Shown piece after piece: positions 1 through 64,000 of a stretch of 64,000 bases of DNA. The notes under the pieces were generated by a model. It was not told the DNA's origin. It saw nothing but the letters and a program-made list of their open reading frames with translations, and did not search any database. Source of the DNA: an uncultured Paracoccaceae bacterium. Its GTDB lineage: Bacteria; Pseudomonadota; Alphaproteobacteria; Rhodobacterales; Rhodobacteraceae. How positions within the stretch are numbered: position 1 is the first letter of the stretch; every line of letters starts with the position of its first letter. A program made the translations under genes and the position numbers. The stretch spans positions 237,928-301,927 of the forward strand of contig CANLEQ010000002.1 of NCBI GenBank assembly GCA_947489705.1. Direction: 5' to 3'.

Positions 1-2
1 TG

Positions 3-101
3 GGCTCGGCGTGCTTCGCGCTCAAGCCCACCATACGTTTCGCGCGCGAAATTCGGCTGGCCGCGATGGGCGACGAGGAGGACCTCGCGGAACGCGAGTG
101 A
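3..101 (+). CDS. C-terminal end of an unidentified gene (partial)
   Basis: An open frame enters from the left edge and stops with TGA about 80 bases before pheT. The readable tail ends in MGDEEDLAERE, a charged, non-repetitive end that looks like a real C-terminus, but 32 residues are too few to assign a family. The strand and position suggest a gene just upstream of pheT. The GTTTCGCGCGCGAAAT palindrome lies inside this frame, so a chance open frame remains possible. Confidence 0.35.
   Translation, partial: GSACFALKPTIRFAREIRLAAMGDEEDLAERE
37..52. other. GTTTCGCGCGCGAAA palindrome, copy 1
   Basis: The 14-base core TTTCGCGCGCGAAA (38-51) is a perfect palindrome. Two 16-base versions, GTTTCGCGCGCGAAAC, lie at 11972 and 50144. 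This copy ends in T instead of C and lies in the partial reading frame at the window edge. Function unknown; see the finding on this repeat. Confidence 0.4.
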
Positions 102-183
102 CGACCGCTCTGAGCCGCATGCCTTCCAATCGGACCCGTGCCGGGATACGCACGCACCCAATAGTCAAAATCGGACCCGCGAC

Positions 184-2580
184 ATGAAATTCACCCTCTC
201 CTGGCTGCGCGACCATCTCGAGACCGAGGCGGGCGTCGACGAGATCGCCGAGACGCTGACCGATCTGGGCCTCGAGGTCGAGGAGGTCACCGACCCCGCC
301 GCGCGGCTGCACGATTTCACGCTGGGCTTCGTCGAAAGCGCCGAGAAGCATCCCGATGCCGACCGCCTGAAAGTCTGTCAGGTCGCGACCGACGCGGGCG
401 TGAAGCAGATCATCTGCGGCGCCCCCAATGCCCGCGCGGGCATCACCGTCGTCGTCGCCAGGCCCGGTACATATGTCCCCGGCATCGACACCACGATCCA
501 GGTCGGCAAGATCCGCGGGGTCGAGAGCCACGGCATGATGGCCTCCGAACGCGAGATGGAGCTCAGCGACGAACATTCCGGCATCATCGAGTTGCCCTCG
601 GGCGAGGTCGGTCAGCGGTTCAGCGATTGGCTGGCCACGAACGACCCGACCCGGATCGACCCGGTGATCGAGATCGCGATCACGCCGAACCGGCAGGATG
701 CGCTCGGGGTTCGCGGCATCGCGCGCGATCTCGCGGCGCGCGGCCTCGGCACGCTGAAACCGGCACCCGAAGCGCGGATCGAAGGCAGCTTTCCCTGCCC
801 CATCGGCGTCACCATCGACGACGACGCCCTTTCCCATGCGCCGCATTTCGCCGGGCGCCTGATCCGCGGCGTAACGAACGGACCCTCGCCCGCCTGGCTT
901 CAGGCGCGGCTCAAGGCGATCGGGCTGCGTCCGATCTCGGCGCTGGTCGACATCACCAACTTCTTCACCTTCGATCGCAACCGTCCGCTGCATGTCTTCG
1001 ATGCCGTCAAGGTCACGGGCGACCTGCGGGTGCATCTGGCGCGCGGCGGCGAGACGCTGGAGGCGCTGGACGAGCGCAGCTACACCTTCCCCGAAGGCGC
1101 GCTCGCCATCTCGGACGATCGCGGCGTGGAATCCATCGCCGGCATCATGGGGGGCGCGCCCTCGGGTGTGAGCGACGAGACCACGGACGTGTTCGTCGAA
1201 TCCGCGTGGTGGGACCTCGTCACCATCGCCCGGACGGGACGCGCGATGAAGATCCACTCGGATGCCCGCTACCGGTTCGAGCGGGGCGTGGACCCGGCCT
1301 TCACGCGGCCCGGCCTCGACCTCGCGACGCAGATGATCCTCGATCTCTGCGGCGGCGAGGCGTCGGAGGCGGTCGAGGCCGGGGCGCCCGCGATCGAAGA
1401 GCGATCCTACCGGCTCGACACGACACGCGTGCAGAGCCTCGTCGGCATGGAGATCGCGCCCGACGCGCAGCGCAAGACGCTGGAATCGCTGGGCTTCAAG
1501 CTCGACGGAGACATGGCGCACGTCCCCACCTGGCGGCGCGACGTTCAGGGCGAGGCCGACCTCGTGGAAGAGGTCGCGCGCATGGCATCGCTCACCCACC
1601 TCGCGCCGCAGCCTATGCCGCGGGAGCGGCCCGGCGTGCCCGCGCCGATCCTGACCACGGGCCAGAAGGCCGAACAGACCGCCCGCCGCACCTGTGCCGC
1701 GCTGGGATACAACGAGGTCGTCAGCTATTCCTTCATCGACAAGGCCGCCGCGGCACTCTTTGCCGGCGGCAACGATGCATCGATGCTCGAAAACCCGATC
1801 TCGTCGGAGATGAGCCATCTGCGCCCCTCGCTCCTGCCGGGCCTTCTTCAGGCCGCGACGCGCAACATGAAGCGCGGACAGCCGGATCTGGCGCTCTTCG
1901 AGGTCGGGACGGTGTTCTCGGGTGGCGAACCCGGCGAACAGGCCGTCCAGATGGCCGGGATCCTGACGGGGCGCACCGGCCCCAAGGACGTTCATGGCAG
2001 CGCCCGGGCCGTCGACCTGTTCGACGCCAAGGCGGATCTGCTCGCCATTCTCGGCGGCCTGAACGCGCCCGCCAAGACGCAGATCCTGCGCGGCGGCGAG
2101 GGCTGGTGGCATCCGGGCCGGCACGGGCGCGTCTGTCTCGGGCCGAAAAAGACCCTGGCCGTGTTCGGCGAACTGCATCCCCGTATCCTGCGCGCGATGG
2201 GGATTCGGACCGGCGCGGTGGCCTTCACGATCTGGCCGGACGAAATTCCCGTCCCCCGCAACCAGGGGCATGCCCGCGCGCCGCTCGAGCTTGCCGATCT
2301 GCAGGCGGTGGAACGCGACTTCGCCTTCGTCGTCGATGCGGATGTCGAGGCCGCGACCATCGTGAATGCGGCGCAGGGCGCGGACAAGGCGCTGATCGAC
2401 GATGTCCGGGTCTTCGACCAGTTCGTCGGCGGCGCGCTCGGCGAGGACAAGAAATCCCTTGCCATCACCGTGCGGCTGCAACCGCGCGGCGAAACACTCA
2501 CCGATGCGCAGATCGAGGCCGTCGCCAAGGCCGTCGTCGCCAAGGTCGAAAAGGCCAGCGGCGGAACGCTGCGCGGCTGA
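184..2580 (+). CDS. pheT: Phenylalanine--tRNA ligase beta subunit
   Basis: This is the beta chain of the cytosolic alpha2-beta2 phenylalanyl-tRNA synthetase, which charges tRNA-Phe. The 798-residue product has the full family length and begins MKFTLSWLRDHL, the usual start. Around residues 45-150 is the tRNA-binding (EMAP/OB-like) domain, including a KVCQVATDAG stretch, and the middle holds the B3/B4 editing and B5 domains. The C-terminal end has the ferredoxin-like anticodon-binding domain (VERDFAFVVDADVEAATIV). The alpha subunit pheS is not in the window and probably lies upstream. The stop overlaps the next start as TGATG, so the exporter behind it is probably co-translated. Nothing looks broken. 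Confidence 0.98.
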   Translation: MKFTLSWLRDHLETEAGVDEIAETLTDLGLEVEEVTDPAARLHDFTLGFVESAEKHPDADRLKVCQVATDAGVKQIICGAPNARAGITVVVARPGTYVPGIDTTIQVGKIRGVESHGMMASEREMELSDEHSGIIELPSGEVGQRFSDWLATNDPTRIDPVIEIAITPNRQDALGVRGIARDLAARGLGTLKPAPEARIEGSFPCPIGVTIDDDALSHAPHFAGRLIRGVTNGPSPAWLQARLKAIGLRPISALVDITNFFTFDRNRPLHVFDAVKVTGDLRVHLARGGETLEALDERSYTFPEGALAISDDRGVESIAGIMGGAPSGVSDETTDVFVESAWWDLVTIARTGRAMKIHSDARYRFERGVDPAFTRPGLDLATQMILDLCGGEASEAVEAGAPAIEERSYRLDTTRVQSLVGMEIAPDAQRKTLESLGFKLDGDMAHVPTWRRDVQGEADLVEEVARMASLTHLAPQPMPRERPGVPAPILTTGQKAEQTARRTCAALGYNEVVSYSFIDKAAAALFAGGNDASMLENPISSEMSHLRPSLLPGLLQAATRNMKRGQPDLALFEVGTVFSGGEPGEQAVQMAGILTGRTGPKDVHGSARAVDLFDAKADLLAILGGLNAPAKTQILRGGEGWWHPGRHGRVCLGPKKTLAVFGELHPRILRAMGIRTGAVAFTIWPDEIPVPRNQGHARAPLELADLQAVERDFAFVVDADVEAATIVNAAQGADKALIDDVRVFDQFVGGALGEDKKSLAITVRLQPRGETLTDAQIEAVAKAVVAKVEKASGGTLRG

Positions 2581-3443
2581 TGCGGGCGGCCGCGGTCGCC
2601 GCCATCGTCGTGGCGGCGATGCTCTGGGGCACGACCGGCACGATCCAGGCGGTTCTGCCCGAGGGGCGCGAGCCGCTCGCGGTTGGTGCCCTGCGCCTGA
2701 TGATCGGAGCGGTCTCGCTGATCGTGCTGGCCGCATTCCAGCGCGCGCGAGTGCCGCGCGGGATGCCCTGGCCGGGCGTGGTGTTCGCCGCGGCCGCCAT
2801 CGCGGGCTACAACCTGCTGTTCTTTCATGCGGTGACGCTTGCCGGGGTGGGGATCGGCACGGCCGTCACGATCGGCAGCGCACCGATCTGGGCCAGCCTC
2901 TTCGAACTTGTCGTCCTGCGCCGGGGGCCGGGCCTGCTGCGCGGCGCGGGACAGGCCGTGTCGATCTGCGGCGTGGCGTTGCTGGGGCTTGCCGGCGGCG
3001 CGGTCGCGTCGGCCCCGGGGGTGGCGCTCTCGCTTGGCGCGGGCGCTTGCTACGCCGCCTATTCGCTGGCGACCAGCCGCGTGTCGGGCCGCGCGCCACC
3101 GGCAATCATCGCCGCGGCGACGTTCACCCTGGCCGCCCTTCTCGCGGCGCCGATCCTGGTCATCCTGCCGCCCGTCTGGATCGCGGGGCCCTCCTCCTGG
3201 GCGGCGTTGGTCTTTCTGGGGGCGGGCGCCACGGGACTTTCCTACGCGCTCTATACCTGGGGGCTCGGGCGGGTGGCCGCATCCACCGCGGTGACGCTGG
3301 CACTGGCCGAACCCGTCACGGCATGGCTGCTCGCCACCCTCTTCGTGGGCGAAGAGGTGACGGTGCGTTCGCTGACCGGCGTGTCGCTGATCCTCGTCGG
3401 GCTTGCCATCGTCGCCGGCCTTCCGCGGAACCGCGGTCGATGA
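2580..3443 (+). CDS. DMT-superfamily (EamA) transporter
   Basis: This predicted inner-membrane protein of 287 residues has about ten hydrophobic segments in two EamA repeats. The first repeat starts at VAAMLWGTTGTIQAV and the second at ACYAAYSLATSR. The family exports amino acids, metabolites or drugs, and the substrate cannot be read from the sequence. Its ATG shares a base with the pheT stop (TGATG), implying co-transcription without a functional link being obvious. It is one of four DMT exporters in the window (others at 19140, 29144 and 42268). Confidence 0.88.
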   Translation: MRAAAVAAIVVAAMLWGTTGTIQAVLPEGREPLAVGALRLMIGAVSLIVLAAFQRARVPRGMPWPGVVFAAAAIAGYNLLFFHAVTLAGVGIGTAVTIGSAPIWASLFELVVLRRGPGLLRGAGQAVSICGVALLGLAGGAVASAPGVALSLGAGACYAAYSLATSRVSGRAPPAIIAAATFTLAALLAAPILVILPPVWIAGPSSWAALVFLGAGATGLSYALYTWGLGRVAASTAVTLALAEPVTAWLLATLFVGEEVTVRSLTGVSLILVGLAIVAGLPRNRGR

Positions 3444-3452
3444 GATCCGCGC

Positions 3453-4193
3453 CTATCCCCGCCCGACGAACGGCATGGCGCTCGCCATCACGGTCATGAA
3501 CTGGACATTCGCGTCGAGCGGCAGGGACGCCATGTGCAGGACCGAACTCGCGACGTGGCTGGCATCCATGACCGGCTCGACCTTGCGGCTGCCATCGGCC
3601 TGCGGCACGCCCCTGGTCATCTTCTCGGCCATGTCGGTCAGCGCGTTGCCGATGTCGATCTGGCCGCAGGCGATCCCGAAGGGCCGCCCGTCGAGGCTCA
3701 CCGTGCGGGTCAGCCCCGTGACCGCGTGTTTCGACATCGTGTAGGCCGCCGATCCCGGGCGCGGCACATGCGCCGAGATCGAGCCGTTGTTGATGATGCG
3801 CCCGCCCTGGGGATCCTGCCGACGCATCAGACCGAAGGCCGCGCGCGCGCACAGGAACATGCCGGTCACGTTGGTGTCGATCAGCCTGCGGAAATCCTCC
3901 ACTGCGATCTCGTCGAGGGTGCCGTCGCCGATATTCATGCCGGCATTGTTGAAGAGCGCGTCGAGCCGGCCCCATTCCTGCGCGACCTTGACGAAGGTTT
4001 CGGTGACCGCACCCTCGTCGGTCACGTCGGTCGGCAGGATCAGCGTATCTGCGTCGTGACCTTCGGCCGTTTCGCGCAAGGCGTCCTCGCGACGGCCCAC
4101 CAGCGCCACGCGCCAGCCCGCATCGAGGAACGCGCGGGCGGTGGTGCGGCCGATGCCGCTGCTCGCGCCGGTGATCAGGATGGTCTGCGTCAT
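3453..4193 (-). CDS. SDR-family oxidoreductase
   Basis: This is a classical short-chain dehydrogenase of 246 residues. It has the N-terminal dinucleotide motif TGASSGIG (residues 8-15), an FNNAGMN motif, a catalytic serine in NNGSISAHV and the YTMSK (YxxxK) pair. The chosen ATG gives the standard N-terminus MTQTILITGASSGIG; a longer open frame upstream is not protein-like. It starts 10 bases from the stop of the IlvD/Edd gene and reads the same way, so it is probably the last gene of that unit. It probably oxidises or reduces a polyol or sugar-acid intermediate. The substrate and cofactor preference are not determined. Confidence 0.88.
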   Translation of the reverse strand: MTQTILITGASSGIGRTTARAFLDAGWRVALVGRREDALRETAEGHDADTLILPTDVTDEGAVTETFVKVAQEWGRLDALFNNAGMNIGDGTLDEIAVEDFRRLIDTNVTGMFLCARAAFGLMRRQDPQGGRIINNGSISAHVPRPGSAAYTMSKHAVTGLTRTVSLDGRPFGIACGQIDIGNALTDMAEKMTRGVPQADGSRKVEPVMDASHVASSVLHMASLPLDANVQFMTVMASAMPFVGRG

Positions 4194-4203
4194 GGAAATA
4201 TCC

Positions 4204-5985
4204 TCAATGGTTGTCGCGCGGCAGGGATTGGCGGATGCGTTGATAGGCGGTCGCGAGTTCGAGGCAGCCGCCCTGCGCGAGCTGGCCGACATTGGTGCGG
4301 TAGATCTCTTCCCAGGGCGTCTGGTGGACGAGCTCGGGCGCTTCCCATGCGGCCTTGCGCTCCTCCCATTCCTCGTCCGGAACGAGCGCGTCCAGCGTGC
4401 CCGCATTGAGGTCGAGCTTCACCCGGTCCCCCGTCCTGAGATAGGCGAGGCCGCCCCCGACCACCGATTCGGGCGAGGCGTTGAGGATCGACGGGCTTTC
4501 CGACGTTCCCGATTGCCGCCCGTCGCCGACCGTGGGCAGGTGCGTGACGCCCCCGCGCAGCACGGAGGCCGGCGGCATCATGTTGACCACCTCGGCCGAG
4601 CCGGGATAGCCCACGCAGCCCACGCCGCGGATGAAGAGGATCGTGGAATCGTCGATCTCCAGCGACACGTCGTTGATCCGGTCGTGGTAATCCTCAGGCC
4701 CCTCGAAGACGACGGCCCGCGCCTCGTAGGTGCCCTCGCTGCCCGGCGTGTCGATGTAGCGGCGGCGGAAATCCTCGGAGATCACGCTGGTCTTCATCAG
4801 CGCGGAGTCGAAGAGGTTCCCCGAAAGGACGACGAATCCGGCATTGCTCCTGAGCGGTGCGTCGTAGGGGGCGATGACCTCGTGGTCGACGCTGTCGCGC
4901 CCGGCGATGTTCTCGCCCATCGTCTTGCCGGTGGCGGTCATGCAGGTCTCGTGGATCCGCCCCGCCTTGGCGAGTTCGGCCATGATCGCCGGCACGCCGC
5001 CCGCGCGATGGAACGATTCGCCGAGATAGGCGCCGGCCGGCTGCATGTTGAGCAGGAGCGGCACATCGTAGCCCACCTTCTGCCAGTCCGTCACGTCGAG
5101 CTCGACGCCCGCATGGCGCGCGACGGCCTGCAGATGCGGCGGCGCGTTGGTCGAGCCGCCGATGGCCGAATTCACCACGATCGCGTTCTCGAACGCTTCG
5201 CGGGTCAGGATGTCCGACGGCTTGAGATCCTCGTAGGCCATCTCGACGATGCGCCGGCCGGTGAGGTATGCCATCTCCATCCGCTCGCGGAACGGCGCGG
5301 GGATGGCCGAACATCCCGTCAGGCACATGCCCAGCGCCTCGGCCATCGCGTTCATCGTGCTGGCCGTGCCCATTGTGTTGCAATGGCCGAGCGACGGCGC
5401 GGAGGCGCAGGCACGGTCCATGAACTCGTCGTAGTCGATCTTGCCCTCGGCCAGCAGGCGGCGCGCTTCCCAGATCACGCCCCCCGAGCCCACGCGCTTG
5501 CCCTTGAACCAACCATCGAGCATCGGTCCGCCGTTGAGCGTGATGGCCGGGATGTCCATCGTCGCCGCCCCCATCAGCATGGCGGGGGTGGTCTTGTCGC
5601 AGCCGGTCGTCAGCACCACCGCGTCGATCGGATAGCCGTGCAGCACCTCGACCAGCCCCAGATAGGTGAGGTTCCGGTCGAGCGCCGCCGTCGGCCGCTT
5701 GCCGGTCTCCTGGATCGGGTGGACGGGAAACTCCATCGGGATGCCGCCCGCGTCGCGGATGCCGCTCTTGATCCGGTCCATGAGAAAGACGTGGATCTTG
5801 TTGCAGGGCGCGATGTCGCTGCCGGTCTGGGCGATGCCGATGATCGGCTTGCCGCCCTGCAGCTCCGCCCGGCTGTATTCCTGATTCTGGTAACGCTCGA
5901 TATAAAGGGCGGTCATGCCCGGGTTGTTGGGATTGTCGAACCATTCCTGGGAACGGAACCGCTTGTTCGCTCGGGTGTCGGCCAT
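4204..5985 (-). CDS. IlvD/Edd-family sugar-acid dehydratase (xylonate/arabonate type)
   Basis: This Fe-S dehydratase of 593 residues converts an aldonic acid to its 2-keto-3-deoxy acid. From memory it closely resembles D-xylonate and L-arabonate dehydratases such as Caulobacter XylD: SQEWFDNPNNPGMTALY near the N-terminus, GIAQTGSDIAPCN (a likely cluster cysteine), TTGCDKTTPAMLMGA, LGHCNTMGTASTMNA and GDGRQSGTSESPSILN. These features and the sugar-acid neighbourhood argue against the dihydroxy-acid dehydratase of branched-chain amino acid synthesis. A TGGTATACCA palindrome 58 bases upstream, inside the end of the phyH gene, probably controls it. An SDR follows 10 bases downstream. The exact substrate is unknown. 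Confidence 0.9.
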   Translation of the reverse strand: MADTRANKRFRSQEWFDNPNNPGMTALYIERYQNQEYSRAELQGGKPIIGIAQTGSDIAPCNKIHVFLMDRIKSGIRDAGGIPMEFPVHPIQETGKRPTAALDRNLTYLGLVEVLHGYPIDAVVLTTGCDKTTPAMLMGAATMDIPAITLNGGPMLDGWFKGKRVGSGGVIWEARRLLAEGKIDYDEFMDRACASAPSLGHCNTMGTASTMNAMAEALGMCLTGCSAIPAPFRERMEMAYLTGRRIVEMAYEDLKPSDILTREAFENAIVVNSAIGGSTNAPPHLQAVARHAGVELDVTDWQKVGYDVPLLLNMQPAGAYLGESFHRAGGVPAIMAELAKAGRIHETCMTATGKTMGENIAGRDSVDHEVIAPYDAPLRSNAGFVVLSGNLFDSALMKTSVISEDFRRRYIDTPGSEGTYEARAVVFEGPEDYHDRINDVSLEIDDSTILFIRGVGCVGYPGSAEVVNMMPPASVLRGGVTHLPTVGDGRQSGTSESPSILNASPESVVGGGLAYLRTGDRVKLDLNAGTLDALVPDEEWEERKAAWEAPELVHQTPWEEIYRTNVGQLAQGGCLELATAYQRIRQSLPRDNH

Positions 5986-6036
5986 GTCGTCTTTTCCTCC
6001 TCGGGCGGCCTTTAGCCGCCGATCGGGGGAGAGTGT

Positions 6037-6990
6037 CTAATCTGGTATACCAAATTGCAAGAGGAATGATCTTGCCTCTTCGAGACGCGCGCCGTCTCCC
6101 CCGGAGAACGCCTGTTCGGGCTCGTCGGGACGCTGCGTCCCGAAGGGCGCGCCGGCGTCGGATGCCGCCGGCAACGGCATCGTGACGGGCACCTTCTCCA
6201 TCCGCGGGTCGAAGCAGGGTTCGCCCGTGACCATCCGATCCCGCACCGCGTCCCGGCAAAAGCCTGGGTATCGGGCGTCGGTATAAGGATTGCCGCCGTT
6301 AAGCGGCCAGGCATCGGCCGCCGAACATGTGAAGGACAGGGTCACACGGGCCCGGTCCGACATGTTCGCGCCCACGCCGTGAAGAAGACGCGCGTGGTGG
6401 ACGGTCATGCAGCCCGCCCGCCCTGTCAGCGGCACCGCCCGGCCCGCCTCGAAGAGCGGGTCGTCGGGATCGATGGCGCCCCGGACGATGCCGTTGGCGT
6501 GGTGCTCGAGGACCGGCCCGCGATGGCTGCCGGGAATGACCATCAAGGGGCCATTCTCGGAATCCACGTCCTCGAGCATCAGGCCGACCGTCAGAAGGTC
6601 GTCGTTCGTATGCGGATGGAAGGCCCAGTCCTGACGCCATTCGATCGCCGGGCCGCCCTTCGGGGCCTTGATCTCGAGGTTGGACGCCACCAGCGCCACG
6701 TCGGGCCCCAGAAGGTCGCGGAGCACCTCCGTGATACCGGACATGCGCAGCGCCTCGTCGAAACAGACATGGATCTTCTCGGGAACCGCGATACGCGTGA
6801 GCCGCGGCTCACGCGGCGAATGGCCGCGATCGAGTCCATAGACCACGTCGCTCCGTGTCACTTCCCGCGAGGCGTCGATCAGGACGCGGGCCACGCCTTG
6901 CATGTACGACAGATGATCCTTGCATACGACATCGTTGACCAGCAGATATCCATCGAGCGCGTAGGTCCGTTTCTGTGCGTCGCTCAGCAT
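6037..6990 (-). CDS. Phytanoyl-CoA dioxygenase (PhyH) family protein, iron-ligand His replaced by Arg
   Basis: The fold is that of Fe(II)/2-oxoglutarate hydroxylases (317 residues). The core runs from WRQDWAFHPHTNDD through GPLMVIPGSHRG to the distal HHARLLHG. In the family the first two iron ligands form an HxD motif, usually HQD, followed by this same sequence. Here it reads RQD, with a CGT codon, so one ligand is missing and oxygenase activity is doubtful. The ATG at 6990 is preceded by AGGAGAAGGAT and fits the family start; longer open frames upstream are not protein-like. The last codons contain operator A. It may be an impaired hydroxylase or a binding protein for a sugar acid. Confidence 0.82.
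   Translation of the reverse strand: MLSDAQKRTYALDGYLLVNDVVCKDHLSYMQGVARVLIDASREVTRSDVVYGLDRGHSPREPRLTRIAVPEKIHVCFDEALRMSGITEVLRDLLGPDVALVASNLEIKAPKGGPAIEWRQDWAFHPHTNDDLLTVGLMLEDVDSENGPLMVIPGSHRGPVLEHHANGIVRGAIDPDDPLFEAGRAVPLTGRAGCMTVHHARLLHGVGANMSDRARVTLSFTCSAADAWPLNGGNPYTDARYPGFCRDAVRDRMVTGEPCFDPRMEKVPVTMPLPAASDAGAPFGTQRPDEPEQAFSGGDGARLEEARSFLLQFGIPD
6043..6052. promoter_or_regulatory. Operator A: TGGTATACCA upstream of the dehydratase
   Basis: This perfect ten-base palindrome lies 58 bases upstream of the IlvD/Edd start. Its flanks (AATCTGGTATACCAAA) are identical over 16 bases to site C at 13626. GntR/FCD regulators commonly bind such short palindromes, and one is encoded at 12908. The site lies inside the last codons of phyH, where it encodes Phe-Gly-Ile-Pro. 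Confidence 0.75.
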
Positions 6991-7054
6991 ATCCTTCTCC
7001 TCCGTTTTCCGGCCATCTCTCTGTGTTTGGGCATGGTGGCGATTCAGTGGACGA

Positions 7055-7066
7055 TAGTTTATCAGA
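7055..7066. promoter_or_regulatory. Possible degenerate operator between phyH and the LysE gene
   Basis: TAGTTTATCA matches the TGGTATACCA operator at 7 of 10 positions, and the right flank (AGACTGCAA) resembles that of site A (AAATTGCAA). It lies between the divergent phyH and LysE/kdgK starts, where an operator would be expected if the whole island were one regulon. The match is weak. Confidence 0.3.
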
Positions 7067-7122
7067 CTGCAACTACCGCGAGAACGGAGGCCTTCGGTCT
7101 TGAGAAGCGACATTCTGTCCCA

Positions 7123-7722
7123 ATGCTGACCTTTGCGGCCGCCGTGTTCTTCCTGATCGTGACGCCCGGCCCCGGCGTCCTTTCGGCGGCGGGTGTGGGG
7201 TCGGGCTACGGGTTTCGCTCCGGATTCCGCTATCTCGCGGGGCTCTTCGTCGGCACGAACCTGGTCGCCGTCGCGGTGATCACGGGGCTTGGCGCGATCG
7301 TGCTGTCGGTGCCCGCGATCCGCTGGATCCTGATGGCCGCGTCGATCGCCTATCTTCTCTATCTGGCCCTCAGGATCGCCACGGCGGGCAGCAGGATCGC
7401 CTTCATCGAAAGCGCCAGCGCCCCCGGCATCGGCGCGGGCCTGCTGTTGCAGGCGATCAACCCCAAAGCCTATGCGGTCAACACCACGCTCTTCGCGGGC
7501 TTTCCCTACGCCCCCGAAAGCTATCCCTTCGAAGTGATCACCAAGCTGCTGATCGTCAACGCGATCTGGATCCCGATCCATCTGGCCTGGCTCTGGGCGG
7601 GGGCGTCGTTGCATCGCCTCGCGCTCGGCGAGAAGGCGCAGCGGCGCATCAACTACGCGATGGCGGCCTCCATGCTGGCGGTGGTCGCTCTGGCCCTGAT
7701 TTCCGGAATGAGACAGACATGA
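7123..7722 (+). CDS. LysE/RhtB-family exporter
   Basis: This small inner-membrane exporter has 199 residues and about six hydrophobic segments. It begins MLTFAAAVFFLIVTPGPG, and the early TPGPG motif is characteristic of LysE/RhtB amino-acid or metabolite exporters. The start at 7123 puts this motif in its usual place. The stop overlaps the kdgK start as ATGA, so the two are translationally coupled. In this setting it may vent an over-accumulating acid or amino-acid by-product, but the substrate is unknown. Confidence 0.85.
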   Translation: MLTFAAAVFFLIVTPGPGVLSAAGVGSGYGFRSGFRYLAGLFVGTNLVAVAVITGLGAIVLSVPAIRWILMAASIAYLLYLALRIATAGSRIAFIESASAPGIGAGLLLQAINPKAYAVNTTLFAGFPYAPESYPFEVITKLLIVNAIWIPIHLAWLWAGASLHRLALGEKAQRRINYAMAASMLAVVALALISGMRQT

Positions 7723-8633
7723 CAACGGACCGCAGCTTTCTTTCGATCGGCGAATGCATGGTGGAGCTGGCCCAGACGGGGCCCGACACCTACCGGCGGG
7801 GATTTGCCGGCGATACGTTCAACACGGCCTGGTACGCGCGCCGCCTGCTGCCCCCCGAATGGCGCGTGGCCTACGGAAGCTGCATCGGCACCGATACCGT
7901 CTCGGACGAGATGGCGGCCTTCATCGACGCCGAGGGAATTGACACGAGCACCCTGCGCCGCGTGCCCGAACGCAGCGTCGGCCTCTACATGATCTCGACC
8001 GAGAAGGGCGAGCGCAGCTTCTCCTACTGGCGCAGCCAATCGGCCGCGCGCCTGCTGGCCGACGACACGGACTGGCTCGACGGTTTGCTCAAGGATCGCG
8101 ACGTCATCCACCTCTCGGGCATCACCCTCGCCATCCTGCCGCAGGCGCATCGCAGCACCCTTTGCGCCGCGCTGCGCCGCGCCCGCGAGGAGGGCGCCTT
8201 CGTCTCCTTCGACACCAACCTGCGCCCGCGCCTCTGGGAGAGCGAGGAGGCCATGCGCGACGGGCTCACGATGGGGGCCGGCTCCGCGGATCTGGTCCTG
8301 CCGAGCTTCGACGAGGAAACGGATCTCTTCGGCGATCCGACCCCCGCCGATACCGTCGCGCGCTATCGCGACGGCGGCGCGCGCATGGTCGTGGTCAAGA
8401 ACGGCGGGGACGACGTCACGCTCTGGTCCGAGGGCGGCGTCGACACCACGCTCACCCCCGTCAGGGTGGAGGATCCGGTCGACACCACCGCCGCCGGCGA
8501 CAGTTTCGCCGCCGCCACTCTGGCGGGTCTCGGGCGCGGCGCCGCCCTCGACGCTGCGGTTCGCGACGCGATGGAGCTCTCGGCCAAGGTCATCCGGACG
8601 CCCGGCGCGCTGGCCCCGTCGATCTTCGAATAG
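7719..8633 (+). CDS. kdgK: PfkB-family sugar kinase, probable 2-keto-3-deoxygluconate kinase
   Basis: This cytoplasmic ribokinase-type kinase (304 residues) is predicted to phosphorylate 2-keto-3-deoxygluconate to KDPG for Entner-Doudoroff cleavage. Its N-terminus, FLSIGECMVEL, and the GFAGDTFNTAWY substrate-side motif are typical of KdgK. The C-terminal PfkB signature is DTTAAGDSFAAATL, with the catalytic Asp in AAGD (an unusual AA where most have GAGD). No KDPG aldolase gene is visible in the window, so the product must be processed elsewhere. It overlaps the LysE-type gene by four bases and precedes the operator B promoter region. Confidence 0.88.
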   Translation: MTTDRSFLSIGECMVELAQTGPDTYRRGFAGDTFNTAWYARRLLPPEWRVAYGSCIGTDTVSDEMAAFIDAEGIDTSTLRRVPERSVGLYMISTEKGERSFSYWRSQSAARLLADDTDWLDGLLKDRDVIHLSGITLAILPQAHRSTLCAALRRAREEGAFVSFDTNLRPRLWESEEAMRDGLTMGAGSADLVLPSFDEETDLFGDPTPADTVARYRDGGARMVVVKNGGDDVTLWSEGGVDTTLTPVRVEDPVDTTAAGDSFAAATLAGLGRGAALDAAVRDAMELSAKVIRTPGALAPSIFE

Positions 8634-8701
8634 CCGGACATGCCCGTCCGCGGCCCCGATCGCCCGGCGATCCCCCTTGAAAGTTCCCGCGCGGCGGGGT
8701 T

Positions 8702-8711
8702 TGGTATACCA
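8702..8711. promoter_or_regulatory. Operator B: TGGTATACCA upstream of the LtnD-UxaA-OtnI unit
   Basis: A perfect copy that extends to TTTGGTATACCAAA (8700-8713). It lies 17 bases in front of the dehydrogenase ATG at 8729, overlapping the expected promoter or early 5' leader. Binding there would repress the three genes 8729-11969. It is the longest palindrome of the set. Confidence 0.75.
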
Positions 8712-8728
8712 AATCGGGAGGAACATTC

Positions 8729-9628
8729 ATGACCACACAAACTGCCGCCGTGATCGGGCTGGGATCGATGGGCTACGGCGTGGCCTCGTCGCTGCTTCGG
8801 GCCGGCCACACGGTGCATGGCTTCGACATCAACGAGGCGAGCGTCGCGCGCTTTCAGGGCGATGGCGGTGCGCAAGGCATCATGGCCGACATCGCGGCGG
8901 GTCTCGACGTGGTCGCCACCGTGGTCATCAACGCAGCCCAGACCGAAGAGGTGCTCTTCGGCGAGGCGGGCATCGTGCCGCATCTTTCGCCCGGAACGGT
9001 CGTCGTCTCCTGCGCTACCGTCGCGCCCGATTTCGCCCGCGACATGGAAGCGCGCTGCCGCGAGGCGGGCCTCCTCTATCTCGATGCGCCGATTTCCGGC
9101 GGCCCGGAGCGCAGCGCGCGGGGCGAGCTTTCGGTGCTGGCCTCGGGCCATCCCGACGCCTTTTCCAAGGCGCGCCCGTGCCTCGACGCGATGGCCTCGC
9201 AGGTCTACGAGCTCGGCGACGAAGCCGGACCCGGCTCGGCGATGAAGGCGATCAACCAGCTTCTGGTCGGCGTGAACCTCGCCGCGATGGCCGAGGCGAT
9301 GACCTTCGGCATGACGCAAGGCGTCGACCCGGCCAAGTTCGCCGAGATCATTCCGCAATGCGCCGGCACGAGCTGGGTCCTCGAGAACCGCGTGCCGCAC
9401 GTGGTCGATGGCGATTACAGCCCGAAATCGGCCGTCGACATCTGGCCCAAGGATCTGGGCATCGTGCTCGACGTGGCGCATGGCGCGAAGTTCAGCGCGC
9501 CGCTCACGGCGGCCGCGCTCCAGCAATGGGTGGCGGCGCAGGGCCAGGGCCTCGGGCGCGAGGACGACGCCGCGCTGATCAAGGTCTATGCCCGCAATGC
9601 CGGCCTGAGCCTGCCCGGCCAGGATTAG
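8729..9628 (+). CDS. NAD(P)-dependent oxidoreductase, L-threonate-dehydrogenase-like (3-HIBDH family)
   Basis: This 299-residue member of the 3-hydroxyisobutyrate / 6-phosphogluconate dehydrogenase superfamily oxidises a 2- or 3-hydroxy acid. The Rossmann motif GLGSMGYG is at residues 10-17, the substrate motif ISGGPERSARGE follows, and the catalytic lysine is in AMKAINQLLVG. The overall sequence is LtnD-like (threonate/erythronate 2-dehydrogenase). It opens a three-gene unit behind operator B with a strong GGGAGGAA ribosome site. The expected LtnD partners OtnK and OtnC are absent, so the true substrate may be a longer aldonate. Confidence 0.87.
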   Translation: MTTQTAAVIGLGSMGYGVASSLLRAGHTVHGFDINEASVARFQGDGGAQGIMADIAAGLDVVATVVINAAQTEEVLFGEAGIVPHLSPGTVVVSCATVAPDFARDMEARCREAGLLYLDAPISGGPERSARGELSVLASGHPDAFSKARPCLDAMASQVYELGDEAGPGSAMKAINQLLVGVNLAAMAEAMTFGMTQGVDPAKFAEIIPQCAGTSWVLENRVPHVVDGDYSPKSAVDIWPKDLGIVLDVAHGAKFSAPLTAAALQQWVAAQGQGLGREDDAALIKVYARNAGLSLPGQD

Positions 9629-9685
9629 AGACGCGCAGCCACCGGGCCCGCGCGAAGCCATCCCAATGGAGGGGAGAGCACCATC

Positions 9686-11176
9686 ATGCAAACCGTGAGA
9701 TTGTCGCCCGAAGACAATGTCGTCACCGCCATCGTCCCGCTCGAAGTGGGACAGGAGGGTGCCACGACCCTCGTCCCGCGCGGTCACAAGATGGCGACGG
9801 AAGACATCGCGCGCGGCGCGCCCGTGCGCAAATACGCCCAGATCATCGGCTATGCCCACGAGGACATCCCCAAGGGCGCGCATGTCCACGAGCACAACCT
9901 CGACTTTCGCGCCGTCGATCAGGAGTACGAGTTCTCGACCAACCTGCGCCCCGTGGCCCCCGCCGAAAAGCAGGACACGTTCATGGGCTACCGTAGGCCG
10001 ACGGGCAAGGTCGGCACGCGCAACCACATCGCGATCATCACCTCGGTCAATTGCTCGGCCACCGCCGCGCACAAGATCGCCGAGCATTTCACCGAAGAGA
10101 AGCTCGCCCAGTATCCCAATGTCGACGGCGTGACCGCCTTCGTGCACGGCACCGGCTGCGGGATGGGCGGCGACGGCACCGGCTTCGAGGCACTGCAGCG
10201 CGTGATGTGGGGCTTTGCCCGCAATCCCAATGTCGGCGGCGTGCTGATGGCGGGGCTCGGCTGCGAGATCATGCAGATCGACTGGCTGATCGAATCCTAC
10301 GGCCTGACGCCGGGGCCGCTCTTTCAGGCGATGAACATCCAAGATGTCGGCGGCCTCGCCAAATGCGTGGAACTCGGCATCAAGAAGGTCGAGGCGATGC
10401 TGCCCCTCGTCAACGCGACCGAGCGCGAGGAATGCCCGGCCTCCGAGCTGATGGTGGCGCTGCAATGCGGTGGATCGGACGCCTGGTCCGGGGTCACCGC
10501 GAACCCCGCCGTGGGCCATGCCTGCGACCTGCTGGTCGCGCAGGGCGGCACCGGCGTGCTGGCCGAAACGCCCGAGATCTACGGCGCCGAGCACCTTCTG
10601 ACCGCGCGGGCCGTCAACCGGGAGGTGGGCGACAAGCTCGTCGGGCTGATCCATTGGTGGGAGGATTACACCGCCCGCGCCAAGGGCTCGATGGACAACA
10701 ACCCCTCGCCGGGCAACAAGAGGGGCGGCCTCACCACCATCCTCGAGAAATCACTGGGCGCCGCCGCCAAGGGCGGGACGACGCCGCTGACCGGTGTCTT
10801 CAAATATGCCGAGCCAGTGACGACGAAGGGCTTCGTCTTCATGGACAGCCCCGGCTACGATCCGGCCAGCGTCACGGGACAGATCGCGTCGGGCTGCAAC
10901 CTCGTCTGCTTCACCACCGGTCGCGGGTCCGCCGCGGGCTACAAGCCGTCGCCGTCGATGAAGGTCGCGACCAACACCGAGATGTTCAACCGCATGGTCG
11001 ACGACATGGACGTGAACGCGGGCACCATCCTCACCGGGGGCAAATCGGTCGAGGAAGTCGGGCGCGAGATCTACGAGATGTGGCTGCGCATGGCCTCGGG
11101 CGAGAAGAGCAAGTCCGAGTTGCAGGGCCTCGGCGATTACGAGTTCGTGCCCTGGCAGATCGGCTGCACCATGTAA
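9686..11176 (+). CDS. UxaA-family dehydratase (altronate/galactarate dehydratase type)
   Basis: This 496-residue full-length member of the UxaA family dehydrates hexonates such as D-altronate to 2-keto-3-deoxy acids. The N-terminal SAF-like domain covers roughly residues 1-95. The catalytic part carries NCSATAAHKIAEHF, GTGCGMGGDGTGF and MAGLGCEIMQ, with cysteines that in the family bind the metal. GGTTPLTGVFKYAEP and CFTTGRGSA mark the C-terminal half. A strong GGAGGGGAG site precedes the ATG. If it makes KDG, the kdgK gene on the same strand just upstream provides the next step. Substrate assignment is by family only. Confidence 0.88.
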   Translation: MQTVRLSPEDNVVTAIVPLEVGQEGATTLVPRGHKMATEDIARGAPVRKYAQIIGYAHEDIPKGAHVHEHNLDFRAVDQEYEFSTNLRPVAPAEKQDTFMGYRRPTGKVGTRNHIAIITSVNCSATAAHKIAEHFTEEKLAQYPNVDGVTAFVHGTGCGMGGDGTGFEALQRVMWGFARNPNVGGVLMAGLGCEIMQIDWLIESYGLTPGPLFQAMNIQDVGGLAKCVELGIKKVEAMLPLVNATEREECPASELMVALQCGGSDAWSGVTANPAVGHACDLLVAQGGTGVLAETPEIYGAEHLLTARAVNREVGDKLVGLIHWWEDYTARAKGSMDNNPSPGNKRGGLTTILEKSLGAAAKGGTTPLTGVFKYAEPVTTKGFVFMDSPGYDPASVTGQIASGCNLVCFTTGRGSAAGYKPSPSMKVATNTEMFNRMVDDMDVNAGTILTGGKSVEEVGREIYEMWLRMASGEKSKSELQGLGDYEFVPWQIGCTM

Positions 11177-11210
11177 GCGCCGCGCCGGCGACGTAGCAAA
11201 GGAGGCGACG

Positions 11211-11969
11211 ATGAGATTTTCGGCCAATCTGGGGTTCCTGTGGGCCGATCGCCCCCTCCCCGACGCCATACACGCGGCGAAGGCCGCCGGGTTCGACGCG
11301 GTGGAGCTGCACTGGCCCTACGATCACGACGCGGGCGCGGTGAAGGCCGCGCTCGACGAGACGGGCCTGCCCTGCCTCGGACTCAATACCGTGCGCGGGG
11401 ATGTGTCGGCGGGCGAGAACGGCCTGTCGGCGCTGCCCGGCCGCGAAGGCGACGCACGCGCGGCGATCGAGCAGGCGCTCGATTACGCGGTCGCGATCGA
11501 CGCGGCGAACGTCCACGTCATGGCGGGCAAGGCCGAGGGCCCCGAGGCCGAGACGGCGTTCATCGCCAACCTGCAATTCGCCTGCGCGCGCGCGGGCCAG
11601 CGCGGCATCCTGATCGAGCCGCTCAACCATTACGACGCGCCGGGCTATTTCCTGAACACCGCCACGCAGGCGGCCGAGATCGTCGAGAAGGTCGGCGCTC
11701 CGGATCTTAAGATCATGTTCGACTGCTATCACATCCAGCTGATGCAGGGCGACCTCAGCCACCGGCTGCGCACGCTTCTGCCGGTGATCGGCCATATCCA
11801 GATCGCCTCCGTGCCGGATCGTGGCACGCCCGATCACGGCGAACTGAACTATCCCTACATCTACGACCTGCTGGAGGAGCTCGGCTGGCAGACGCCGCTC
11901 GGCGCCGAGTACAAGGTCGCGACGCCGACCGACGACACGCTCGACTGGCTGCGCGCCGCGCGCGGCTGA
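11211..11969 (+). CDS. Hydroxypyruvate-isomerase-like TIM-barrel protein (Hyi/OtnI type)
   Basis: This 252-residue protein of the xylose-isomerase-like fold is related to hydroxypyruvate isomerase and 2-oxo-tetronate isomerase (OtnI). Expected metal/active-site acids are seen in LIEPLNHYDAPG, MFDCYHIQLMQGDL, HIQIASVPDRGTPDHGE and GAEYKVATPTDD. The AAAGGAGG ribosome site is perfect. It closes the operon opened by the LtnD-like gene and ends just before a palindrome and a strong terminator. It probably interconverts a 2-keto and an aldehyde acid produced by the dehydrogenase. Confidence 0.87.
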   Translation: MRFSANLGFLWADRPLPDAIHAAKAAGFDAVELHWPYDHDAGAVKAALDETGLPCLGLNTVRGDVSAGENGLSALPGREGDARAAIEQALDYAVAIDAANVHVMAGKAEGPEAETAFIANLQFACARAGQRGILIEPLNHYDAPGYFLNTATQAAEIVEKVGAPDLKIMFDCYHIQLMQGDLSHRLRTLLPVIGHIQIASVPDRGTPDHGELNYPYIYDLLEELGWQTPLGAEYKVATPTDDTLDWLRAARG

Positions 11970-11971
11970 AC

Positions 11972-11987
11972 GTTTCGCGCGCGAAAC
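11972..11987. other. GTTTCGCGCGCGAAAC palindrome, copy 2
   Basis: A perfect 16-base palindrome that begins 3 bases after the isomerase stop, between convergent genes and ahead of the terminator hairpin. It shares the palindrome and the following ATTTG with the copy at 50144. Alternating CG bases between GTTT and AAAC arms suggest a protein-binding site rather than a terminator. Confidence 0.55.
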
Positions 11988-11993
11988 ATTTGA

Positions 11994-12020
11994 AAGGCCC
12001 CGGAGCGTCTCCGGGGCCTT
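11994..12020. terminator. Bidirectional terminator between convergent genes
   Basis: GGCCCCGGAG (11996-12005) pairs perfectly with CTCCGGGGCC (12009-12018) around a CGT loop. AA on the left and TT on the right extend the stem. It lies between the OtnI-like gene (plus strand) and the FAH gene (minus strand) and could stop both. The T-tracts are short. Confidence 0.8.
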
Positions 12021-12027
12021 CCGTCGT

Positions 12028-12873
12028 TCACTCGGCGGCGGCCACGTCCTGGCGCTGGTCGCCGAGACCTTCCACGCTGACTTCCATCACGTCGCCGGGC
12101 TTCAGCCAGACCTGCGGGCTCATCCCCATGCCGACGCCCTCGGGCGTGCCGGTCGCGATGATGTCGCCGGGCATCAGCTGCATGAACTGGCTCATGTAGG
12201 AGACGATCTCACAGCAGGTGAAGATCATGTCGGACGTGTTCGACTGCTGCATCACGTCGCCGTTGAGCTTGAGGCTCACGGCGAGCTTCTGCGGATCCGC
12301 GACCTCGTCCGCCGTCACCAGGTAGGGGCCGACGGGACCGAAGGTCGGGGCGGACTTGCCCTTGGTCCACTGGCCGCCGCGCTCGGTCTGGAAGGCCCGC
12401 TCGCTGACGTCGTTGACCGTGCAATAGCCCGCCACATAATCGAGCGCCTCGTCCTCGGAGACGTAGAGGCACGGCTTGCCGATCACGATCCCGAGCTCGA
12501 CTTCCCAGTCGGGCTTGGTCGCGCCACGCGGGATGAGGACCGTGTCGTTCGGCCCGCAAAGCGCCGAGGTGGTCTTGTTGAACATGATCGGTTCCTTGGG
12601 CTCTTCCGCCCCGGTCTCGGCCGCGTGCTTGGAATAGTTGAGGCCGATGCAGAAGAAGTTCGGCACCCAGGCGAGCGGCGAGCCGATGCGACCGGGATCG
12701 GCCACGACCGGCAGGCTGTCGATGTCGATGCCGCGGATCTTGTCCAGCGCCTCGAGCGACACGCCCGGCCCGGCCAGCTCGTCCACCTTGCCGCTCAGGT
12801 CGCGGACCTGGCCGTCACCGTCCAGAATTCCGGGCTTTTCCTGTCCCTTGGGTCCAAATCTCAGAAGCTTCAT
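12028..12873 (-). CDS. FAH-family hydrolase, probable 2,4-diketo-3-deoxy sugar-acid hydrolase
   Basis: This fumarylacetoacetate-hydrolase-family enzyme (281 residues) cleaves a C-C bond in a diketo acid. It starts MKLLRFGPKGQEKPG after a GGGAGAAAC site. GLNYSKHAAETG, the metal-binding DWEVELGIVIG, YCTVNDVSERAFQ and IATGTPEGVGMG are all present. Members of this group hydrolyse 2,4-diketo-3-deoxy-L-fuconate or -rhamnonate to pyruvate plus lactate; others are ureidoglycolate lyase-like. A FucDH-like SDR at 18403 would supply such a diketo acid, which supports the former. It lies just downstream of the GntR gene and reads with it. Confidence 0.88.
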   Translation of the reverse strand: MKLLRFGPKGQEKPGILDGDGQVRDLSGKVDELAGPGVSLEALDKIRGIDIDSLPVVADPGRIGSPLAWVPNFFCIGLNYSKHAAETGAEEPKEPIMFNKTTSALCGPNDTVLIPRGATKPDWEVELGIVIGKPCLYVSEDEALDYVAGYCTVNDVSERAFQTERGGQWTKGKSAPTFGPVGPYLVTADEVADPQKLAVSLKLNGDVMQQSNTSDMIFTCCEIVSYMSQFMQLMPGDIIATGTPEGVGMGMSPQVWLKPGDVMEVSVEGLGDQRQDVAAAE

Positions 12874-12907
12874 GTTTCTCCCTTCCGGCCGAATGCGGCC
12901 GTTTGCT

Positions 12908-13558
12908 TCAGGTTTCTTCCAGCTCGAACAATTGCCGCATGTCGTCGGCAAGATGTCCGGTATGGTCTTCCAGCGCCCCGTCGAGGGCCTGGCGGTCGCG
13001 CCGGCGCAGCGCGTCGAGGATCTTGGCGTGCTGCTCGAGCACGACCGCCCGGTTCTTGCGACGGCGCGACGTGAGATAGCGGATGCGCCACAGCCGGGCG
13101 AGATAGGCGTGATGCGTTTCGGCCAGCGCCCGATTGCGCGACGCGCGGGCGATGGCCATGTGAAATTCCATGTCGGTCTCGAACGAATCGAGCCGGTCGG
13201 CGGTGTAGAAGGTCGCCTCCATCCGCTCGGCGATATCCACGATATGGGCGATATCGGCGTCGGTCGCGTTCTTGCAGGCCAGATCGCCGGACAATTTCTC
13301 GAGCGCCTGCAGCACGATGAGCTGATCGACAACCTCGTCGAAGGGCGGATCGGCCACGAGCGGACTGCGCGCCGGGCGCAGCACCACGAGACCCTCTTGG
13401 GCCAGCATGCGAATCGCCTCGCGCATGGGGGTTCGGCTGACCCCCAGCTCGAGCGCCGTGTCGCGCTCCTTGACCGGCGATCCCGGCACCAGCTTGCCGC
13501 GCAGGATATCGCGACGCAATTCCGCCGCGATCTGTTCTGGCAACGAGTGGTCCGCCAT
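12908..13558 (-). CDS. GntR-family transcriptional regulator, FCD (FadR) subfamily
   Basis: This 216-residue regulator has an N-terminal winged helix (residues about 5-70, containing ELGVSRTPMREAIRMLAQEG) and a C-terminal FCD ligand domain (about 80-205). The FCD histidines that usually hold a metal appear in METDMEFH-like, EQHAKILDAL and DHTGHLADD positions. The ATG at 13558 has a GGAGAA site; a longer TTG-started frame would read through operator C and is rejected. It lies between the TRAP genes and the FAH hydrolase, and two TGGTATACCA palindromes lie in its divergent promoter. It is the probable repressor of the whole island, with a sugar-acid intermediate as inducer. Confidence 0.92.
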   Translation of the reverse strand: MADHSLPEQIAAELRRDILRGKLVPGSPVKERDTALELGVSRTPMREAIRMLAQEGLVVLRPARSPLVADPPFDEVVDQLIVLQALEKLSGDLACKNATDADIAHIVDIAERMEATFYTADRLDSFETDMEFHMAIARASRNRALAETHHAYLARLWRIRYLTSRRRKNRAVVLEQHAKILDALRRRDRQALDGALEDHTGHLADDMRQLFELEET

Positions 13559-13625
13559 TCTTCTCCATCCCGGTTTCCGACGCACCTGCGACCGGAAACG
13601 CCATGCCCTACGGTAATTCGCAATC

Positions 13626-13635
13626 TGGTATACCA
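13626..13635. promoter_or_regulatory. Operator C: TGGTATACCA in the gntR-TRAP intergenic region
   Basis: A perfect palindrome 67 bases upstream of the GntR start, in the divergent 13559-13762 region. Its context AATCTGGTATACCAAA is identical to site A. It is well placed for autoregulation of gntR. Confidence 0.75.
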
Positions 13636-13680
13636 AAAGAGGTTGATTGTCGATTGCCCGTTCACTAGCGTCCTCGGCGA

Positions 13681-13690
13681 TGGTATACCA
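13681..13690. promoter_or_regulatory. Operator D: TGGTATACCA upstream of the TRAP genes
   Basis: A perfect palindrome extended to ATGGTATACCAT (13680-13691), centred 55 bases from operator C. This is about five helical turns, so dimers on both sites would lie on nearly the same face. It is 72 bases upstream of the dctP-type ATG. Confidence 0.75.
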
Positions 13691-13762
13691 TCTTCACGGC
13701 GCGGGAGGGAATACGCGCCAGGCAATCGAGACGGCGTCAACGCCGCCCAGGGAGGACGATAT

Positions 13763-14797
13763 ATGAATATGACCAAGATGATGCTGACCGCCGCCGCCGG
13801 TGCCGTGATCGCCGGATCGGCAGCGGCGCAGGAGACGACGCTCCGCATCCAGACCCATTACGCGGCGGAGACCCCCAGCGGTCAGCTGATCGGTCAATGG
13901 GTTGACGATGTCGAAACGATGTCGGGCGGGGACATAGCGATCGAGATGTTCTATTCCTCCGCCGTCGTCGGCACGACCGAGACCTTCGATGCCGCGATCA
14001 ACGGCATCCTCGATTGCGACGCGACGGGCGGCGCCTATCAGACCGGCAAGAACCCCGCCTTCCAGTTCGTCGGCGACATCATGGGCGGCTACGACACTCC
14101 CTGGCAGCAATATAGCTGGCTCTATTACGGCGGTGGCCTCGACGCGGCTCAGGAGCTTTACAACGCCAACGGCATGCAGCTCATCGGCTGGTCCATCTAT
14201 GGTCAGGAATCGCTGTCCTCCTCCACGCCGCTCGAAGGCCCCGACGACCTTCAGGGCTGGAAGTTCCGCTCTCCCCCGGGCATGGAAACCGAGATCTTCG
14301 AGCAGCTCGGCTCCTCTCCCATCGTGATGGATTTCACCGAGATCTTCACCGCGCTCGAGACCGGCATCATCGACGGGACGGATGCCAGCGGCCTCGCCAA
14401 CAACGTGGGCCTCGGGATCTACGACGTCGTCCAGCACGCGACCTTCCCCGGCTTCCACTCGATGCCGTCGGACCACCTGGCCTGCAACCAGCAGATCTGG
14501 GAGGGGCTGACCGATCAGGAGCGCCGCATCATCGAGGTGGCCTGGCAGAAGCTGTCGTTCCAGATCGCCCTGACCTTCGAGAAGCAGAACGCCGAGGCCG
14601 CGGCGGAGCTTCAGGAACAGGGCGTGACGCTCTACGACTGGTCCCCGGAGGACCGCGCCGTGTTCCGCGAGGCCGCACAGGTCACCTGGGAGGATTGGGG
14701 CAGCCGCTCTCCCGAGGCCGCGGCGCTTCTGGAAAGCCACAAGGCCTATCTGACCGATCTGGGGCTGATTTCGAGCGACGACAGCTCCGAGAACTGA
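13763..14797 (+). CDS. TRAP transporter substrate-binding protein (DctP family)
   Basis: This periplasmic solute-binding protein has 344 residues. A signal peptide spans about residues 1-24 (LTAAAGAVIAGSAAAQE, cleavage after AAA/AQ). DctP features include GWKFRSPPGMETEIFEQLG, with the arginine that usually binds the ligand carboxylate, and TALETGIIDGTDASGLANN. The strong GGGAGGAC site and operators C and D mark a regulated, highly expressed first gene. A hairpin separates it from the membrane subunits. The cargo is probably the acid degraded by the surrounding enzymes. Confidence 0.93.
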   Translation: MNMTKMMLTAAAGAVIAGSAAAQETTLRIQTHYAAETPSGQLIGQWVDDVETMSGGDIAIEMFYSSAVVGTTETFDAAINGILDCDATGGAYQTGKNPAFQFVGDIMGGYDTPWQQYSWLYYGGGLDAAQELYNANGMQLIGWSIYGQESLSSSTPLEGPDDLQGWKFRSPPGMETEIFEQLGSSPIVMDFTEIFTALETGIIDGTDASGLANNVGLGIYDVVQHATFPGFHSMPSDHLACNQQIWEGLTDQERRIIEVAWQKLSFQIALTFEKQNAEAAAELQEQGVTLYDWSPEDRAVFREAAQVTWEDWGSRSPEAAALLESHKAYLTDLGLISSDDSSEN

Positions 14798-14830
14798 TCG
14801 GAGCGCGGTCGACGCGTCCAAACAGCCGAG

Positions 14831-14858
14831 AAGGCGGATCCCGAACCGGATCCGCCTT
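14831..14858 (+). terminator. Hairpin between dctP- and dctQ-type genes
   Basis: AAGGCGGATCC (14831-14841) pairs perfectly with GGATCCGCCTT (14848-14858) around a six-base loop. There is no long T-tract. It lies 33 bases after the binding-protein stop and would reduce read-through into the membrane genes, or protect the 3' end of the binding-protein message. Confidence 0.7.
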
Positions 14859-14902
14859 CGATGCGCATCCGTGATCTAGCATCAGACCAAGGGGGTTTCG
14901 CG

Positions 14903-15709
14903 ATGCATGGAGATAGTGTCTGGCTCGGGCGGCTGCGGCGCCCCATCTTTTACCTGATGGCCGCGTTCATCGCCGCGACGCTGCTGCTCTGGGCCTGGCT
15001 GGTCGTCAATCGCCTGATCGACCCCGAAGCCTACGGAATGTACGAGATGATCCGCCCGACGGGTCGGCCCCTCGTCCAGCTTACCCTGTTCTGCTTGTGC
15101 GGCGCGACGCTCTTCTCGGCACTCTACCTGTCGGATTTCCAGGGATCGATCGAGCCGCAGCAGAGGGGGATCTTCGATATCCTCTCGCTGGTGCTGAGCC
15201 GCATCGCGATGATGATGATCGCGCTCGTCGTGCTCGTCATGTTCTACGAGGTGGTCAGCCGGTACGTCTTTCTCGCCCCGACCCTCTGGGCCAACGAATT
15301 GTCGCTCTGGATCGCGGCCTTCATCTTCCTGCTGTCGGGGCAATACGCGATGCAGCAGCGATGCCACATCCGCATTCCCGTCATCTACGACCGGATGCCG
15401 TTCTGGATGCGCAAGGTGTCCGACAGCCTTTCGGTCCTGATGATCTGCCTCTTCGTGCTGGCGCTGGTCTGGGGCGGCTACAACGACGCCGAGACGCGGT
15501 TCCTGCGGATGGAGACCTTCGGCACGGCGTGGGATCCGCCCATTCCCGGCATCATCAAGCCGTTCCTCCTCCTCGCGATGGTCCTCGTCGCGCTGCAATC
15601 GGTCTCGAACCTGATCGCCGACTGGAACAAGGAGAACGCCTACGAAGACCCCGAAGGCGTCGACGACACCGAGATCGAGAACATCAAGCGCACGCTGGAG
15701 GAGAAATAA
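14903..15709 (+). CDS. TRAP transporter small permease (DctQ family), extended N-terminus
   Basis: This small membrane subunit has 268 residues, longer than the usual 160-200. It has two extra hydrophobic segments (about residues 16-40 and 60-82) before the standard four-helix DctQ domain, which carries FYEVVSRYVFLAPTLWANEL and a QYAMQQRCHIRI motif. The start at 14903 is preferred because the upstream ATG at 14861 would lie directly against the hairpin. It ends directly at the DctM start. Its partner is the large permease at 15710. Confidence 0.88.
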   Translation: MHGDSVWLGRLRRPIFYLMAAFIAATLLLWAWLVVNRLIDPEAYGMYEMIRPTGRPLVQLTLFCLCGATLFSALYLSDFQGSIEPQQRGIFDILSLVLSRIAMMMIALVVLVMFYEVVSRYVFLAPTLWANELSLWIAAFIFLLSGQYAMQQRCHIRIPVIYDRMPFWMRKVSDSLSVLMICLFVLALVWGGYNDAETRFLRMETFGTAWDPPIPGIIKPFLLLAMVLVALQSVSNLIADWNKENAYEDPEGVDDTEIENIKRTLEEK

Positions 15710-17305
15710 ATGGTCGATGTCGGCACGCTCAGCCTGATCATCCTGCTGGCGATGTTCGCCCTGCTGGCGATCGGCATGCCCCTCGGTTTCGCGTCCGCCT
15801 TCCTCGCGGTGGTGACGCTGGTCCTGCGCTTCGATCCCTCGATCCTGTTCTCCGATTTCGGGCGCGGACCGCTCTCGGTGCTGGCGCAGGCGGTCTACCG
15901 ACAGATGACGAACTACGTCCTCATCTCGATACCGCTCTTCATCTTCATGGCGGCGCTCCTCGAACGCTGCGGGATCGCGCGGGACATGTATTCCTCGCTC
16001 AACGTCTGGCTCAGCCGGACCCGCGGCGGCATCGCCATCGTCACCTCGATCATGGCCGTCATCATGGCGGCGATGTCCGGCATCATCGGCGGCGAGGTCG
16101 TGCTTCTGGGCCTCATCGCCCTGCCGCAGATGCTGCGGCTTGGCTACAACCAGAACCTCGCCATCGGCACGATCTGCGCGAGCGGTTCGCTCGGCACGAT
16201 GATCCCGCCCTCGATCGTCCTGATCTTCTACGGGCTGGTGACCGAGACGTCGATCAAGTCGCTCTTCACGGCGGCCTTCCTGCCGGGCTTCATGCTCGCC
16301 TCGTTCTTCCTCATCTACATCGTGGTGCGCACGCGCATCACGCCGTCGCTCGCCCCCCTCCCCGAGCCGGAACCCGGCGATCCCGAAGGCGGCGAGAAGG
16401 GGCTCATGTTCCTGGGCTTCCTCGCCCGGATCACCTGCTGGATCGCGGCGGCGTTGCTGCTGCGGGCGCTCTTCTTCACCGTGACGGGGGCCAACACGAT
16501 CCGCGAGGGCGTCGATCCGATCCTGCTCGGCATGGTCAGCGACATCCCCTATCTTGTGGGCGCGTTCCTGATCGCGCTGGCGGTGATCTTCGTCGTCGTC
16601 GGGCGCGAGCGGACCTCGCAGGGCTGGCAGATGGGCAAGGGCCTCGTCGCGCCGATCGTGGTGATCGGGGTTGTCCTGGGCTCGATCTACGGCGGCATCA
16701 CCGGCATCACCGAGGCCGCCGGGATGGGTGCGATCGCGGTCTTCGTGATCGGCCTGCTACGGCGCGAGATGACGTTCCTGATCCTGTGGGACAGCCTGAT
16801 GCGCACGCTGAAATCCACCGGCACGATCATCTGGGTGACGATCGGCGCGGCGGCGCTCGCCGCGGCCTACACGCTGACCGGCGGGCCGACCTATGTGGCC
16901 AACCTCATCGTGGGCGCCGAGGTGCCGACGATGGGCGTGATCCTGATCATGATGTTCGTCTTCCTCGTCATGGGGATGTTCATGGACTGGATCGGCATCG
17001 TGCTGCTGATCATGCCGGTCTTCCTGCCGATCGTGACGCGCCTGCCGGTCGAGGAGCTGGGCTTCTTCGCCTCGGTGGATCCCCGGTTCGTCCCGATCTG
17101 GTTCGGCGTACTCTTCTGCATGAACATGCAGGTGAGCTTCCTGTCGCCCCCTTTTGGCCCGGCCGCGTTCTATCTCAAGTCGGTGGCCCCGCCCGAGATC
17201 GAGCTGACCGATATCTTCAAGGGGTTCCTGCCCTTTATCGCGCTGCAGCTTCTGGCCCTGTGCGTCATGCTCGCCTATCCGCCCATCGTGACGGTTTTCC
17301 TCTAA
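15710..17305 (+). CDS. TRAP transporter large permease (DctM family)
   Basis: This large inner-membrane subunit has 531 residues and about 12-14 hydrophobic segments. It couples Na+ entry to solute uptake. Family motifs are FIFMAALLERCGIARDMY, ICASGSLGTMIPPSIVLI and the C-terminal MNMQVSFLSPPFGPAAFY. At 531 residues it is longer than the common 425-440, because of an extra membrane block around residues 215-320. It follows the DctQ stop without a gap. Confidence 0.93.
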   Translation: MVDVGTLSLIILLAMFALLAIGMPLGFASAFLAVVTLVLRFDPSILFSDFGRGPLSVLAQAVYRQMTNYVLISIPLFIFMAALLERCGIARDMYSSLNVWLSRTRGGIAIVTSIMAVIMAAMSGIIGGEVVLLGLIALPQMLRLGYNQNLAIGTICASGSLGTMIPPSIVLIFYGLVTETSIKSLFTAAFLPGFMLASFFLIYIVVRTRITPSLAPLPEPEPGDPEGGEKGLMFLGFLARITCWIAAALLLRALFFTVTGANTIREGVDPILLGMVSDIPYLVGAFLIALAVIFVVVGRERTSQGWQMGKGLVAPIVVIGVVLGSIYGGITGITEAAGMGAIAVFVIGLLRREMTFLILWDSLMRTLKSTGTIIWVTIGAAALAAAYTLTGGPTYVANLIVGAEVPTMGVILIMMFVFLVMGMFMDWIGIVLLIMPVFLPIVTRLPVEELGFFASVDPRFVPIWFGVLFCMNMQVSFLSPPFGPAAFYLKSVAPPEIELTDIFKGFLPFIALQLLALCVMLAYPPIVTVFL

Positions 17306-17316
17306 CCCAAGGCGCT

Positions 17317-17344
17317 GGCCGCCCCGTTTCGCGACGGGGCGGCC
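17317..17344 (+). terminator. Hairpin after the TRAP genes
   Basis: GGCCGCCCCGT (17317-17327) pairs with ACGGGGCGGCC (17334-17344) around TTCGCG. It is a strong 11-base-pair stem 11 bases after the DctM stop, but without a T-run, so it may be a terminator or an RNA-stabilising structure. Confidence 0.65.
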
Positions 17345-17514
17345 GGACAAAGGAGACGATCCCGTGCCGCCCTTCCCTCCGGAAGATCAAGGTGCCGCAT
17401 CCTCGGCAGGCGGCCAACGCGTCCGTCATGGGACGTACCGACACTCGGCGGCCGCCCATCCCCACCCATCGTCGGCATCCCGACGATCCCGCTTGCGCAT
17501 GAAAGGAACACGAC

Positions 17515-18402
17515 ATGAGTGATGAAAAGATCGGCTTCATCGGCCTCGGCCTGATGGGACGGGCCATGGTGGAATGCCTCCAGAAGGCCGGCCATCCGGT
17601 CACGGTGCTCGGCAACCGCGACCGGAGCGGCATAGAAGAGGCCGTCTCGCGCGGCGGAACGGAAGCCGGGACCGCCCGCGAACTCGCTGAGAGCTGCGAT
17701 ATCGTCATGCTCTGCATGGGGACGTCCGAGCACGTCGAATCGCGCGTCTACGGCGATGACGGCATCCTCGCGGGCGCCAGGGACGGCCAGGTCGTGATCG
17801 ATTTCGGCACGTCCCTGCCCACCTCGACGATCGAGATCGGCAAGGCCCTTGCGGAAAAGGGCGCCGCATATCTCGACGCGCCGCTCGGCCGGACGCCGGC
17901 CCATGCGGTCGACGGCAAGCTCAACATCATGTGCGCGGGCGACCAGGCGGCCTACGACCGGGTGAAACCTGTCCTCGACACTCTGGGCGAAAACGTTTTT
18001 CATCTGGGCGAGCTCGGCAACGGACACAAGATCAAGCTGATGAACAACTTCTTCGCCATGACGACCGCGATGGCCATGTCCGAGGTGTTCGCGACCGCCG
18101 ACAAGGTCGGCATCGAGCGTCAGAAGGTCTATGACGTCATGTCGGCGGGCCCGTTGAAATCGGGGATGATGGACTTCATCAAGAACTACGCGACCGACGG
18201 CAAGATCGACCTCGCCTTCTCGGTCGAGAACGGGGCGAAGGATGTCGGATATTACCGCCAGATGGCGGAGAATTTCGGGATCGAGAGCCGCATGTCGGGC
18301 TGTGCCTCGGACACGCTGCGCGCCGCCTGCGACAGCGGCGATGGCGGGCTGAACATACCGGAAATGGTTGACTGGATGACCAAGAACCTTGGAGCTAAGT
18401 GA
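17515..18402 (+). CDS. NAD(P)-dependent oxidoreductase, 3-hydroxyisobutyrate-dehydrogenase family (second copy)
   Basis: This 295-residue relative of the protein at 8729 is clearly a different subtype. It has the Rossmann motif GFIGLGLMGRAM near residue 7, DAPLGRTPAHAVDGKLN at the substrate site (where most members have GG rather than GR), and the catalytic lysine in KIKLMNNFFAMT. It may act on a tartronate-semialdehyde-like or other beta-hydroxy acid. The stop TGA is next to the ATG of the following SDR, so they are coupled. A GAAAGGAAC site lies 5 bases upstream. Confidence 0.86.
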   Translation: MSDEKIGFIGLGLMGRAMVECLQKAGHPVTVLGNRDRSGIEEAVSRGGTEAGTARELAESCDIVMLCMGTSEHVESRVYGDDGILAGARDGQVVIDFGTSLPTSTIEIGKALAEKGAAYLDAPLGRTPAHAVDGKLNIMCAGDQAAYDRVKPVLDTLGENVFHLGELGNGHKIKLMNNFFAMTTAMAMSEVFATADKVGIERQKVYDVMSAGPLKSGMMDFIKNYATDGKIDLAFSVENGAKDVGYYRQMAENFGIESRMSGCASDTLRAACDSGDGGLNIPEMVDWMTKNLGAK

Positions 18403-19128
18403 ATGAGACTGGACGGAAAACGCGCCTTCGTAACCGCGGCGGGCCAGGGGATCGGCCGCGCCATCGCGCAAGGCATGGCGGCCGAAGGGGCGGAGGTCGT
18501 GGCGACCGACCTCAAGGGCGATCTGCTGTCGGATATCGGTACGGCCGAACATTTCGCGCTCGACGTCACGGACAAGGACGCGCTGCAATCGGCCGTCCGC
18601 GACGCCAAGGCGGATATCCTCGTCAATTGCGCGGGCTTCGTGCATCACGGGACGATCGGCGATTGCACCGAGGACGAGTGGGAATTTGCCCATAATCTCA
18701 ACGTGCGCTCGCAATTCCATTCGATGCAGGCGGCGATCCCCGGCATGGTCGAGCGCGGCCGCGGCTCGATCATCAACATCTCGTCGGTGGCCAGCTCGAT
18801 CATCGCGGCGCCCAACCGCTTCGTCTACGCCGCGACCAAGGCGGCGGTGATCGCCATGACGAAATCCGTGGCGCTCGACTACGTGACCACGGGCGTGCGG
18901 TGCAACTGCATCTGCCCCGGCACGGTCGACAGCCCCTCGCTCCACGATCGCTGGACCGCGAGCGGCGATTACGAGGCCGCCCAGAAGGCGTTCATCGCCC
19001 GCCAGCCCATGGGCCGCGTCGGAACCCCCGAGGAGATCGCCAAGCTCGCGATCTATCTCGGCTCCGACGAGAGCAGCTTCACCACCGGGCACGCGCATGT
19101 CATCGACGGTGGGTGGTCGGTGGGCTAA
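18403..19128 (+). CDS. SDR-family dehydrogenase, 2-keto-3-deoxy-L-fuconate-dehydrogenase / DHRS6-like
   Basis: This 241-residue NAD-dependent SDR has TAAGQGIG at the N-terminus, NCAGFVHHGTIGDCTEDEW, the catalytic INISSVASSI serine and the YAATKAAV (YxxxK) pair, then VRCNCICPGTVDSPSLHDRW. From memory these stretches are almost those of DHRS6/BDH2 and of bacterial FucDH. FucDH oxidises 2-keto-3-deoxy-L-fuconate to the 2,4-diketo acid, the substrate type of the FAH hydrolase at 12028. It is therefore probably the oxidative step of the non-phosphorylated branch. Confidence 0.9.
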   Translation: MRLDGKRAFVTAAGQGIGRAIAQGMAAEGAEVVATDLKGDLLSDIGTAEHFALDVTDKDALQSAVRDAKADILVNCAGFVHHGTIGDCTEDEWEFAHNLNVRSQFHSMQAAIPGMVERGRGSIINISSVASSIIAAPNRFVYAATKAAVIAMTKSVALDYVTTGVRCNCICPGTVDSPSLHDRWTASGDYEAAQKAFIARQPMGRVGTPEEIAKLAIYLGSDESSFTTGHAHVIDGGWSVG

Positions 19129-19139
19129 GGCCCGTACCG

Positions 19140-20066
19140 ATGCACCACGACGTCGCACAAAGAGAAGACAAGGTCGGTCTTGGCATCGGCATGATGGCCC
19201 TTGCCGTGACCTTCTTCACCTGCATCGACACGTCCGCGAAATGGCTGGTACTTGCCGGCTTTCCGGCGTTGCAGGTGGTCTTCGCGCGGTACGCGGTGCA
19301 TTTTGCCCTGTCGCTTGTCCTGTTCCTGCCGCGCGAGGGGATGGATGCGATCCGCTCCAACGCGCCGGCAAGGCAGGCGATGCGGTCGGCCTTCCTCTTC
19401 GGCAGCACGATCTGCAATTTCACGGCGCTGCAATTCCTGCCGATCACCGTCACCACGACGATCATGTTCGCCGGGCCGATCGCCGTGACCCTGCTCTCGA
19501 TCCCGATTTTGGGAGAGAGGGTCGGCATACACCGTCTCATCGCCGTCTGCATCGGGTTTGCCGGCGTCCTCGTTGTGATTCAGCCCTGGGGGGCCGAGTT
19601 CCACCCCGCCATGCTGCTCAATGTGCTCGCGATGACGCTCGCATCGCTCTACTTCGTGATGACGCGCCTTCTCGCCGGGCTGGAATCGAACGCGACCGCG
19701 CAGGTCTGGTCCTCGGGGATCGCGACGATCTGCCTGTTGCCGGTGGTGTTTTTCGTGTGGGAATGGCCCGAGACATTGTCAGGCTTCGTCATGATGGGGA
19801 TGGTCGGGCTCTTCGGCGCCTCGGGGCACATCTTCGCGACGAACGCGCACAGGCTGGCCGACGCATCGATCCTGGCCCCGATGGTCTATATCCAGATCAT
19901 AACGGCGGCAGCCGCGTCGATCATCGTCTTCGGCGAATGGCCGACATTCTGGACCCTGATCGGAGCCGCCATCATCGTGCTTGCCGGCGTCTATATCTGG
20001 CACCGCGAGCGAACGCAGGCGCGGCGGATGACCCCGCCGCCGGGCGACCCCCGCGCCTCCCGCTGA
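19140..20066 (+). CDS. DMT-superfamily (EamA) transporter
   Basis: This 308-residue inner-membrane protein has about ten hydrophobic segments and two EamA repeats. It begins 11 bases after the SDR stop and reads in the same direction, so it probably belongs to the catabolic operon. RYAVHFALSLVLFLPREG and TVTTTIMFAGPIAVTLLS are typical of the S-adenosylmethionine/riboflavin-type DMT group, but the cargo is not known. Confidence 0.87.
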   Translation: MHHDVAQREDKVGLGIGMMALAVTFFTCIDTSAKWLVLAGFPALQVVFARYAVHFALSLVLFLPREGMDAIRSNAPARQAMRSAFLFGSTICNFTALQFLPITVTTTIMFAGPIAVTLLSIPILGERVGIHRLIAVCIGFAGVLVVIQPWGAEFHPAMLLNVLAMTLASLYFVMTRLLAGLESNATAQVWSSGIATICLLPVVFFVWEWPETLSGFVMMGMVGLFGASGHIFATNAHRLADASILAPMVYIQIITAAAASIIVFGEWPTFWTLIGAAIIVLAGVYIWHRERTQARRMTPPPGDPRASR

Positions 20067-20069
20067 GCC

Positions 20070-21011
20070 TCAGTTCACCCGCGTCAGAAGCTCCCGCGCG
20101 TCGTGAAACGCGGCGATGTTGTCGCGCTGAAGCTGGCCCATCGCCGCACGCGTGGCATGGGTGCCCGACCCCTGATGCGGTTGCAGAACCACGTTGTCGA
20201 GCCGGGCGAAACGCGGATCGGCAGCGGGCTCGTCCTCGAAGACGTCGAGACCCGCACCCGCCAGCTCACCGGCCTCCAGCGCGTCGAGAAGCGCGCGCTC
20301 GTCCACCGTGGAGCCGCGGGAGATGTTGATCACCACGCCGTCGCGGCCCAGGGCACGGATCATCTCGGCGGAGACCATCTTCTCGGTCTCGGGCCCGCCC
20401 ACGAGGGAGACGACGAGGATATCGACCGCCTCGGCCAGCGCGATGGGATCGTCGTGATAGGTCCATCCCTCGGGCGTGTCCTTCGGCGAGCGCGACCAGT
20501 AATGCAGCTCCATCCTGAAGGCCGCGAGACGGTCGGCGATGTCACGGCCGATCCGGCCGAGGCCCAGGATCCCCACGCGGCTGCCGCTCATCTTGCGGTT
20601 CAGCGGAAAGTCCTCGCCATCGGCCCACGCGCCCGAGCGGACATGCGCGTCGCCCTGCAGCATCCGACGCCCCTGAATCAGCAGCATCGCCACGGCCAGA
20701 TCCGCCACGTCGTCGTTGAGCACGTCGGGCGTGTTCGTGACCGCGATCTCGCGCGCGGCGGCGGCATCCACATCGATCGCGTCGTAGCCCACACCGAAAT
20801 TCGCGATGAGCCCGAGCGCGGGGAAGGCGTCCATCTGATCGCCGCCGAACGCCGCATGGCCCTTGTAGGCGATGGCGGTGATCGCGGCGCGCTCCGCTTC
20901 GGGAAGGGCCAGCGCCTCGTCGAGCGTGGCCGCCCGAAGCGCGTCGAGATCGGCGCCCAGCGCCGTCTCGTCGATCTCGGTGTAGGTTCCGATGGCGAGG
21001 GTCGCGGTCAT
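20070..21011 (-). CDS. D-isomer-specific 2-hydroxyacid dehydrogenase
   Basis: This 313-residue cytoplasmic dehydrogenase reduces a 2-keto acid such as glyoxylate, hydroxypyruvate or 2-ketogluconate. GILGLGRIGRDIADRL forms the nucleotide-binding loop, and the following YWSRSP suggests NADP preference. The catalytic triad is visible as Arg in NISRGSTVDE, Glu in DVFEDEPAAD and His in LQPHQGSGTHAT. The ATG at 21011 has an AGGAGCTTTGCC leader. It converges with the DMT gene three bases away. It could recycle a 2-keto by-product of the island. Confidence 0.9.
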   Translation of the reverse strand: MTATLAIGTYTEIDETALGADLDALRAATLDEALALPEAERAAITAIAYKGHAAFGGDQMDAFPALGLIANFGVGYDAIDVDAAAAREIAVTNTPDVLNDDVADLAVAMLLIQGRRMLQGDAHVRSGAWADGEDFPLNRKMSGSRVGILGLGRIGRDIADRLAAFRMELHYWSRSPKDTPEGWTYHDDPIALAEAVDILVVSLVGGPETEKMVSAEMIRALGRDGVVINISRGSTVDERALLDALEAGELAGAGLDVFEDEPAADPRFARLDNVVLQPHQGSGTHATRAAMGQLQRDNIAAFHDARELLTRVN

Positions 21012-21087
21012 GGCAAAGCTCCTGGGTTGTTGGTCGGGATCTGCATCCACTTAGCACGATCGCGGGTGCGCAACACCGAAGCTAACC

Positions 21088-21693
21088 CTACCAGAGCGTC
21101 TCGGGCGCCTCTCGCGCCCAGCGGCGGTCGTATTCCTCCGCCCCGGGGCCGTCATCGGTCATCGCGGCGATCATCTCGCCCGCACTTGGCAGGTCGGCGC
21201 TCTCGTCGACGCCATTCCAGAGACCCGAGCGCAGGATCGCCCGCGCGCACTGGAAATAGACCTCCTCCACGGCGACCGACAGGACGCATGCGGGGCGCGT
21301 CCCCTTCCGCGCGAAACTCTCGCGCAGGCTGTCCTCGACGACGAGGACGCCGCGCCCGTTGACGCGCACGACATTGCGGCTGCCCGGGACGAAGAACATC
21401 AGCGACACGCGCCCGTCCTCGACGATGTTCTCGAGCGAATCGAGCCGGTTGTTGCCGTACCAGTCGGGCATCAGGAGGGTCTTTGCATCGACGATCCGGA
21501 CCACCGGGCCGTCGTCGCCGCGCGGGGAGGCATCCGTGCCGCCGGGCCCGACCGTCGAGAGGACGCAGAACCGCGAATGTGCGATCCACTCGGCATAGAC
21601 GGGAACGAGGCTGCGGGCGACCTTCTGCACCGCGGCCGGCTTCGGCGCCTTGTAGAGCGCCCGCAGCTCCTCGACATTCTCGACGATCTTCAT
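21088..21693 (-). CDS. Pyridoxamine 5'-phosphate oxidase-like flavin-fold protein
   Basis: This 201-residue split-barrel protein resembles the MSMEG_1061-type FMN-dependent PNPOx-like family. Motifs are SRFCVLSTVGPGGTDASPRG, the DGPVVRIVDAKTLLMPDW strand and GNNRLDSLENI. The biochemical role of these proteins is mostly unknown; F420 or FMN redox reactions are suspected. Its ATG overlaps the plsC stop (ATGA), making it the last gene of the ftsE-ftsX-plsC unit. Confidence 0.85.
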   Translation of the reverse strand: MKIVENVEELRALYKAPKPAAVQKVARSLVPVYAEWIAHSRFCVLSTVGPGGTDASPRGDDGPVVRIVDAKTLLMPDWYGNNRLDSLENIVEDGRVSLMFFVPGSRNVVRVNGRGVLVVEDSLRESFARKGTRPACVLSVAVEEVYFQCARAILRSGLWNGVDESADLPSAGEMIAAMTDDGPGAEEYDRRWAREAPETLW

Positions 21694-22424
21694 GATGCGA
21701 TCCTCCTGAAACCCGCCTCGTCGTTGAGCGCGTTCGACCGGCCCTCGACCGCCTTCTCGAGTTGCCCCATGAAGGCGTCCTTCGGCAGGCCGGGCGGGAT
21801 GCGCGGCAGGAACTCGAACACCGCGACGCCCGGATGCCGCAGCACGCCGCGCCGCGGCCAGAACACGCCTACATTGGTGGCGACAGGCACGCAGGGCTGA
21901 CCCAATTGCGCATAGAGCACATGCGTTCCGACCTTGTAGGGCGCGACCACCCCGGCGCCGATGCGGGTGCCCTGGGGATAGATGCAAAGCTGCCCCGGCT
22001 CGCGCCGCCCGCGCTCCACGTCGGCGACCATCTTGGCGATCGCCTTGCCGCGCTTGCCCCGGTCCACCGGCACGCAGCCGATGCGATAGGCGTACTGGCC
22101 CAGGATCGGCGCATACATCAATTCGCTCTTCATGATGAATTTGGCGCGCGGCACCGCGTTGAAGATGACGAGGATGTCGAAGAACGACTGGTGCTTGGCG
22201 GCGACGAGCACCTCGTCGGTGGGCACCTCCCCGCGCAGTTCGGTCTTGAGCCCGATCATCCAGGACGCCGTCCAGATGACCCAGCGGCAGTAAAGCTTGC
22301 ACGCGTTACGCGCGCCGCGCGGTTCGATCAGCGCCCAGGGCAGGCACACCACGCCGATGAGCAGCATCGCCACGTACATCTGCGCGTTGAAGATCAGCGA
22401 CCGGATGAATTGCAGCGCTTTCAC
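21690..22424 (-). CDS. plsC: 1-acyl-sn-glycerol-3-phosphate acyltransferase
   Basis: This membrane-associated acyltransferase has 244 residues and makes phosphatidic acid from lysophosphatidic acid. It has an N-terminal hydrophobic segment, the HX4D motif in AAKHQSFFDILV and the EGTR-like YPQGTRIGAG with the PlsC fold between. The GTG start at 22424 follows AAGGAG and overlaps the ftsX stop (GTGA). Coupling to ftsEX in one operon links phospholipid synthesis to a division gene pair. Confidence 0.92.
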   Translation of the reverse strand: MKALQFIRSLIFNAQMYVAMLLIGVVCLPWALIEPRGARNACKLYCRWVIWTASWMIGLKTELRGEVPTDEVLVAAKHQSFFDILVIFNAVPRAKFIMKSELMYAPILGQYAYRIGCVPVDRGKRGKAIAKMVADVERGRREPGQLCIYPQGTRIGAGVVAPYKVGTHVLYAQLGQPCVPVATNVGVFWPRRGVLRHPGVAVFEFLPRIPPGLPKDAFMGQLEKAVEGRSNALNDEAGFRRIAS

Positions 22425-23323
22425 GGAATCTCCTTCAGGGCACGCAAGGCCGCGTGACGGGTGGCCCAGAACGCGATGAAACCAGCAAGCGGCGGGATCA
22501 GCAAGGGTGCCAGCCACCCCGCCCCCGCGAAGCCGAGGCCCGTCAGGAACCCGCCCGCCGCCTCCATGTCCGGAAGCAGGGCCATCGACGCCACGCCTGC
22601 GAGGGTGCCGACGATCGCCCCGGCCCCGGCGCGCAGCGTGAAGCGTCGCACGAAAGCCCGCGCGATGAACGCATCGCGCGCGCCGACCTGGCGCAGGACC
22701 TCCAGCACCTGCCCGTTCGCGGCGAGGGCCGCATGCGCCGCGAGCGAGATCATTGCCGCCATGCTCAGCAGGATGAGCCCGAGCGCGCCGATCCCGAGAA
22801 GGTGCAACCGGTGCGCGGCCCGGATCAGCGGCCGCCGCCACCGCCGGTGATCGTCGATCACCGCATCCGGCGCCTCGGCGCGCAGGCGCATTGCCAGACC
22901 CTCGGGATCGAACCCGCGCCCCGTCTCGATCACCTCGATGAGCTGCGGCACCGGCAGGCTGTCGAGCGGCAGATCCTCGCCGAACCACGGCGCGAGCAAT
23001 GCGCGCTCCTCCGCGTCGTCGAGCGCGCGGGCAGAGGCGACACCGGGCGTCTCGCCGAGGATCTCGAGCACGCGGGCGGCTTGCGCGTCGGTATCGCCCT
23101 CGCTTGCGGCGATGCGGATCGTAACGCTCTGCCCCAGCGCCTCGCCCCACCTCGTCGCGAGCCGGTCGGTGGCGAGCGACAGGGCCAGCGCGAAGACCGC
23201 GAGGAACGCCATCGTCGCCGCGGTGAAGACCGTCAGCTGCGCGGTGAAACCGCTCGGCGGCACCACCTTCTCGGCGGCCGCATCCCCCTTCAGCAGGGCG
23301 AGAAGGCGTGCGGCCCGGCTCAA
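22421..23323 (-). CDS. ftsX: Cell-division protein FtsX
   Basis: This 300-residue integral membrane partner of FtsE controls peptidoglycan hydrolases at the septum. It has one N-terminal transmembrane helix (about 28-50), a periplasmic domain with the weak-sequence SVTIRIAASEGDTDAQ start, and three C-terminal helices with QVLEVLRQVGARDAFIARAF between them, typical of the FtsX core. It overlaps ftsE and plsC by four bases each. Sequence is divergent, as usual for alphaproteobacterial FtsX; the assignment rests on the FtsE neighbour. Confidence 0.9.
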   Translation of the reverse strand: MSRAARLLALLKGDAAAEKVVPPSGFTAQLTVFTAATMAFLAVFALALSLATDRLATRWGEALGQSVTIRIAASEGDTDAQAARVLEILGETPGVASARALDDAEERALLAPWFGEDLPLDSLPVPQLIEVIETGRGFDPEGLAMRLRAEAPDAVIDDHRRWRRPLIRAAHRLHLLGIGALGLILLSMAAMISLAAHAALAANGQVLEVLRQVGARDAFIARAFVRRFTLRAGAGAIVGTLAGVASMALLPDMEAAGGFLTGLGFAGAGWLAPLLIPPLAGFIAFWATRHAALRALKEIP

Positions 23324-23997
23324 AGCTCGGCCCCCGCCATCTCCAGCCGCCCGCCCCGCAGCCGGATGTTTCGCGCGGCGACATGCGCCTTGGCCTGGCG
23401 GATGAGGTTGAGGTCATGGGTCGCGATCAGCACCGCCTTGCCCATGCGGTTGAGTTCCAGGAGCAGCGACAGAAGCCGCAGCGACATCTCCCAGTCGACA
23501 TTGCCCGTGGGCTCGTCCGCCAGCACGACGTCCGGCGACAGGATCAGGGCGCGCGCCAGTGCCGCCCGCTGCCGCTCGCCCCCCGAAAGCTCGGGCGGCA
23601 GCGCATCGGCACGGGTGGAAAGCCCCACCCAGGCCAGAAGCGCATCGATATCCTCGCGATAGGAGTGAGGGTCCTGCCCCGACGCGCGCAGCGGCAATGC
23701 GAGGTTCTCGACCAGCGACAGATGGTCGAGGAAGCGGCAATCCTGATGCACGACGCCGACGCGCCGCCGGAGCTGCGCGATCCCGTCGCGGCCGAGCTGC
23801 TCCGCCGGCTTGCCGAAGGCGGTGATCCGCCCCGATTGCGGCACCAGCTCGAGACAGCAGAGCTTGAGCAGCGTGGTCTTGCCCGCCCCCGACGGCCCGG
23901 TGAGGAAGTGGAACGACCCCGGCGCGATCCCGAGCGTCAGGTCCGACAGGAGCGTCCGGCCGGCATAGCCGTAGCTCACCTCGTTCAGTTCGATCAC
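23320..23997 (-). CDS. ftsE: Cell-division ATP-binding protein FtsE
   Basis: This 225-residue ABC ATPase carries Walker A GPSGAGKTTLLKL, the signature LSGGERQRAALARAL and Walker B VVLADEPTGNVD, all intact. It begins with GTG (GTGATCGAACTG) after GAGGG. It is the first gene of the ftsE-ftsX-plsC-PNPOx operon and diverges from the zinc-ribbon gene at 24157 across a 159-base promoter region (23998-24156). Confidence 0.95.
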   Translation of the reverse strand: MIELNEVSYGYAGRTLLSDLTLGIAPGSFHFLTGPSGAGKTTLLKLCCLELVPQSGRITAFGKPAEQLGRDGIAQLRRRVGVVHQDCRFLDHLSLVENLALPLRASGQDPHSYREDIDALLAWVGLSTRADALPPELSGGERQRAALARALILSPDVVLADEPTGNVDWEMSLRLLSLLLELNRMGKAVLIATHDLNLIRQAKAHVAARNIRLRGGRLEMAGAEL

Positions 23998-24156
23998 GAA
24001 GGCCCTCGATGCGTCTTTGCCGACACGGCTGTTGCGTTGCGGTTGCGCCGCGCGGCAAAGTGTTTGAAAGATGACAGCGGATGACTAACAATTCCGCCCA
24101 CGCGAGCGGAAGCCGAAAAGTCCTAAAAGGGACGGGATATTTCACAGGATAATTCC

Positions 24157-25008
24157 ATGCGGCTCACTTGCCCGAACTGCGCGGCGCAGTATGAAATCGA
24201 CGCGTCCCTCATCCCACGGGATGGCCGGGAGGTTCAATGTTCGAATTGCAGCCAGACCTGGTTCGTCCGCAAGACCGGGATGCCCGAAGGCGTCCCGTCG
24301 GGCAACGTGCCCTTCTCGCAGCCGGACGACACCCCCGCCCGGCGGGAACCGGCGCCCGCCCCGCAGGAACCGGCTTCCACGCCCGAGGACGTGCCGTCGA
24401 CGCCCGTGGCAGACCCCGATGCGCGCGGCCCTTCCGAACCGGAGGGAGAGGATGCGGCCCTTCCGCGCCGCCGCGAACTCGACGAACGGACCCGCACCAT
24501 CCTGCGCGAAGAGGCCGAGCGCGAGGCCGAGCAGCGTCGCCGCGCCGCGAGGGATGCGACCGTCCGCGTGCCAGCCCGCCGCGAAAGCGAGGCGCCGCAC
24601 CCTGCTCCTGCGACGCCCGAGGCCGGGCCGGCACCGGCCCCCCGCGCCGCTCCGCCGCGCCCGCCGCAGGACGAGCGCCCGCTTCCCGATGCCGACCGGA
24701 TCAGCTCGACCCTGACGGCCACGCCGGAACGGCGCGAGACTTCCCCGCCGAGCGCGCCGCGCGGCGATGACGCGCAGGGCCACCGCGACGCGGCGCCCGC
24801 CGACGCGCCGCGCGGCTTCGGCCGCGGCTTCGCGATCGTCCTGATCCTTGCGGCGCTGCTCGCGCTGCTCTATGTCGGGGCGCCCGCCTTGGCGCGGGCC
24901 GTTCCGGGGCTCGAACCGCAGATCGCGGCCTATGTCGACGGGGTCAACGCCCTCAGGGGCGGTCTCGACCGCTGGCTCGACGCGCTGGCGTCCCTCTTCG
25001 GCGGCTAG
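24157..25008 (+). CDS. MJ0042-type zinc-ribbon protein with one C-terminal membrane helix
   Basis: This 283-residue protein has four clear regions. Residues 1-40 form a zinc ribbon with two CxxC pairs (CPNC and CSNC; sequence TCPNCAAQYEID...VQCSNCSQTWFV). Residues 40-220 are a low-complexity Pro/Ala/Arg/Glu linker, then one helix (FAIVLILAALLALLYVGAPAL), then a short periplasmic tail. It is a common Rhodobacterales gene beside ftsE. Its function is not established, and the zinc-ribbon family is often annotated as a membrane regulator. Confidence 0.85.
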   Translation: MRLTCPNCAAQYEIDASLIPRDGREVQCSNCSQTWFVRKTGMPEGVPSGNVPFSQPDDTPARREPAPAPQEPASTPEDVPSTPVADPDARGPSEPEGEDAALPRRRELDERTRTILREEAEREAEQRRRAARDATVRVPARRESEAPHPAPATPEAGPAPAPRAAPPRPPQDERPLPDADRISSTLTATPERRETSPPSAPRGDDAQGHRDAAPADAPRGFGRGFAIVLILAALLALLYVGAPALARAVPGLEPQIAAYVDGVNALRGGLDRWLDALASLFGG

Positions 25009-26024
25009 ATCTCGATCCCCGCGGCGTCGAGCTTCTCGGCGATCCCCGCGAAGTCGGGCCCATGCGCCACCATCACGCCCAGCCGCCGGATCGACGCGAT
25101 CGCCGCACGGCTGGCATCGTCGGGCCCCGGCCCCGGTTCGCGCAGGATGACCGCGCGGATGCGCCCGGCATGGCGATGGCACGCCTCGAGATAGACATGC
25201 GCGTCGTGCTGGCCGGTATCGCCGATCAGAACGAAATCCAGATCGGGATTGGCGCCGAGGATGCGGTCGATGGCGCTGCCCTTGTGATCGCCATGCGTGC
25301 CGGAGATGAACTGCGTCTCGCTGATCCCCAGATCGCGCAGGAACATCGGCCCCGCGATCAGACCGGCCCGGTCGAAGACGCGCTCCAGAAACGAATGCAG
25401 GTTCCAGGGGCTGGAACTGACGTAGAAGATCGGATTGCGCCCGTGATTGTTCAGGTGATCCATCAGGACGATGGCATCGGGAAAGACCCGCCGCGTCGCC
25501 GCCGAGCCGGTGAAGGTGGTCCAGAGATTGCGCGCCAGCGAATAGGCGCCCGTATGCATCATCGTGTCGTCGATATCCGACACCACGCCGAGCCTCGCGC
25601 GGGGCGACGGGATCATGGCGCGAAAGGTCTTGCGGCTTTCTGGATCGCCCGTGATCTGCAACGGCACGTCGTGCCAGCCGGGCCGCGGCGCCTCGACGGG
25701 GATCTCGATCACCACATAGCCTTCGGCGTCGCTCTTCGACGTGACCCCGTGCGAGGGGGCGATCACCTCGACATCGGCGACCTCGTCGGTGAGGAACAGA
25801 GACACCATCTCGCGCATGTTCTGCCACCGGCTCTGCCCGGGATCGGGCGTGGTGCGCCGCAGGCTCGCCAGCACCCGGCCGCGCAGAACGACGCTCCGGC
25901 CGGCGACGGCATAGCCGCGATAGGCATCGAGAACCGGTCGCTCGACCGCCCTTCGCGGGCGCACGCGTTCGACCCAGGCCTCGGCGCGTATCGCAAGCCT
26001 GTGCAGACTTCCCGGCTCCGCCAC
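25005..26024 (-). CDS. App1-like phosphatidate phosphatase (DUF2183)
   Basis: This 339-residue protein carries the catalytic VSDIDDTMMHTG motif of the haloacid-dehalogenase-like App1 lipid phosphatases. Downstream are NPIFYVSSSPWNLHSFLE and FVLIGDTGQHDAHVYLE, both typical of the family. The N-terminal third looks like a beta-rich accessory domain. GTG at 26024 follows GGAGGGG. It is the last gene of an mtgA-GST-queG-App1 group. The start and the convergent zinc-ribbon stop overlap by four bases. Confidence 0.88.
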   Translation of the reverse strand: MAEPGSLHRLAIRAEAWVERVRPRRAVERPVLDAYRGYAVAGRSVVLRGRVLASLRRTTPDPGQSRWQNMREMVSLFLTDEVADVEVIAPSHGVTSKSDAEGYVVIEIPVEAPRPGWHDVPLQITGDPESRKTFRAMIPSPRARLGVVSDIDDTMMHTGAYSLARNLWTTFTGSAATRRVFPDAIVLMDHLNNHGRNPIFYVSSSPWNLHSFLERVFDRAGLIAGPMFLRDLGISETQFISGTHGDHKGSAIDRILGANPDLDFVLIGDTGQHDAHVYLEACHRHAGRIRAVILREPGPGPDDASRAAIASIRRLGVMVAHGPDFAGIAEKLDAAGIEI

Positions 26025-26036
26025 ATTCCCCTCCGG

Positions 26037-27098
26037 TCAGATTTCGGACAGGCGCACCCTAGCCCAGCGGGCAGCATCGGCAACGCCTTCGTCGGGGTCC
26101 TGTGTCAGTCCGGCCACAGCCTCCGACAGGTCGGGACGCCCCGAATTGCCGATCGCGTAGCAGACATTGCGCACGAAGCGGTCGCGCCCGATCCGCTTGA
26201 TGGGCGAACCAGCAAAGGCGGCGCGGAACTGCGCGTCGTCGAGCCGCGCCATCCGGGCCAGTTCCGGCGCACGGCGACCGGGCTGCGGCGAGAGGCGCAT
26301 GTCGCGCGCGCGGGTCGCGAACTTGTTCCAGGGACAGATCGCGAGGCAATCGTCGCAGCCGTAGATCCGGTTCCCGAGGCCCGGCCGCAGCGACGGGTCG
26401 ACCGGGCCGCGATGCTCGATCGTCAGATACGAGATGCACCGTGTCGCATCGAGCCGGAAAGGTGCCGGAAACGCATCCGTCGGGCAGATGTCGAGGCACT
26501 TGGTGCAGGAGCCGCACCGCTCGGCCGCGGGCGCGTCCGGGGGCAGATCCAGTGTCGTGAAGATCGCGCCGAGAAACACCCAATTGCCGAGATCGCGCCC
26601 CAGCAGGTTGGTGTGCTTGCCCTGCCAGCCGAGCCCCGCCGCGGCGGCCAGCGGCTTTTCCATCACCGGGGCGGTATCGACGAAGACCTTGATCTCGGCA
26701 TGCTCCCCCGCCGCCTCCAAGAGCCAGCGGCCGACCTTCTTGAGGCGTTTCTTGACCACGTCGTGATAATCGCGCCCCTGCGCGTAGACGCTGACCGCGC
26801 CGCGGTCGGCCAGACCCACATCGTCGAGCGGATCATGCCCGGGCGTATAGCTTTCGGCCAGCATGACGACCGATCGCGCCTCGGGCCAGAGCGTCGCCGG
26901 ATCGCCGCGCCATGCGGTGCGCTCGGCCATCCAGTGCATCTGTCCGTGATGACCCTCGTCGAGGAACCGGCGCAGCCGTCCGGCCGCCTGCGGGATCGCA
27001 TCCGGGCGGCAGACGCCCATCTTGACGAAGCCCGCCTCGAGCGCGAAGGCCTCCAGCCGCCGCTTCAGGGGGGCGCCGCCCTGCTCATCCTCTCGCAT
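26037..27098 (-). CDS. queG: Epoxyqueuosine reductase
   Basis: This 353-residue cobalamin-dependent [4Fe-4S] reductase performs the last step in queuosine tRNA modification. Two cluster motifs are seen: [16 protein letters not shown] and [34 protein letters not shown] and [17 protein letters not shown] are standard QueG N-terminal features. The length is normal. It sits 24 bases after the GST stop in the same direction. Confidence 0.95.
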
Positions 27099-27122
27099 AT
27101 GCGCGCATCCCGACCCCGGCCT

Positions 27123-27788
27123 TCAGAAATCCAGATCGGCGTAATGCGCGGGCGGCGGGAAACCCGGTATCTGGTCGGCGAGAATGTTGCGGAAGGCCGG
27201 GCGCGACTTGATCTTGGCATACCAGTCCTTCACCGTATCCGAGCGGCGCCAATCCACGTCGGAAATGTAGTCGAGCGACGACAGATGCGCGGCGGCGGTG
27301 AAATCGGCCAGGGTCATCTGGTCTCCCGCAAGCCAGCGCCGCTGGTCGAGCAGCCACGCCATGTAGTCGAGATGGAACTTGATGGCCCGGGCGCCCGACT
27401 TGACGGCGGTACTGTCGGGATAGCCCTGCCCCATCATCTTCTTGTTGACCCGCTCGTAGAGCAGCTTCGAGGTCACCTCGCCGAAGAACTTGTCGTCGAA
27501 CCACCCCATCAGCCGCCGCACCTCGTAGCGCCCTTCGGGAGTCGCCGGCATCAGCGCCACGTCGGGATGCAGCTCCTCGAGATATTCGACGATGGCGGTC
27601 GATTCGGAGAGGTGATTTCCGTCGACCCTCAGGATCGGAACCTTGCCGGCGGGATTGCGGCGCAGGAAATCGCCGTCCCTCTCCCAGTATCGCTCCTCGA
27701 CCAGTTCGACCTCGATCCTCTTCTCGGCCAGCACCAGACGCACCTTGCGGCAGAACGGCGATAGCGGGACGTGGAACAGTCGATACAT
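27123..27788 (-). CDS. Glutathione S-transferase family protein
   Basis: This 221-residue cytosolic protein has an N-terminal thioredoxin domain (YRLFHVPLSPFCRKVRLVL, with Ser and Cys in an SPFC motif), the glutathione-binding SESTAIVEYLEE, and an alpha-helical C-terminal domain containing AGDQMTLADFTAAAHLSSLD. The ATG at 27788, with a GAGG site, fits better than an upstream ATG 11 codons earlier. Substrate unknown. Confidence 0.92.
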   Translation of the reverse strand: MYRLFHVPLSPFCRKVRLVLAEKRIEVELVEERYWERDGDFLRRNPAGKVPILRVDGNHLSESTAIVEYLEELHPDVALMPATPEGRYEVRRLMGWFDDKFFGEVTSKLLYERVNKKMMGQGYPDSTAVKSGARAIKFHLDYMAWLLDQRRWLAGDQMTLADFTAAAHLSSLDYISDVDWRRSDTVKDWYAKIKSRPAFRNILADQIPGFPPPAHYADLDF

Positions 27789-27870
27789 TCGGGTGGCCTC
27801 GGGCTCGGTCGGATGACCCACTCCATGCCGTGTCCGCCCCCGGCGTTCAAGTCCGCGACGCCCGCGGCCG

Positions 27871-28596
27871 TTACTGAAAGCATGCCGCGCGGCCGTCGGC
27901 GGCGATCGTGGCGGCGCCGTCGCGGATCGAGCGCGCCCGCCGCTCCACGAAGCCCGAGGGCGCGCTTGCCGAGCGATCCTTGGGGTCGGGCAGGATCGCG
28001 GCGAGACGCGCGGCCTGCTCCGCCGTGAGCGCGGCGGGCGCCACGCCGAAATGGCGCCGTGCCGCCGCCTCGACGCCGAAGATACCCTCGCCGAACTCGG
28101 CCACGTTGAGATAGACTTCGACGATCCGCCGCTTGGTCCAGAACGTCTCGAGCACCGGCGTGATCAGGGCCTCGAGCGCCTTGCGCGGCCAGGACCGGCC
28201 CTGCCAGAGATAGACGTTCTTCACGACCTGCTGGCTGATGGTCGAGGCGCCCCGCGTCCCGCCCGACGTGATGGCGGCCCGTATCGCGCCCAGATCGAAG
28301 CCCCAATGGGTGCAGAAGTTCGCGTCCTCGGCCGCCACGACCGCGCGGGCCATGACCGGCGCCACGTGGTCGATCGCCACCCATTCGTGGTCGAGCCCGC
28401 CCAGCCGGCGCTGCTCGGACAGCATGTAGGGCGTCACGGGCGGGTTCACCACGGCCAGTGCGGCCACCCCGAGAAGCAACAGCGCCACGAGGGCCACGAC
28501 GCCCCGCCCCGCCGACCTCGCGAGGCGACCGGCAGACCAGCGGCGCGCGCGCCCCTGCGGGGGGGCCGCCTTGCGAGCGTTCTTGTTCTTCGCCAT
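27871..28596 (-). CDS. mtgA: Monofunctional biosynthetic peptidoglycan transglycosylase
   Basis: This 241-residue membrane-anchored GT51 enzyme polymerises lipid II into glycan strands. There is one N-terminal helix (VVALVALLLLGVAALAV) after a basic tail, then AVVAAEDANFCTHWGFD with the catalytic Glu, and GASTISQQVVKNVYLW. It starts at 28596; an upstream frame (28632) adds 12 residues that look unlikely. It reads toward the GST gene, 82 bases away. Confidence 0.94.
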   Translation of the reverse strand: MAKNKNARKAAPPQGRARRWSAGRLARSAGRGVVALVALLLLGVAALAVVNPPVTPYMLSEQRRLGGLDHEWVAIDHVAPVMARAVVAAEDANFCTHWGFDLGAIRAAITSGGTRGASTISQQVVKNVYLWQGRSWPRKALEALITPVLETFWTKRRIVEVYLNVAEFGEGIFGVEAAARRHFGVAPAALTAEQAARLAAILPDPKDRSASAPSGFVERRARSIRDGAATIAADGRAACFQ

Positions 28597-28645
28597 GCCG
28601 ACCCTTTGCCGCCAGAGCCCGGCGCGGGTCAAGCGGGCTCACGCG

Positions 28646-28670
28646 AAAAGGGCGCGCCGATGGCCCGCCC
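28646..28670 (-). terminator. Rho-independent terminator of the HU gene
   Basis: On the minus strand GGGCGGGCC (28670-28662) pairs with GGCGCGCCC (28658-28650), with one mismatch, around a three-base loop, followed by TTTT (28649-28646). It lies 55 bases after the HU stop, between HU and mtgA. Confidence 0.75.
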
Positions 28671-28724
28671 CTTGTTCGTCATTCTGGCCTCGGGCTTCGG
28701 GACAACCCCGCCCCCGGGATCGGA

Positions 28725-29015
28725 TCAGCCGTTGACGCTGTCCTTGAGGGCCTTGGCGATCGTCATCTTCACGACCTTGTCGGCATCCTTCTTGATCTGC
28801 TCGCCGGTGGCGGGGTTGCGCACCATGCGTTCGGGGCGCTCGCGGCAATAGATCTTGCCGACGCCCGGCAGGGTGACGGCACCGCCATTCGACACTTCTT
28901 CGGTGATCACGTCGGTGATCGCGTCCAGCGCCTCGCCGGCCGCCTTCTTGTCGCTGTCCATCTTTTCGGCCAGCGCGGCGACAAGTTGGGTCTTGGTCAT
29001 GGGTTTGGTTGCCAT
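28725..29015 (-). CDS. HU-family DNA-binding protein
   Basis: This 96-residue nucleoid protein has a KTQLVAALAEKM start, the DNA-wrapping arm region around RERPERMVRNPATGEQI and a C-terminal helix VVKMTIAKALKDSV. It differs from the standard HU arm (usually GRNPKTG) in having MVRNPATG. It is expressed from its own promoter (29016-29143) and stops at a terminator. It could be HU or the IHF-like subgroup; the arm sequence favours HU. Confidence 0.92.
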   Translation of the reverse strand: MATKPMTKTQLVAALAEKMDSDKKAAGEALDAITDVITEEVSNGGAVTLPGVGKIYCRERPERMVRNPATGEQIKKDADKVVKMTIAKALKDSVNG

Positions 29016-29143
29016 CTTCGGTCTCCTCGACAGGGTTCTTGGCGTTCTAACGCGGCATTTACGGCCACATATCGGCGCAACACAACGCCTAGTGGCAACG
29101 AGGTCAAGGAAAACAAGGCGTTCGGCGCGGATAAACGCCTATT

Positions 29144-30013
29144 TTACACTCGTCGGCGCCAAATCACCCGCGAAAGGCCCGCCAGAACGATCAAAAGCAG
29201 ACCGCCCGCCGCCACCGGCGTGATCGGATCGCCGAAGATCGCGACGCTCAGGACCGCCGCCATGACGAGCTGGCTGTAGATCAGCGGCGCGAGAAGGCCG
29301 GTCGATCCGATCGACAGCGCGATGATCGCCAGCAGGTTGCCCGTCCCCGAAGCCAGACCCGACCCGACGAGCAGCCCCGGCACCTGCGGCCAGAGCGGGA
29401 CGGCATCCGCGATCGCCAGGGGCGTCAGCACCACGAGCCCCGAGACCAGCTGCCCCGCCAGTTGCGACAGCGGCCGGCCGATCCGCGCGGTGGCCCGCGT
29501 CGCGGTGATGTAGCTGCCGTAGAAACACCCTGCGAGCACCGCCCAGCCGATCCCCGGCGCCATCCCGAAGCCCGGCCGCACGACCAGAAGCACGCCCGCA
29601 AATCCCAGCGCGACCGCGAGCCAGTCCGACCGCCGCACCGCCTCGCCGAGCACCACCCGCGCCAGCACCAGCGACACGAACGGCGCGATGAAGAACGCGC
29701 CGAACACGTCGGCCAGCGGCACTTCGGTCAGCGCGCGAGTGATGCAGCCGATGCCGCCCGCGATCAGCGCTCCGCGCAGGGCCGCCGCGGCCAGGAACGC
29801 GCGGTGCGGCCGCCAGCTTCGCGCGAGGCAGAGCGCGATCGGCAGGACGAGCACGCTGCCCACCACAAAGCGCCACCAGGCGAGCGTCGCCACCCCGTGC
29901 GTCGACGCGTTCGCCGCGGCCTTGTTGAACGTGTCGCCCACCGGGATCAGCGACATGGCAAGCACCATGACGGCCACCGCGCCAAGCTCGCGGCCGGGGG
30001 GCGTGGCGGTCAC
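29144..30013 (-). CDS. DMT-superfamily (EamA) transporter
   Basis: This 289-residue inner-membrane protein has about ten helices and EamA repeats; SLIPVGDTFNKAAA opens repeat one and YGSYITATRATARIG repeat two. It overlaps the amn stop by four bases (ATGA), so it is co-translated with AMP nucleosidase. This suggests export of a nucleotide degradation product, which is inferred only from the overlap. Confidence 0.88.
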   Translation of the reverse strand: MTATPPGRELGAVAVMVLAMSLIPVGDTFNKAAANASTHGVATLAWWRFVVGSVLVLPIALCLARSWRPHRAFLAAAALRGALIAGGIGCITRALTEVPLADVFGAFFIAPFVSLVLARVVLGEAVRRSDWLAVALGFAGVLLVVRPGFGMAPGIGWAVLAGCFYGSYITATRATARIGRPLSQLAGQLVSGLVVLTPLAIADAVPLWPQVPGLLVGSGLASGTGNLLAIIALSIGSTGLLAPLIYSQLVMAAVLSVAIFGDPITPVAAGGLLLIVLAGLSRVIWRRRV

Positions 30014-31491
30014 AGGAACGCCGTTTCCTCGAACGACCTGAGCTTGCGCGAATGGATGCGCTCAAGCGGCATCTCGCGGATGATCTCCATTGCGCGCACC
30101 CCGATCAGCAGGTGGCGCGCCACTTGCGTCTTGTAGAAATCCGACGCCATGCCGGGCAGCTTCAGCTCGCCGTGGAGCGGCTTGTCGCTGACGCAGAGCA
30201 GCGTGCCGTAGGGCACGCGGAACCGGAACCCGTTGGCCGCGATCGTGGCGCTTTCCATGTCGAGCGCCACGGCCCGCGACTGGCTCAGGCGCTGCACGGG
30301 CCCCGAATGCTCGCGCAGCTCCCAGTTGCGGTTGTCGATCGTGGCGACGGTGCCGGTGCGCATGATGCGCTTGAGCTCGTAGCCCTCGAGCTTGGTCACG
30401 CCCTCGACCGCATCCTCGAGCGCGATCTGCACCTCGGCCAGTGCCGGGATCGGCACCCAGACCGGCAGATCGTCGTCGAGCACGTGATCCTCGCGCAGAT
30501 AGCCGTGCGCCAGGACGAAATCGCCCAGCCGTTGTGAATTCCTGAGGCCCGCACAATGCCCCACCATCAGCCAGGCATGCGGGCGCAGCACCGCGATATG
30601 GTCGGTCGCCGTCTTGGCGTTCGACGGGCCGATGCCGATATTGACCATCGTGACGCCCTGACCGTTCTCGCGCAGCAGGTGATAGGTCGGCATCTGCGGC
30701 ATCTTGGCCGGCACCTGCATGGGCGCGTCGGGATCGGTGATCCGCTGGTTGCCCGGCCCCACGAACGCGGTATAGCCACTTTCGGGATCGGCCAGCGCGG
30801 CGCGGGCATAGGCCTCGAATTCCTCGATGTAGAACTGGTAGTTGGTGAAGAGGACGTGGTTCTGGAAATGCGCCGCGTCGGTGGCGGTGTAATGCGACAG
30901 CCGTGCCAGCGAATAGTCGATCCGCTGCGCCGTGAAGGGTGCCAGCGGCCGCGACCCGTCGGGATGGCGGAAATTCTGGCCGTTTACGATGTCGTCATGC
31001 GTGGTCGCGAGGTCCGGCACGTCGAAGATGTCGCGGAGCGTGAAATCCATCACCCCGTCCTGCGGCACGGTCAGCGACGGATCGCTCGCCACCGCGAAAT
31101 GAACCGGCATCGGCGTCTGCGACGGGCCGATCACCACGGGCACGTTCTGGTTTTCGAGCAGGAACTTCAGCTGCTGACGCAGGTAATTGCCGAACAGGTC
31201 GGGCCGCGTGATGGTGGTGGAATAGACGCCGGGTTCCGCCACGTGCCCGAAGCTCAGCCGGCTGTCGGTCGTCGCATAGCTGGTCGAGGTCATGCGGATC
31301 TCGGGGTAGTAGGCCCGGAACCGCGACGCGGGAACGCCGCCCGTCAGGGCTTCCGCGAATTTCTCGCACAGGAAGGTGGCCGACTGCAGATAGATCTCCT
31401 CGAGCCGTTCGACCGCCGCCACCGGATCGGTGAAGACATGCGGCTGCGGCGCGTCGGGCGATTCGATCGGCAGGCTCTCTGGATGGGACAT
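30010..31491 (-). CDS. amn: AMP nucleosidase
   Basis: This 493-residue enzyme hydrolyses AMP to adenine and ribose 5-phosphate. The C-terminal nucleosidase domain has VTMVNIGIGPSNAKTATDH, LMVGHCAGLRNSQRLGDF, AVALDMESATIAANGFRF and TLLCVSDKPLHGELKLPG, all characteristic. The N-terminal regulatory part is full-length. The ATG at 31491 follows AGGAGCGCC; upstream frame extensions are not protein-like. It is the first gene of a two-gene unit with the DMT transporter. Confidence 0.93.
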   Translation of the reverse strand: MSHPESLPIESPDAPQPHVFTDPVAAVERLEEIYLQSATFLCEKFAEALTGGVPASRFRAYYPEIRMTSTSYATTDSRLSFGHVAEPGVYSTTITRPDLFGNYLRQQLKFLLENQNVPVVIGPSQTPMPVHFAVASDPSLTVPQDGVMDFTLRDIFDVPDLATTHDDIVNGQNFRHPDGSRPLAPFTAQRIDYSLARLSHYTATDAAHFQNHVLFTNYQFYIEEFEAYARAALADPESGYTAFVGPGNQRITDPDAPMQVPAKMPQMPTYHLLRENGQGVTMVNIGIGPSNAKTATDHIAVLRPHAWLMVGHCAGLRNSQRLGDFVLAHGYLREDHVLDDDLPVWVPIPALAEVQIALEDAVEGVTKLEGYELKRIMRTGTVATIDNRNWELREHSGPVQRLSQSRAVALDMESATIAANGFRFRVPYGTLLCVSDKPLHGELKLPGMASDFYKTQVARHLLIGVRAMEIIREMPLERIHSRKLRSFEETAFL

Positions 31492-31683
31492 TTGGCGCTC
31501 CTGAACTTGTTCCGGCCTTAGCGAAAAGACGCTGCTCCCACAAGCCGCCGTGCCACGGGACGCAAGCCGGGGCCGCCGTTCCGGCCTTGTTATGCTGGGC
31601 CCGCCGCGCCGATCCTGCCCGCCATCCGCACCAAGCGGCGTTCTCGCACGCCTCCCCGCAAGGCCGAAGCGGAGAGCCTTGCC

Positions 31684-32124
31684 ATGACCGCCGCGCCACG
31701 CCAAATTCCCCCCATGGAAAGTCTCGACCGTTTCGTCACCGCCCAGGACCAGACATATCCGACCGCCCGCCGCGAGGTGCTCGCCGGGCACAAGGCATCG
31801 CACTGGATCTGGTACATCTATCCGCAACTGCGCGGGCTCGGCCGGTCCGAGATGTCGCGCCGCTACGGCATCGCCGATCTCGACGAGGCGGCGGCCTATC
31901 TCGCCCACCCCGTTCTCGGGCCGCGCCTCATCGAGATGTTCGAGATCCTGCTCGAGCACCACCGCGCGATGGACCCCGCAGACATCTTCGGCGATCTCGA
32001 CGCGGCCAAGGTCCGGAGCTCGGCCACGCTCTTCGCCCACGTCGAGGGCGCGCCGGACATCTTCGACCGCGTGATCGATGTCTTCTACGACGAGCCCTGC
32101 CCCGCGACGCTGGACCGGCTTTGA
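31684..32124 (+). CDS. DUF1810 family protein
   Basis: This 146-residue cytoplasmic protein of unknown function belongs to DUF1810. It contains RFVTAQDQTYPTARREVLAG, HWIWYIYPQLRGLGRSEMSR, GPRLIEMFEILL and VRSSATLFAHV. A start 10 codons further in (31714) is also possible. Its stop overlaps the next gene (TTGA). Confidence 0.85.
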   Translation: MTAAPRQIPPMESLDRFVTAQDQTYPTARREVLAGHKASHWIWYIYPQLRGLGRSEMSRRYGIADLDEAAAYLAHPVLGPRLIEMFEILLEHHRAMDPADIFGDLDAAKVRSSATLFAHVEGAPDIFDRVIDVFYDEPCPATLDRL

Positions 32125-32978
32125 ACCTTCTGTCCTTCGGCCACGGTTACTCGGCGCGCGCGCTGGCACCGCTTCTGCTGGCGCGGGGGTGGCGGATCAC
32201 GGGCACCACGCGGGCGCCTGGCAAGACCCGAGACATCGCCTCCACGGGCGTCGTGCCGCGCATCTTTCCCGGCGACGACGTGACGGCCGACATCGCGGCG
32301 GCGACGCATGTCCTGATCTCGGCCGGGCCGGACGAGGACGGCGATCCGGTCCTGCGCGCCTGCGGGCCCGCCATCGCCCGCGCGGCGCCGAACCTGCTCT
32401 GGGTCGGGTATCTCTCGACCACCGGCGTCTATGGCGATCATGGCGGCGGCTGGGTCGACGAGGAGACGCCGCTCGCCCCCTCGACCGCGCGCGGCGCCGC
32501 ACGGGTCCGGGCGGAGGCGGCATGGCAGGCCCTCGCGCGGGAATGCGGTCTGCCGCTGCACATCTTCCGGCTGGCCGGGATCTACGGTCCCGGACGCGGT
32601 CCCTTCGCCAAGGTCCGTGCGGGCACGGCCCGGCGGATCGTGAAGCCCGGCCAGGTCTTCAGCCGCATCCATGTCGACGACATCGCGCAGATCCTCGCCG
32701 CCTCGATCGCGCGGCCACGCCCGGGCGCGATCTACAACCTCTGCGACGACGATCCGGCCCCGCCGCAGGACGTGATCGGCCATGCCGCGGACCTTCTGGG
32801 CCTGCCGCGTCCGCCCGAAGTCGCGTTCGACGAGGCCGACCTTTCGCCCATGGCGCGCAGTTTCTACGCGGAATCGAAGCGGGTACGGAACGACCGCGTG
32901 AAGCGCGAGCTGGGCGTCGCCCTGATCCACCCCGATTACCGCCACGGCCTCATGGCCCTTCTGGACGAAGGCGGCTGA
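32121..32978 (+). CDS. NAD(P)-binding SDR-family epimerase-like protein (YeeZ type)
   Basis: This 285-residue protein has an N-terminal Rossmann motif, LSFGHGYSARAL, rather than the usual GATGFIG, as in YeeZ-like atypical SDRs. STTGVYGDHGGGWVDE and IYGPGRGPFAKV follow, and SRIHVDDIAQIL ends the domain. It starts at TTG (32121), overlapping the DUF1810 stop by four bases. Reaction unknown; the family is annotated as nucleoside-diphosphate-sugar epimerases. Confidence 0.85.
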   Translation: MNLLSFGHGYSARALAPLLLARGWRITGTTRAPGKTRDIASTGVVPRIFPGDDVTADIAAATHVLISAGPDEDGDPVLRACGPAIARAAPNLLWVGYLSTTGVYGDHGGGWVDEETPLAPSTARGAARVRAEAAWQALARECGLPLHIFRLAGIYGPGRGPFAKVRAGTARRIVKPGQVFSRIHVDDIAQILAASIARPRPGAIYNLCDDDPAPPQDVIGHAADLLGLPRPPEVAFDEADLSPMARSFYAESKRVRNDRVKRELGVALIHPDYRHGLMALLDEGG

Positions 32979-33020
32979 CCATGGCATGACGCGCGAGCTT
33001 TGCCTGCGCAAACGCAACGG

Positions 33021-33039
33021 GCGCCTCATTGGCGCCCCA
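33021..33039. terminator. Short hairpin between SDR and ktr genes
   Basis: GGGCGCC (33021-33027) and GGCGCCC (33033-33039) form a perfect seven-base-pair stem around TCATT in the 32979-33081 region. It has no T-tract but is the only structure between the SDR stop and the trkA-type start. Confidence 0.45.
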
Positions 33040-33081
33040 ACCGGATCCCGCATCCGCGCGGATCCGACAAGGAACAGCAAG

Positions 33082-33741
33082 ATGTCCCCCAAACACGGAA
33101 GTTTCGTCGTCGTCGGGCTCGGCAATTTCGGCAGCACCGTCGCCACCGAACTGGCCCGGTTCGACAATTACGTCATCGGCATCGACCGCGACGAATCGCG
33201 CGTCTCGCTCGTGGCCGAACAGCTGAACCAGGCCCTGATCCTCGATGCGCGCGACGACGACGCGCTGCGCGATGCGGGCGTGGCGGATTGCCATACCGGC
33301 CTCGTCGCGATGGGCACCGATCTCGAATCCAGCGTCCTCGCGACGATGAACCTCAAGCTCATCGGGATCGAGACGATCTGGGCCAAGGCGACGTCCAAGA
33401 CGCATCACCGCATCCTGTCGCGCCTGGGCGTGAACCGCGTCATCCATCCCGAGGTCGAGGTGGGCCGCCAGGTCGCGCAGATGCTGCACAACCCGCTCGT
33501 CCGCGACTTCGTGACGCTCGGCAACGGCTATCACGTGGTGAACCTAACCGTTCCCGACGAACTCGACGACGCGCCGCTCGACGATCTCAAGCTGCGCAAG
33601 TTCGACCTGCGCTGCGTCGGCGTCATGCGCGGCACCGAGTTCGTGGGCCGCGAGGGGGACGGCATCGTCATCAAGAGCGACGACAGGCTGATGCTGCTCG
33701 GCCGGCGCGCCGACCTTCGCAACTTCACCTCCAGCCTCTGA
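33082..33741 (+). CDS. TrkA/KtrA-family K+ channel regulatory subunit
   Basis: This 219-residue cytoplasmic RCK protein has the N-terminal Rossmann motif VVGLGNFGSTVATELARF, an ID-acidic end (VIGIDRDE), and a C-terminal TrkA_C domain (RKFDLRCVGVMR...DDRLMLLGRRADL). A single RCK pair of this length is typical of KtrA. It opens the ion cluster and gates the membrane partner that follows, overlapping by one base (TGATG). It responds to nucleotide binding in known relatives. Confidence 0.93.
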   Translation: MSPKHGSFVVVGLGNFGSTVATELARFDNYVIGIDRDESRVSLVAEQLNQALILDARDDDALRDAGVADCHTGLVAMGTDLESSVLATMNLKLIGIETIWAKATSKTHHRILSRLGVNRVIHPEVEVGRQVAQMLHNPLVRDFVTLGNGYHVVNLTVPDELDDAPLDDLKLRKFDLRCVGVMRGTEFVGREGDGIVIKSDDRLMLLGRRADLRNFTSSL

Positions 33742-35069
33742 TGCTCTCCCTCCGCTGGTTCAGGGCCCTTCCGCCGCCGGGAATGCTGGCGTGCTTCTAC
33801 GCCATCTTCATCACGATCGGCGCGCTGACGCTCTGGCTGCCGTGGATGCATACCGGCCTGGTCAGCTTCGACGACGCTCTCTTCACCTCGGTCTCGGCCG
33901 TGACCGTGACCGGGCTGATCGTGGTCGATACCGGATCGGCCTTCACCATCCCCGGACAGATCGTCATCGCGATCCTGATCCAGATGGGCGGGCTGGGGCT
34001 CATGACCTTCGCGGTGTTGCTGCTTTCGGCCCTCGGCATTTCCATCGGCATGCCGCAACGGGTCATCCTGCGCGAGGAACTCAACCAGACGTCGATGTCG
34101 GATCTCGGCCGTCTCGTGCGCCTGATCCTCATCGTCGCGGTCGCGGTCGAAGCGGTGGGAGCGGTGTTGCTCGCCTTCGTCTTCGTCCCCGAAGAGGGGT
34201 GGGCGCTTGGATTGTGGCATGCGGTCTTCCACTCGGTCTCGGCCTTCAACAATGCCGGGTTCTCGACCTTCCCCAACTCTCTCATGAACTATGCGGGCAA
34301 CCTGCTGGTGACCGTCACCGTCTGTTCGATGTTCATCATCAGCGGCCTCGGATTCGTCGTCATCTCGGAACTGCTGCAAAAGCGCGACTGGACGCGCCTG
34401 TCCATGCATTCCAAGCTGATGCTGTCGGGCACCGCCGTTCTGATCGTGCTGGGCTGGGCGCTCTTCGCGATGCTGGAATGGAGCAATCCCGGCACGCTGG
34501 GCAGCCTCGGGAGCGTCGCCGACAGGTTGACCGCGAGCTTCTTTCAAGGCGTCACGCCGCGCACCGCCGGCTTCAACAGCATCGACACCACGCAGATGCG
34601 CGATTCGACCGCCCTCATGACGATCGCGCTGATGCTGATCGGGGGGGGATCGACCTCGACCGCGGGCGGCATCAAGGTGACCACGGCGATCGTCCTGGTG
34701 CTGGGAACGATCGCGTTCTTCCGCCGCTCGACGCAGCTCACCGCATTCGGCCGGTCGATCGCCACGCGCGAGGTGATGAAGGTCATGGCCCTCACCACCG
34801 TCAGCATCCTGGTGGTCTTCCTGAGCTTCTTCGCGCTCACGATCTTCCAGGAGACCGAGTTCCTGATCCTCGGCTTCGAGGTCGCCTCGGCCTTCGGCAC
34901 GGTCGGCCTGTCGATGGGCGCCACGCTCGATCTCAATCCCTTCGGGCGCGTCGTGATCATGATTGTGATGTTCCTCGGCCGGGTGGGGCCGCTGGCGCTG
35001 GGCTTCTTCCTCGCGACGCGGGTGACGCCGCGGGTCCGCTATCCCGCCGGTCAGATCCATCTGGGCTAG
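33741..35069 (+). CDS. TrkH/KtrB-family K+ transporter
   Basis: This 442-residue inner-membrane K+ channel-like protein has four P-loops whose glycines (VTVTGL, FNNAGFS, RTAGFN, FGTVGLSMG) form the potassium filter. About eight membrane helices plus four pore helices fit KtrB. It imports K+, with the TrkA-type protein upstream as gate. The ATG overlaps the previous stop (TGATG). Confidence 0.93.
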   Translation: MLSLRWFRALPPPGMLACFYAIFITIGALTLWLPWMHTGLVSFDDALFTSVSAVTVTGLIVVDTGSAFTIPGQIVIAILIQMGGLGLMTFAVLLLSALGISIGMPQRVILREELNQTSMSDLGRLVRLILIVAVAVEAVGAVLLAFVFVPEEGWALGLWHAVFHSVSAFNNAGFSTFPNSLMNYAGNLLVTVTVCSMFIISGLGFVVISELLQKRDWTRLSMHSKLMLSGTAVLIVLGWALFAMLEWSNPGTLGSLGSVADRLTASFFQGVTPRTAGFNSIDTTQMRDSTALMTIALMLIGGGSTSTAGGIKVTTAIVLVLGTIAFFRRSTQLTAFGRSIATREVMKVMALTTVSILVVFLSFFALTIFQETEFLILGFEVASAFGTVGLSMGATLDLNPFGRVVIMIVMFLGRVGPLALGFFLATRVTPRVRYPAGQIHLG

Positions 35070-35132
35070 CTTCGCCTTGCTTGCCGCGACACGCCGCCCC
35101 ATATCACGCGCGTCTGACATCACGGGATCGCC

Positions 35133-35909
35133 ATGACCTTCCGCCACCGCCTCGCCACCATCCTGGACCGACCGGGGACGACGAACTTCATCATCGCGGT
35201 GATCGTCTTCAACGCCCTCCTCCTGGGGCTGGAGACGTCGCCCGCCATCATGGCCCGGGCCGGCACGCTGATCGCAGCACTCGACACGATCTGTCTCGCG
35301 ATCTTCGTGATCGAGATCCTGGCCAAGCTGGTGGCGCGCGGGCGCGGCTTCTTCCGGTCCGGGTGGAACATCTTCGACGCGATCATCGTCGGCATCGCCC
35401 TGGTGCCGGCGGGACAGGGGATCTCCGTGCTGCGCGCCCTTCGGATCCTGCGGGTGCTGCGCGTGATCTCGGCCGCGCCGCGCCTGCGCCGGGTGGTCGA
35501 GGGCTTCGTCACCGCCCTGCCCGGGATGGGCAGCGTGTTCCTGCTGATGGCGCTGATCTTCTATATCGGCGCGGTCATGGCGACCAAGCTCTTCGGGGCG
35601 GCGTTCCCGGAATGGTTCGGCGATCTGGGGCTGTCGGCCTATTCGCTCTTCCAGATCATGACGCTCGAATCCTGGTCCATGGGCATCGTACGGCCGGTCA
35701 TGGCCGAATACCCCTATGCCTGGGCGTTCTTCGTGCCGTTCATCATGGTCACCACCTTCGCGGTGGTGAACCTTCTCGTGGGCCTCATCGTGAACTCGAT
35801 GCAGGATGCCCATGCCGAGGAATCGAACGCAGCGACCGATGCCTATCGCGACGAGGTGATGGCCCGCCTGAAGGCCATCGAGGAAAGCCTGACCGACAGG
35901 AGACCCTGA
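35133..35909 (+). CDS. Voltage-gated sodium channel (NavBac-type)
   Basis: This 258-residue single-domain channel has six membrane segments. S4 carries the regular arginines RALRILRVLRVISAAPRLRR, and the pore contains the filter TLESWSM, identical to NavAb-type bacterial Na+ channels. N-terminal S1 begins TNFIIAVIVFNALLLGL. A cytoplasmic C-terminal coiled coil (residues about 225-258) is expected and is acidic. It probably works as a homotetramer, coupling membrane voltage to Na+ entry, often linked to motility or pH homeostasis in marine bacteria. Confidence 0.93.
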   Translation: MTFRHRLATILDRPGTTNFIIAVIVFNALLLGLETSPAIMARAGTLIAALDTICLAIFVIEILAKLVARGRGFFRSGWNIFDAIIVGIALVPAGQGISVLRALRILRVLRVISAAPRLRRVVEGFVTALPGMGSVFLLMALIFYIGAVMATKLFGAAFPEWFGDLGLSAYSLFQIMTLESWSMGIVRPVMAEYPYAWAFFVPFIMVTTFAVVNLLVGLIVNSMQDAHAEESNAATDAYRDEVMARLKAIEESLTDRRP

Positions 35910-35913
35910 GCCC

Positions 35914-37839
35914 TCAGGCGCGCTTGCCGATGCTGTCGACGCCCAGGACCGACAGCACCTTGCGCGCGATGTCCTCGGCGTTGAGGCCGGCCGCGTCGTA
36001 CATCTCCCGCGGTCCCGCCTGGTCGATGAACCGGTCGGGCAGCACCATGGACCGATAGATCAGGCCGGCATCGAACACGCCCTCTTCGGCCAGAAGCTGC
36101 GCCACATGGCTGCCGAAACCGCCGATGGCGCCCTCCTCGACGGTGATGAGCGCATCGTGTTCGCGCGCGAGCCGCAGGATCAGATCGCGGTCGAGCGGCT
36201 TGGCGAACCGCGCATCGGCGACGGTGGGCGTGATGCCCTGCGCGGCAAGCGCCTCGCAGGCCCTCTCGATCTCGCCCAGACGCGCGCCGAAATTCAGGAG
36301 CGCGACGCCCTTGCCCTCGCGGATCATGCGCCCGCGTCCGATCTCGAGCACCTCGCCCCGCTCCGGCAGCGCGACACCGCGACCCTCGCCCCGCGGGAAC
36401 CGGAACGAGATCGGGCCCGCATCATGCGCCGCGGCGGTCGCGACCATGTGCACGAGCTCGGCCTCGTCGGCCGCGGCCATCACCGTGAAACCCGGCAGGT
36501 TGGCGAGGAACGCGGTGTCGAACGATCCCGCATGGGTCGCCCCGTCCGCGCCGACGAGGCCGGCGCGGTCGATCGCGAAGCGCACCGGCAGGCCCTGCAG
36601 CGCCACGTCGTGCACCACCTGGTCGAAACCGCGTTGCAGGAAGGTCGAATAGATCGTGCAGAAGGGCTTCATGCCGCCTGCAGCCAGGCCCGCGCAGAAC
36701 GTCACGCCATGCTGCTCGGCGATGCCCACGTCGAAACAGCGGCTGGGATATTGCCCGGCGAATTTCGTGAGGCCGGTCCCGTCGGGCATGGCGGCGGTGA
36801 CGGCGCAGATCCGCTCGTCGCGCGCCGCCTCGTCGAGCAGCGCCCCGGAGAACACCGAGGTATAGGACGGTCCGGCGGGCTTCGATTTCGCCTGCTCGCC
36901 GGTCACCACGTCGAATTTCGCGGTGGCATGGCCGCGATCGGCCCGCTCCTCGGCGGGGGCATATCCCTTGCCCTTCCTGGTGATCGCGTGGATCAGGACG
37001 GGCCCGGTCGCACGCGCCTTGACGGTGCGCAGCACGGGCAGCAACTGCTCCATGTCGTGCCCGTCGATCGGCCCGACATAGGAGAAGCCCAGCTCCTCGA
37101 ACATGGTGCCGCCGATCACCGAATGCTTGAGCAGGTCCTTGGCCCGCCGCGCCCCGCTCTGGAACGGTTGGGGCAGCATCGACACCGCGCCCTTCGCGGC
37201 CGCCTTGAGCTCCTGGAACGGCGCGCCGGCATAGAGGCGGCTGAGATAGGACGACATGGCCCCCACCGGCGGCGCGATCGACATCTCGTTGTCGTTGAGG
37301 ATCACGATGAGCCGCTTGTCGAGCGCGCCCGCATTGTTCATCGCTTCGTAGGCCATGCCTGCGCTGAGCGCGCCGTCGCCGATCACCGCGATCGCGTCCC
37401 CGAGCGCCGGATCCGGCGCCCCGCCCAGATCGCGCGCCACGGCAAAGCCCAGCGCCGCGCTGATCGAGGTGGAGCTGTGGGCCGCGCCGAACGGGTCGTA
37501 GGGCGATTCGGTCCGCTTGGTGAAGCCGCTCAGCCCGTCCTTCTGGCGCAGGGTGCGGATCCGGTCGCGGCGCCCGGTGAGGATCTTGTGCGGATAGGTC
37601 TGGTGCGACACGTCCCAGACCAGCCTGTCGCGCGGCGTGTCGAACACCGCATGGAGCGCCACGGTCAGCTCGATCACCCCGAGCCCCGCGCCCAGATGGC
37701 CGCCGGTATGGCTCACCGCGTCGATCGTCTCGGCCCTCAATTCGTCCGCGAGACGCGAAAGATCCGGGTCCGACAGCTTGCGCAGATCGGCGGGGCTTCG
37801 GACATTGTCGAGAAGGGGCGTCTTCGGGCGATCGGTCAT
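35914..37839 (-). CDS. dxs: 1-deoxy-D-xylulose-5-phosphate synthase
   Basis: This 641-residue thiamine-diphosphate enzyme makes DXP from pyruvate and glyceraldehyde 3-phosphate, the first step of isoprenoid synthesis. The TPP motif region is [20 protein letters not shown]...ILNDNEMS, and the catalytic Glu lies in [22 protein letters not shown] and [20 protein letters not shown] mark the C-terminal transketolase domain. The chosen ATG has a GAGG site. It is downstream of ispA in the HDAC-xseB-ispA-dxs operon. Confidence 0.96.
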
Positions 37840-37932
37840 GGCATCCTCGGCTGGCGGGTGGATAAGCCTAACCTGAAAGGCTGGCAGTGGCAAAGCGTCA
37901 TCGGCCGAATGGCGCGGGGTCGAAAGAAGGGG

Positions 37933-38793
37933 CTAGCGGTCGCGGGACACCACGAACCGCGCGCAGTCGCGCAACACCTGCGCATCGGCGCCGTAGGGGG
38001 CGAGCGCGTCGCATGCCTCGTCCACCTTCTCGCGCGCCCGCGCCTGTGCCGCCTCGACGCCCAGGATCGACACGAAGGTGGCCTTGCCCGCGCGGGCATC
38101 CTTGCCCACCGCCTTGCCGGTCGTTTCCGCATCGCCCAGCGTATCGAGAAGGTCATCCGCGATCTGGAAAGCGAGGCCCAGCGCGCCGGCATAACGGCCG
38201 AGAGGTTCGGGATCGGCCTGCCCCAGGATCGCACCCGCACGCCCCGACCATTCGATCAGCGCGCCGGTCTTGCCGGCCTGAAGACGCGTGATGTCAGCAA
38301 GGTCAAGCGGCGTCTCCGCCGTCTCGGCCGCGATGTCGCGCGCCTGGCCCAGGACCATGCCCTCGGCGCCGGCCGCCCGCGCGAGATCGGCGATCAATCG
38401 CACGCGCACCCCCGCATCGCCATGGCAATCCGTCCCGGACAAAAGCTCGAAGGCCAGCGTCTGGAGCGCGTCGCCCGCAAGGATCGCCGTCGCCTCGTCC
38501 CATTTGCGGTGCAAAGTCGGCTGGCCCCGGCGCAGATCGTCGTCGTCCATCGCCGGCAGGTCGTCGTGAACGAGGCTGTAGGCATGCAGCGCCTCGATCG
38601 CCGCGGCGGCGGTGACCGCATCGTCGATCCCGTGGAGCCGCGCGCTCTCGATCACCAGGAACCCGCGCAGCCGCTTGCCGCCCGAAAGCGCGTGGCGCAT
38701 CGCGTCGTGGACGGGATCGGCGCCCCAGACCGCCCGGTCGAGGCGCGCCTGCACGAGACCGGCCGCCCGGTCGAGCCTGTCGCGAAAGCTCAC
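37933..38793 (-). CDS. ispA: Farnesyl/geranyl diphosphate synthase family
   Basis: This 286-residue prenyl transferase chains IPP onto allylic diphosphates. The first aspartate-rich motif is DDLPAMDDDDLRRG and the second FQIADDLLDTLGD. AGKTGALIEWSGRAG and GKDARAGKATFV are typical. It starts at GTG (38793) and overlaps the xseB stop (GTGA). IspA is preferred over octaprenyl synthases because of length and the xseB-dxs neighbours. Confidence 0.94.
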   Translation of the reverse strand: MSFRDRLDRAAGLVQARLDRAVWGADPVHDAMRHALSGGKRLRGFLVIESARLHGIDDAVTAAAAIEALHAYSLVHDDLPAMDDDDLRRGQPTLHRKWDEATAILAGDALQTLAFELLSGTDCHGDAGVRVRLIADLARAAGAEGMVLGQARDIAAETAETPLDLADITRLQAGKTGALIEWSGRAGAILGQADPEPLGRYAGALGLAFQIADDLLDTLGDAETTGKAVGKDARAGKATFVSILGVEAAQARAREKVDEACDALAPYGADAQVLRDCARFVVSRDR

Positions 38794-39032
38794 TGCGGAT
38801 CAAAGGGGGTGGTGCCCTGGGGCTGGCCTTCGCCGTCGAGCGTGATGGCCGCGACCTTCTCCTCGGCCTCGGCCAGCTTGTCGGCGCAGCGTTTCCTGAG
38901 CGCGGCGCCCCGCTGGTAGAGGGCGATGGACTCGTCGAGCGGCACGTCGCCCGAATCGAGCTTGGCCACGACCTGTTCGAGTTCGGCCATCGCCTGCTCG
39001 AAACTCATCTCTTCCACGGGGGTGTCGCTCAT
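38790..39032 (-). CDS. xseB: Exodeoxyribonuclease VII small subunit
   Basis: This 80-residue subunit carries the defining FEQAMAELEQVVAKLDSGDVPLDE region (residues about 10-34) and YQRGAALRKRCADKL. It pairs with XseA (not in the window) to degrade single-stranded DNA. Start and stop overlap neighbours by four bases on both sides. Confidence 0.95.
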   Translation of the reverse strand: MSDTPVEEMSFEQAMAELEQVVAKLDSGDVPLDESIALYQRGAALRKRCADKLAEAEEKVAAITLDGEGQPQGTTPFDPQ

Positions 39033-39952
39033 GACAGGCGCTCCTGCAGGGTCGTCACATGGGCCGCGACGGACGCGCCCAGCGCGTCCAGATCATATCC
39101 GCCCTCGAGTGTCGAGACGATGCGCCCATCGCAGACCTCTTCGGCCACGTCGCAAAGCCGCCCGGTCAGCCAGCCGTAATCCTCGGTCTCCCAGTCGAGC
39201 TGCGCCAGCGGATCGTCGGCATGGGCGTCGAACCCGGCCGAGATCAGGATCAGCTCGGGCCGCCAGTCGCGCAGCTTCGGAAACACCCGATCCTCGTAGA
39301 CGTCGCGCATGTGCTTGCCGTCGGTCCGCGGATGCAGCGGCAGGTTCACGATCTGGCCGTGGGCGCCGCGCTCGCCCGGCCCGCCCGTCCCGGGATAGAG
39401 CGGCGATTGGTGCGAGCTGACGAAGAGCGCACGGCCTTCGTCCCAGAGCAGGTCCTGCGTGCCGTTGCCGTGATGCACGTCGAAATCGACGATCGCCACG
39501 CGCGAGAGGCCGTGCCGCTCGAGCGCGTGTTTCGCCGCCACCGCCACGTTGCCGAAGAGGCAGAAGCCCATCGCCCGCTCGCGCTCGGCATGATGCCCCG
39601 GGGGCCGGCAGCCGACGAAGGCCGCGCGCGCCTCGCCGCCCAGCACCGCATCGACGGCCGCGACGCCGCCCCCCACGCCGCGCAGGGCGGCCTCGACCGA
39701 CCCTTCGGTCATGTGCGTGTCGGCGTCGAGCTGGGCATGTCCCTTGACCGGTTCGGCGGCCCGCACCCTGGCGAGATACGCCTCGGGGTGACAGAGCAGC
39801 ACGTCCCCGTCGTCGCAGACGGGCGCCTCGCGCCGCTCGAGCCCGGCGACGCCCTGCAAAGAGGCCTCGACCGCCCCGAGCCGCGCCACCTGTTCGGGAT
39901 GACCCGGCGGGGTCACATGCCGCAACCCCGCATCGCTCGCATACCAGAGCAT
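39029..39952 (-). CDS. Histone-deacetylase-family protein
   Basis: This 307-residue class II-like HDAC/acetylpolyamine amidohydrolase has RPPGHHAERERAMGFCLF, the Zn-binding DFDVHHGNGTQ and SAGFDAHADDPLA motifs, and DLDALGASVAAH at the end. The ATG at 39952 has GGGAGAAG. It leads the xseB-ispA-dxs operon. Substrate unknown; small acetylated molecules are more likely than histones. Confidence 0.92.
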   Translation of the reverse strand: MLWYASDAGLRHVTPPGHPEQVARLGAVEASLQGVAGLERREAPVCDDGDVLLCHPEAYLARVRAAEPVKGHAQLDADTHMTEGSVEAALRGVGGGVAAVDAVLGGEARAAFVGCRPPGHHAERERAMGFCLFGNVAVAAKHALERHGLSRVAIVDFDVHHGNGTQDLLWDEGRALFVSSHQSPLYPGTGGPGERGAHGQIVNLPLHPRTDGKHMRDVYEDRVFPKLRDWRPELILISAGFDAHADDPLAQLDWETEDYGWLTGRLCDVAEEVCDGRIVSTLEGGYDLDALGASVAAHVTTLQERLS

Positions 39953-40024
39953 CCACTTCTCCCATCGCTGATCCGCGGCACATCCGTCGCGCATGTGGCC
40001 GCCCTGTTCAAGGGCGTCCGCGGC

Positions 40025-40735
40025 TCAGTCGCTCGTCAGGACATATCCCGCCCCGCGCACCGTCTGGAGATAGCGGGGCTGTTTGGGGTCGGCCTCGATC
40101 TTGCGGCGCAGCCGGGTGATCTGGACGTCGACGGCGCGATCCTGCGCGCTTTCGCCGTCGGGGCCGGTCCGGCCCAGATCCTCGATCAGCTTCGCGCGGC
40201 TCACCGGCTCGCCCACCTGGCCCGCGAAGATCCGCATCAGCTGCGCCTCGGTCGTCGTCAGCCGCACCAATTGCCCGTCCTGCCACATCTCGCCCCGCGA
40301 GATGTCGTAGCGCACGCCGCCGAGCTGCAGGAATTTCGGGCCGTCGCTCGGCTCGACCTCGTGGGGAACGCGCCGCAGGATCGCGTTGATCCGGAGCAGC
40401 AATTCCTTGGGCTCGAACGGCTTGGCGAGGTAATCGTCCGCCCCCGCCTCGAGGCCCTCGATCCGGTCCGCGGTCTCGCCCTTCGCCGTCAGCAAAAGGA
40501 TCGGCACGTCGCGCGACACGCGAAGCTCGCGGGTCAGCGACACGCCGTCCTCGCCCGGCATCATCACGTCGAGCACGATCATGTCGAAGTCGAGCCCCGC
40601 CAGAAGCCGTCGCGCCTGGCCTGCGTCGCGCGCGCCGGTGACGTAGAACCCCGCCCGCGACAGGAACCGGCAGAGAAGCTGGCGGATGCGCTCGTCGTCG
40701 TCGACGATCAGCAGATGCGCCTCGACGTCGTTCAT
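40025..40735 (-). CDS. petR: OmpR-type response regulator, PetR-like
   Basis: This 236-residue two-domain regulator has a receiver domain (residues 1-120; phospho-acceptor Asp in MIVLDVMMPG, and Lys in DDYLAKPF) and a C-terminal winged helix (RLTTTEAQLMRIFAGQVGEP ... RAVDVQITRLRRKIE). Overlap with a MarR gene (ATGA) reproduces the petPR arrangement of Rhodobacter, where PetR is needed for cytochrome bc1 expression. No histidine kinase lies beside it. Confidence 0.87.
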   Translation of the reverse strand: MNDVEAHLLIVDDDERIRQLLCRFLSRAGFYVTGARDAGQARRLLAGLDFDMIVLDVMMPGEDGVSLTRELRVSRDVPILLLTAKGETADRIEGLEAGADDYLAKPFEPKELLLRINAILRRVPHEVEPSDGPKFLQLGGVRYDISRGEMWQDGQLVRLTTTEAQLMRIFAGQVGEPVSRAKLIEDLGRTGPDGESAQDRAVDVQITRLRRKIEADPKQPRYLQTVRGAGYVLTSD

Positions 40736-41232
40736 TCCACGACCTCGCGCACCGCGTCGAACTGGCTGCGTTGCTCGGGGTCCATCATCGCCTCGAGCAC
40801 GGCGCGGAACCCGGCGACGGCCTGCGGCCCCGCATCGCGGAACGCCGCGCGCATCCTCACGCGCTGCGCCTCGCTCAGCTCGGCCTCGAGCGCGGCACCC
40901 TTCTCGGTCAGATAGAGATGCCGCTCTCGCTTGTCGCGGACGCCCACGCGGGCCTCGACCAGCCCGTCCTCGACCAGCGTCCGCAGCACGCGGTTGAGCG
41001 ATTGCTTGGTCACGCCGAGAATGGCCAGAAGACTGGTCACCGTCCGCCCCGGCGCGCGGTTGATGAAATGCACGGCCCGGTGATGCGCCCGGCCATAGCC
41101 ATAGCGCGCAAGGATCCGGTCGGGATCGGCGGTGAACCCGCGATAGGCGAAGAACATCGCCTCGATCGCGCGGCGCAGCTGCGCGTCGGTCAGAAACAGA
41201 AGGCTCTCGCCGCTCGAATGCGCCCTGTCCAT
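40732..41232 (-). CDS. petP: MarR-family regulator, PetP-like
   Basis: This 166-residue winged-helix protein carries LRRAIEAMFFAYRGFTADPD, RVTSLL-like LLAILGVTKQSLNRVLRTLV (recognition helix) and DKRERHLYLTEKG (wing). Start 41232 with GGGAGAA is preferred over a start six codons earlier. The 41233-41385 region upstream contains a CATATT direct repeat (41248 and 41260) and separates it from ilvE. It pairs with petR. Confidence 0.88.
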   Translation of the reverse strand: MDRAHSSGESLLFLTDAQLRRAIEAMFFAYRGFTADPDRILARYGYGRAHHRAVHFINRAPGRTVTSLLAILGVTKQSLNRVLRTLVEDGLVEARVGVRDKRERHLYLTEKGAALEAELSEAQRVRMRAAFRDAGPQAVAGFRAVLEAMMDPEQRSQFDAVREVVE

Positions 41233-41385
41233 GCGTTTTCTCCCTGCCATATTTTAGGGCATATTAAGTCAGCCTTGTTGACATTCCAAGGCGCGACTGT
41301 TACCCGGATCAAAGAAATGACGTAACAATATGTCCGAAACGGCCTATTTTGCGCAATATCGGAACGCTTTGGAAGGACCACTCCC

Positions 41386-42255
41386 ATGTCTGGAGGTTAT
41401 GACGACCGCGATGGCAAGATCTGGATGGACGGTACGCTCGTCGACTGGCGCGACGCCAACGTGCACATCCTGACCCATGCGATGCACTACGCGAGCTCCG
41501 TCTTCGAGGGCGAGCGGTGCTACAACGGCAAGATCTTCAAGGGCCGCGAGCATTCCGAGCGGCTGATCCGTTCCGCGTCGCTGATCGACTTCGAGGTCCC
41601 CTACACCGCCGACGAGATCGACGCCGCCAAGGCCGCGACGCTGGAGGCCAACGGCCTGACCGACGCCTATGTCCGCGCGATCGCCTGGCGCGGGGCAGGC
41701 CCCGACATGGGCGTGGCCTCGGCCCGCAACCCGGTCCGGATGGCCATCGCCGCCTGGGAATGGGGCAATTACTACGGCGAGGCCAAGACCCGCGGCGCCA
41801 GGCTCGACCTGTCGAAATGGAAGCGTCCCTCGCCCGAGACCATCCCCTGCGAGGCCAAGGCCGCCGGTCTCTACATGATCTGCACGATGTCCAAGCACGC
41901 GGCCGAGGCCAAGGGATGCTCGGACGCGATGATGCTCGATTACCGCGGATACGTGGCCGAGGCGACGGGGGCCAACATCTTCTTCGTGCGCGACGGCGAG
42001 GTGCACACGCCGCTGCCCGATTGCTTCCTCAACGGGCTGACGCGCCAGACCGTCCTCCAGATGCTGCACGAACGCGGCATCAAGGTGCACGAGCGTCATA
42101 TCCGCCCCGGCGAACTCGAAGGGTTCGAGCAATGCTGGCTCACCGGCACGGCGGCCGAGGTGACACCCGTGGGCCAGATCGGCGATTTCACCTTCGAGGT
42201 GGGCGCGCTGGCGCGCGACATGTCCGACAGCTACGAAAAGCTCGTCCGCAGCTAG
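41386..42255 (+). CDS. ilvE: Branched-chain-amino-acid aminotransferase
   Basis: This 289-residue fold-type IV PLP enzyme transfers the amino group between branched-chain amino acids and 2-oxoglutarate. The start is MSGGYDDRDGKIWMDG. HYASSVFEGERCYNGKIF, the catalytic-Lys region PETIPCEAKAAGLYMI, DYRGYVAEATGANIFF and FLNGLTRQTVLQML are all in place. GGAAGGACC precedes the ATG. The gene diverges from petP. Confidence 0.94.
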   Translation: MSGGYDDRDGKIWMDGTLVDWRDANVHILTHAMHYASSVFEGERCYNGKIFKGREHSERLIRSASLIDFEVPYTADEIDAAKAATLEANGLTDAYVRAIAWRGAGPDMGVASARNPVRMAIAAWEWGNYYGEAKTRGARLDLSKWKRPSPETIPCEAKAAGLYMICTMSKHAAEAKGCSDAMMLDYRGYVAEATGANIFFVRDGEVHTPLPDCFLNGLTRQTVLQMLHERGIKVHERHIRPGELEGFEQCWLTGTAAEVTPVGQIGDFTFEVGALARDMSDSYEKLVRS

Positions 42256-42267
42256 GGCGCCGCGTTC

Positions 42268-43188
42268 TCAGCCCATCATGTCGCGCGCGCCGAGTTTGCG
42301 GCGCGCGGTGGCGTTCTTCGCCAGCTGCCGCTCGCGCAGGACGATGATGATGCCCGCGGCGATGACCAGCGCCGCGCCCCCGAGCGTGGCCGGTGACGGG
42401 ATCTCCTCGAACCAGAGATATCCCACGAGAATCGCCCAGAGCATCGAGACATAGGTGAACGGCGCCAGCGCCCCCGCATCGGCGTGGCGATAGCTCGACG
42501 TCAGCAGGACCTGCCCCAGCGCCCCCAGAAGGCCCGCGCCGACCAGCAGGGCCCATTCGCGCGCATCCGGCACGACCCAGCCGAAGGGCAGCGTCAGCAG
42601 CGACAGGGCCGAGGCCGTGCCCGAGAAGTAGAACACGATCGCCTCGACCCGCTCGGTGCCCGACATGGCCTTGATGAAGGTCTGCGCGAGGGCCGCGAGC
42701 GTCGCCGAGGCAAGCGTCAGGCCCACGCCCAGAAGCGCCCCCGCCCCCATCGCATCCTCCCCGAGCCGTGGCCACACGATGATCGTGACGCCGAAAAGCC
42801 CGAGCACCACCGCCAGCATCCGCACCAGCCGGAACGTCTCGCCCAGGATCAGCGCCGCGAAGATCACCAGCATCACGGGCGTGACGAACCGGATCGCGGT
42901 GGCCTCGGCCAGCGGCAGGAGGGCCAGCCCCGCGAAGCCGAGCCCCATCGCGCAGGTTCCCGCGATGCCGCGCACCGCATGGGCGCGCCAATTGTCGGTA
43001 TGGAGCCCCGCCCGCAGATCGCCGCGCGACCAGAGCCACACCGCGATCAGCGGCAGCGACAGGAAGGCCCGGAAGAACACCGCCTCGCCGGCCGGAACGC
43101 GGACCGACGCCGCCTTGATGAATGCCTGCATCAGCGTGAAGAGCGACACGGCGCACAGGATGAGAAAGATACCGCGGAGGGGGGCCAT
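42268..43188 (-). CDS. DMT-superfamily (EamA) transporter
   Basis: This 306-residue inner-membrane protein has ten helices and two EamA repeats. LCAVSLFTLMQAFIKAAS opens the first and ASATLAALAQTFIKAMSG the second; the duplicated F-I-K-A motif shows the internal repeat. It converges with ilvE, only 12 bases apart. It is co-directional with the DUF429-like gene that ends nine bases away. Cargo unknown. Confidence 0.88.
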   Translation of the reverse strand: MAPLRGIFLILCAVSLFTLMQAFIKAASVRVPAGEAVFFRAFLSLPLIAVWLWSRGDLRAGLHTDNWRAHAVRGIAGTCAMGLGFAGLALLPLAEATAIRFVTPVMLVIFAALILGETFRLVRMLAVVLGLFGVTIIVWPRLGEDAMGAGALLGVGLTLASATLAALAQTFIKAMSGTERVEAIVFYFSGTASALSLLTLPFGWVVPDAREWALLVGAGLLGALGQVLLTSSYRHADAGALAPFTYVSMLWAILVGYLWFEEIPSPATLGGAALVIAAGIIIVLRERQLAKNATARRKLGARDMMG

Positions 43189-43197
43189 GAGGGTCGA

Positions 43198-44136
43198 CTA
43201 CACCCCCGCACGCGGAAGGGCCAGAGGGCCCGCCGGTCCGGCGCCCGCCGCGATGTCGTCGAGGCCGAGCGTGCCGCCGACCCCGAGGATCCACCCCTCG
43301 TCCTGCCGCGACCGCGCGCTCGGCGCCGCGAGAAGCCCGTCGAGATGCCCTTCCGCCTGCGCGGTGCCGACGATGCGGGCAAGCGCGGAGACCTGCGCCG
43401 CATCCTTGATCGGCGCCCCCTTGCGATCGCGCGGAATGCCCGGTTCGGCAAGCCGCGCGCGCACCGCCACCCGTGCCAGGGAGGGCCAGATCTCGACCAC
43501 GCCCACCGGGCCGTCGAGCGGCGCGAACGGCCAGACCGCCATGTCGCGCCCGAGGATCCGCCGCAGCCGCGACAGGGTCGCCATGCCCGTCATGGCCTGC
43601 GATCCGGCCGCCCCGACGCCGCCCATCTGCCAGCAGGCAAAGCTGCCACGCGCAAGGTCCTCGACCTCGCGCCGTGCGGGCAGGTCCGGGTCGTGAACGG
43701 GCTTCCTTCGGGGCAGGTCGTCAATCTCGCGTCCCTGCAACCCGTTGAACCAGAACGGCCCCGCGCCCGGCAAGAGCCGGTTGAGCCGACCGGCGATGTC
43801 GAACCGTCCCTCTCCCGCGGGCAGCGTCTCGAACGCGTCGGCGAACCAGTCCCAGAGCGCCGCCGGCCCGTCCTCGCCGGTGATCCGGCGCGCCACGCCC
43901 CGCGGGTATCCGAACGGAAAGTCGAACCCGACGAGCGTGCGCCGGCCGCGGCCGCATTCCGCCGCGACGAGCCCGAGGAGCCAGTGTTCGAGATCGGTCG
44001 CGTTGCGGAAATAGACCGGCACCGCCTCGCCCTCCTCGCGCAGGACGGAGGCCCAGATCGCATCCGGCTTGGGCACCGGTCCGCGATCCGGGGCGCCGGA
44101 CCAGTCGATCATCACGATCGTGTCGAACGGCGCCAT
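43198..44136 (-). CDS. RNase H-fold (DUF429-like) protein next to mobA
   Basis: This 312-residue cytoplasmic protein starts MAPFDTIVMIDWSGAPDRGP and has a second acidic motif in RTLVGFDFPFGYPRGVARR. These are the first two strands and acidic positions of an RNase H-like (DUF429) fold. The C-terminal half (GPVGVVEIWPSLARVAV) has the third strand. It lies 14 bases downstream of mobA and is co-transcribed, which suggests a link to molybdenum cofactor metabolism or nucleotide-cofactor use. The fold assignment is from motif pattern and the function is unknown. Confidence 0.68.
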   Translation of the reverse strand: MAPFDTIVMIDWSGAPDRGPVPKPDAIWASVLREEGEAVPVYFRNATDLEHWLLGLVAAECGRGRRTLVGFDFPFGYPRGVARRITGEDGPAALWDWFADAFETLPAGEGRFDIAGRLNRLLPGAGPFWFNGLQGREIDDLPRRKPVHDPDLPARREVEDLARGSFACWQMGGVGAAGSQAMTGMATLSRLRRILGRDMAVWPFAPLDGPVGVVEIWPSLARVAVRARLAEPGIPRDRKGAPIKDAAQVSALARIVGTAQAEGHLDGLLAAPSARSRQDEGWILGVGGTLGLDDIAAGAGPAGPLALPRAGV

Positions 44137-44150
44137 ATGGGCCGCGCCGC

Positions 44151-44792
44151 TCACCCGATCATCCGCCGGGCCCGGTCGAGATCCGCCGGCGTGTTGACGT
44201 TGAAGAACGCATCGGCGTCCGGAAACACCGCCTGCGCCGCATTGTGCCCGCGCGCCCATTCGGCAACCCTGCGATCGCCGCGGGCGAGCGCGGCGCGCAG
44301 ATCCTCGCGCAACGCGACGGGCCAGAGGCCGAAGGTCGGATGCCAGAGCACCTCTTCGCCCCCGCGCGTGGCGGCGATCGCGATCGCCTCTTCGCTGCCC
44401 TCGGCAGCCAGTTGCAGTTGCGGAACGAGATCGCAGGGAAAGAACGGCGTGTCGGCGGCGACCGTCACGACATGCGACGCCCCCTCCGCCGCAGCCCAGT
44501 CGAGCCCGGCCAGCACCCCCGCAAGCGGCCCCTGGTGACCCGCGACCCCGTCGGCGATGACCGGCACGCCCTGCCCCGCGAACCGCGCGGGATCGCCGTT
44601 GGCGTTGATCGCCGCCCTGGCGACCTGGGGGATCAGCCGCGCCAGCACCTCGTCGAGGAGCGTACCCGCCCCGAGACGCAGCAATCCCTTGTCGCCGCCG
44701 CCCATCCGCGTGGCCCGCCCGCCCGCCAGCACCACCCCGAGCGGCGCCCTCACCGCGACGTGCCGCGGGCGGGCAGAGCGCGGATCGCGCAC
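44151..44792 (-). CDS. mobA: Molybdenum cofactor guanylyltransferase
   Basis: This 213-residue enzyme attaches GMP to molybdopterin. The GTP-binding loop is LAGGRATRMGGGDKGLL, and SHVVTVAADTPFFPCDLVP and FNVNTPADLDRARR follow. The start shown is GTG at 44792; a later GTG just before RAPLGVVLAGG is also possible and would be closer to the usual N-terminus. The 44793-44886 gap to azlC holds no recognised element. Confidence 0.9.
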   Translation of the reverse strand: MRDPRSARPRHVAVRAPLGVVLAGGRATRMGGGDKGLLRLGAGTLLDEVLARLIPQVARAAINANGDPARFAGQGVPVIADGVAGHQGPLAGVLAGLDWAAAEGASHVVTVAADTPFFPCDLVPQLQLAAEGSEEAIAIAATRGGEEVLWHPTFGLWPVALREDLRAALARGDRRVAEWARGHNAAQAVFPDADAFFNVNTPADLDRARRMIG

Positions 44793-44886
44793 GGCGCGTG
44801 GTGGCGCGCATAACCAGATTGCATTTGAACTTCCCGAACCGCCGGGCCTATCACATGCCCGAGTGAGGCAAGTCTAGGACGCGGCC

Positions 44887-45594
44887 ATGGAAGGCTCCAC
44901 CCGGAAATCGGCATATTGGCGCGGCCTCCTGGTCGGCTTGCCCTTCATGCTGGTCATCCTGCCGTTCGGCATGCTCTTCGGGGTCGTGGCCACCGAGGCC
45001 GGCCTCAACCTATGGGCGACGATGTCCTTCTCGGCGCTGGTCATCGCGGGGGCCGCGCAATTCACCGCCCTGTCGCTCCTGACCGAAGGGGCGCAGACCT
45101 GGGTGATCGTCCTCACCGCCCTCGCGGTGAACCTGCGGATGGCGATGTATTCCGCGGCACTGGTGCCGCATCTGGGCCAGGCGCCGCTCTGGAAACGCGC
45201 CTGCATCGCCTATCTCACGCTCGATCAGACCTATGCCGCCTCCACGGCGATCTACGAGACCGATCCCGGGATGGGCCTCGGCGCCAAGGTCGCGTTGTTC
45301 TTCGGGATCGCGACGCCGGTCGTGCCGCTTTGGTACATGGCGACGCTCGGCGGCGCGCTGATCGGCTCGGGCGTGCCCGACGCCTGGGCGCTCGACTTCG
45401 CGCTGCCGCTGACCTTCCTCGCGATGCTGGGGCCGATGCTGCGCACGCTCGCCCATGTCGGCGCGGCGCTGGTCTCGATCGTGCTGTCGCTGCTCCTGAC
45501 GGGGCTGCCTGCGGGGGTCGGCCTGCTGATCGCGGGGCTGGCCGCGATGGCCGCGGGCGCCGCGATCGAAACTTGGCAGAAGCAGCGGACATGA
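44887..45594 (+). CDS. azlC: AzlC-family branched-chain amino-acid exporter, large subunit
   Basis: This 235-residue membrane protein of the AzlC/YgaZ family exports branched-chain amino acids together with AzlD. Motifs are LPFMLVILPFGMLFGVVATEAG, AQFTALSLLTEGAQTWVI and AVNLRMAMYSAALVPHLG, and about six to eight helices are seen. The stop overlaps azlD (ATGA). There is no Lrp-type regulator beside it. Confidence 0.92.
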   Translation: MEGSTRKSAYWRGLLVGLPFMLVILPFGMLFGVVATEAGLNLWATMSFSALVIAGAAQFTALSLLTEGAQTWVIVLTALAVNLRMAMYSAALVPHLGQAPLWKRACIAYLTLDQTYAASTAIYETDPGMGLGAKVALFFGIATPVVPLWYMATLGGALIGSGVPDAWALDFALPLTFLAMLGPMLRTLAHVGAALVSIVLSLLLTGLPAGVGLLIAGLAAMAAGAAIETWQKQRT

Positions 45595-45914
45595 GCGACG
45601 TGCAACTCTGGATCGTCATCGTCGCGCTGGGGATCGGGACGTATCTCTGCCGGTTCTCGTTTCTGGGGCTGATCGGATCGCGGCCGATGCCGCCTGTGGT
45701 GATGAAGCTGCTGCGCTATACGGCCGTGGGGATCTTTCCCGGCATCATCGCGCCGCTGATCCTGTCGCCGGCCGCGACCGGGGGCGCGTTCGATCCCGCG
45801 CGCGGCATCGCCGCCCTCCTGACCCTGATCGTGGCGCTGGTCACGCGCAACATGCTCGCGGCCCTCTTCGCGGGCGCGGCGAGCCTCTACGCGCTGCTGT
45901 GGCTCCTGGGCTGA
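45591..45914 (+). CDS. azlD: AzlD-family branched-chain amino-acid exporter, small subunit
   Basis: This 107-residue partner of AzlC has three to four helices: LWIVIVALGIGTYLCRFSFL, MKLLRYTAVGIFPGIIAPL and LLTLIVALVTRNMLAALFAG. It starts inside the azlC stop (ATGA) and converges with the lipoprotein gene, which ends four bases away. Confidence 0.93.
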   Translation: MSDVQLWIVIVALGIGTYLCRFSFLGLIGSRPMPPVVMKLLRYTAVGIFPGIIAPLILSPAATGGAFDPARGIAALLTLIVALVTRNMLAALFAGAASLYALLWLLG

Positions 45915-45918
45915 GCGG

Positions 45919-46536
45919 TCAATAGACCGGGATCGGCGTGGCAAGCTCCGTGTCGAAGCGGACGTTGTGATCCGTCTCGACGTTGGTCATGTCGACGAAC
46001 GTCTCCGTCACCCCCGGCAATGTGCGGAACTCCCGCATCAGGCTTCTGGGGAACCAGGTCCGGCCCACGTCGATGCCCGCCTCGCGCAGGATGCCGCTGG
46101 TCGATCGGGCGCAGGTCGAGCGGTTGGCCGAGCCGTGCGCCGCGGCCGCGTCGATCAGGGTCCGCGCCTGTGCGTCGGTGACGGGCAGCTCCTGCACGAC
46201 CATCGAGAAGGTGGGGCGCACGTGATAATCGATATAGGCCTTGCGGATATTCTCGGTGATCCCGTAATGCAGGTCGCCGCGCTCGGGCACGTGGGGATGC
46301 CGGAACGACCCGGCCGGATCCCACAGAACCCGCTGCGCCCCGTTGATCAGCAACGCGGTATGCGCCCCGCCGCCATTCTCGGCATCGACGACGGTATAGA
46401 GCGTGATCTGCGTCGGCCCGTCATGGACGTAGGCGCGGCGCTGCACCTCGGAGACGGGGGCGGGCGCGAACGTGTCCGCGCCGCCGCAGGCCGCAAGCAC
46501 CAGCAGCGACAGAAGTCCGGCAATCAGACGTATCAC
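45919..46536 (-). CDS. Predicted lipoprotein with a permuted papain-like (NlpC/P60-type) core
   Basis: The 205-residue product has a lipobox LLVLAAC (Cys at 17), so it is probably an outer-membrane lipoprotein. The mature part contains HTALLINGAQRVLWDPAGSF, with a His, and later GSANRSTCARSTSGIL, with a Cys. This His-before-Cys order resembles circularly permuted NlpC/P60 (DUF830/YiiX-like) folds. Enzyme type is inferred; no peptidase motif is exact. Starts at GTG. It reads after the oxidase subunit IV and DUF6173 genes. Confidence 0.6.
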   Translation of the reverse strand: MIRLIAGLLSLLVLAACGGADTFAPAPVSEVQRRAYVHDGPTQITLYTVVDAENGGGAHTALLINGAQRVLWDPAGSFRHPHVPERGDLHYGITENIRKAYIDYHVRPTFSMVVQELPVTDAQARTLIDAAAAHGSANRSTCARSTSGILREAGIDVGRTWFPRSLMREFRTLPGVTETFVDMTNVETDHNVRFDTELATPIPVY

Positions 46537-46540
46537 TGGA

Positions 46541-46675
46541 TCAGCCGTTGATCAGTGCCAGCAGGACCAAGGCCACGACAATCGCGATCACGCTGCGGGT
46601 CACCCAGGTGACGAAGGCGTTGAACGTCTTTTCCTGATCCCGGATGTCCATCGAACCGTGAGAGTGCTTTGCCAT
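46541..46675 (-). CDS. aa3-type cytochrome c oxidase subunit IV
   Basis: This 44-residue one-helix protein (MAKHSHGSMDIRDQEKTFNA, then a TRSVIAIVVALVLLALI helix) matches the short bacterial aa3 oxidase subunit IV of Paracoccus and Rhodobacter. It is associated with cytochrome oxidase but not essential in known cases. It is not beside cox genes here and stands alone before the lipoprotein. ATG follows GGGACGCGAC. Confidence 0.88.
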   Translation of the reverse strand: MAKHSHGSMDIRDQEKTFNAFVTWVTRSVIAIVVALVLLALING

Positions 46676-46751
46676 GTCGCGCGTCCCGAAAATTGCCGTT
46701 TCGCCGGTGTCATAGACCATTCCGCAAGGGGTGTCATGACCCCAAAACGCG

Positions 46752-47225
46752 TCATCCGGCCTCACCCGCGGAGGGGTCGAAATCGGCGGCCAGCCGGAAC
46801 CCGATCCGGCGTGGCTCGACATGCGCGACGGGCTTCGGAAGGGCCCGCAGCAGCACCGAAAGCTGCGTCACGTGCTGCACCAGTTGCGTGCGCATGCCCG
46901 CCGCGTCCTGACCGTAGAACGTGACCATGTCGGGATCGAAATATCCCATCCCCATGATCCGCATCACACCCGACGCGTCGCCGGCAAAGGCCATCGCCAC
47001 CTCGTGGTTCTCGTCGAGACCCTCTTCGAACTTGCGGATATAGAGGATCATCCGCTGATAGGCCCATTCCGCGGGGCTCTTGGCCTTGCCGCCGCCGTCG
47101 GCCAGGGCGGGCGGAAGCGGCGGCGCGTTCGCCGCATCCGAGCTCGGCTCGGCACAGACGGAATGGGCGCGCGGCATCGCGTCGTTCTCCAGTGCCTCGG
47201 CGGCGGTGTCGATGGTCTCGTTCAT
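46752..47225 (-). CDS. DUF6173 family protein
   Basis: This 157-residue cytoplasmic protein has a disordered first 45 residues, then the conserved SPAEWAYQRMILYIRKFEEG, AFAGDASGVMRIMGMGYF and DPDMVTFYGQDAAG blocks of DUF6173. Function unknown. Its ATG overlaps the caspase-fold gene's stop, so the two are coupled. Confidence 0.85.
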   Translation of the reverse strand: MNETIDTAAEALENDAMPRAHSVCAEPSSDAANAPPLPPALADGGGKAKSPAEWAYQRMILYIRKFEEGLDENHEVAMAFAGDASGVMRIMGMGYFDPDMVTFYGQDAAGMRTQLVQHVTQLSVLLRALPKPVAHVEPRRIGFRLAADFDPSAGEAG

Positions 47226-48859
47226 CGGCTCAGCGCCCGCCGCACGGTATCGGCCAGGAGCCGCACGATCACGGTCTCGTCGAGATAGCCGGTCACCGGT
47301 AGCTGCGCGCTGTCCTGATAGCTGCGGATGGCGCGGCGGGTCTGGGCGTCGAAATTCCCGTCGACCGGGCCCGGATCGAACCCCTCGGTGGCCAGCCGCT
47401 CCTCGACGGTCCGGCGGGTCAGCTGGTTGAGCCCGAGCGCCTCCTCGGCGGGGTTTGTCCCGCCATCGGCATCGCCCCCCTGGCTGCGCAGCGCCGCGAG
47501 CTGCGCGCGGGCCTCGTCGGCATGCCGGCCGCGGGGAAAGGCCCGCGCGTAGTCCTCGTAGGCCGCGATCGTGCCGCTTTGCTGCGCCTGCGTCCAGAGC
47601 ACCTCCTCGCGGCGGGAGACCCCGCTTTCCGTCAACCGGCCGTCGCGGATCTCGCGCAGGCGCCGCTCCGCCCGGTCGGCATAGCGCCCGTCCGGATAGC
47701 GTTCGAGGAACCGGATCAGGCCGGCCTCGTCCGCGCCCTGCCCGGTCTCGGCCCAGAACCGCTCCTCGTCGGCGGCTTCGGCGTCGGCGCGCGCGCGGGC
47801 CTGCTCCTCGATGCGGTCGATCATGCCCCGGTCGAGATAGCCCGACCGCGCCCGGCCGTTGTCATCCTGCCAATTGCCAATCGCGCGCCGGGTGCCCGGC
47901 CCGAAGATGCCGTCGACGCCGCGCGTGTCGTAGCCGAGCCGCACGAGGTCGCGCTGGATCTGCCGGCGCGCCTCGCGGTCGAGTTCCAGGTTGTCCTCGA
48001 CGATCCGGGCGGCGCGGTTCGGCCCCTCGCGGACCTCCTTCAGCCGCTGCGTGGCCTCCGCCGCGAAGACCCCCGAGGGATAGGCGTCGAGATAGGCGAT
48101 ATAGCTCTCCTCGGTATCGCCGTCGCGCGCCCTCTGCCAGAAGGCACGCTCGCCCGGCGGCGCGTCGGCGAGGGGCACGGGCTCCGGAGCGGCGCTCTCC
48201 CCGTCCGACAGGAACGCCCAGTCCGGGTCCAGATCCCCGCGGGCCCGCGCCCAATCGGTGGTGTCGCGCAGCCGGTCGCGCAACGATGCGCCGGGCCTTG
48301 CCAGCGTGTCCGATGTGATCGCCGGGACCGCCTTGGGCCAACCCTCGATCACGACGACGTCCTCGGGGATGTCGAGCGTGCCGATCCCCCGCGTGAGACT
48401 GCCCGACGCACCGTCCCGGTCGAGCAGGGTGCCGAGGAACAGAACGGCGCGCCCCGGGGCCGCGTCCAGGATCTCCATCACCGACGACAGGGGAACGGCG
48501 TCGAGCGACGCGCCGGCGATCGAGCGGCCTTCGGCATCGACCGGCAGGAACCAGGTCTCGGAGGCCGAATGGACGAACCATCCCGAAAGCGCCACCATCA
48601 GGTTCTCGACGTCGTCGCGGTTCTCGATCCGGCGCAGCGCATCGCCGATCGACCGCCGGTCCGCGTCACGCAGCACCTCCACCTGCAGCCCCGCGTCGCG
48701 CAGGGCGTCCGTGGCCTCGGACACGGCCCCGCCGCCGGTCATCTCGTCGAGCCGGTCATAGCGCGCATTGCCGACGAGAAGTGCCACATCCTCGGCCGAG
48801 AGGGGCGTGGCGAGGGCCGATGCCAGCGCGATCGGCAGGAGCAGGCGGTTCAGGGGCAT
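47222..48859 (-). CDS. Caspase-fold protein with two peptidoglycan-binding domains, catalytic residues lost
   Basis: The 545-residue product has a signal peptide (residues 1-22), then a caspase p20-like domain starting ALLVGNARYDRLDEM. Two PG_binding_1 domains follow: one about 290-345 (RQIQRDLVRLGYDTRGVDG) and one near the end (VEERLATEGFDPGPVDGNFD). In active caspase-like proteins the dyad lies in SGHG and DAC; here they read SGWF and LGTL. The enzyme dyad is therefore absent. It probably acts as a cell-wall-bound pseudo-enzyme. It reads into DUF6173. Confidence 0.85.
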   Translation of the reverse strand: MPLNRLLLPIALASALATPLSAEDVALLVGNARYDRLDEMTGGGAVSEATDALRDAGLQVEVLRDADRRSIGDALRRIENRDDVENLMVALSGWFVHSASETWFLPVDAEGRSIAGASLDAVPLSSVMEILDAAPGRAVLFLGTLLDRDGASGSLTRGIGTLDIPEDVVVIEGWPKAVPAITSDTLARPGASLRDRLRDTTDWARARGDLDPDWAFLSDGESAAPEPVPLADAPPGERAFWQRARDGDTEESYIAYLDAYPSGVFAAEATQRLKEVREGPNRAARIVEDNLELDREARRQIQRDLVRLGYDTRGVDGIFGPGTRRAIGNWQDDNGRARSGYLDRGMIDRIEEQARARADAEAADEERFWAETGQGADEAGLIRFLERYPDGRYADRAERRLREIRDGRLTESGVSRREEVLWTQAQQSGTIAAYEDYARAFPRGRHADEARAQLAALRSQGGDADGGTNPAEEALGLNQLTRRTVEERLATEGFDPGPVDGNFDAQTRRAIRSYQDSAQLPVTGYLDETVIVRLLADTVRRALSR

Positions 48860-48862
48860 GGT

Positions 48863-50077
48863 CTATCCTTCGTAGTCGCGTTGATCTTCGATGATTATCC
48901 CGTCGCGGGGCAACGATCCGGGCTCAGCGATACGGATCTCGCCGCGCAGCTTCAGCAGTTCGCGCACCGAGGCGTCGTAGCGCGCGGGATCGGGCGCGTC
49001 GCCCGCCTCGAGGGTCACCGTCATGAGATCGGTATCCCCCTCCCGCGTGATGGTCAGCCGCGCGCGGTCGATCTCGGGATGGCGGGCGACGAGGGCCGCG
49101 ACCTGTTCGGGGCGCACGAACATGCCCTTGATCTTGGCCGTCTGGTCGGCGCGGCCCATCCAGCCCCTGATGCGCATATTGGTCCGCCCGCAGGGCGAGG
49201 CCCCTTGCATCACCGCCGAAAGATCGCCGGTGGCGAACCGGATCAGCGGGTAGTCGGGGTTGAGCGTGGTCACCACGACCTCGCCCACCTCGCCCTCGGG
49301 CACGGGATCGCCCGTGCCCGGCGTGACGATCTCCACGATCACGCCCTCGTCGACGATCATCCCCTCCATCGCGTCGCTCTCGTAGGCGATGTTGCCGAGA
49401 TCGGCCGTGGCATAGCATTGCCGGCACGCGATCCCGCGATCGGCGTAGAAGTCGCGCAACGACGGGAAGAGCGCGCCGCCCGACACGGCCGCACGGGTGA
49501 TCGAGAGGTCGAGGCCCAGCGCATCGGCCTTTTCCAGGATGACCTTCAGGAAATCCGGCGTGCCGGCATAGGCGGTGACCCCGAGCCGCGCGGCGGCCTG
49601 CGCCTGAAGCTCGGTCTGGCCGGTGCCCGCGGGCAGGATCGTGGCGCCCACGGCCCGCGCGCCGCTTTCGAACATCATGCCCGCGGGCGTCAGGTGATAG
49701 CCGAAGCAGTTCTGCACGATATCACCCGGCCCGATTCCGCAGGCGCGCAGGAAGCGGCCGAGCCGGAACCAGTCGCCGTCGATCTTGCCGGGCTCGTAGA
49801 TCGGCCCGGGCGACTGGAACACGTGCGAGAACGACGCCGTGGGGCCCGCAAGCCCTCCGAAGGGGGGATGCGCCGATTGCGCGGCGACGAGGTCGGACTT
49901 CCGCAACACCGGCAGGTCGGCGAGTGCCGCGCGCCCGGTGATCCGGTCCGCCTCGAACCCTGCGAGGCTCTCGTTACCGCCCAAGCTTTGCGCCCGCGCC
50001 ACCTGTCGCGGCAGTTCGCCCGACAGGTCGGCGGCGCGGGCGTCGTCGCTTCGATATTCCAGATCGCTCATCGTCAT
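48863..50077 (-). CDS. PaaK-like acyl-CoA ligase with altered P-loop
   Basis: This 404-residue member of the phenylacetate-CoA ligase family has YHLTPAGMMFESGARAVG, GGALFPSLRDFYADRG, NPDYPLIRFATGDLS and the C-terminal RADQTAKIKGMFVRPEQV. The usual AMP-binding P-loop SSGTTGKP is replaced by QSPGPIYEP. It may use another activation chemistry or be tuned to a particular aromatic or short acid. It is the last gene of the liv-like operon, 102 bases after the livF-type gene. The ATG at 50077 is preferred by its AGAGAGAG site. Confidence 0.85.
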   Translation of the reverse strand: MTMSDLEYRSDDARAADLSGELPRQVARAQSLGGNESLAGFEADRITGRAALADLPVLRKSDLVAAQSAHPPFGGLAGPTASFSHVFQSPGPIYEPGKIDGDWFRLGRFLRACGIGPGDIVQNCFGYHLTPAGMMFESGARAVGATILPAGTGQTELQAQAAARLGVTAYAGTPDFLKVILEKADALGLDLSITRAAVSGGALFPSLRDFYADRGIACRQCYATADLGNIAYESDAMEGMIVDEGVIVEIVTPGTGDPVPEGEVGEVVVTTLNPDYPLIRFATGDLSAVMQGASPCGRTNMRIRGWMGRADQTAKIKGMFVRPEQVAALVARHPEIDRARLTITREGDTDLMTVTLEAGDAPDPARYDASVRELLKLRGEIRIAEPGSLPRDGIIIEDQRDYEG

Positions 50078-50143
50078 GCTCTCTCTCTGCGGCAAACCCG
50101 TCCGTCAGGCCATCACGGCCGCCGGTTATCCGATGACACGGAT

Positions 50144-50159
50144 GTTTCGCGCGCGAAAC
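50144..50159. other. GTTTCGCGCGCGAAAC palindrome, copy 3
   Basis: A perfect 16-base palindrome in the 50078-50179 gap between the LivF-type and PaaK-type genes, 66 bases upstream of the PaaK ATG. With the base on each side it reads TGTTTC...GAAACA, an 18-base palindrome. It is followed by TTTG, as is copy 2. Confidence 0.55.
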
Positions 50160-50179
50160 ATTTGCCGCGCTGGACCGTC

Positions 50180-51028
50180 TTACGACAACCAACGCTTGCG
50201 GCGACGATAGGATCGCGTGTCGCGAAACGATTTGCGACCCTCGTCGGACATGCCGAGGTAGAATTCCTTCACATCGGGGTTCTCGCGCAGATCGGCGGCG
50301 GCCCCGTCCATCACGATGCGGCCCGATTCCAGGATATAACCGCGATGGGCGAAGCGCAGGGCCACGTTGGTGTTCTGCTCGGCCAGAAGGAAGCTGACCC
50401 CCTCGCGCTCGTTGAGGTCCTTCACGATCCCGAAGATCTCCTCGACCAGCTGCGGTGCGAGCCCCATGCTGGGCTCGTCCAGAAGAATCGTCTCGGGCCG
50501 CGACATGAGGGCGCGACCGATGGCGCACATCTGCTGCTCGCCGCCCGAGGTGTAGCCCGCCTGCGACCTCCGCCGCTCCTTCAGCCGGGGGAAGTAGGTA
50601 TAGACCAGATCGAGATCCTCCTCGACGCGGGCGCGGCCGTCGCGGCGCGTATAGGCGCCCGTCATGAGGTTCTCCTCGATCGTCAGATGCTCGAAGCAAT
50701 GGCGCCCCTCCATCACCTGGATCACCCCGCGCTTGACCAGTTCGGAAGGGACCAGATCCTGCACCCGCTCGCCGCGATAGAGGATCTGGCCCTTTGTGAC
50801 CTCTCCCCGCTCGGATTTCAGCAGGTTCGAGATCGCCTTCAACGCGGTCGTCTTGCCCGCGCCGTTGCCGCCCAGAAGCGCGGTGATGCCACCCTTCGGG
50901 ACCTGCAGGCTGACGCCCTTGAGTACCAGGATGACCGAATTGTAGATCACCTCGATATTGCGCACATCGAGCAGGGCCTCGGTTTCCGCCTGCTGCTCCG
51001 AGGGCGCGTGTGTCTCCGTCATGCTCAT
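50180..51028 (-). CDS. livF: Branched-chain-type ABC transporter ATP-binding protein (LivF-like)
   Basis: This 282-residue ATPase has Walker A GGNGAGKTTALKA, the signature TSGGEQQMCAIGRAL and Walker B ETILLDEPSMGLAP. It couples ATP hydrolysis to uptake with LivG, LivH and LivM encoded in the same operon. The start is MSMTETHA (51028). A basic C-terminal tail (SYRRRKRWLS) is slightly unusual. Confidence 0.92.
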   Translation of the reverse strand: MSMTETHAPSEQQAETEALLDVRNIEVIYNSVILVLKGVSLQVPKGGITALLGGNGAGKTTALKAISNLLKSERGEVTKGQILYRGERVQDLVPSELVKRGVIQVMEGRHCFEHLTIEENLMTGAYTRRDGRARVEEDLDLVYTYFPRLKERRRSQAGYTSGGEQQMCAIGRALMSRPETILLDEPSMGLAPQLVEEIFGIVKDLNEREGVSFLLAEQNTNVALRFAHRGYILESGRIVMDGAAADLRENPDVKEFYLGMSDEGRKSFRDTRSYRRRKRWLS

Positions 51029-51092
51029 CCGCAGGCCGTCCTTTCCACCCTCGAGACCGGGGGCGACCTGCGCCGCCCCCCTCGATCGCGCG

Positions 51093-52382
51093 TCACTCGC
51101 ATTGCGGCGCGATGTCGTTCTCCTCGGCATAGGCGGTCGAATCCTCCTCGACGAGGCGCGCGATCAGCTCCTGATCCGACTGGATGTAGTCGGTCAGGAC
51201 CGACCAGGTCTGGTCCCCGGCATTCCACTGGTTGATGGCGACCCGACCCGATCCGCCGTGGTTCGTGCACGAGGCCGAAAAGGTCGGCCCGAACCCTTCG
51301 AGGCCGAGCTCGGCCATCTTCTCCTCGGTCATCTCAAGCTGTTCGAGGCCGTCGCGCATCTGGGCGGCATCGATGGCGCTGACGCCGTGGATCTCCTGCG
51401 CCTTCTTGGCGGCTTCGGCGGCGATCATCGCGGCGTAGATCCCCCGATTGTAGAGCACCGATCCCGCATGTTCGCCGCCGCCGGCGCCGAGGCCTTGCGA
51501 CCAGACATGCTCCTCCAGCTCGTGGTAGAGCGCGAAATCGTCGCCCACCGCATGGAAGTTCAGCGCCTTGTAGCCGTCGGCGCCCGCGCCCGAGGGCAGC
51601 ACGTCGATCTCGGAGCCGGCCCACCAGCTGCCGATGATCTGGTCCATCGGATAGCGGGTATTCGCGGCCTCCTGGATCGCGACCTGGTTCATCACGCCCC
51701 AGCCCCACATGATCACGTAATCGGGTCGTTCCCGCCGGATCTGGAGCCATTGCGACTTCTGTTCCTGCCCGGGATGGTCGACGGCGAGCTCAAGGAACTC
51801 GAAGCCGTGCATCTGCGAAAGCTCGGTCAGCGTGCGGATCGGCTCCTTGCCGTAGGCCGAGTTGTGATAGAGCAACGCGATCTTCTTGCCCGACAGATCG
51901 CCGCCATTCTCGTCCATCAGGTACTTGATGGCGACGGAGGCCCCGTCCCAGTAGGTCGCGGGATAGTTGAAGATCCACTTGAACACATCACCGTTCGAGA
52001 CCGAGGTGCGCCCGTATCCCAGCGTGTGCATCGGGATGCCGTCGGCCGCGAGCTTGGGGATCAACTGATAGGTGATGCCGGTCGAGAGGGGCTGGTAGAT
52101 CAGCGCGCCGTCGCCTTCGTCCTTGGTCGCCTCGTAGCATTCGACGCCCTTCTCGGTATCGTAGCCCGTCTCGCATTCGGGCATGTTGATCCTCTCGCCG
52201 CCGATGCCGCCGTCGCGGGCATTCAGCAGCGCGAAGTAATCCGCGTAGCCGTCGGCGAATTGCGCGCCGTTGGCGGCATAGGGCCCCGTCCGGTAGCTCA
52301 GCGACGGGAATGTCAGATCGGCCATCACCGGCCCGGCCGCCAGCGCGGCACCGAGCGCGAGGCTCGTCAGCAAAGTCTTCAT
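51093..52382 (-). CDS. Branched-chain-type ABC transporter substrate-binding protein
   Basis: This 429-residue periplasmic binding protein (Peripla_BP_6, Leu/Ile/Val-type) has a signal peptide MKTLLTSLALGAALAAGPVMA. Mature motifs are INMPECETGYDTEKGVECYE (a Cys pair) and GKKIALLYHNSAYGKEP. Start at 52382 has GGGAGG with correct spacing; an ATG two codons earlier sits on the site itself. It is longer than E. coli LivK (~345 aa). Ligand unknown. Confidence 0.9.
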   Translation of the reverse strand: MKTLLTSLALGAALAAGPVMADLTFPSLSYRTGPYAANGAQFADGYADYFALLNARDGGIGGERINMPECETGYDTEKGVECYEATKDEGDGALIYQPLSTGITYQLIPKLAADGIPMHTLGYGRTSVSNGDVFKWIFNYPATYWDGASVAIKYLMDENGGDLSGKKIALLYHNSAYGKEPIRTLTELSQMHGFEFLELAVDHPGQEQKSQWLQIRRERPDYVIMWGWGVMNQVAIQEAANTRYPMDQIIGSWWAGSEIDVLPSGAGADGYKALNFHAVGDDFALYHELEEHVWSQGLGAGGGEHAGSVLYNRGIYAAMIAAEAAKKAQEIHGVSAIDAAQMRDGLEQLEMTEEKMAELGLEGFGPTFSASCTNHGGSGRVAINQWNAGDQTWSVLTDYIQSDQELIARLVEEDSTAYAEENDIAPQCE

Positions 52383-52465
52383 CGTCATCCTCCCTTGGCC
52401 CCGTTTCGGGGTCCTCCTCCACGCCCCCGGGCGGCGCGCCGGGGGGTATTCTCGTCACGGGACCG

Positions 52466-53542
52466 TCAATGCGGAAACGGCCACAATCTCAGCTTTTCCT
52501 TCGTCACCCGCCAGAGCTGCGCCAGCCCGTGCGGCTCGGCGATGAGGAAGAACACGATCAGCCCGCCGGTGACCATGTATTCCAGATGCGCGGCCAGATC
52601 CGTGGGCCAGCCGAGCCCCCCTACCAGCACGTTCTTGAGAAGGACCGGCATCAGCACCATGAAGGCCGCGCCGAGGAACGATCCCAGGATCGAGCCGAGC
52701 CCGCCGATGATCACCATGAAGAGGATGAGGAACGACTTGTCGATGCCGAAGGCCGCGCCCACCTCGACAGCCCCCAGATAGACCGCGAAGAAGAGCGCGC
52801 CCGAGATCCCCACGAAGAACGACGACACGCCGAAGGCCGAGAGCTTCGCGCGCAGCGGGTTCACGCCGATGATCTCGGCCGCGATGTCCATGTCGCGGAT
52901 CGCCATCCATTTGCGCCCCATGCTGCCGCGCGTGAGGTTGCGGCAGATCCACGCGCTCGCCACCACGAAGGCGAGGCAGAAGAGATAGGTGGCCCAGGCC
53001 TGTGTCCCGGCCCCGGTGATCGGCACGCCCAGAAGCGTGCGCTCCGGCGCGCTGATCTGGCCCGAGGCGGAGTAGTTGTAGAACCACGGCACCCGGTTGA
53101 AGAGCCAGACCAGGAAGAACTGCGCGGCGAGGGTCGCAACGGCGAGGTAGAACCCCTTGATCCTGAGACTCGGCAGCCCGAAGAGCATCCCCACCGCCGC
53201 CGTGATCAGGCCCGAGATCACGATATGGATCGCGATACTGATGTCGGGGAACGATGTCATCAGCTTGTAGCAGCTATAGGCGCCGACCGCCATGAAGCCG
53301 CCCGTCCCGAGGCTGACCTGCCCGCAATAGCCCGTCAGGATGTTGAGCCCCAAAGCCGCGATCGCGTAGATCAGCAGCGGCAGGAAGATCGCGTTGAGCC
53401 AGTAATCGTCGATGACGAACGGCACGACGAAGATTGCGACCGCGAGGATCGCGTAATAGGCCCACCGGTCGAGCCGGATCGGGAAGGTCTGGCTGTCGGC
53501 GCGATAGCTCGTCTTGAAATCGCCCGCCTCGCGATAAAGCAT
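52466..53542 (-). CDS. livM: Branched-chain-type ABC transporter permease (LivM-like)
   Basis: This 358-residue inner-membrane permease has about ten helices and the family LNILTGYCGQVSLGTGGFMA region, RIKGFYLAVATLAAQFFL and LRAKLSAFGVSSFFVGISGA. The start has AGGAGGGG. It pairs with LivH (53564) in the transporter core. Confidence 0.93.
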   Translation of the reverse strand: MLYREAGDFKTSYRADSQTFPIRLDRWAYYAILAVAIFVVPFVIDDYWLNAIFLPLLIYAIAALGLNILTGYCGQVSLGTGGFMAVGAYSCYKLMTSFPDISIAIHIVISGLITAAVGMLFGLPSLRIKGFYLAVATLAAQFFLVWLFNRVPWFYNYSASGQISAPERTLLGVPITGAGTQAWATYLFCLAFVVASAWICRNLTRGSMGRKWMAIRDMDIAAEIIGVNPLRAKLSAFGVSSFFVGISGALFFAVYLGAVEVGAAFGIDKSFLILFMVIIGGLGSILGSFLGAAFMVLMPVLLKNVLVGGLGWPTDLAAHLEYMVTGGLIVFFLIAEPHGLAQLWRVTKEKLRLWPFPH

Positions 53543-53563
53543 CAGACCCCTCCTGCTTGGCTT

Positions 53564-54550
53564 CTAGACGCGTTCAATGATCCGCTCCCCGAAGAGGCCC
53601 TGCGGGCGGAAGACCAGGAAGACGAGCGCCAGCACGTAGGCGAACCAGTTCTCGGTCGCGCCGCCCACCAGCGGTCCCACCCAGAACTCGAAGAGCTTCT
53701 CGCCCACCCCGATGATGAGGCCGCCGACGATCGCGCCCGGGATCGAGGTGAAGCCGCCCAGCATCAGCACCGGCAGCGCCTTCAAAGCGATCAGCGACAG
53801 CGAGAACTGCACGCCGGACTTGGCGCCCCAGACGATCCCCGCGACCAGCGCCACGAAGCCCGCGATCGACCAGGTGAGCACCCAGATGAAGTTGAGCGAG
53901 ATCCCGACGCTGAGTGCCGCCTGATGGTCGTCGGCCACGGCGCGGAGCGCGCGGCCCTCCTTGGTGTATTGCGAGAACGCCACGAGTGCCGCCACCAGCA
54001 CGATGGCGATGATCGTGGCCGAGATGTCGAGATTGTCGATGAAGAGCCCGTAGCCGAAGGCGTCGAACGTCACCTGGTCGACGAGCGTGTTGATCCCCTG
54101 CGGCAGCCCCACATCGAGCGTCCGGATGTCGGACCCCCACATCATGTCGCCCAGACCTTCGAGGAAATAGGCAAGCCCGATCGTCGCCATGAAGAGGATG
54201 ATGGGCTCCTGCCCCACCAGATGGCGCAGGACCAGCCAGTTCACCACCCAGGCGAAGATCACCATGACGACCACCGTGAGGACGATGGCGAGGATCGCGG
54301 GAACCTGCCAACCGAAGCCGTGGATACCGGTCCCGAAGGTCGCGTTGATCAGATGCTCGAACGGGACCTGACCCTCCATGATCCCCACGAGGGTCAGCGC
54401 CGCGAAGAGCGCCATGACGCCCTGGGCATAGTTGAAGATGCCGCTCGCCTTGAAGATCAGCACGAACCCGAGCGCCACGAGGGCATAGAGCACGCCGGCC
54501 ATCAGGCCGTTGATCGTTACCTCGAGGGCGAAGAGCACTTGATCAGGCAT
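53564..54550 (-). CDS. livH: Branched-chain-type ABC transporter permease (LivH-like)
   Basis: This 328-residue inner-membrane permease starts MPDQVLFALEVTINGLMAGV. It has about eight helices and the LivH motifs IFKASGIFNYAQGVMALFA and YTKEGRALRAVADDHQAALS. It pairs with LivM. The 54551-54620 gap to the small gene holds nothing recognised. Confidence 0.93.
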   Translation of the reverse strand: MPDQVLFALEVTINGLMAGVLYALVALGFVLIFKASGIFNYAQGVMALFAALTLVGIMEGQVPFEHLINATFGTGIHGFGWQVPAILAIVLTVVVMVIFAWVVNWLVLRHLVGQEPIILFMATIGLAYFLEGLGDMMWGSDIRTLDVGLPQGINTLVDQVTFDAFGYGLFIDNLDISATIIAIVLVAALVAFSQYTKEGRALRAVADDHQAALSVGISLNFIWVLTWSIAGFVALVAGIVWGAKSGVQFSLSLIALKALPVLMLGGFTSIPGAIVGGLIIGVGEKLFEFWVGPLVGGATENWFAYVLALVFLVFRPQGLFGERIIERV

Positions 54551-54620
54551 CGCGCCTTCCTTTCCCTGCGGGGACGGACCGGATCAGGCCATGTCGGCGC
54601 GATGCCCGCATCAGATCCCC

Positions 54621-55025
54621 CTATTCATGCTGCGTGCCCGGCGTGCTCGCGTCGCGGCCGGGATTGGGGCCCGTCGCCGCGGGACAGGTGCAGTCGCCCA
54701 GGAGCTCGTTGGCCTTCTCGGACCGCTCGCCGGCCGGCTGCGCCTCGAGCGCGCTGCGCGCCGCGCGCAGGCCCCAGTCGATGTCGCCCTCGACGAAGGC
54801 CGGCTTGTTCTTGTCGCCCGAATGAAAGTCGGTCTGGCGCGCGTCGCGCGATTGCCGGGCGATCCGGCCCAAGGCACTCAGCACGGCCTCGCGTTCGTTG
54901 TCGCGCAGCTCGTCGAGATCCTCGGGGCGGAACTTCGCCACCATCTCGCCCGCCCAGTCGGGCAGGCCCTGGTCGGCTCCGAGCGCGTCGGCGAGGGTCT
55001 TCTTCTGCCATGTCAGATCGGCCAT
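54621..55025 (-). CDS. Conserved small unknown gene inside the ABC operon
   Basis: The 134-residue product begins MADLTWQKKTLADALGADQG, has no membrane segment or signal peptide, and is rich in charged helices. A C-terminal CTCP motif and SEKANELLGD precede a flexible tail. The AAAGGAG site and position between livG and livH show a real gene. I recognise no family. It could be an accessory protein of the transport operon or an unrelated passenger. Confidence 0.72.
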   Translation of the reverse strand: MADLTWQKKTLADALGADQGLPDWAGEMVAKFRPEDLDELRDNEREAVLSALGRIARQSRDARQTDFHSGDKNKPAFVEGDIDWGLRAARSALEAQPAGERSEKANELLGDCTCPAATGPNPGRDASTPGTQHE

Positions 55026-55085
55026 GTCGTATCTCCTTTACGGTTGATACGTGGCCAACGAAGCGGCGGGCGGGGACGATCCATC

Positions 55086-55904
55086 CTAGTCATGCGCCAC
55101 CCCCAGATAGGCGTCGATGACCTCCTGGTTGGTGCGTACCTCGTCGGGCGTGCCGTCGCCGATCTTGCGGCCGTAATCCATCACGACGACCCGGTCGGAA
55201 ATGTCCATCACGACGCCCATATCGTGCTCGATCAGGGCGATCGTGGTGCCGAGCTCGTCGTTCACGTCGAGGATGTAGCGGCTCATGTCCTCCTTCTCCT
55301 CGACATTCATGCCCGCCATCGGCTCGTCGAGCAGCAGCAGGTCGGGCTCGGCGGCCAGTGCGCGGGCGAGCTCCACCCGCTTCTTCAGGCCGTAGGGCAG
55401 ACGGCCCACCGGCGTCTTGCGGATATGCTGGATCTCGAGGAAGTCGATGATCCGCTCGACGCGTTCGCGATTCTCGATCTCCTCGCGCTCGGCGCGGCCC
55501 TTCCAGATCGCCTGGGCCAGCATGCCCGCCTTCATGTCGTTGAGGCGGCCCGTCATGATGTTGTCGAGCACGCTCATCCCGTCGAAGAGCGCGATGTTCT
55601 GGAACGTGCGCGCCACGCCCGACCGCGCCACCTGATAGGGCTTCATCGGCGGCCGCTTCTCGCCGCGGAACCAGACCTCGCCCTCCTGCGGGTGATAGAA
55701 CCCGCTGATCACGTTCAGCATCGACGACTTGCCGGCGCCGTTCGGACCGATGATGGCGCGGATCTCGCCCTCGCGGATGTCGAACGAGATGTCCTTGATC
55801 GCCTCGACGCCGCCGAAGCGCAGGATGATGCCGCGCAGATCGAGGATCACGTCGCCGATCGTGCGGCCGTCGGCGGTGACATGGGCGGCGCGCGTATCCT
55901 TCAT
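55086..55904 (-). CDS. livG: Branched-chain-type ABC transporter ATP-binding protein (LivG-like)
   Basis: This 272-residue ATPase has Walker A GPNGAGKSSMLNVI, the signature LPYGLKKRVELARAL and Walker B DLLLLDEPMAGMNVEEKED. Length and BCA_ABC_TP_C-like tail (TPDEVRTNQEVIDAYLG) fit LivG. The ATG overlaps the ligase stop (ATGA). Confidence 0.93.
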   Translation of the reverse strand: MKDTRAAHVTADGRTIGDVILDLRGIILRFGGVEAIKDISFDIREGEIRAIIGPNGAGKSSMLNVISGFYHPQEGEVWFRGEKRPPMKPYQVARSGVARTFQNIALFDGMSVLDNIMTGRLNDMKAGMLAQAIWKGRAEREEIENRERVERIIDFLEIQHIRKTPVGRLPYGLKKRVELARALAAEPDLLLLDEPMAGMNVEEKEDMSRYILDVNDELGTTIALIEHDMGVVMDISDRVVVMDYGRKIGDGTPDEVRTNQEVIDAYLGVAHD

Positions 55905-57859
55905 TCCGCCGCCTCGCGCACCGGTACGGCGGCCGGCTGCACCTCGGCGTCCTGGATCCTGAGCGTGGCGGTGATGCGCCCCTTGCGCCCGTCCTCGTAG
56001 GTCACTTCGGTCTCGGTATAGACCTCCTCCGCGTCGGAATAGAGGGCGGCGAGAATGTCCTCGAACTTCTCGCCGATGACCTTGCGGCGGACCTTCTGGG
56101 TGCGGGTGAGCTCGCCGTCATCGGCGTCGAGCTGCTTGTGCAGGACGACGAAGCGGTGAATCTGGCAGCCCGACAGCATCGGGTCGGCGGCGATCGAGCG
56201 GTTCACCTCGGCCACGTGGCCGCACATCGTCTCGAGCACGCGGGGATGCTGCGACAGCTCCTGGTACGAGCCATAGCCGATATTGTTGCGCTCGGCCCAG
56301 TTGCCGACCGCGTTGAGGTCGATGTTGAGGAACGCGACGCAGGTCTCGCGGCCCGCGCCGAACACCACCGCCTCGAGGATGTTGGGAAAGAACTTGAGCT
56401 TGTTCTCGACGTATTTGGGCGCGAACATGCCGCCGCCCGCGAGCTTGCCGACATCCTTGGCCCGGTCGATGATCCGGAGATGCCCGGACCCCTTCTCGAA
56501 GAAGCCGGCATCGCCCGTCGCGACCCAGCCATCGGCATCCTTGGTCGAGGCGGTGCTCTCGGGGTTGCGGAAATACTCCACGAAGACGCCCGGCGAGCGG
56601 TAATAGACCTCGCCGTTCTCGGCGATGCGGATCTCGACGCCGGGCGAGGCCACGCCCACCGTATCGGAGCGCACCTCGCTGTCGGGCTGCTGGGTGATGA
56701 AGACGGTGGCCTCGGTCTGGCCGTAGAGCTGCTTGAGGTTGATCCCGAGGCCGCGGTAGAAATCGAAGATCTCGGGCCCGATCGCCTCGCCCGCGGTATA
56801 GCCCACATGGATGCGCGAGAACCCGAGCGTGTTCTTGAGCGGCCCGTAGACCATCGCCTCGCCAAGCCTGTATTTCCATCTGTCGACGGCGCTCACCTCC
56901 CGGCCGTCGAGAATGGCGGGCCCGACGCGCTGTGCATGGGCCATGAAATGGTGGAAGAGCGCCTTTTTCAGGCGGGTCGCGTCCTCCATCCGGATCATCA
57001 CGTTGGTGAGCTGCGTCTCGAACACCCGCGGCGGCGCGAAGTAATAGGTCGGGCCGATCTCGCGCAGATCCGCCATCAGCGTGTCGGGGCTTTCGGGGCA
57101 GTTGACGCAGAACCCGGTCCAGTAGGCCTGCCCGACGGAAAAGATGAAATCGCCGACCCAGGCCATCGGCAGATAGGCCACCACGTCCTCGCGATCGGTC
57201 AGGCGATCGAATTCCGACGACGCCTTCGCCGTCTGGATGATGTTGTAGTTCGACAGCACGACCCCCTTGGGCCGCCCCGTCGTGCCGGACGTGTAGAGCA
57301 TCACGCAGACGTCATCGAGGCCGAGCGCATCGGTCCGCTCGCGCAGCTCGGCTCCCAGCCGCTCGCGGGCGGCGCGGCCGGTCTCCTGCACCTCCGTATA
57401 GGCCGTGAGCCCGGCATGGTCGTATTTCCTGAGGCCCCGCGGATCGAGATAGATTACATGCCGCAAGGCCGACGCGTCGCCCGCCGCATCGCGCAGCTTG
57501 TCGACCTGTTCCTGATCGCCGGCGATCGCCATCACCGCGCCGCAATGGTCGAGCTGATAGGCGATTTCCTCGACGGCCGCGTCCTGATAGATCGGCACCG
57601 GGATCGCGCCCGCGCGCTGGATCGCGACCATCGCCCAGTAGAGCGCGGGCCGGTTGCGGCCCGAGATCACGACATGCTCGCCAACCTCGAGCCCGAGATC
57701 CAGAAGCCCGAGCGCCAGCGCCTCGACCTCACCGGCGATCTCGGCCCAGGTCCAGCTCTGCCAGATCCCGTATTCCTTCTCCCGGTTGGCCGGTCGCGAT
57801 CCGCGATCGCGCGCGTTGCGCGCCAGAAGCGCGGGTATGGAGACAGGCGCCTCGCTCAC
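55901..57859 (-). CDS. Long-chain-type AMP-dependent acyl-CoA ligase
   Basis: This 652-residue ligase has the P-loop LYTSGTTGRPKGVVLSNY, the GYTAGEAIGPEIFDFYRG and QLYGQTEATVF motifs and DGWVATGDAGFFE. Its length and internal insert are like FadD15/bubblegum-type long-chain ligases. GTG at 57859 follows GGGAGGAC. It leads the whole ABC operon and probably activates the imported acid. Substrate unknown; chain length not readable. Confidence 0.9.
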   Translation of the reverse strand: MSEAPVSIPALLARNARDRGSRPANREKEYGIWQSWTWAEIAGEVEALALGLLDLGLEVGEHVVISGRNRPALYWAMVAIQRAGAIPVPIYQDAAVEEIAYQLDHCGAVMAIAGDQEQVDKLRDAAGDASALRHVIYLDPRGLRKYDHAGLTAYTEVQETGRAARERLGAELRERTDALGLDDVCVMLYTSGTTGRPKGVVLSNYNIIQTAKASSEFDRLTDREDVVAYLPMAWVGDFIFSVGQAYWTGFCVNCPESPDTLMADLREIGPTYYFAPPRVFETQLTNVMIRMEDATRLKKALFHHFMAHAQRVGPAILDGREVSAVDRWKYRLGEAMVYGPLKNTLGFSRIHVGYTAGEAIGPEIFDFYRGLGINLKQLYGQTEATVFITQQPDSEVRSDTVGVASPGVEIRIAENGEVYYRSPGVFVEYFRNPESTASTKDADGWVATGDAGFFEKGSGHLRIIDRAKDVGKLAGGGMFAPKYVENKLKFFPNILEAVVFGAGRETCVAFLNIDLNAVGNWAERNNIGYGSYQELSQHPRVLETMCGHVAEVNRSIAADPMLSGCQIHRFVVLHKQLDADDGELTRTQKVRRKVIGEKFEDILAALYSDAEEVYTETEVTYEDGRKGRITATLRIQDAEVQPAAVPVREAAE

Positions 57860-57976
57860 GGAATGTCCTCCCTGACCGCCTCCCCGCGGTCGTCTAGAAT
57901 GACAGCGTGCCAGATTATGGGAACGGGTCAATAGCCGCTCTGTGCCCGCGACACCGGAACGCGCGGTTCCCCCACG

Positions 57977-58003
57977 AAAAAGGGCGGCACCGAAGTGCCG
58001 CCC
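57977..58003 (-). terminator. UUCG-loop terminator of the DUF481 gene
   Basis: On the minus strand GGGCGGCAC pairs perfectly with GTGCCGCCC around TTCG, a very stable tetraloop, and is followed by five T residues. It lies 28 bases after the DUF481 stop and is a textbook Rho-independent terminator. Confidence 0.9.
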
Positions 58004-58030
58004 CTCTTCAACCGGTCCCTTTTGGAGGGA

Positions 58031-58951
58031 TCAGTTCAGGCTGTAGACCAGCGAGACGCCGAACAGGTGCTCGGTGCTCTTGTTACCCGGCGCGGGGTCG
58101 GTGTGGTACTCGGTCAGCAGCGACGTGCGCAGCGCGAGCGCATCGCTCATCGACACGTTCAGGGCCAGGTCGTTGTAGAGGACCGTGTCCGAGTCGGACC
58201 AGATCACGTCGGTATCGTTGGTCACGCCGACGGTCTCGTTGATGCGCTGGTAGTAGTCCGACGAGATCGCGATCGCGAATTCCTCGATATCGTCGCCGTC
58301 ACCGTTGGGATCGCTGATGACGTTGCCGATTTCGCGGAAGCTCGCGAAACGGTAGCCCGGACCGGCCTGGACCGACCATTGCTGATCGGGCGTGTTGAGG
58401 ACGCGGTAACCGGCACCGAGACCGAGGAACGCGTCGTTCTCGCGCTCGAAGGTATCGCGATCGTCGTCGTCGTCGTCGACATTGCCTTCATAGGTCCCCT
58501 GCAGCATGGCGAAGCCATAGAGCACATCGCTGAAGTCGCGGGTGTACTGGAAGCTGTAGAGCAGGTCGTCCTGGTCCGTCTCACCATCCGATTCGGCGTA
58601 ACGGTAGTTCAGGCCGAGGTCGAAGCCGTTTACGCCCGCGACATAGGTGAAGTTGGCGCCGACGCCGAGATCGGTCGTCTCGTCGTTGTCGGCCTGCGAC
58701 GAACCGGTGCCGGCGAAGGCACGCAGCGACACGGAGCCGGTGAAGCCGTCGGGACGGCCTTCGTTTCCGAGGCGGAAGGTTTCACGCTCGAAATCGTCTT
58801 CGATGTCGTCGGCCAGGTCTTCGTTGGCTTCCTCGACGGCACTGTCACCGATCAGCCCGGTATTGTTGAAGGTGTTGGTCTGCGCATATGCCGACCCGGC
58901 GAGCAAGCTCATGACCACCGCGGCGGTGAAAATGGATGCACTGTCTTTCAT
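58031..58951 (-). CDS. DUF481 outer-membrane beta-barrel protein
   Basis: This 306-residue protein has a signal peptide (about 1-23, ending AYA). An acidic stretch (EEANEDLADDIEDDFERET) precedes beta strands such as GFDLGLNYRYAESDGE and ending FGVSLVYSLN. A terminal aromatic-plus-Asn end is common in such barrels. It resembles the salt-induced YdiY-type DUF481 proteins. An own promoter (58952-59308) and a strong terminator make it monocistronic. Confidence 0.85.
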   Translation of the reverse strand: MKDSASIFTAAVVMSLLAGSAYAQTNTFNNTGLIGDSAVEEANEDLADDIEDDFERETFRLGNEGRPDGFTGSVSLRAFAGTGSSQADNDETTDLGVGANFTYVAGVNGFDLGLNYRYAESDGETDQDDLLYSFQYTRDFSDVLYGFAMLQGTYEGNVDDDDDDRDTFERENDAFLGLGAGYRVLNTPDQQWSVQAGPGYRFASFREIGNVISDPNGDGDDIEEFAIAISSDYYQRINETVGVTNDTDVIWSDSDTVLYNDLALNVSMSDALALRTSLLTEYHTDPAPGNKSTEHLFGVSLVYSLN

Positions 58952-59308
58952 CGGAATCTCCTAATTTGTCCGGTCAGCGACAACCGATGCCGCTTTCCAC
59001 GTTCCGATAGCGCCAAGGACGCGGTGTTGTTCAGCCGGAAAGCGAAGAAAGATGACGATCTTTGCATGTCTGTCATTTTCGCAACGCTCACAAAATCGTT
59101 ACAATCGGAAAGCCCTTTATTAACGGATGGCAAGCGGATTTTCGCCGGGCATTTCAAAGAAATTTTGCGCGGGGCTTGATACCGGCGATCAGCCGTCGGT
59201 TGCGAAATTCGAAAACGACTCATCCCGTTCCGACTCACCGCCGCCCCCTGCCGGGAGGGTTTGCGCCGCCCTGCGAAACTCGCTACCCGGCAGGAAAAGG
59301 AGACATCC
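58952..59308. other. Non-coding divergent region between DUF481 and phosphatase
   Basis: This is the only intergenic stretch over 300 bases. It is less GC-rich than the coding DNA and is the probable promoter region of both genes. An 8-base inverted repeat, CTGCCGGG (59248-59255) and CCCGGCAG (59286-59293), closes just before the AAAAGGAG site of the phosphatase. No RNA gene or protein-coding frame was recognised. Confidence 0.6.
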
Positions 59309-59950
59309 ATGGGTGAAATCGTTCTGGTGCGCCACGGGCAGGCAAATTCCCATGCCGACAACGAGGTCGATTACGACCGGCTGAGCGATTTGGGGCATGT
59401 TCAGGCGCGCTGGCTCGGCGAGTGGTTCCGGCAACAGGGCATGACGTTCGATCACGTCCTGTGCGGCACGCTCCGCCGGCATGTCGAGACCGCCCGCGCC
59501 ATGGAACTCGACCCGGTCCGCGACAGCCGCCTGAACGAGATGGACTATTTCAACCTGGGCCAGGCCCTGAGCGAGACGCATGGCGTGCCGATGCCCGATG
59601 CGGATGGCTTTCCCGAGCACATGCCGCAGGTGATGCGCGCCTGGCATGCCGCCGAGATCCAGGGCGACGAGAGCTTTGCCGCGTTCGAGGCGCGGATCGT
59701 CGACATCCTGACCGAGGCCGCGACCGAGGGGCGGCGCACGCTCTGCGTCACCTCCGCCGGGGTGATCGGCATGGCGCTGCGTCATGTCCTCGATCTCGAT
59801 CCGCATCGGCTGTCGATGGTTCTCCTGCCGATCCGCAACACCTCGGTCCACCAGTTTCATATCCGACGCGACCAGATGATCATGTCGGGCTTCAACGCGG
59901 TGCCGCATCTGGAACGGGCGGACCGCAAGCACGCTCTCACCCATTACTGA
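59309..59950 (+). CDS. Histidine phosphatase family protein
   Basis: This 213-residue phosphoglycerate-mutase-like enzyme has the LVRHGQANSHAD (catalytic RHG) motif and CGTLRRHVETA arginine loop. The second catalytic His position (usually HG in VTSHG) reads CVTSAGVIG, so the general His is replaced. The conserved Glu region is RLNEMDYF. It may be a weak or inactive phosphatase. AAAAGGAGAC precedes the ATG. Confidence 0.85.
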   Translation: MGEIVLVRHGQANSHADNEVDYDRLSDLGHVQARWLGEWFRQQGMTFDHVLCGTLRRHVETARAMELDPVRDSRLNEMDYFNLGQALSETHGVPMPDADGFPEHMPQVMRAWHAAEIQGDESFAAFEARIVDILTEAATEGRRTLCVTSAGVIGMALRHVLDLDPHRLSMVLLPIRNTSVHQFHIRRDQMIMSGFNAVPHLERADRKHALTHY

Positions 59951-59963
59951 CAGGGAACGGTCG

Positions 59964-61010
59964 ATGACGCATCTGTGGGTCCGCGCGGAGACGCGCCCGA
60001 ACGAAGCGCGGGTGGGCATCACCCCCGACGGTGTGGCCCTGCTGCGCGACCGTGGCTTCCGCGTCACGGTCGAGGAAAGTCCGCAGCGCGCGCTGCCGAT
60101 CCACGGCTACCGCGATGCCGGCGCCGAGATCGCGCCCGCGGGCGCCTGGCGCGAGGCCCCGCTGGACGCGATCGTCTTCGGGCTGAAGGACCTGCCCAAC
60201 GACGGCACGCCGCTCGCCCATCGCCACATCATGTTCGGCCACGCCTACAAGGGACAGGCCGAGGGCGCGCGATTGCTGGAACGGTTCGCCGCGGGGGGCG
60301 GAACGCTCTACGACCTGGAATATCTCGTGGATGGCGACGGCCGCCGCCTCGCGGCCTTCGGCTATTGGGCGGGCTTCGCGGGGGCGGCGATGTCGCTGAT
60401 CGCCTGGGCCGCGCAGCAGACAGGCCGCCCCTGCCCGCCGGCGCGCACCTTTGCGGATGCCCGTGCGCTTGCCGACGAGGTCAAGGCGCGGATCTCCCCG
60501 CTCGGGACCTTTCCGACCGTCCTCGTGATCGGCGCCCGCGGCCGGACGGGCGGCGGTGCGGCGGATCTCTGCGTCGCCGCGAATGCCCCGGTGACGCGGT
60601 GGGACCTGCGCGAGACGGCGCATGGCGGGCCGTTCCCCCAGATCATGGCGCATCACCTCCTGCTCAACTGCATCCTGGCCGGGCCCGATACGCCGACCTT
60701 CGTGCCTGCGGACGCGGCGCGACAGCCGCGCCGCCTGACCGTGATCGGCGATATCGCCTGCGATCCCGGCACGGACATCTCGCCGATCAAGGTCTATGAC
60801 CGCGCGACGAGCTGGGACGCCCCGATCCTGCGCGTGCATGAAAGCCCGCCGCTCGACGTGATGGCGATCGACAACCTGCCCTCGATGCTGCCGATCGAGG
60901 CATCGGTGGATTTCGCGGCGCAGCTGCTGCCGACGCTCTTCACGCTCGATCGGATCGACGAGGATGTCTGGGGCCGCGCCGAAGCGACGTTCCGGGCGCA
61001 CCGGCCCTGA
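59964..61010 (+). CDS. Saccharopine dehydrogenase-like (lysine-forming) protein
   Basis: This 348-residue protein of the AlaDH/PNT-C family resembles LYS1-type saccharopine dehydrogenase, which interconverts saccharopine with lysine and 2-oxoglutarate. N-terminal LWVRAETRPNEARVGITPDG, the ribose-binding VLVIGARGRTGGGAADLC and the C-terminal RATSWDAPILRVHESPPL are visible. It lies 13 bases after the phosphatase stop, so co-transcription is likely. Confidence 0.87.
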   Translation: MTHLWVRAETRPNEARVGITPDGVALLRDRGFRVTVEESPQRALPIHGYRDAGAEIAPAGAWREAPLDAIVFGLKDLPNDGTPLAHRHIMFGHAYKGQAEGARLLERFAAGGGTLYDLEYLVDGDGRRLAAFGYWAGFAGAAMSLIAWAAQQTGRPCPPARTFADARALADEVKARISPLGTFPTVLVIGARGRTGGGAADLCVAANAPVTRWDLRETAHGGPFPQIMAHHLLLNCILAGPDTPTFVPADAARQPRRLTVIGDIACDPGTDISPIKVYDRATSWDAPILRVHESPPLDVMAIDNLPSMLPIEASVDFAAQLLPTLFTLDRIDEDVWGRAEATFRAHRP

Positions 61011-61028
61011 TCCGACCGGCCGGTGGCG

Positions 61029-61395
61029 TCAGCCGAAGATCCGGTAATGATCGCATCCGGCGGGAAATTTCCGAGCCGTCGCGCGCGACCAAACAGGGCA
61101 CGACCTGCCCCCGCACGCGCGCGGCGCCGGTCAGTTTGACGCCGAACATCCGCGTGACCTGTTCGGCGTTCCAGGCCTACTGGCCGCCGCGCGGGCCACG
61201 TCGCGATCGTCGTTACGTCGCAGCGCAGAAGCGTGCTCACGCCGGGTCGCCCGTCGCGAAATCCGCCAGGCGTTCCGCGTTTCGCGCCGAAAGGATCACC
61301 TGCTTGCCCGCACCGCTCGACTTGCGTGCCAGTTCCCGCCCCAGCCATTCGGAGGCTCCGACGATCCAGTAGCGCCTGTTCTGCCACGTTCTCAT
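61029..61395 (-). pseudogene. SDR-family gene remnant (internal deletion, frameshifts)
   Basis: An intact N-terminus (MRTWQNRRYWIVGASEWLG, start 61395) stops after 52 residues (TGA at 61237-61239). A second frame near 61173-61110 reads WNAEQVTRMFGVKLTGAARV, the middle part of the same SDR family. A third frame ends HYRIFG (stop 61029-61031), the usual C-terminus. Only 367 bases remain of about 720. It overlaps the DUF3833 stop (ATGA), as in the intact operon. Confidence 0.85.
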
Positions 61396-61955
61396 GGCGT
61401 GTCGTCCCGGCGGATCGTGGCGACGAGCTCGGCCACCATCACGCCGAACCGCCGGAATTGCGACCGATTGATGATCGTGCCGCTCTCGCAAAGATACATC
61501 CAGTCCACCACGTCGAGCTTGTGACTGCCCGCCTCGGGCGGAAGGATGATGCGGTAAGCCAGCCGCACGCTCGGGCCGCAGACCTGGCCGGCGCCACGCC
61601 CGACGATGTCGTCGGCATCGGCCGTGAAGTTCCGCGCGTCGTCGAGATGCAATTGCCAGGCGCGCGATTGCCGCGTGCCGCTGTCGTAGACGAAATTTTC
61701 GTGGAGCGTGCCCCTGTCGCCGTCCCATTCGCCGTGCATCGTGGCGCGAAACCGGGCCGTCACACGCCCCGTCGGTCCATAGATCACGCCATCGCAGGTC
61801 AGCCGTCCGTTCAGATGCCGCGCAAGCTCGAAGGTCGGCCCGAGCCCCTCGTACTCTCCGGGTCTTTGGCCCGCGAAGCTGAGAAAGCGCAGGCGTATCG
61901 CAACGAGGCCCAGGACGATCACGGCAAAAACCGATATGTATACGAATATGTCCAC
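61392..61955 (-). CDS. DUF3833 family protein
   Basis: This 187-residue protein has one N-terminal helix (DIFVYISVFAVIVLGLVAI) followed by the DUF3833 blocks LARHLNGRLTCDGVIYGPTG, ADDIVGRGAGQVCG, KLDVVDWMYLCESG and INRSQFRRFGVMVAELVATI. The GTG at 61955 has a CAGGGACGAG site; an upstream GTG at 61994 is possible. It is the only apparently intact gene of a decayed operon, so it may also be without function. Confidence 0.8.
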   Translation of the reverse strand: MDIFVYISVFAVIVLGLVAIRLRFLSFAGQRPGEYEGLGPTFELARHLNGRLTCDGVIYGPTGRVTARFRATMHGEWDGDRGTLHENFVYDSGTRQSRAWQLHLDDARNFTADADDIVGRGAGQVCGPSVRLAYRIILPPEAGSHKLDVVDWMYLCESGTIINRSQFRRFGVMVAELVATIRRDDTP

Positions 61956-62090
61956 AACTCGTCCCTGATCAAAAATGGTGGAATACGTTTCCACGTGCCG
62001 ACATCGTACCGGCCTTGCCGCCGTCCTCCATCAGCGGGTCCCCGGGGCGCTTTGTTCCATCCCTCCTCGTCACGCGTGTCGAATTTTGCG

Positions 62091-62222
62091 TCAACGGCTG
62101 AAATCCCGGTCGGGCGGATGCGGGCGGCCGCGACAGCCCGCCCCCCTCCACCAGAGCTTCACCGCATGCCAGTGGATCAGTGCCCCAGCGGGCGGTGCGC
62201 GCCGCGATATGGTCGAGCCCTG
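62091..62222 (-). pseudogene. DUF1365-like gene remnant, C-terminus
   Basis: On the minus strand one frame reads LIHWHAVKLWWRGAG then RPHPPDRDFSR and stops at 62091-62093. This matches the typical DUF1365 end (IHWEALRLWLKGA...). The rest of the gene is gone; the fragment abuts the stop of the FAD oxidoreductase remnant. Recognised from memory of the family. Confidence 0.65.
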
Positions 62223-62728
62223 TCACTCGGCGGCCATCGCGAGTACGCGCCGCGCCATGGCGTCGACCACATCGCGCGCGCTGGCGAAGCCGTCCTCTTG
62301 GAACCCGTTGCGCATCCAGGCGCCGCAGAACCAGGTCCGTGCGCGCCGTCGAGGCGACGCAATTCCTCCCGCGCCGAGAGAGCTGCGAGATCGAAGACCG
62401 GATGGCGAAACGTCCCCTCGTCATGGACCAGAGCCGGATCGAGCCCGTGCGATCCGTTGCGGGTCACGAATAGCGGATCGTCCTTCGGGATCGGCTGGGG
62501 CGAGTTCATCCAGTAAATGACATATTCGACCGACCCGCCCGCGACGGTGTACCACTGCCCGAATAAGCGAGAAGGGCGTGGTTCTCGAAGAACCGCACCA
62601 GCGTCTCGGCCGGAAAATCGAGAACCGCAGCACAGGGCGTGGACCAGATCGCGCCCGAGAACGGCAGCAGGTATTGGTCGCGAAACCACGGCCCCATGCC
62701 CAGCGCCGCGAGCAGATCGCCGATCGAC
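62223..62728 (-). pseudogene. FAD-dependent amine-oxidase-like gene remnant
   Basis: Pieces in different frames read LLAALGMGPWFRDQYLLPFS...IWSTP...FPAETLVRFFENHALL, then QWYTVAGGSVEYV joined directly to IYWMNSPQPIPKDDPLFV, then FRHPVFDLAAL, and finally RTWFCGAWMRNGFQEDGF to the stop at 62223-62225. The N-terminal FAD motif is missing, about 200 internal residues are deleted after SVEYV, and at least two frameshifts are present. An IS3 remnant cuts it at about 62728. Confidence 0.85.
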
Positions 62729-63116
62729 ATGCCGGACGTCCGATCCGAAAACGGCCCCGAGTTCATCGAGGCCGTGCGGGACTGGATCGATGCCGTCGGC
62801 GCGAAGACGGCGTTCATTGAACCGGGTAGCCCTTGGGAAAACGGCTACTGCGAGAGCTTCAACTCGAAGCTTCGGGACGAGCTGCTGAACGGAAAGATTT
62901 TCTACTCGCTGGCCGAGGCCCGCGTGATCATCGAGGCGTGGAGGGTTCACTACAATACCGTCAGGCCCCACTCCTCGCTGGGATATCGAGCACCAGCTCC
63001 GGAGGCCATTCACTGGCCGTCCCGAGATGACGGATCACCCCCGCCCCAAACATCTACCTTGGCGCCGAGACCCGGCTGCACTAAGACTGAAACCGGACCA
63101 CCCGATAAGGGCAGGC
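62729..63116 (+). mobile_element. IS3-family transposase remnant (C-terminal part and right end)
   Basis: The frame reads MPDVRSENGPEFIEAV, then FIEPGSPWENGYCESFNSKL, LAEARVIIEAWRVHYNTVRP and HSSLGYRAPAPEAIHWP. The DDE Asp in RSDNGPEF is Glu here, while the final Glu (CESF) is 35 residues later, as expected. The catalytic core N-terminal half is missing. The CCGGACC...GGGCAGG stretch near 63093-63116 looks like the right terminal repeat. Confidence 0.85.
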
Positions 63117-63121
63117 CAGGC

Positions 63122-63510
63122 ATGAGTGTCGGGCCCTCGGAAGCCGAGACCCTTTGGACCGATTTCCTACGCGATCTTGTGCGCCGCGGCTTGTCGGGCA
63201 TGAAGCTCGTGGTCAGCGACGTGCACGAACACATCAAGGCGGCCACCGCGCAGGTTCTGTCGACGACCTGGCAGCGCTGTCGCGTGCATCCAGAGGAATG
63301 CCCGCGCCCATGCCGGCAAGAACAGCCGGCGGGGAGTGTCCGCCTTCATCGCCACCGCCTTCGCCCAGCCGGACCACATTGCGGCCAGTGCCCAATGGCG
63401 GCTCGTGGCCGACCAGATGCGGGGTAAGCTGCCGAAGCCGGCCGACCTCATGGACGGGGCCGAAGAGGATATCCTCGCCTACATGACCTTTCCGCAACAA
63501 CATCCGGCGC
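63122..63510 (+). pseudogene. IS256-family transposase remnant with frameshift
   Basis: The first frame, MSVGPSEAETLWTDFLRDLV to TTWQRCRVH (63289), is followed after an apparent two-base loss by RNARAHAGKNSRRGVSAFI...DQMRGKLPKPADLMDGAEEDI...AYMTFPQQH in a second frame. This is the central part of an IS256 (mutator-type) transposase. Both ends are missing. Confidence 0.8.
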
Positions 63511-63525
63511 ATACCAAAACAGCCG

Positions 63526-63610
63526 TTGGTCCACCCAGATCGGCATCGAGCCGCGCTCGCGCAACGCCGCGTTACAGCCGGACCAGTTCGTCATGCGGTA
63601 GCGGGCGGGG
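63526..63610 (-). pseudogene. IS5-family transposase N-terminal fragment
   Basis: The minus-strand frame reads PARYRMTNWSGCNAALRERG and then SMPIWVDQ, closely similar to the N-terminus of the intact IS5 transposase next to it (PARYRTTNWSSYNASLRKRG). It is cut off at its 5' end by the left end of the neighbouring IS5 copy and at the other end by the IS256 remnant. Confidence 0.75.
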
Positions 63611-64000
63611 GGGGCGTTGTTGCACAAGTCTGACGACGGAGGATTCACTTTGCGAATCCACGCCGTTAGACGCGCCGCATGAGCAAGCCATCTCCCGCCC
63701 GCTATCGCACGACGAACTGGTCCAGCTACAACGCGTCGCTGAGGAAGCGGGGATCGCTGCTGATCTGGGTCGACAAGGACATGACCTGGCTTGCGCCGCG
63801 TGAGGGGCGGCTTGGGCGGCCAGCAGTGTTTTCCGATGTGGCTATCCAGTTCTGCCTGTCGATCAAAGTGCTCTTCAAGCTTCCCTTGCGCCAGACCGCC
63901 GGGATGGTCGCCAGCCTGCTCCATTTGGCGGGGCTGGACTGGCCGGTGCCGGACTTCTCGACGCTATGCCGTCGGCAGAAGACCTTGGCTGTGCAGATCC
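63611..64000 (+). mobile_element. IS5-family insertion sequence, left part
   Basis: The left end starts at about 63611 with GGGGCGTTGTTGCACAAGTC, the type of terminal repeat seen in IS5/IS427-group elements (GAGCGTTGTTGCACAAA-like). It contains the transposase gene and runs off the window, so the right end and any target duplication are not visible. Confidence 0.82.
63679..64000 (+). CDS. IS5-family transposase (partial, runs off window)
   Basis: The 107 visible residues start MSKPSPARYRTTNWSSYNAS and carry LLIWVDKDMTWLAPREGRLG and RQTAGMVASLLHLAGLDWPV, typical of the N-terminal part of IS5 transposases. No frameshift is seen, so this copy may be active. The ATG is 68 bases after the left terminal repeat. 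Confidence 0.88.
   Translation, partial: MSKPSPARYRTTNWSSYNASLRKRGSLLIWVDKDMTWLAPREGRLGRPAVFSDVAIQFCLSIKVLFKLPLRQTAGMVASLLHLAGLDWPVPDFSTLCRRQKTLAVQI

Follow-up and report, generated by a model that had tools for sequence, protein, structure and literature searches.

The question raised by this locus is why enzymes known from three kinds of sugar-acid pathway lie together in one place. The window, i.e. the whole 64,000-nucleotide stretch that was analysed, contains a sugar-acid gene cluster spanning 17.6 kb in which tetronate, hexuronate-type and non-phosphorylated Route III families are combined, in agreement with the mix of three pathway kits described in the initial annotation. All the genes named there were found in the island, together with five others (PhyH-like, LysE, HIBADH/GarR-like, SDR2 and EamA). 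The called genes and predicted operators are given below by their positions in the window.

3453..4193, minus strand: SDR1, short-chain dehydrogenase downstream of IlvD (Pfam adh_short)
4204..5985, minus strand: IlvD/Edd-type sugar-acid dehydratase (PRK13017 subfamily, 1000 bits, cut-off 684)
6037..6990, minus strand: PhyH-like dioxygenase (Pfam PhyH, 90 bits); its 3' end overlaps a predicted operator
6042..6053, no strand: predicted operator CTGGTATACCAA, 56 bp upstream of IlvD
7123..7722, plus strand: LysE-type exporter (Pfam LysE), overlapping the KdgK start
7719..8633, plus strand: KdgK-like PfkB sugar kinase (NF052444, 239.9 bits, under the cut-off of 400)
8701..8712, no strand: predicted operator TTGGTATACCAA, 16 bp upstream of LtnD
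8729..9628, plus strand: LtnD, L-threonate dehydrogenase family (NF043037, 410 bits, cut-off 350)
9686..11176, plus strand: UxaA/GarD-superfamily dehydratase (Pfam SAF and GD_AH domains)
11211..11969, plus strand: OtnI-like 2-oxo-tetronate isomerase (NF043033, 270.7 bits, cut-off 325)
12028..12873, minus strand: FAH-family hydrolase (Pfam FAA_hydrolase)
12908..13558, minus strand: GntR/FCD (FadR-subfamily) regulator (Pfam GntR and FCD)
13625..13636, no strand: predicted operator CTGGTATACCAA, GntR side of the divergent promoter region
13680..13691, no strand: predicted operator ATGGTATACCAT, TRAP side, 55 bp from its GntR-side partner
13763..14797, plus strand: TRAP solute-binding protein DctP (Pfam DctP)
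14861..15709, plus strand: TRAP small permease DctQ (Pfam DctQ)
15710..17305, plus strand: TRAP large permease DctM (Pfam DctM)
17515..18402, plus strand: HIBADH/GarR-like dehydrogenase (Pfam NAD_binding_2/11; tartronate semialdehyde reductase model 190 bits, cut-off 341)
18403..19128, plus strand: SDR2, type-1 L-2-keto-3-deoxyfuconate 4-dehydrogenase-like (best solved relatives 8y4j/8xwk/8y11, 259 bits)
19140..20066, plus strand: EamA/DMT-type transporter (Pfam EamA)
20070..21011, minus strand: D-2-hydroxyacid dehydrogenase, glyoxylate/hydroxypyruvate-reductase-like (Pfam 2-Hacid_dh; NF009714, 201 bits, cut-off 455)

If SDR2 was the gene previously called a FucDH-like SDR, the label in the list suits it better; its solved relatives 8y4j, 8xwk and 8y11 presumably represent the L-KDF dehydrogenase of the study with which SDR2 is compared below. 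SDR1 had 9x6i, an unnamed SDR, as best solved relative (366 bits) and a homologue (at least 55%) in 14 of the 15 close loci.

The gene mixture is more than chance adjacency, as a similar set recurs linked in relatives and the palindrome TGGTATACCA, present in six copies in the 4.34 Mb genome, has four of them inside the island (binomial probability about 5e-9; the reversed control pattern returned one site). These four copies precede four gene groups, the TRAP operon among them; KdgK and the 2-hydroxyacid dehydrogenase each lack an exact copy of the palindrome in the window. The search was extended to 23 close loci, consisting of 15 with a UxaA 77-83% identical to that of the window and eight further genus or family loci with a UxaA at least 81% identical. 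All 23 (UxaA at least 77% identical) carried the palindrome, with 70 sites in total, and paired sites at 55-57 bp spacing occurred in 15 of them. The 15 loci of the first group, all positive, held 42 sites against 0.13 expected, and none of 319 further palindromes matched in AT content gave more than five sites there. Among more distant UxaA loci only one in 65 was positive, with no sites across the 19 loci whose UxaA is 66-74% identical and a single site across the 46 beyond them.

The available part of PMC4494728 describes FadR-subfamily operators as TKGT/ACMA boxes with 2-3 nt between GT and AC, the UxuR spacing being 2 nt; the island motif, TGGT-AT-ACCA, shows these boxes with the UxuR-like 2-nt spacing. 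The regulator combines the GntR DNA-binding and FCD effector domains of the FadR subfamily, and the boxed palindrome is kept near the same operons in relatives. As all 23 close loci retain the palindrome around the same gene, joint control of the predicted uptake and breakdown by one regulator is likely, and the conservation of the motif, TRAP operon included, argues that the enzyme families run as one unit. It is likely that one FadR-type GntR regulator governs an aldonate regulon via the predicted operator. The earlier proposal of two substrates sharing one importer, or of a phosphorylated and a non-phosphorylated branch, is compatible with the common palindrome, behind which the TRAP operon lies too. 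DctP, DctQ and DctM are all present together; the solved relatives of DctP were 4pe3, the lactate-binding 2zzv and 7e9y and the ketoacid-binding 7ug8, so that the nearest ones with ligand-bearing names point to lactate or keto acids, not aldonates.

As regards the tetronate genes, LtnD was the sole above-cut-off match to NF043037 in the genome, and the sub-threshold OtnI score is shared by five OtnI homologues from OtnK/OtnC clusters of relatives, which likewise reached just 260-291 bits. OtnK and OtnC, reported missing by the initial annotation, were indeed not found in the island, but both are encoded on contig C8 of the same genome (561 bits against a cut-off of 350 and 276 against 250, respectively), with no palindrome site near the pair. 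Of six congeners with this UxaA, three carry LysE-KdgK-DenD-LtnD-OtnK-OtnC-UxaA-OtnI as a single run of genes that all point the same way; in the one such run scanned, DenD, LtnD, OtnK and OtnC scored above their cut-offs and OtnI below. One congener (G026) has a complete tetronate run (L166) without a palindrome site. Seven related loci (L011, L012, L013, L018, L155, L156 and L158) place OtnK/OtnC between LtnD and UxaA, and UxaA between OtnC and OtnI. Because congeners keep this run, the absence of OtnK/OtnC from the island is most simply explained by a putative loss, and taking it as a sign of different chemistry is not supported, given the pairs in the seven loci and on contig C8. The island resembles the L-threonate/D-erythronate pathway (LtnD or DenD, OtnI, OtnK, OtnC) in its above-cut-off LtnD with an OtnI-like gene nearby, and three congeners hold the full set with DenD. 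The window differs in having OtnK/OtnC on another contig and the UxaA dehydratase between LtnD and OtnI; all four L-threonate pathway genes share a cluster in the seven related loci and not in the window genome.

The window UxaA carries the four iron-ligand cysteines that mark the UxaA/GarD superfamily: Cys 123, 158, 193 and 261 were invariant in 95 of 95 aligned sequences, its own included, with a spacing of 35-35-68 compared with 39-35-68 in the available text of PMC6336799. It matched only itself in the genome at E 1e-20. In a clade comparison with a D-idonate anchor and four fucose-type anchors as references, it fell in a clade separate from every one of them. The Paracoccus denitrificans cluster for the D-idonate dehydratase of the L-glucose pathway, a gene identified by context, is likewise a Rhodobacterales sugar-acid cluster with a UxaA-superfamily dehydratase; that enzyme, however, is 53% identical to the window UxaA and belongs to a different clade, and its cluster has a 2-keto-3-deoxygalactonate kinase and an aldolase instead. 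The best solved relatives of IlvD were 5oyn (875 bits), which we take to be a xylonate dehydratase, and 7m3k, named galactonate dehydratase.

The solved relative of the KdgK-like protein was 4e69 (267 bits); a relative's KdgK scores 261 bits on NF052444 (cut-off 400), and KdgK lies within 20 kb of UxaA in 7 of 15 relatives. Within the clade of the window UxaA, five of 38 rows have UxaB and UxaC close by, and four of these five have UxuA as well. Of UxaA genes of this type the genome holds one, alongside two genes for UxaC and two for KDPG aldolase. UxaA, the kinase and a GntR/FCD regulator beside a motif with UxuR-like spacing recall the UxaCBA-KdgK-Eda system under ExuR/UxuR. The island differs in lacking UxaC, UxaB and UxuA among its called genes, with both UxaC copies and KDPG aldolase elsewhere in the genome, and in adding the tetronate and Route III families.

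For Route III, the SDR2 alignment keeps the type-1 R-T-R-R ligand pattern plus a Trp, read against the available part of PMC11199699, where the type-1 L-KDF dehydrogenase oxidises L-KDF, L-KDGal, D-KDP and, weakly, D-KDG, on which it is 105-fold worse. The best solved relative of the FAH protein was 8gsr, an L-2,4-diketo-3-deoxyrhamnonate hydrolase (313 bits), and an H-x-x-E was seen by eye in the sequence of the island protein, the His/Glu pair being named in the accessible text of PMC6336799. The same text describes Herbaspirillum Route III in vitro with a UxaA-superfamily dehydratase, an SDR2-type SDR and an FAH-family hydrolase; for H. huttiense these are D-arabinonate dehydratase, KDP/KDF 4-dehydrogenase and FAH hydrolase, three families also present in the island, where SDR2 retains the type-1 ligand pattern. 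Unlike that system, the island has no called aldo/keto reductase sugar dehydrogenase, has a TRAP-type importer, has its UxaA in a clade separate from the placed anchors and shares its palindrome with tetronate genes. In the 15 fetched close loci, some of whose contigs end early, FAH was found in six and SDR2 in five, while in 11 of the 15 genomes an SDR-FAH pair of neighbouring genes lies beyond the fetched locus (on a different contig in nine, 180 kb off in one and about 3 kb past the TRAP genes in one). As these pairs often lie outside the locus, Route III is not firmly tied to the regulon.

In our preferred reading, to which we would give an even chance, the predicted functions for importing and degrading several C4-C6 sugar acids form one regulon that a single GntR regulator switches on. 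The TRAP system would import 2-hydroxy (sugar) acids. Acids of 2R,3S configuration, for instance D-xylonate or D-gluconate, would be the expected preference of IlvD, and those of 2S,3R configuration, for instance D-altronate or D-arabinonate, that of UxaA. Both enzymes would give 2-keto-3-deoxy acids; since dehydration erases C2/C3 stereochemistry, the two would converge on common products. Products with a 6-OH would be phosphorylated by KdgK and cleaved by a KDPG aldolase encoded elsewhere. For products that suit SDR2, oxidation at C4 followed by FAH hydrolysis would yield pyruvate together with glycolate, glycerate or lactate. With L-threonate, LtnD would carry out the oxidation and OtnI the isomerisation, and OtnK/OtnC on the other contig would complete the route. 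The parts are known, and their joint wiring looks new. The idea of opposite C2/C3 preferences is weak for IlvD, since a Sulfolobus IlvD acts on 2R,3S and 2S,3R acids alike (available part of PMC10079672). The one UxaA relative studied in depth is strict, working about 6,700-fold better with D-arabinonate than with D-altronate (available text of PMC6336799), which, with the 105-fold poorer action of the L-KDF dehydrogenase on D-KDG, speaks against broad enzymes.

A broader version, which we regard as doubtful, would make the island a chain-length-blind C4-C6 aldonate scavenger under one GntR switch, with IlvD and LtnD taking 2R,3S acids, a new-subfamily UxaA taking 2S,3R acids including D-threonate, and the common 2-keto-3-deoxy acids split between KdgK and SDR2/FAH, including unphosphorylated KDG going to pyruvate and glycerate. 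A different account, possible but clearly short of probable, is scavenging of hexuronates and tetronates, in which UxaA would be a D-altronate dehydratase feeding KdgK and KDPG aldolase, LtnD/OtnI would serve L-threonate, and IlvD/SDR2/FAH would form an aldonate side route sharing the regulator. It draws on the five rows of the UxaA clade with UxaB and UxaC nearby, four of them with UxuA too, on the single UxaA gene beside two UxaC in the genome, and on relatives with FAH-IlvD-SDR2 in one row (e.g. L027, L031, L039, L097). However, the 15 closest loci as fetched gave no match to UxaC, UxaB or UxuA (L106, one stretch that was extended, shows a 36% UxaB-like match), KdgK falls under its curated cut-off, and IlvD and FAH lie in the window behind the same palindrome as LtnD/UxaA.

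The seven loci with UxaA between OtnC and OtnI could also suggest a tetronate enzyme, namely a natural D-threonate (2S,3R) dehydratase, with DenD taking D-erythronate and LtnD L-threonate, and the accessible part of PMC10079672 reports that D-arabinonate dehydratases of the superfamily act on D-threonate in vitro. That turnover is described there as low. In 14 of the 23 close loci, moreover, UxaA has no tetronate gene at its flanks and follows a co-directional DctM as the nearest upstream gene mapped, and in the related clade it is hexuronate genes that are present; we consider this role improbable. Still less credible is one linear pathway for a single sugar acid requiring all the enzymes, with a tetronate intermediate. 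The common palindrome and the neighbouring importer would suit it, but gene content varies (GFO, GarR and SDR2 alternate in one slot among relatives, and tetronate genes may sit elsewhere), which a strict linear route would not tolerate, and we know of no reaction set linking the island enzymes to a C4 product. Separate, unlinked modules in related genomes, the outcome that the initial annotation named as refuting its interpretation, were seen in part only: much the same set recurs linked, but in distant relatives UxaA is kept and most of the other genes are not, and some close relatives keep the tetronate run or an SDR-FAH pair elsewhere. A chance or selfish pile-up of independent catabolic modules without joint control, which the distant relatives might suggest, is very unlikely given the palindrome in 23 of 23 close and 0 of 19 intermediate loci and the gene order conserved in congeners.

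Under the preferred reading of one GntR-controlled regulon, a puzzling gene mixture becomes a defined regulon with a specific predicted operator recurring across Rhodobacterales. If right, it would explain the use by these bacteria of sugar acids that differ in length and stereochemistry, and would assign substrates to a UxaA clade without a characterised member among the placed anchors. The tetronate route, divided between two places both in the window genome and in the congener whose UxaA is closest, would then clearly exemplify a dispersed yet complete pathway.

The island (3453-21011) contains 17 protein genes and is flanked by pheT (184-2580) and a PPOX-type flavoprotein gene (21088-21693). 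Gene calls and family searches recovered all the genes named in the initial annotation, which had described a mixture of three pathway kits. The genes and the predicted operator sites are arranged as follows.

Leftward group: GntR/FCD regulator and FAH hydrolase
Rightward group: DctP-DctQ-DctM, GarR-like dehydrogenase, SDR2 (L-2-keto-3-deoxyfuconate 4-dehydrogenase-like SDR), EamA
Rightward group: LtnD-UxaA-OtnI
Rightward group: LysE-KdgK
Leftward group: IlvD-SDR1 (the SDR downstream of IlvD)
Leftward: PhyH
Leftward, at the right end of the island: 2-hydroxyacid dehydrogenase
Palindrome site: 56 bp upstream of IlvD
Palindrome site: 16 bp upstream of LtnD
Two palindrome sites: between GntR and DctP, 55 bp apart

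ARAGORN also returned a tRNA-Gly(ccc) at 4275-4363 (+), which falls within the 3' part of the IlvD coding sequence and is probably a false call. When curated family cut-offs were applied, LtnD scored above its threshold, while OtnI, KdgK, the GarR-like enzyme and the 2-hydroxyacid dehydrogenase scored below. The OtnI score looks like a property of its clade, since five homologues clustered with OtnK and OtnC scored 260-291 against a cut-off of 325.

The palindrome TTGGTATACCAA, with at most two mismatches allowed, occurred five times in the window versus 0.13 expected, and four of the five copies were located inside the island. Its core, TGGTATACCA, was found six times in the 4.34 Mb genome, again with four copies in the island, while a reversed control pattern occurred once; if sites were placed at random, at least four of the six would fall within these 18.5 kb with a probability of about 5e-9. 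A domain search assigned the island's regulator to the FadR subfamily, and the palindrome shows the FadR-subfamily boxes and the two-base spacing of UxuR that are reported in excerpts of PMC4494728. The island GntR is predicted to bind these sites. The remaining two core sites are both exact. One (C1:176424; locus L093, site 7424) precedes the gene of a HIBADH-family dehydrogenase paralogue by about 25 bp, with TRAP-like genes at least 3 kb beyond, and this gene is possibly a further regulon member. The other (C18:51328; locus L094, site 7328) lies about 78 bp upstream of the TctC receptor gene of a tripartite tricarboxylate transporter, with TctA downstream, and this transporter may share the island's regulator. 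Outside the island, a two-mismatch near-match, TTGGCATACCAG, occurs at 27214-27225 within an open reading frame.

Conservation was evaluated by a UxaA protein search that found 271 encoding stretches, and the palindrome was counted in all of the best 80. These loci were grouped by UxaA identity, with the cuts made after the map had been viewed (A, L009-L023; B, L024-L042; C, L043-L088). All 15 loci with UxaA 77-83% identical carried exact sites, 42 altogether, and none was present in the 19 loci at 66-74%. The 46 more distant loci returned one exact site, in L043, which is also alone among them in having a homologue of GntR at 45% or more. A genus and family search of 60 genomes showed a UxaA match at E 1e-150 in 9 of the 13 other congeners, reaching at least 81% in six of the 13; these six, together with two such genomes from the family, provided eight further loci, all carrying sites. 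The total was therefore 70 sites in 23 of 23 close loci, 15 of which showed paired palindromes 55-57 bp apart, bearing in mind that these loci are not independent and include near-siblings (e.g., L014/L016/L017, L021/L022 and L155/L156).

Gene presence in the 15 close loci was scored at set identity thresholds after removal of overlapping hits, and as several contigs end early an absence from these counts is not proof. SDR1 was present in 14 loci and IlvD, GntR, EamA and each of DctP, DctQ and DctM in 11, followed by GarR (7), FAH (6), SDR2 and LtnD (5 each), OtnI (4), OtnK with OtnC (4) and KdgK (2). Judged by position, 7 of the 15 genomes have KdgK at most 20 kb from UxaA. In the slot between UxaA and EamA (L009-L022 and L157-L161), GFO/IDH/MocA, GarR-like and SDR2-like dehydrogenases alternate as if interchangeable. 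The 46 kb plasmid pS3C of Thalassococcus sp. S3 (NZ_CP022306.1, L097) carries a related cluster that includes UxaC, UxuA, three Gfo/Idh/MocA genes and a gene of the mannitol dehydrogenase family, and such islands can thus be plasmid-borne.

The tetronate kit (LtnD/DenD, OtnI, OtnK and OtnC) is variably linked to this locus. Four close loci (L011, L012, L013 and L018) have the order LtnD-OtnK-OtnC-UxaA-OtnI, and three of the six congeners that share this UxaA (L155, L156 and L158) show a co-directional run LysE-KdgK-DenD-LtnD-OtnK-OtnC-UxaA-OtnI; for L158, scores above cut-off were obtained with DenD (a partial frame), LtnD, OtnK and OtnC. The congener with UxaA 94% identical (genome G022, L154) has the layout of the window, with DenD, OtnK and OtnC absent at that locus. 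In the remaining two congeners (L157 and L159) DctM precedes UxaA and the tetronate run is located elsewhere; in genome G024 the run (L167) has palindromes and is about 20 kb away, and in G026 the run (L166) has none and is about 265 kb away. The simplest reading, rather than a proof, is that the window's run lost DenD, OtnK and OtnC.

OtnK and OtnC had been described as missing. They are indeed absent from the island, but one pair above cut-off is encoded elsewhere in the window genome (contig C8:145337-147246, L089), so that they are missing only locally; OtnK was found in all nine genomes compared. The 10 kb examined around the C8 pair, reaching the contig end 0.8 kb past OtnC, revealed no LtnD, OtnI or palindrome. 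The pair stands alone near this end, adjoining the apparent start of a transposase gene, which we take to be of the IS256 type. A move of the lost island genes to C8 was considered and rejected, as the C8 OtnK shares only 46-47% identity with the island copies of the congeners but 88% with an unlinked copy in G022. That genome carries an OtnK-OtnC pair 88% identical to the C8 pair, with LtnD and OtnI absent within 20 kb, as well as another pair at 70%. From these identities, the C8 OtnK looks like a separate lineage rather than a relocated gene. Since the only LtnD above cut-off in the window genome is that of the island, the tetronate route is probably complete and divided over two loci. Among 17 LtnD genes with an identity of 50% or higher, counting that of the window, map reading placed a palindrome about 100 bp or less from the start of nine and at the head of the run of six more, with neither arrangement in two (L113 and L166); this regulon therefore does not always include the tetronate kit.

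The specificity of the two dehydratases was then considered. The four cysteines of UxaA are conserved without exception across all 95 aligned sequences. A quick tree of these 95 rows, in which the branch of the E. coli row is very long and anchor labels were assigned from gene context, placed UxaA in a clade of 38 rows (SH-aLRT 99) that is separate from the Paracoccus denitrificans D-idonate anchor and from all four fucose-type anchors. Three of the fucose-type anchors group with one another, and L101, the fourth, is placed elsewhere. An assignment as a D-arabinonate/D-idonate enzyme was rejected on this position apart from the P. denitrificans anchor. Five members of the 38-row clade have UxaB and UxaC nearby, and four of the five have UxuA as well, a gene context that points to D-altronate as a putative substrate. 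The nearest solved relatives of IlvD are 5oyn and a galactonate dehydratase, and from family knowledge the island enzyme presumably prefers 2R,3S acids. According to excerpts of PMC10079672, a Sulfolobus IlvD accepts both the 2R,3S and 2S,3R configurations. Substrates of the UxaA superfamily are described in excerpts of PMC6336799 and PMC10079672 as 2S,3R acids (e.g., D-arabinonate, D-altronate, L-fuconate and D-threonate), the best-studied member strongly preferring D-arabinonate. Because C2/C3 stereochemistry is lost on dehydration, the structures indicate that D-xylonate and D-arabinonate converge on one 2-keto-3-deoxypentonate, as do D-gluconate and D-altronate on 2-keto-3-deoxygluconate (KDG). 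Upstream of these steps, the TRAP binding protein has only remote solved relatives, 4pe3 being the best, followed by the lactate-binding TTHA0766 (2zzv, 7e9y), the ketoacid-binding 7ug8 and 2hzk, titled as a sorbitol/mannitol-type TRAP protein; given this distance, its ligand may be a sugar acid or a compound outside that class, the latter being a result that would count against the initial annotation.

KDG would be phosphorylated by KdgK and then cleaved by a KDPG aldolase encoded outside the island; the window genome has two. SDR2 aligns with the type-1 L-2-keto-3-deoxyfuconate (L-KDF) 4-dehydrogenase, matching the Arg, Thr, Arg, Arg and Trp given in excerpts of PMC11199699. The human relative 2ag5 has the same residues, which therefore mark the family and not a single substrate. 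The same excerpts report that the bacterial enzyme accepts D-2-keto-3-deoxypentonate and handles D-KDG 105-fold worse than L-KDF. Among solved structures, FAH is nearest to L-2,4-diketo-3-deoxyrhamnonate hydrolase, and in Herbaspirillum the UxaA-superfamily, SDR and FAH families together run the non-phosphorylative Route III in vitro, its operation in vivo being left open by the authors in the excerpts of PMC6336799. A tight tie between Route III and the island is disfavoured, since in 11 of the 15 close genomes an SDR gene and an FAH gene lie side by side outside the fetched locus. Nine of these pairs are on another contig, one is 180 kb away and one, in the genome of L018, is about 3 kb past the TRAP genes. 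L021 and L022, with KdgK in a locus lacking SDR2 and FAH, had suggested KdgK as their strict substitute, an idea dropped in view of genome-wide SDR2-like and FAH-like matches in 14 and 15 of the 15 close genomes, respectively. Two kinases (L090:8596-9945 and L091:8833-10263) resemble the 3-oxo-isoapionate kinase OiaK at 522 and 518 bits (cut-off 700), hinting, by similarity, at further branched-sugar-acid use in the window genome.

Among the matches listed in the open-licence literature, no title on the palindrome concerned bacterial sugar-acid regulation, and the gene combination was not found, which is no proof of its being unpublished. A single GntR switch running a chain-length-blind scavenger of C4-C6 aldonates, sorted by C2/C3 stereochemistry, is an unlikely reading, made slightly less likely still by the published strictness of D-arabinonate dehydratase. 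The island is a real, conserved sugar-acid island of known parts, its genes are probably co-regulated, and the scheme of substrates given for it is a model; what is new is the palindrome common to 23 loci, the single run that unites the three kits in three congeners, and the scattered placement of the tetronate kit.
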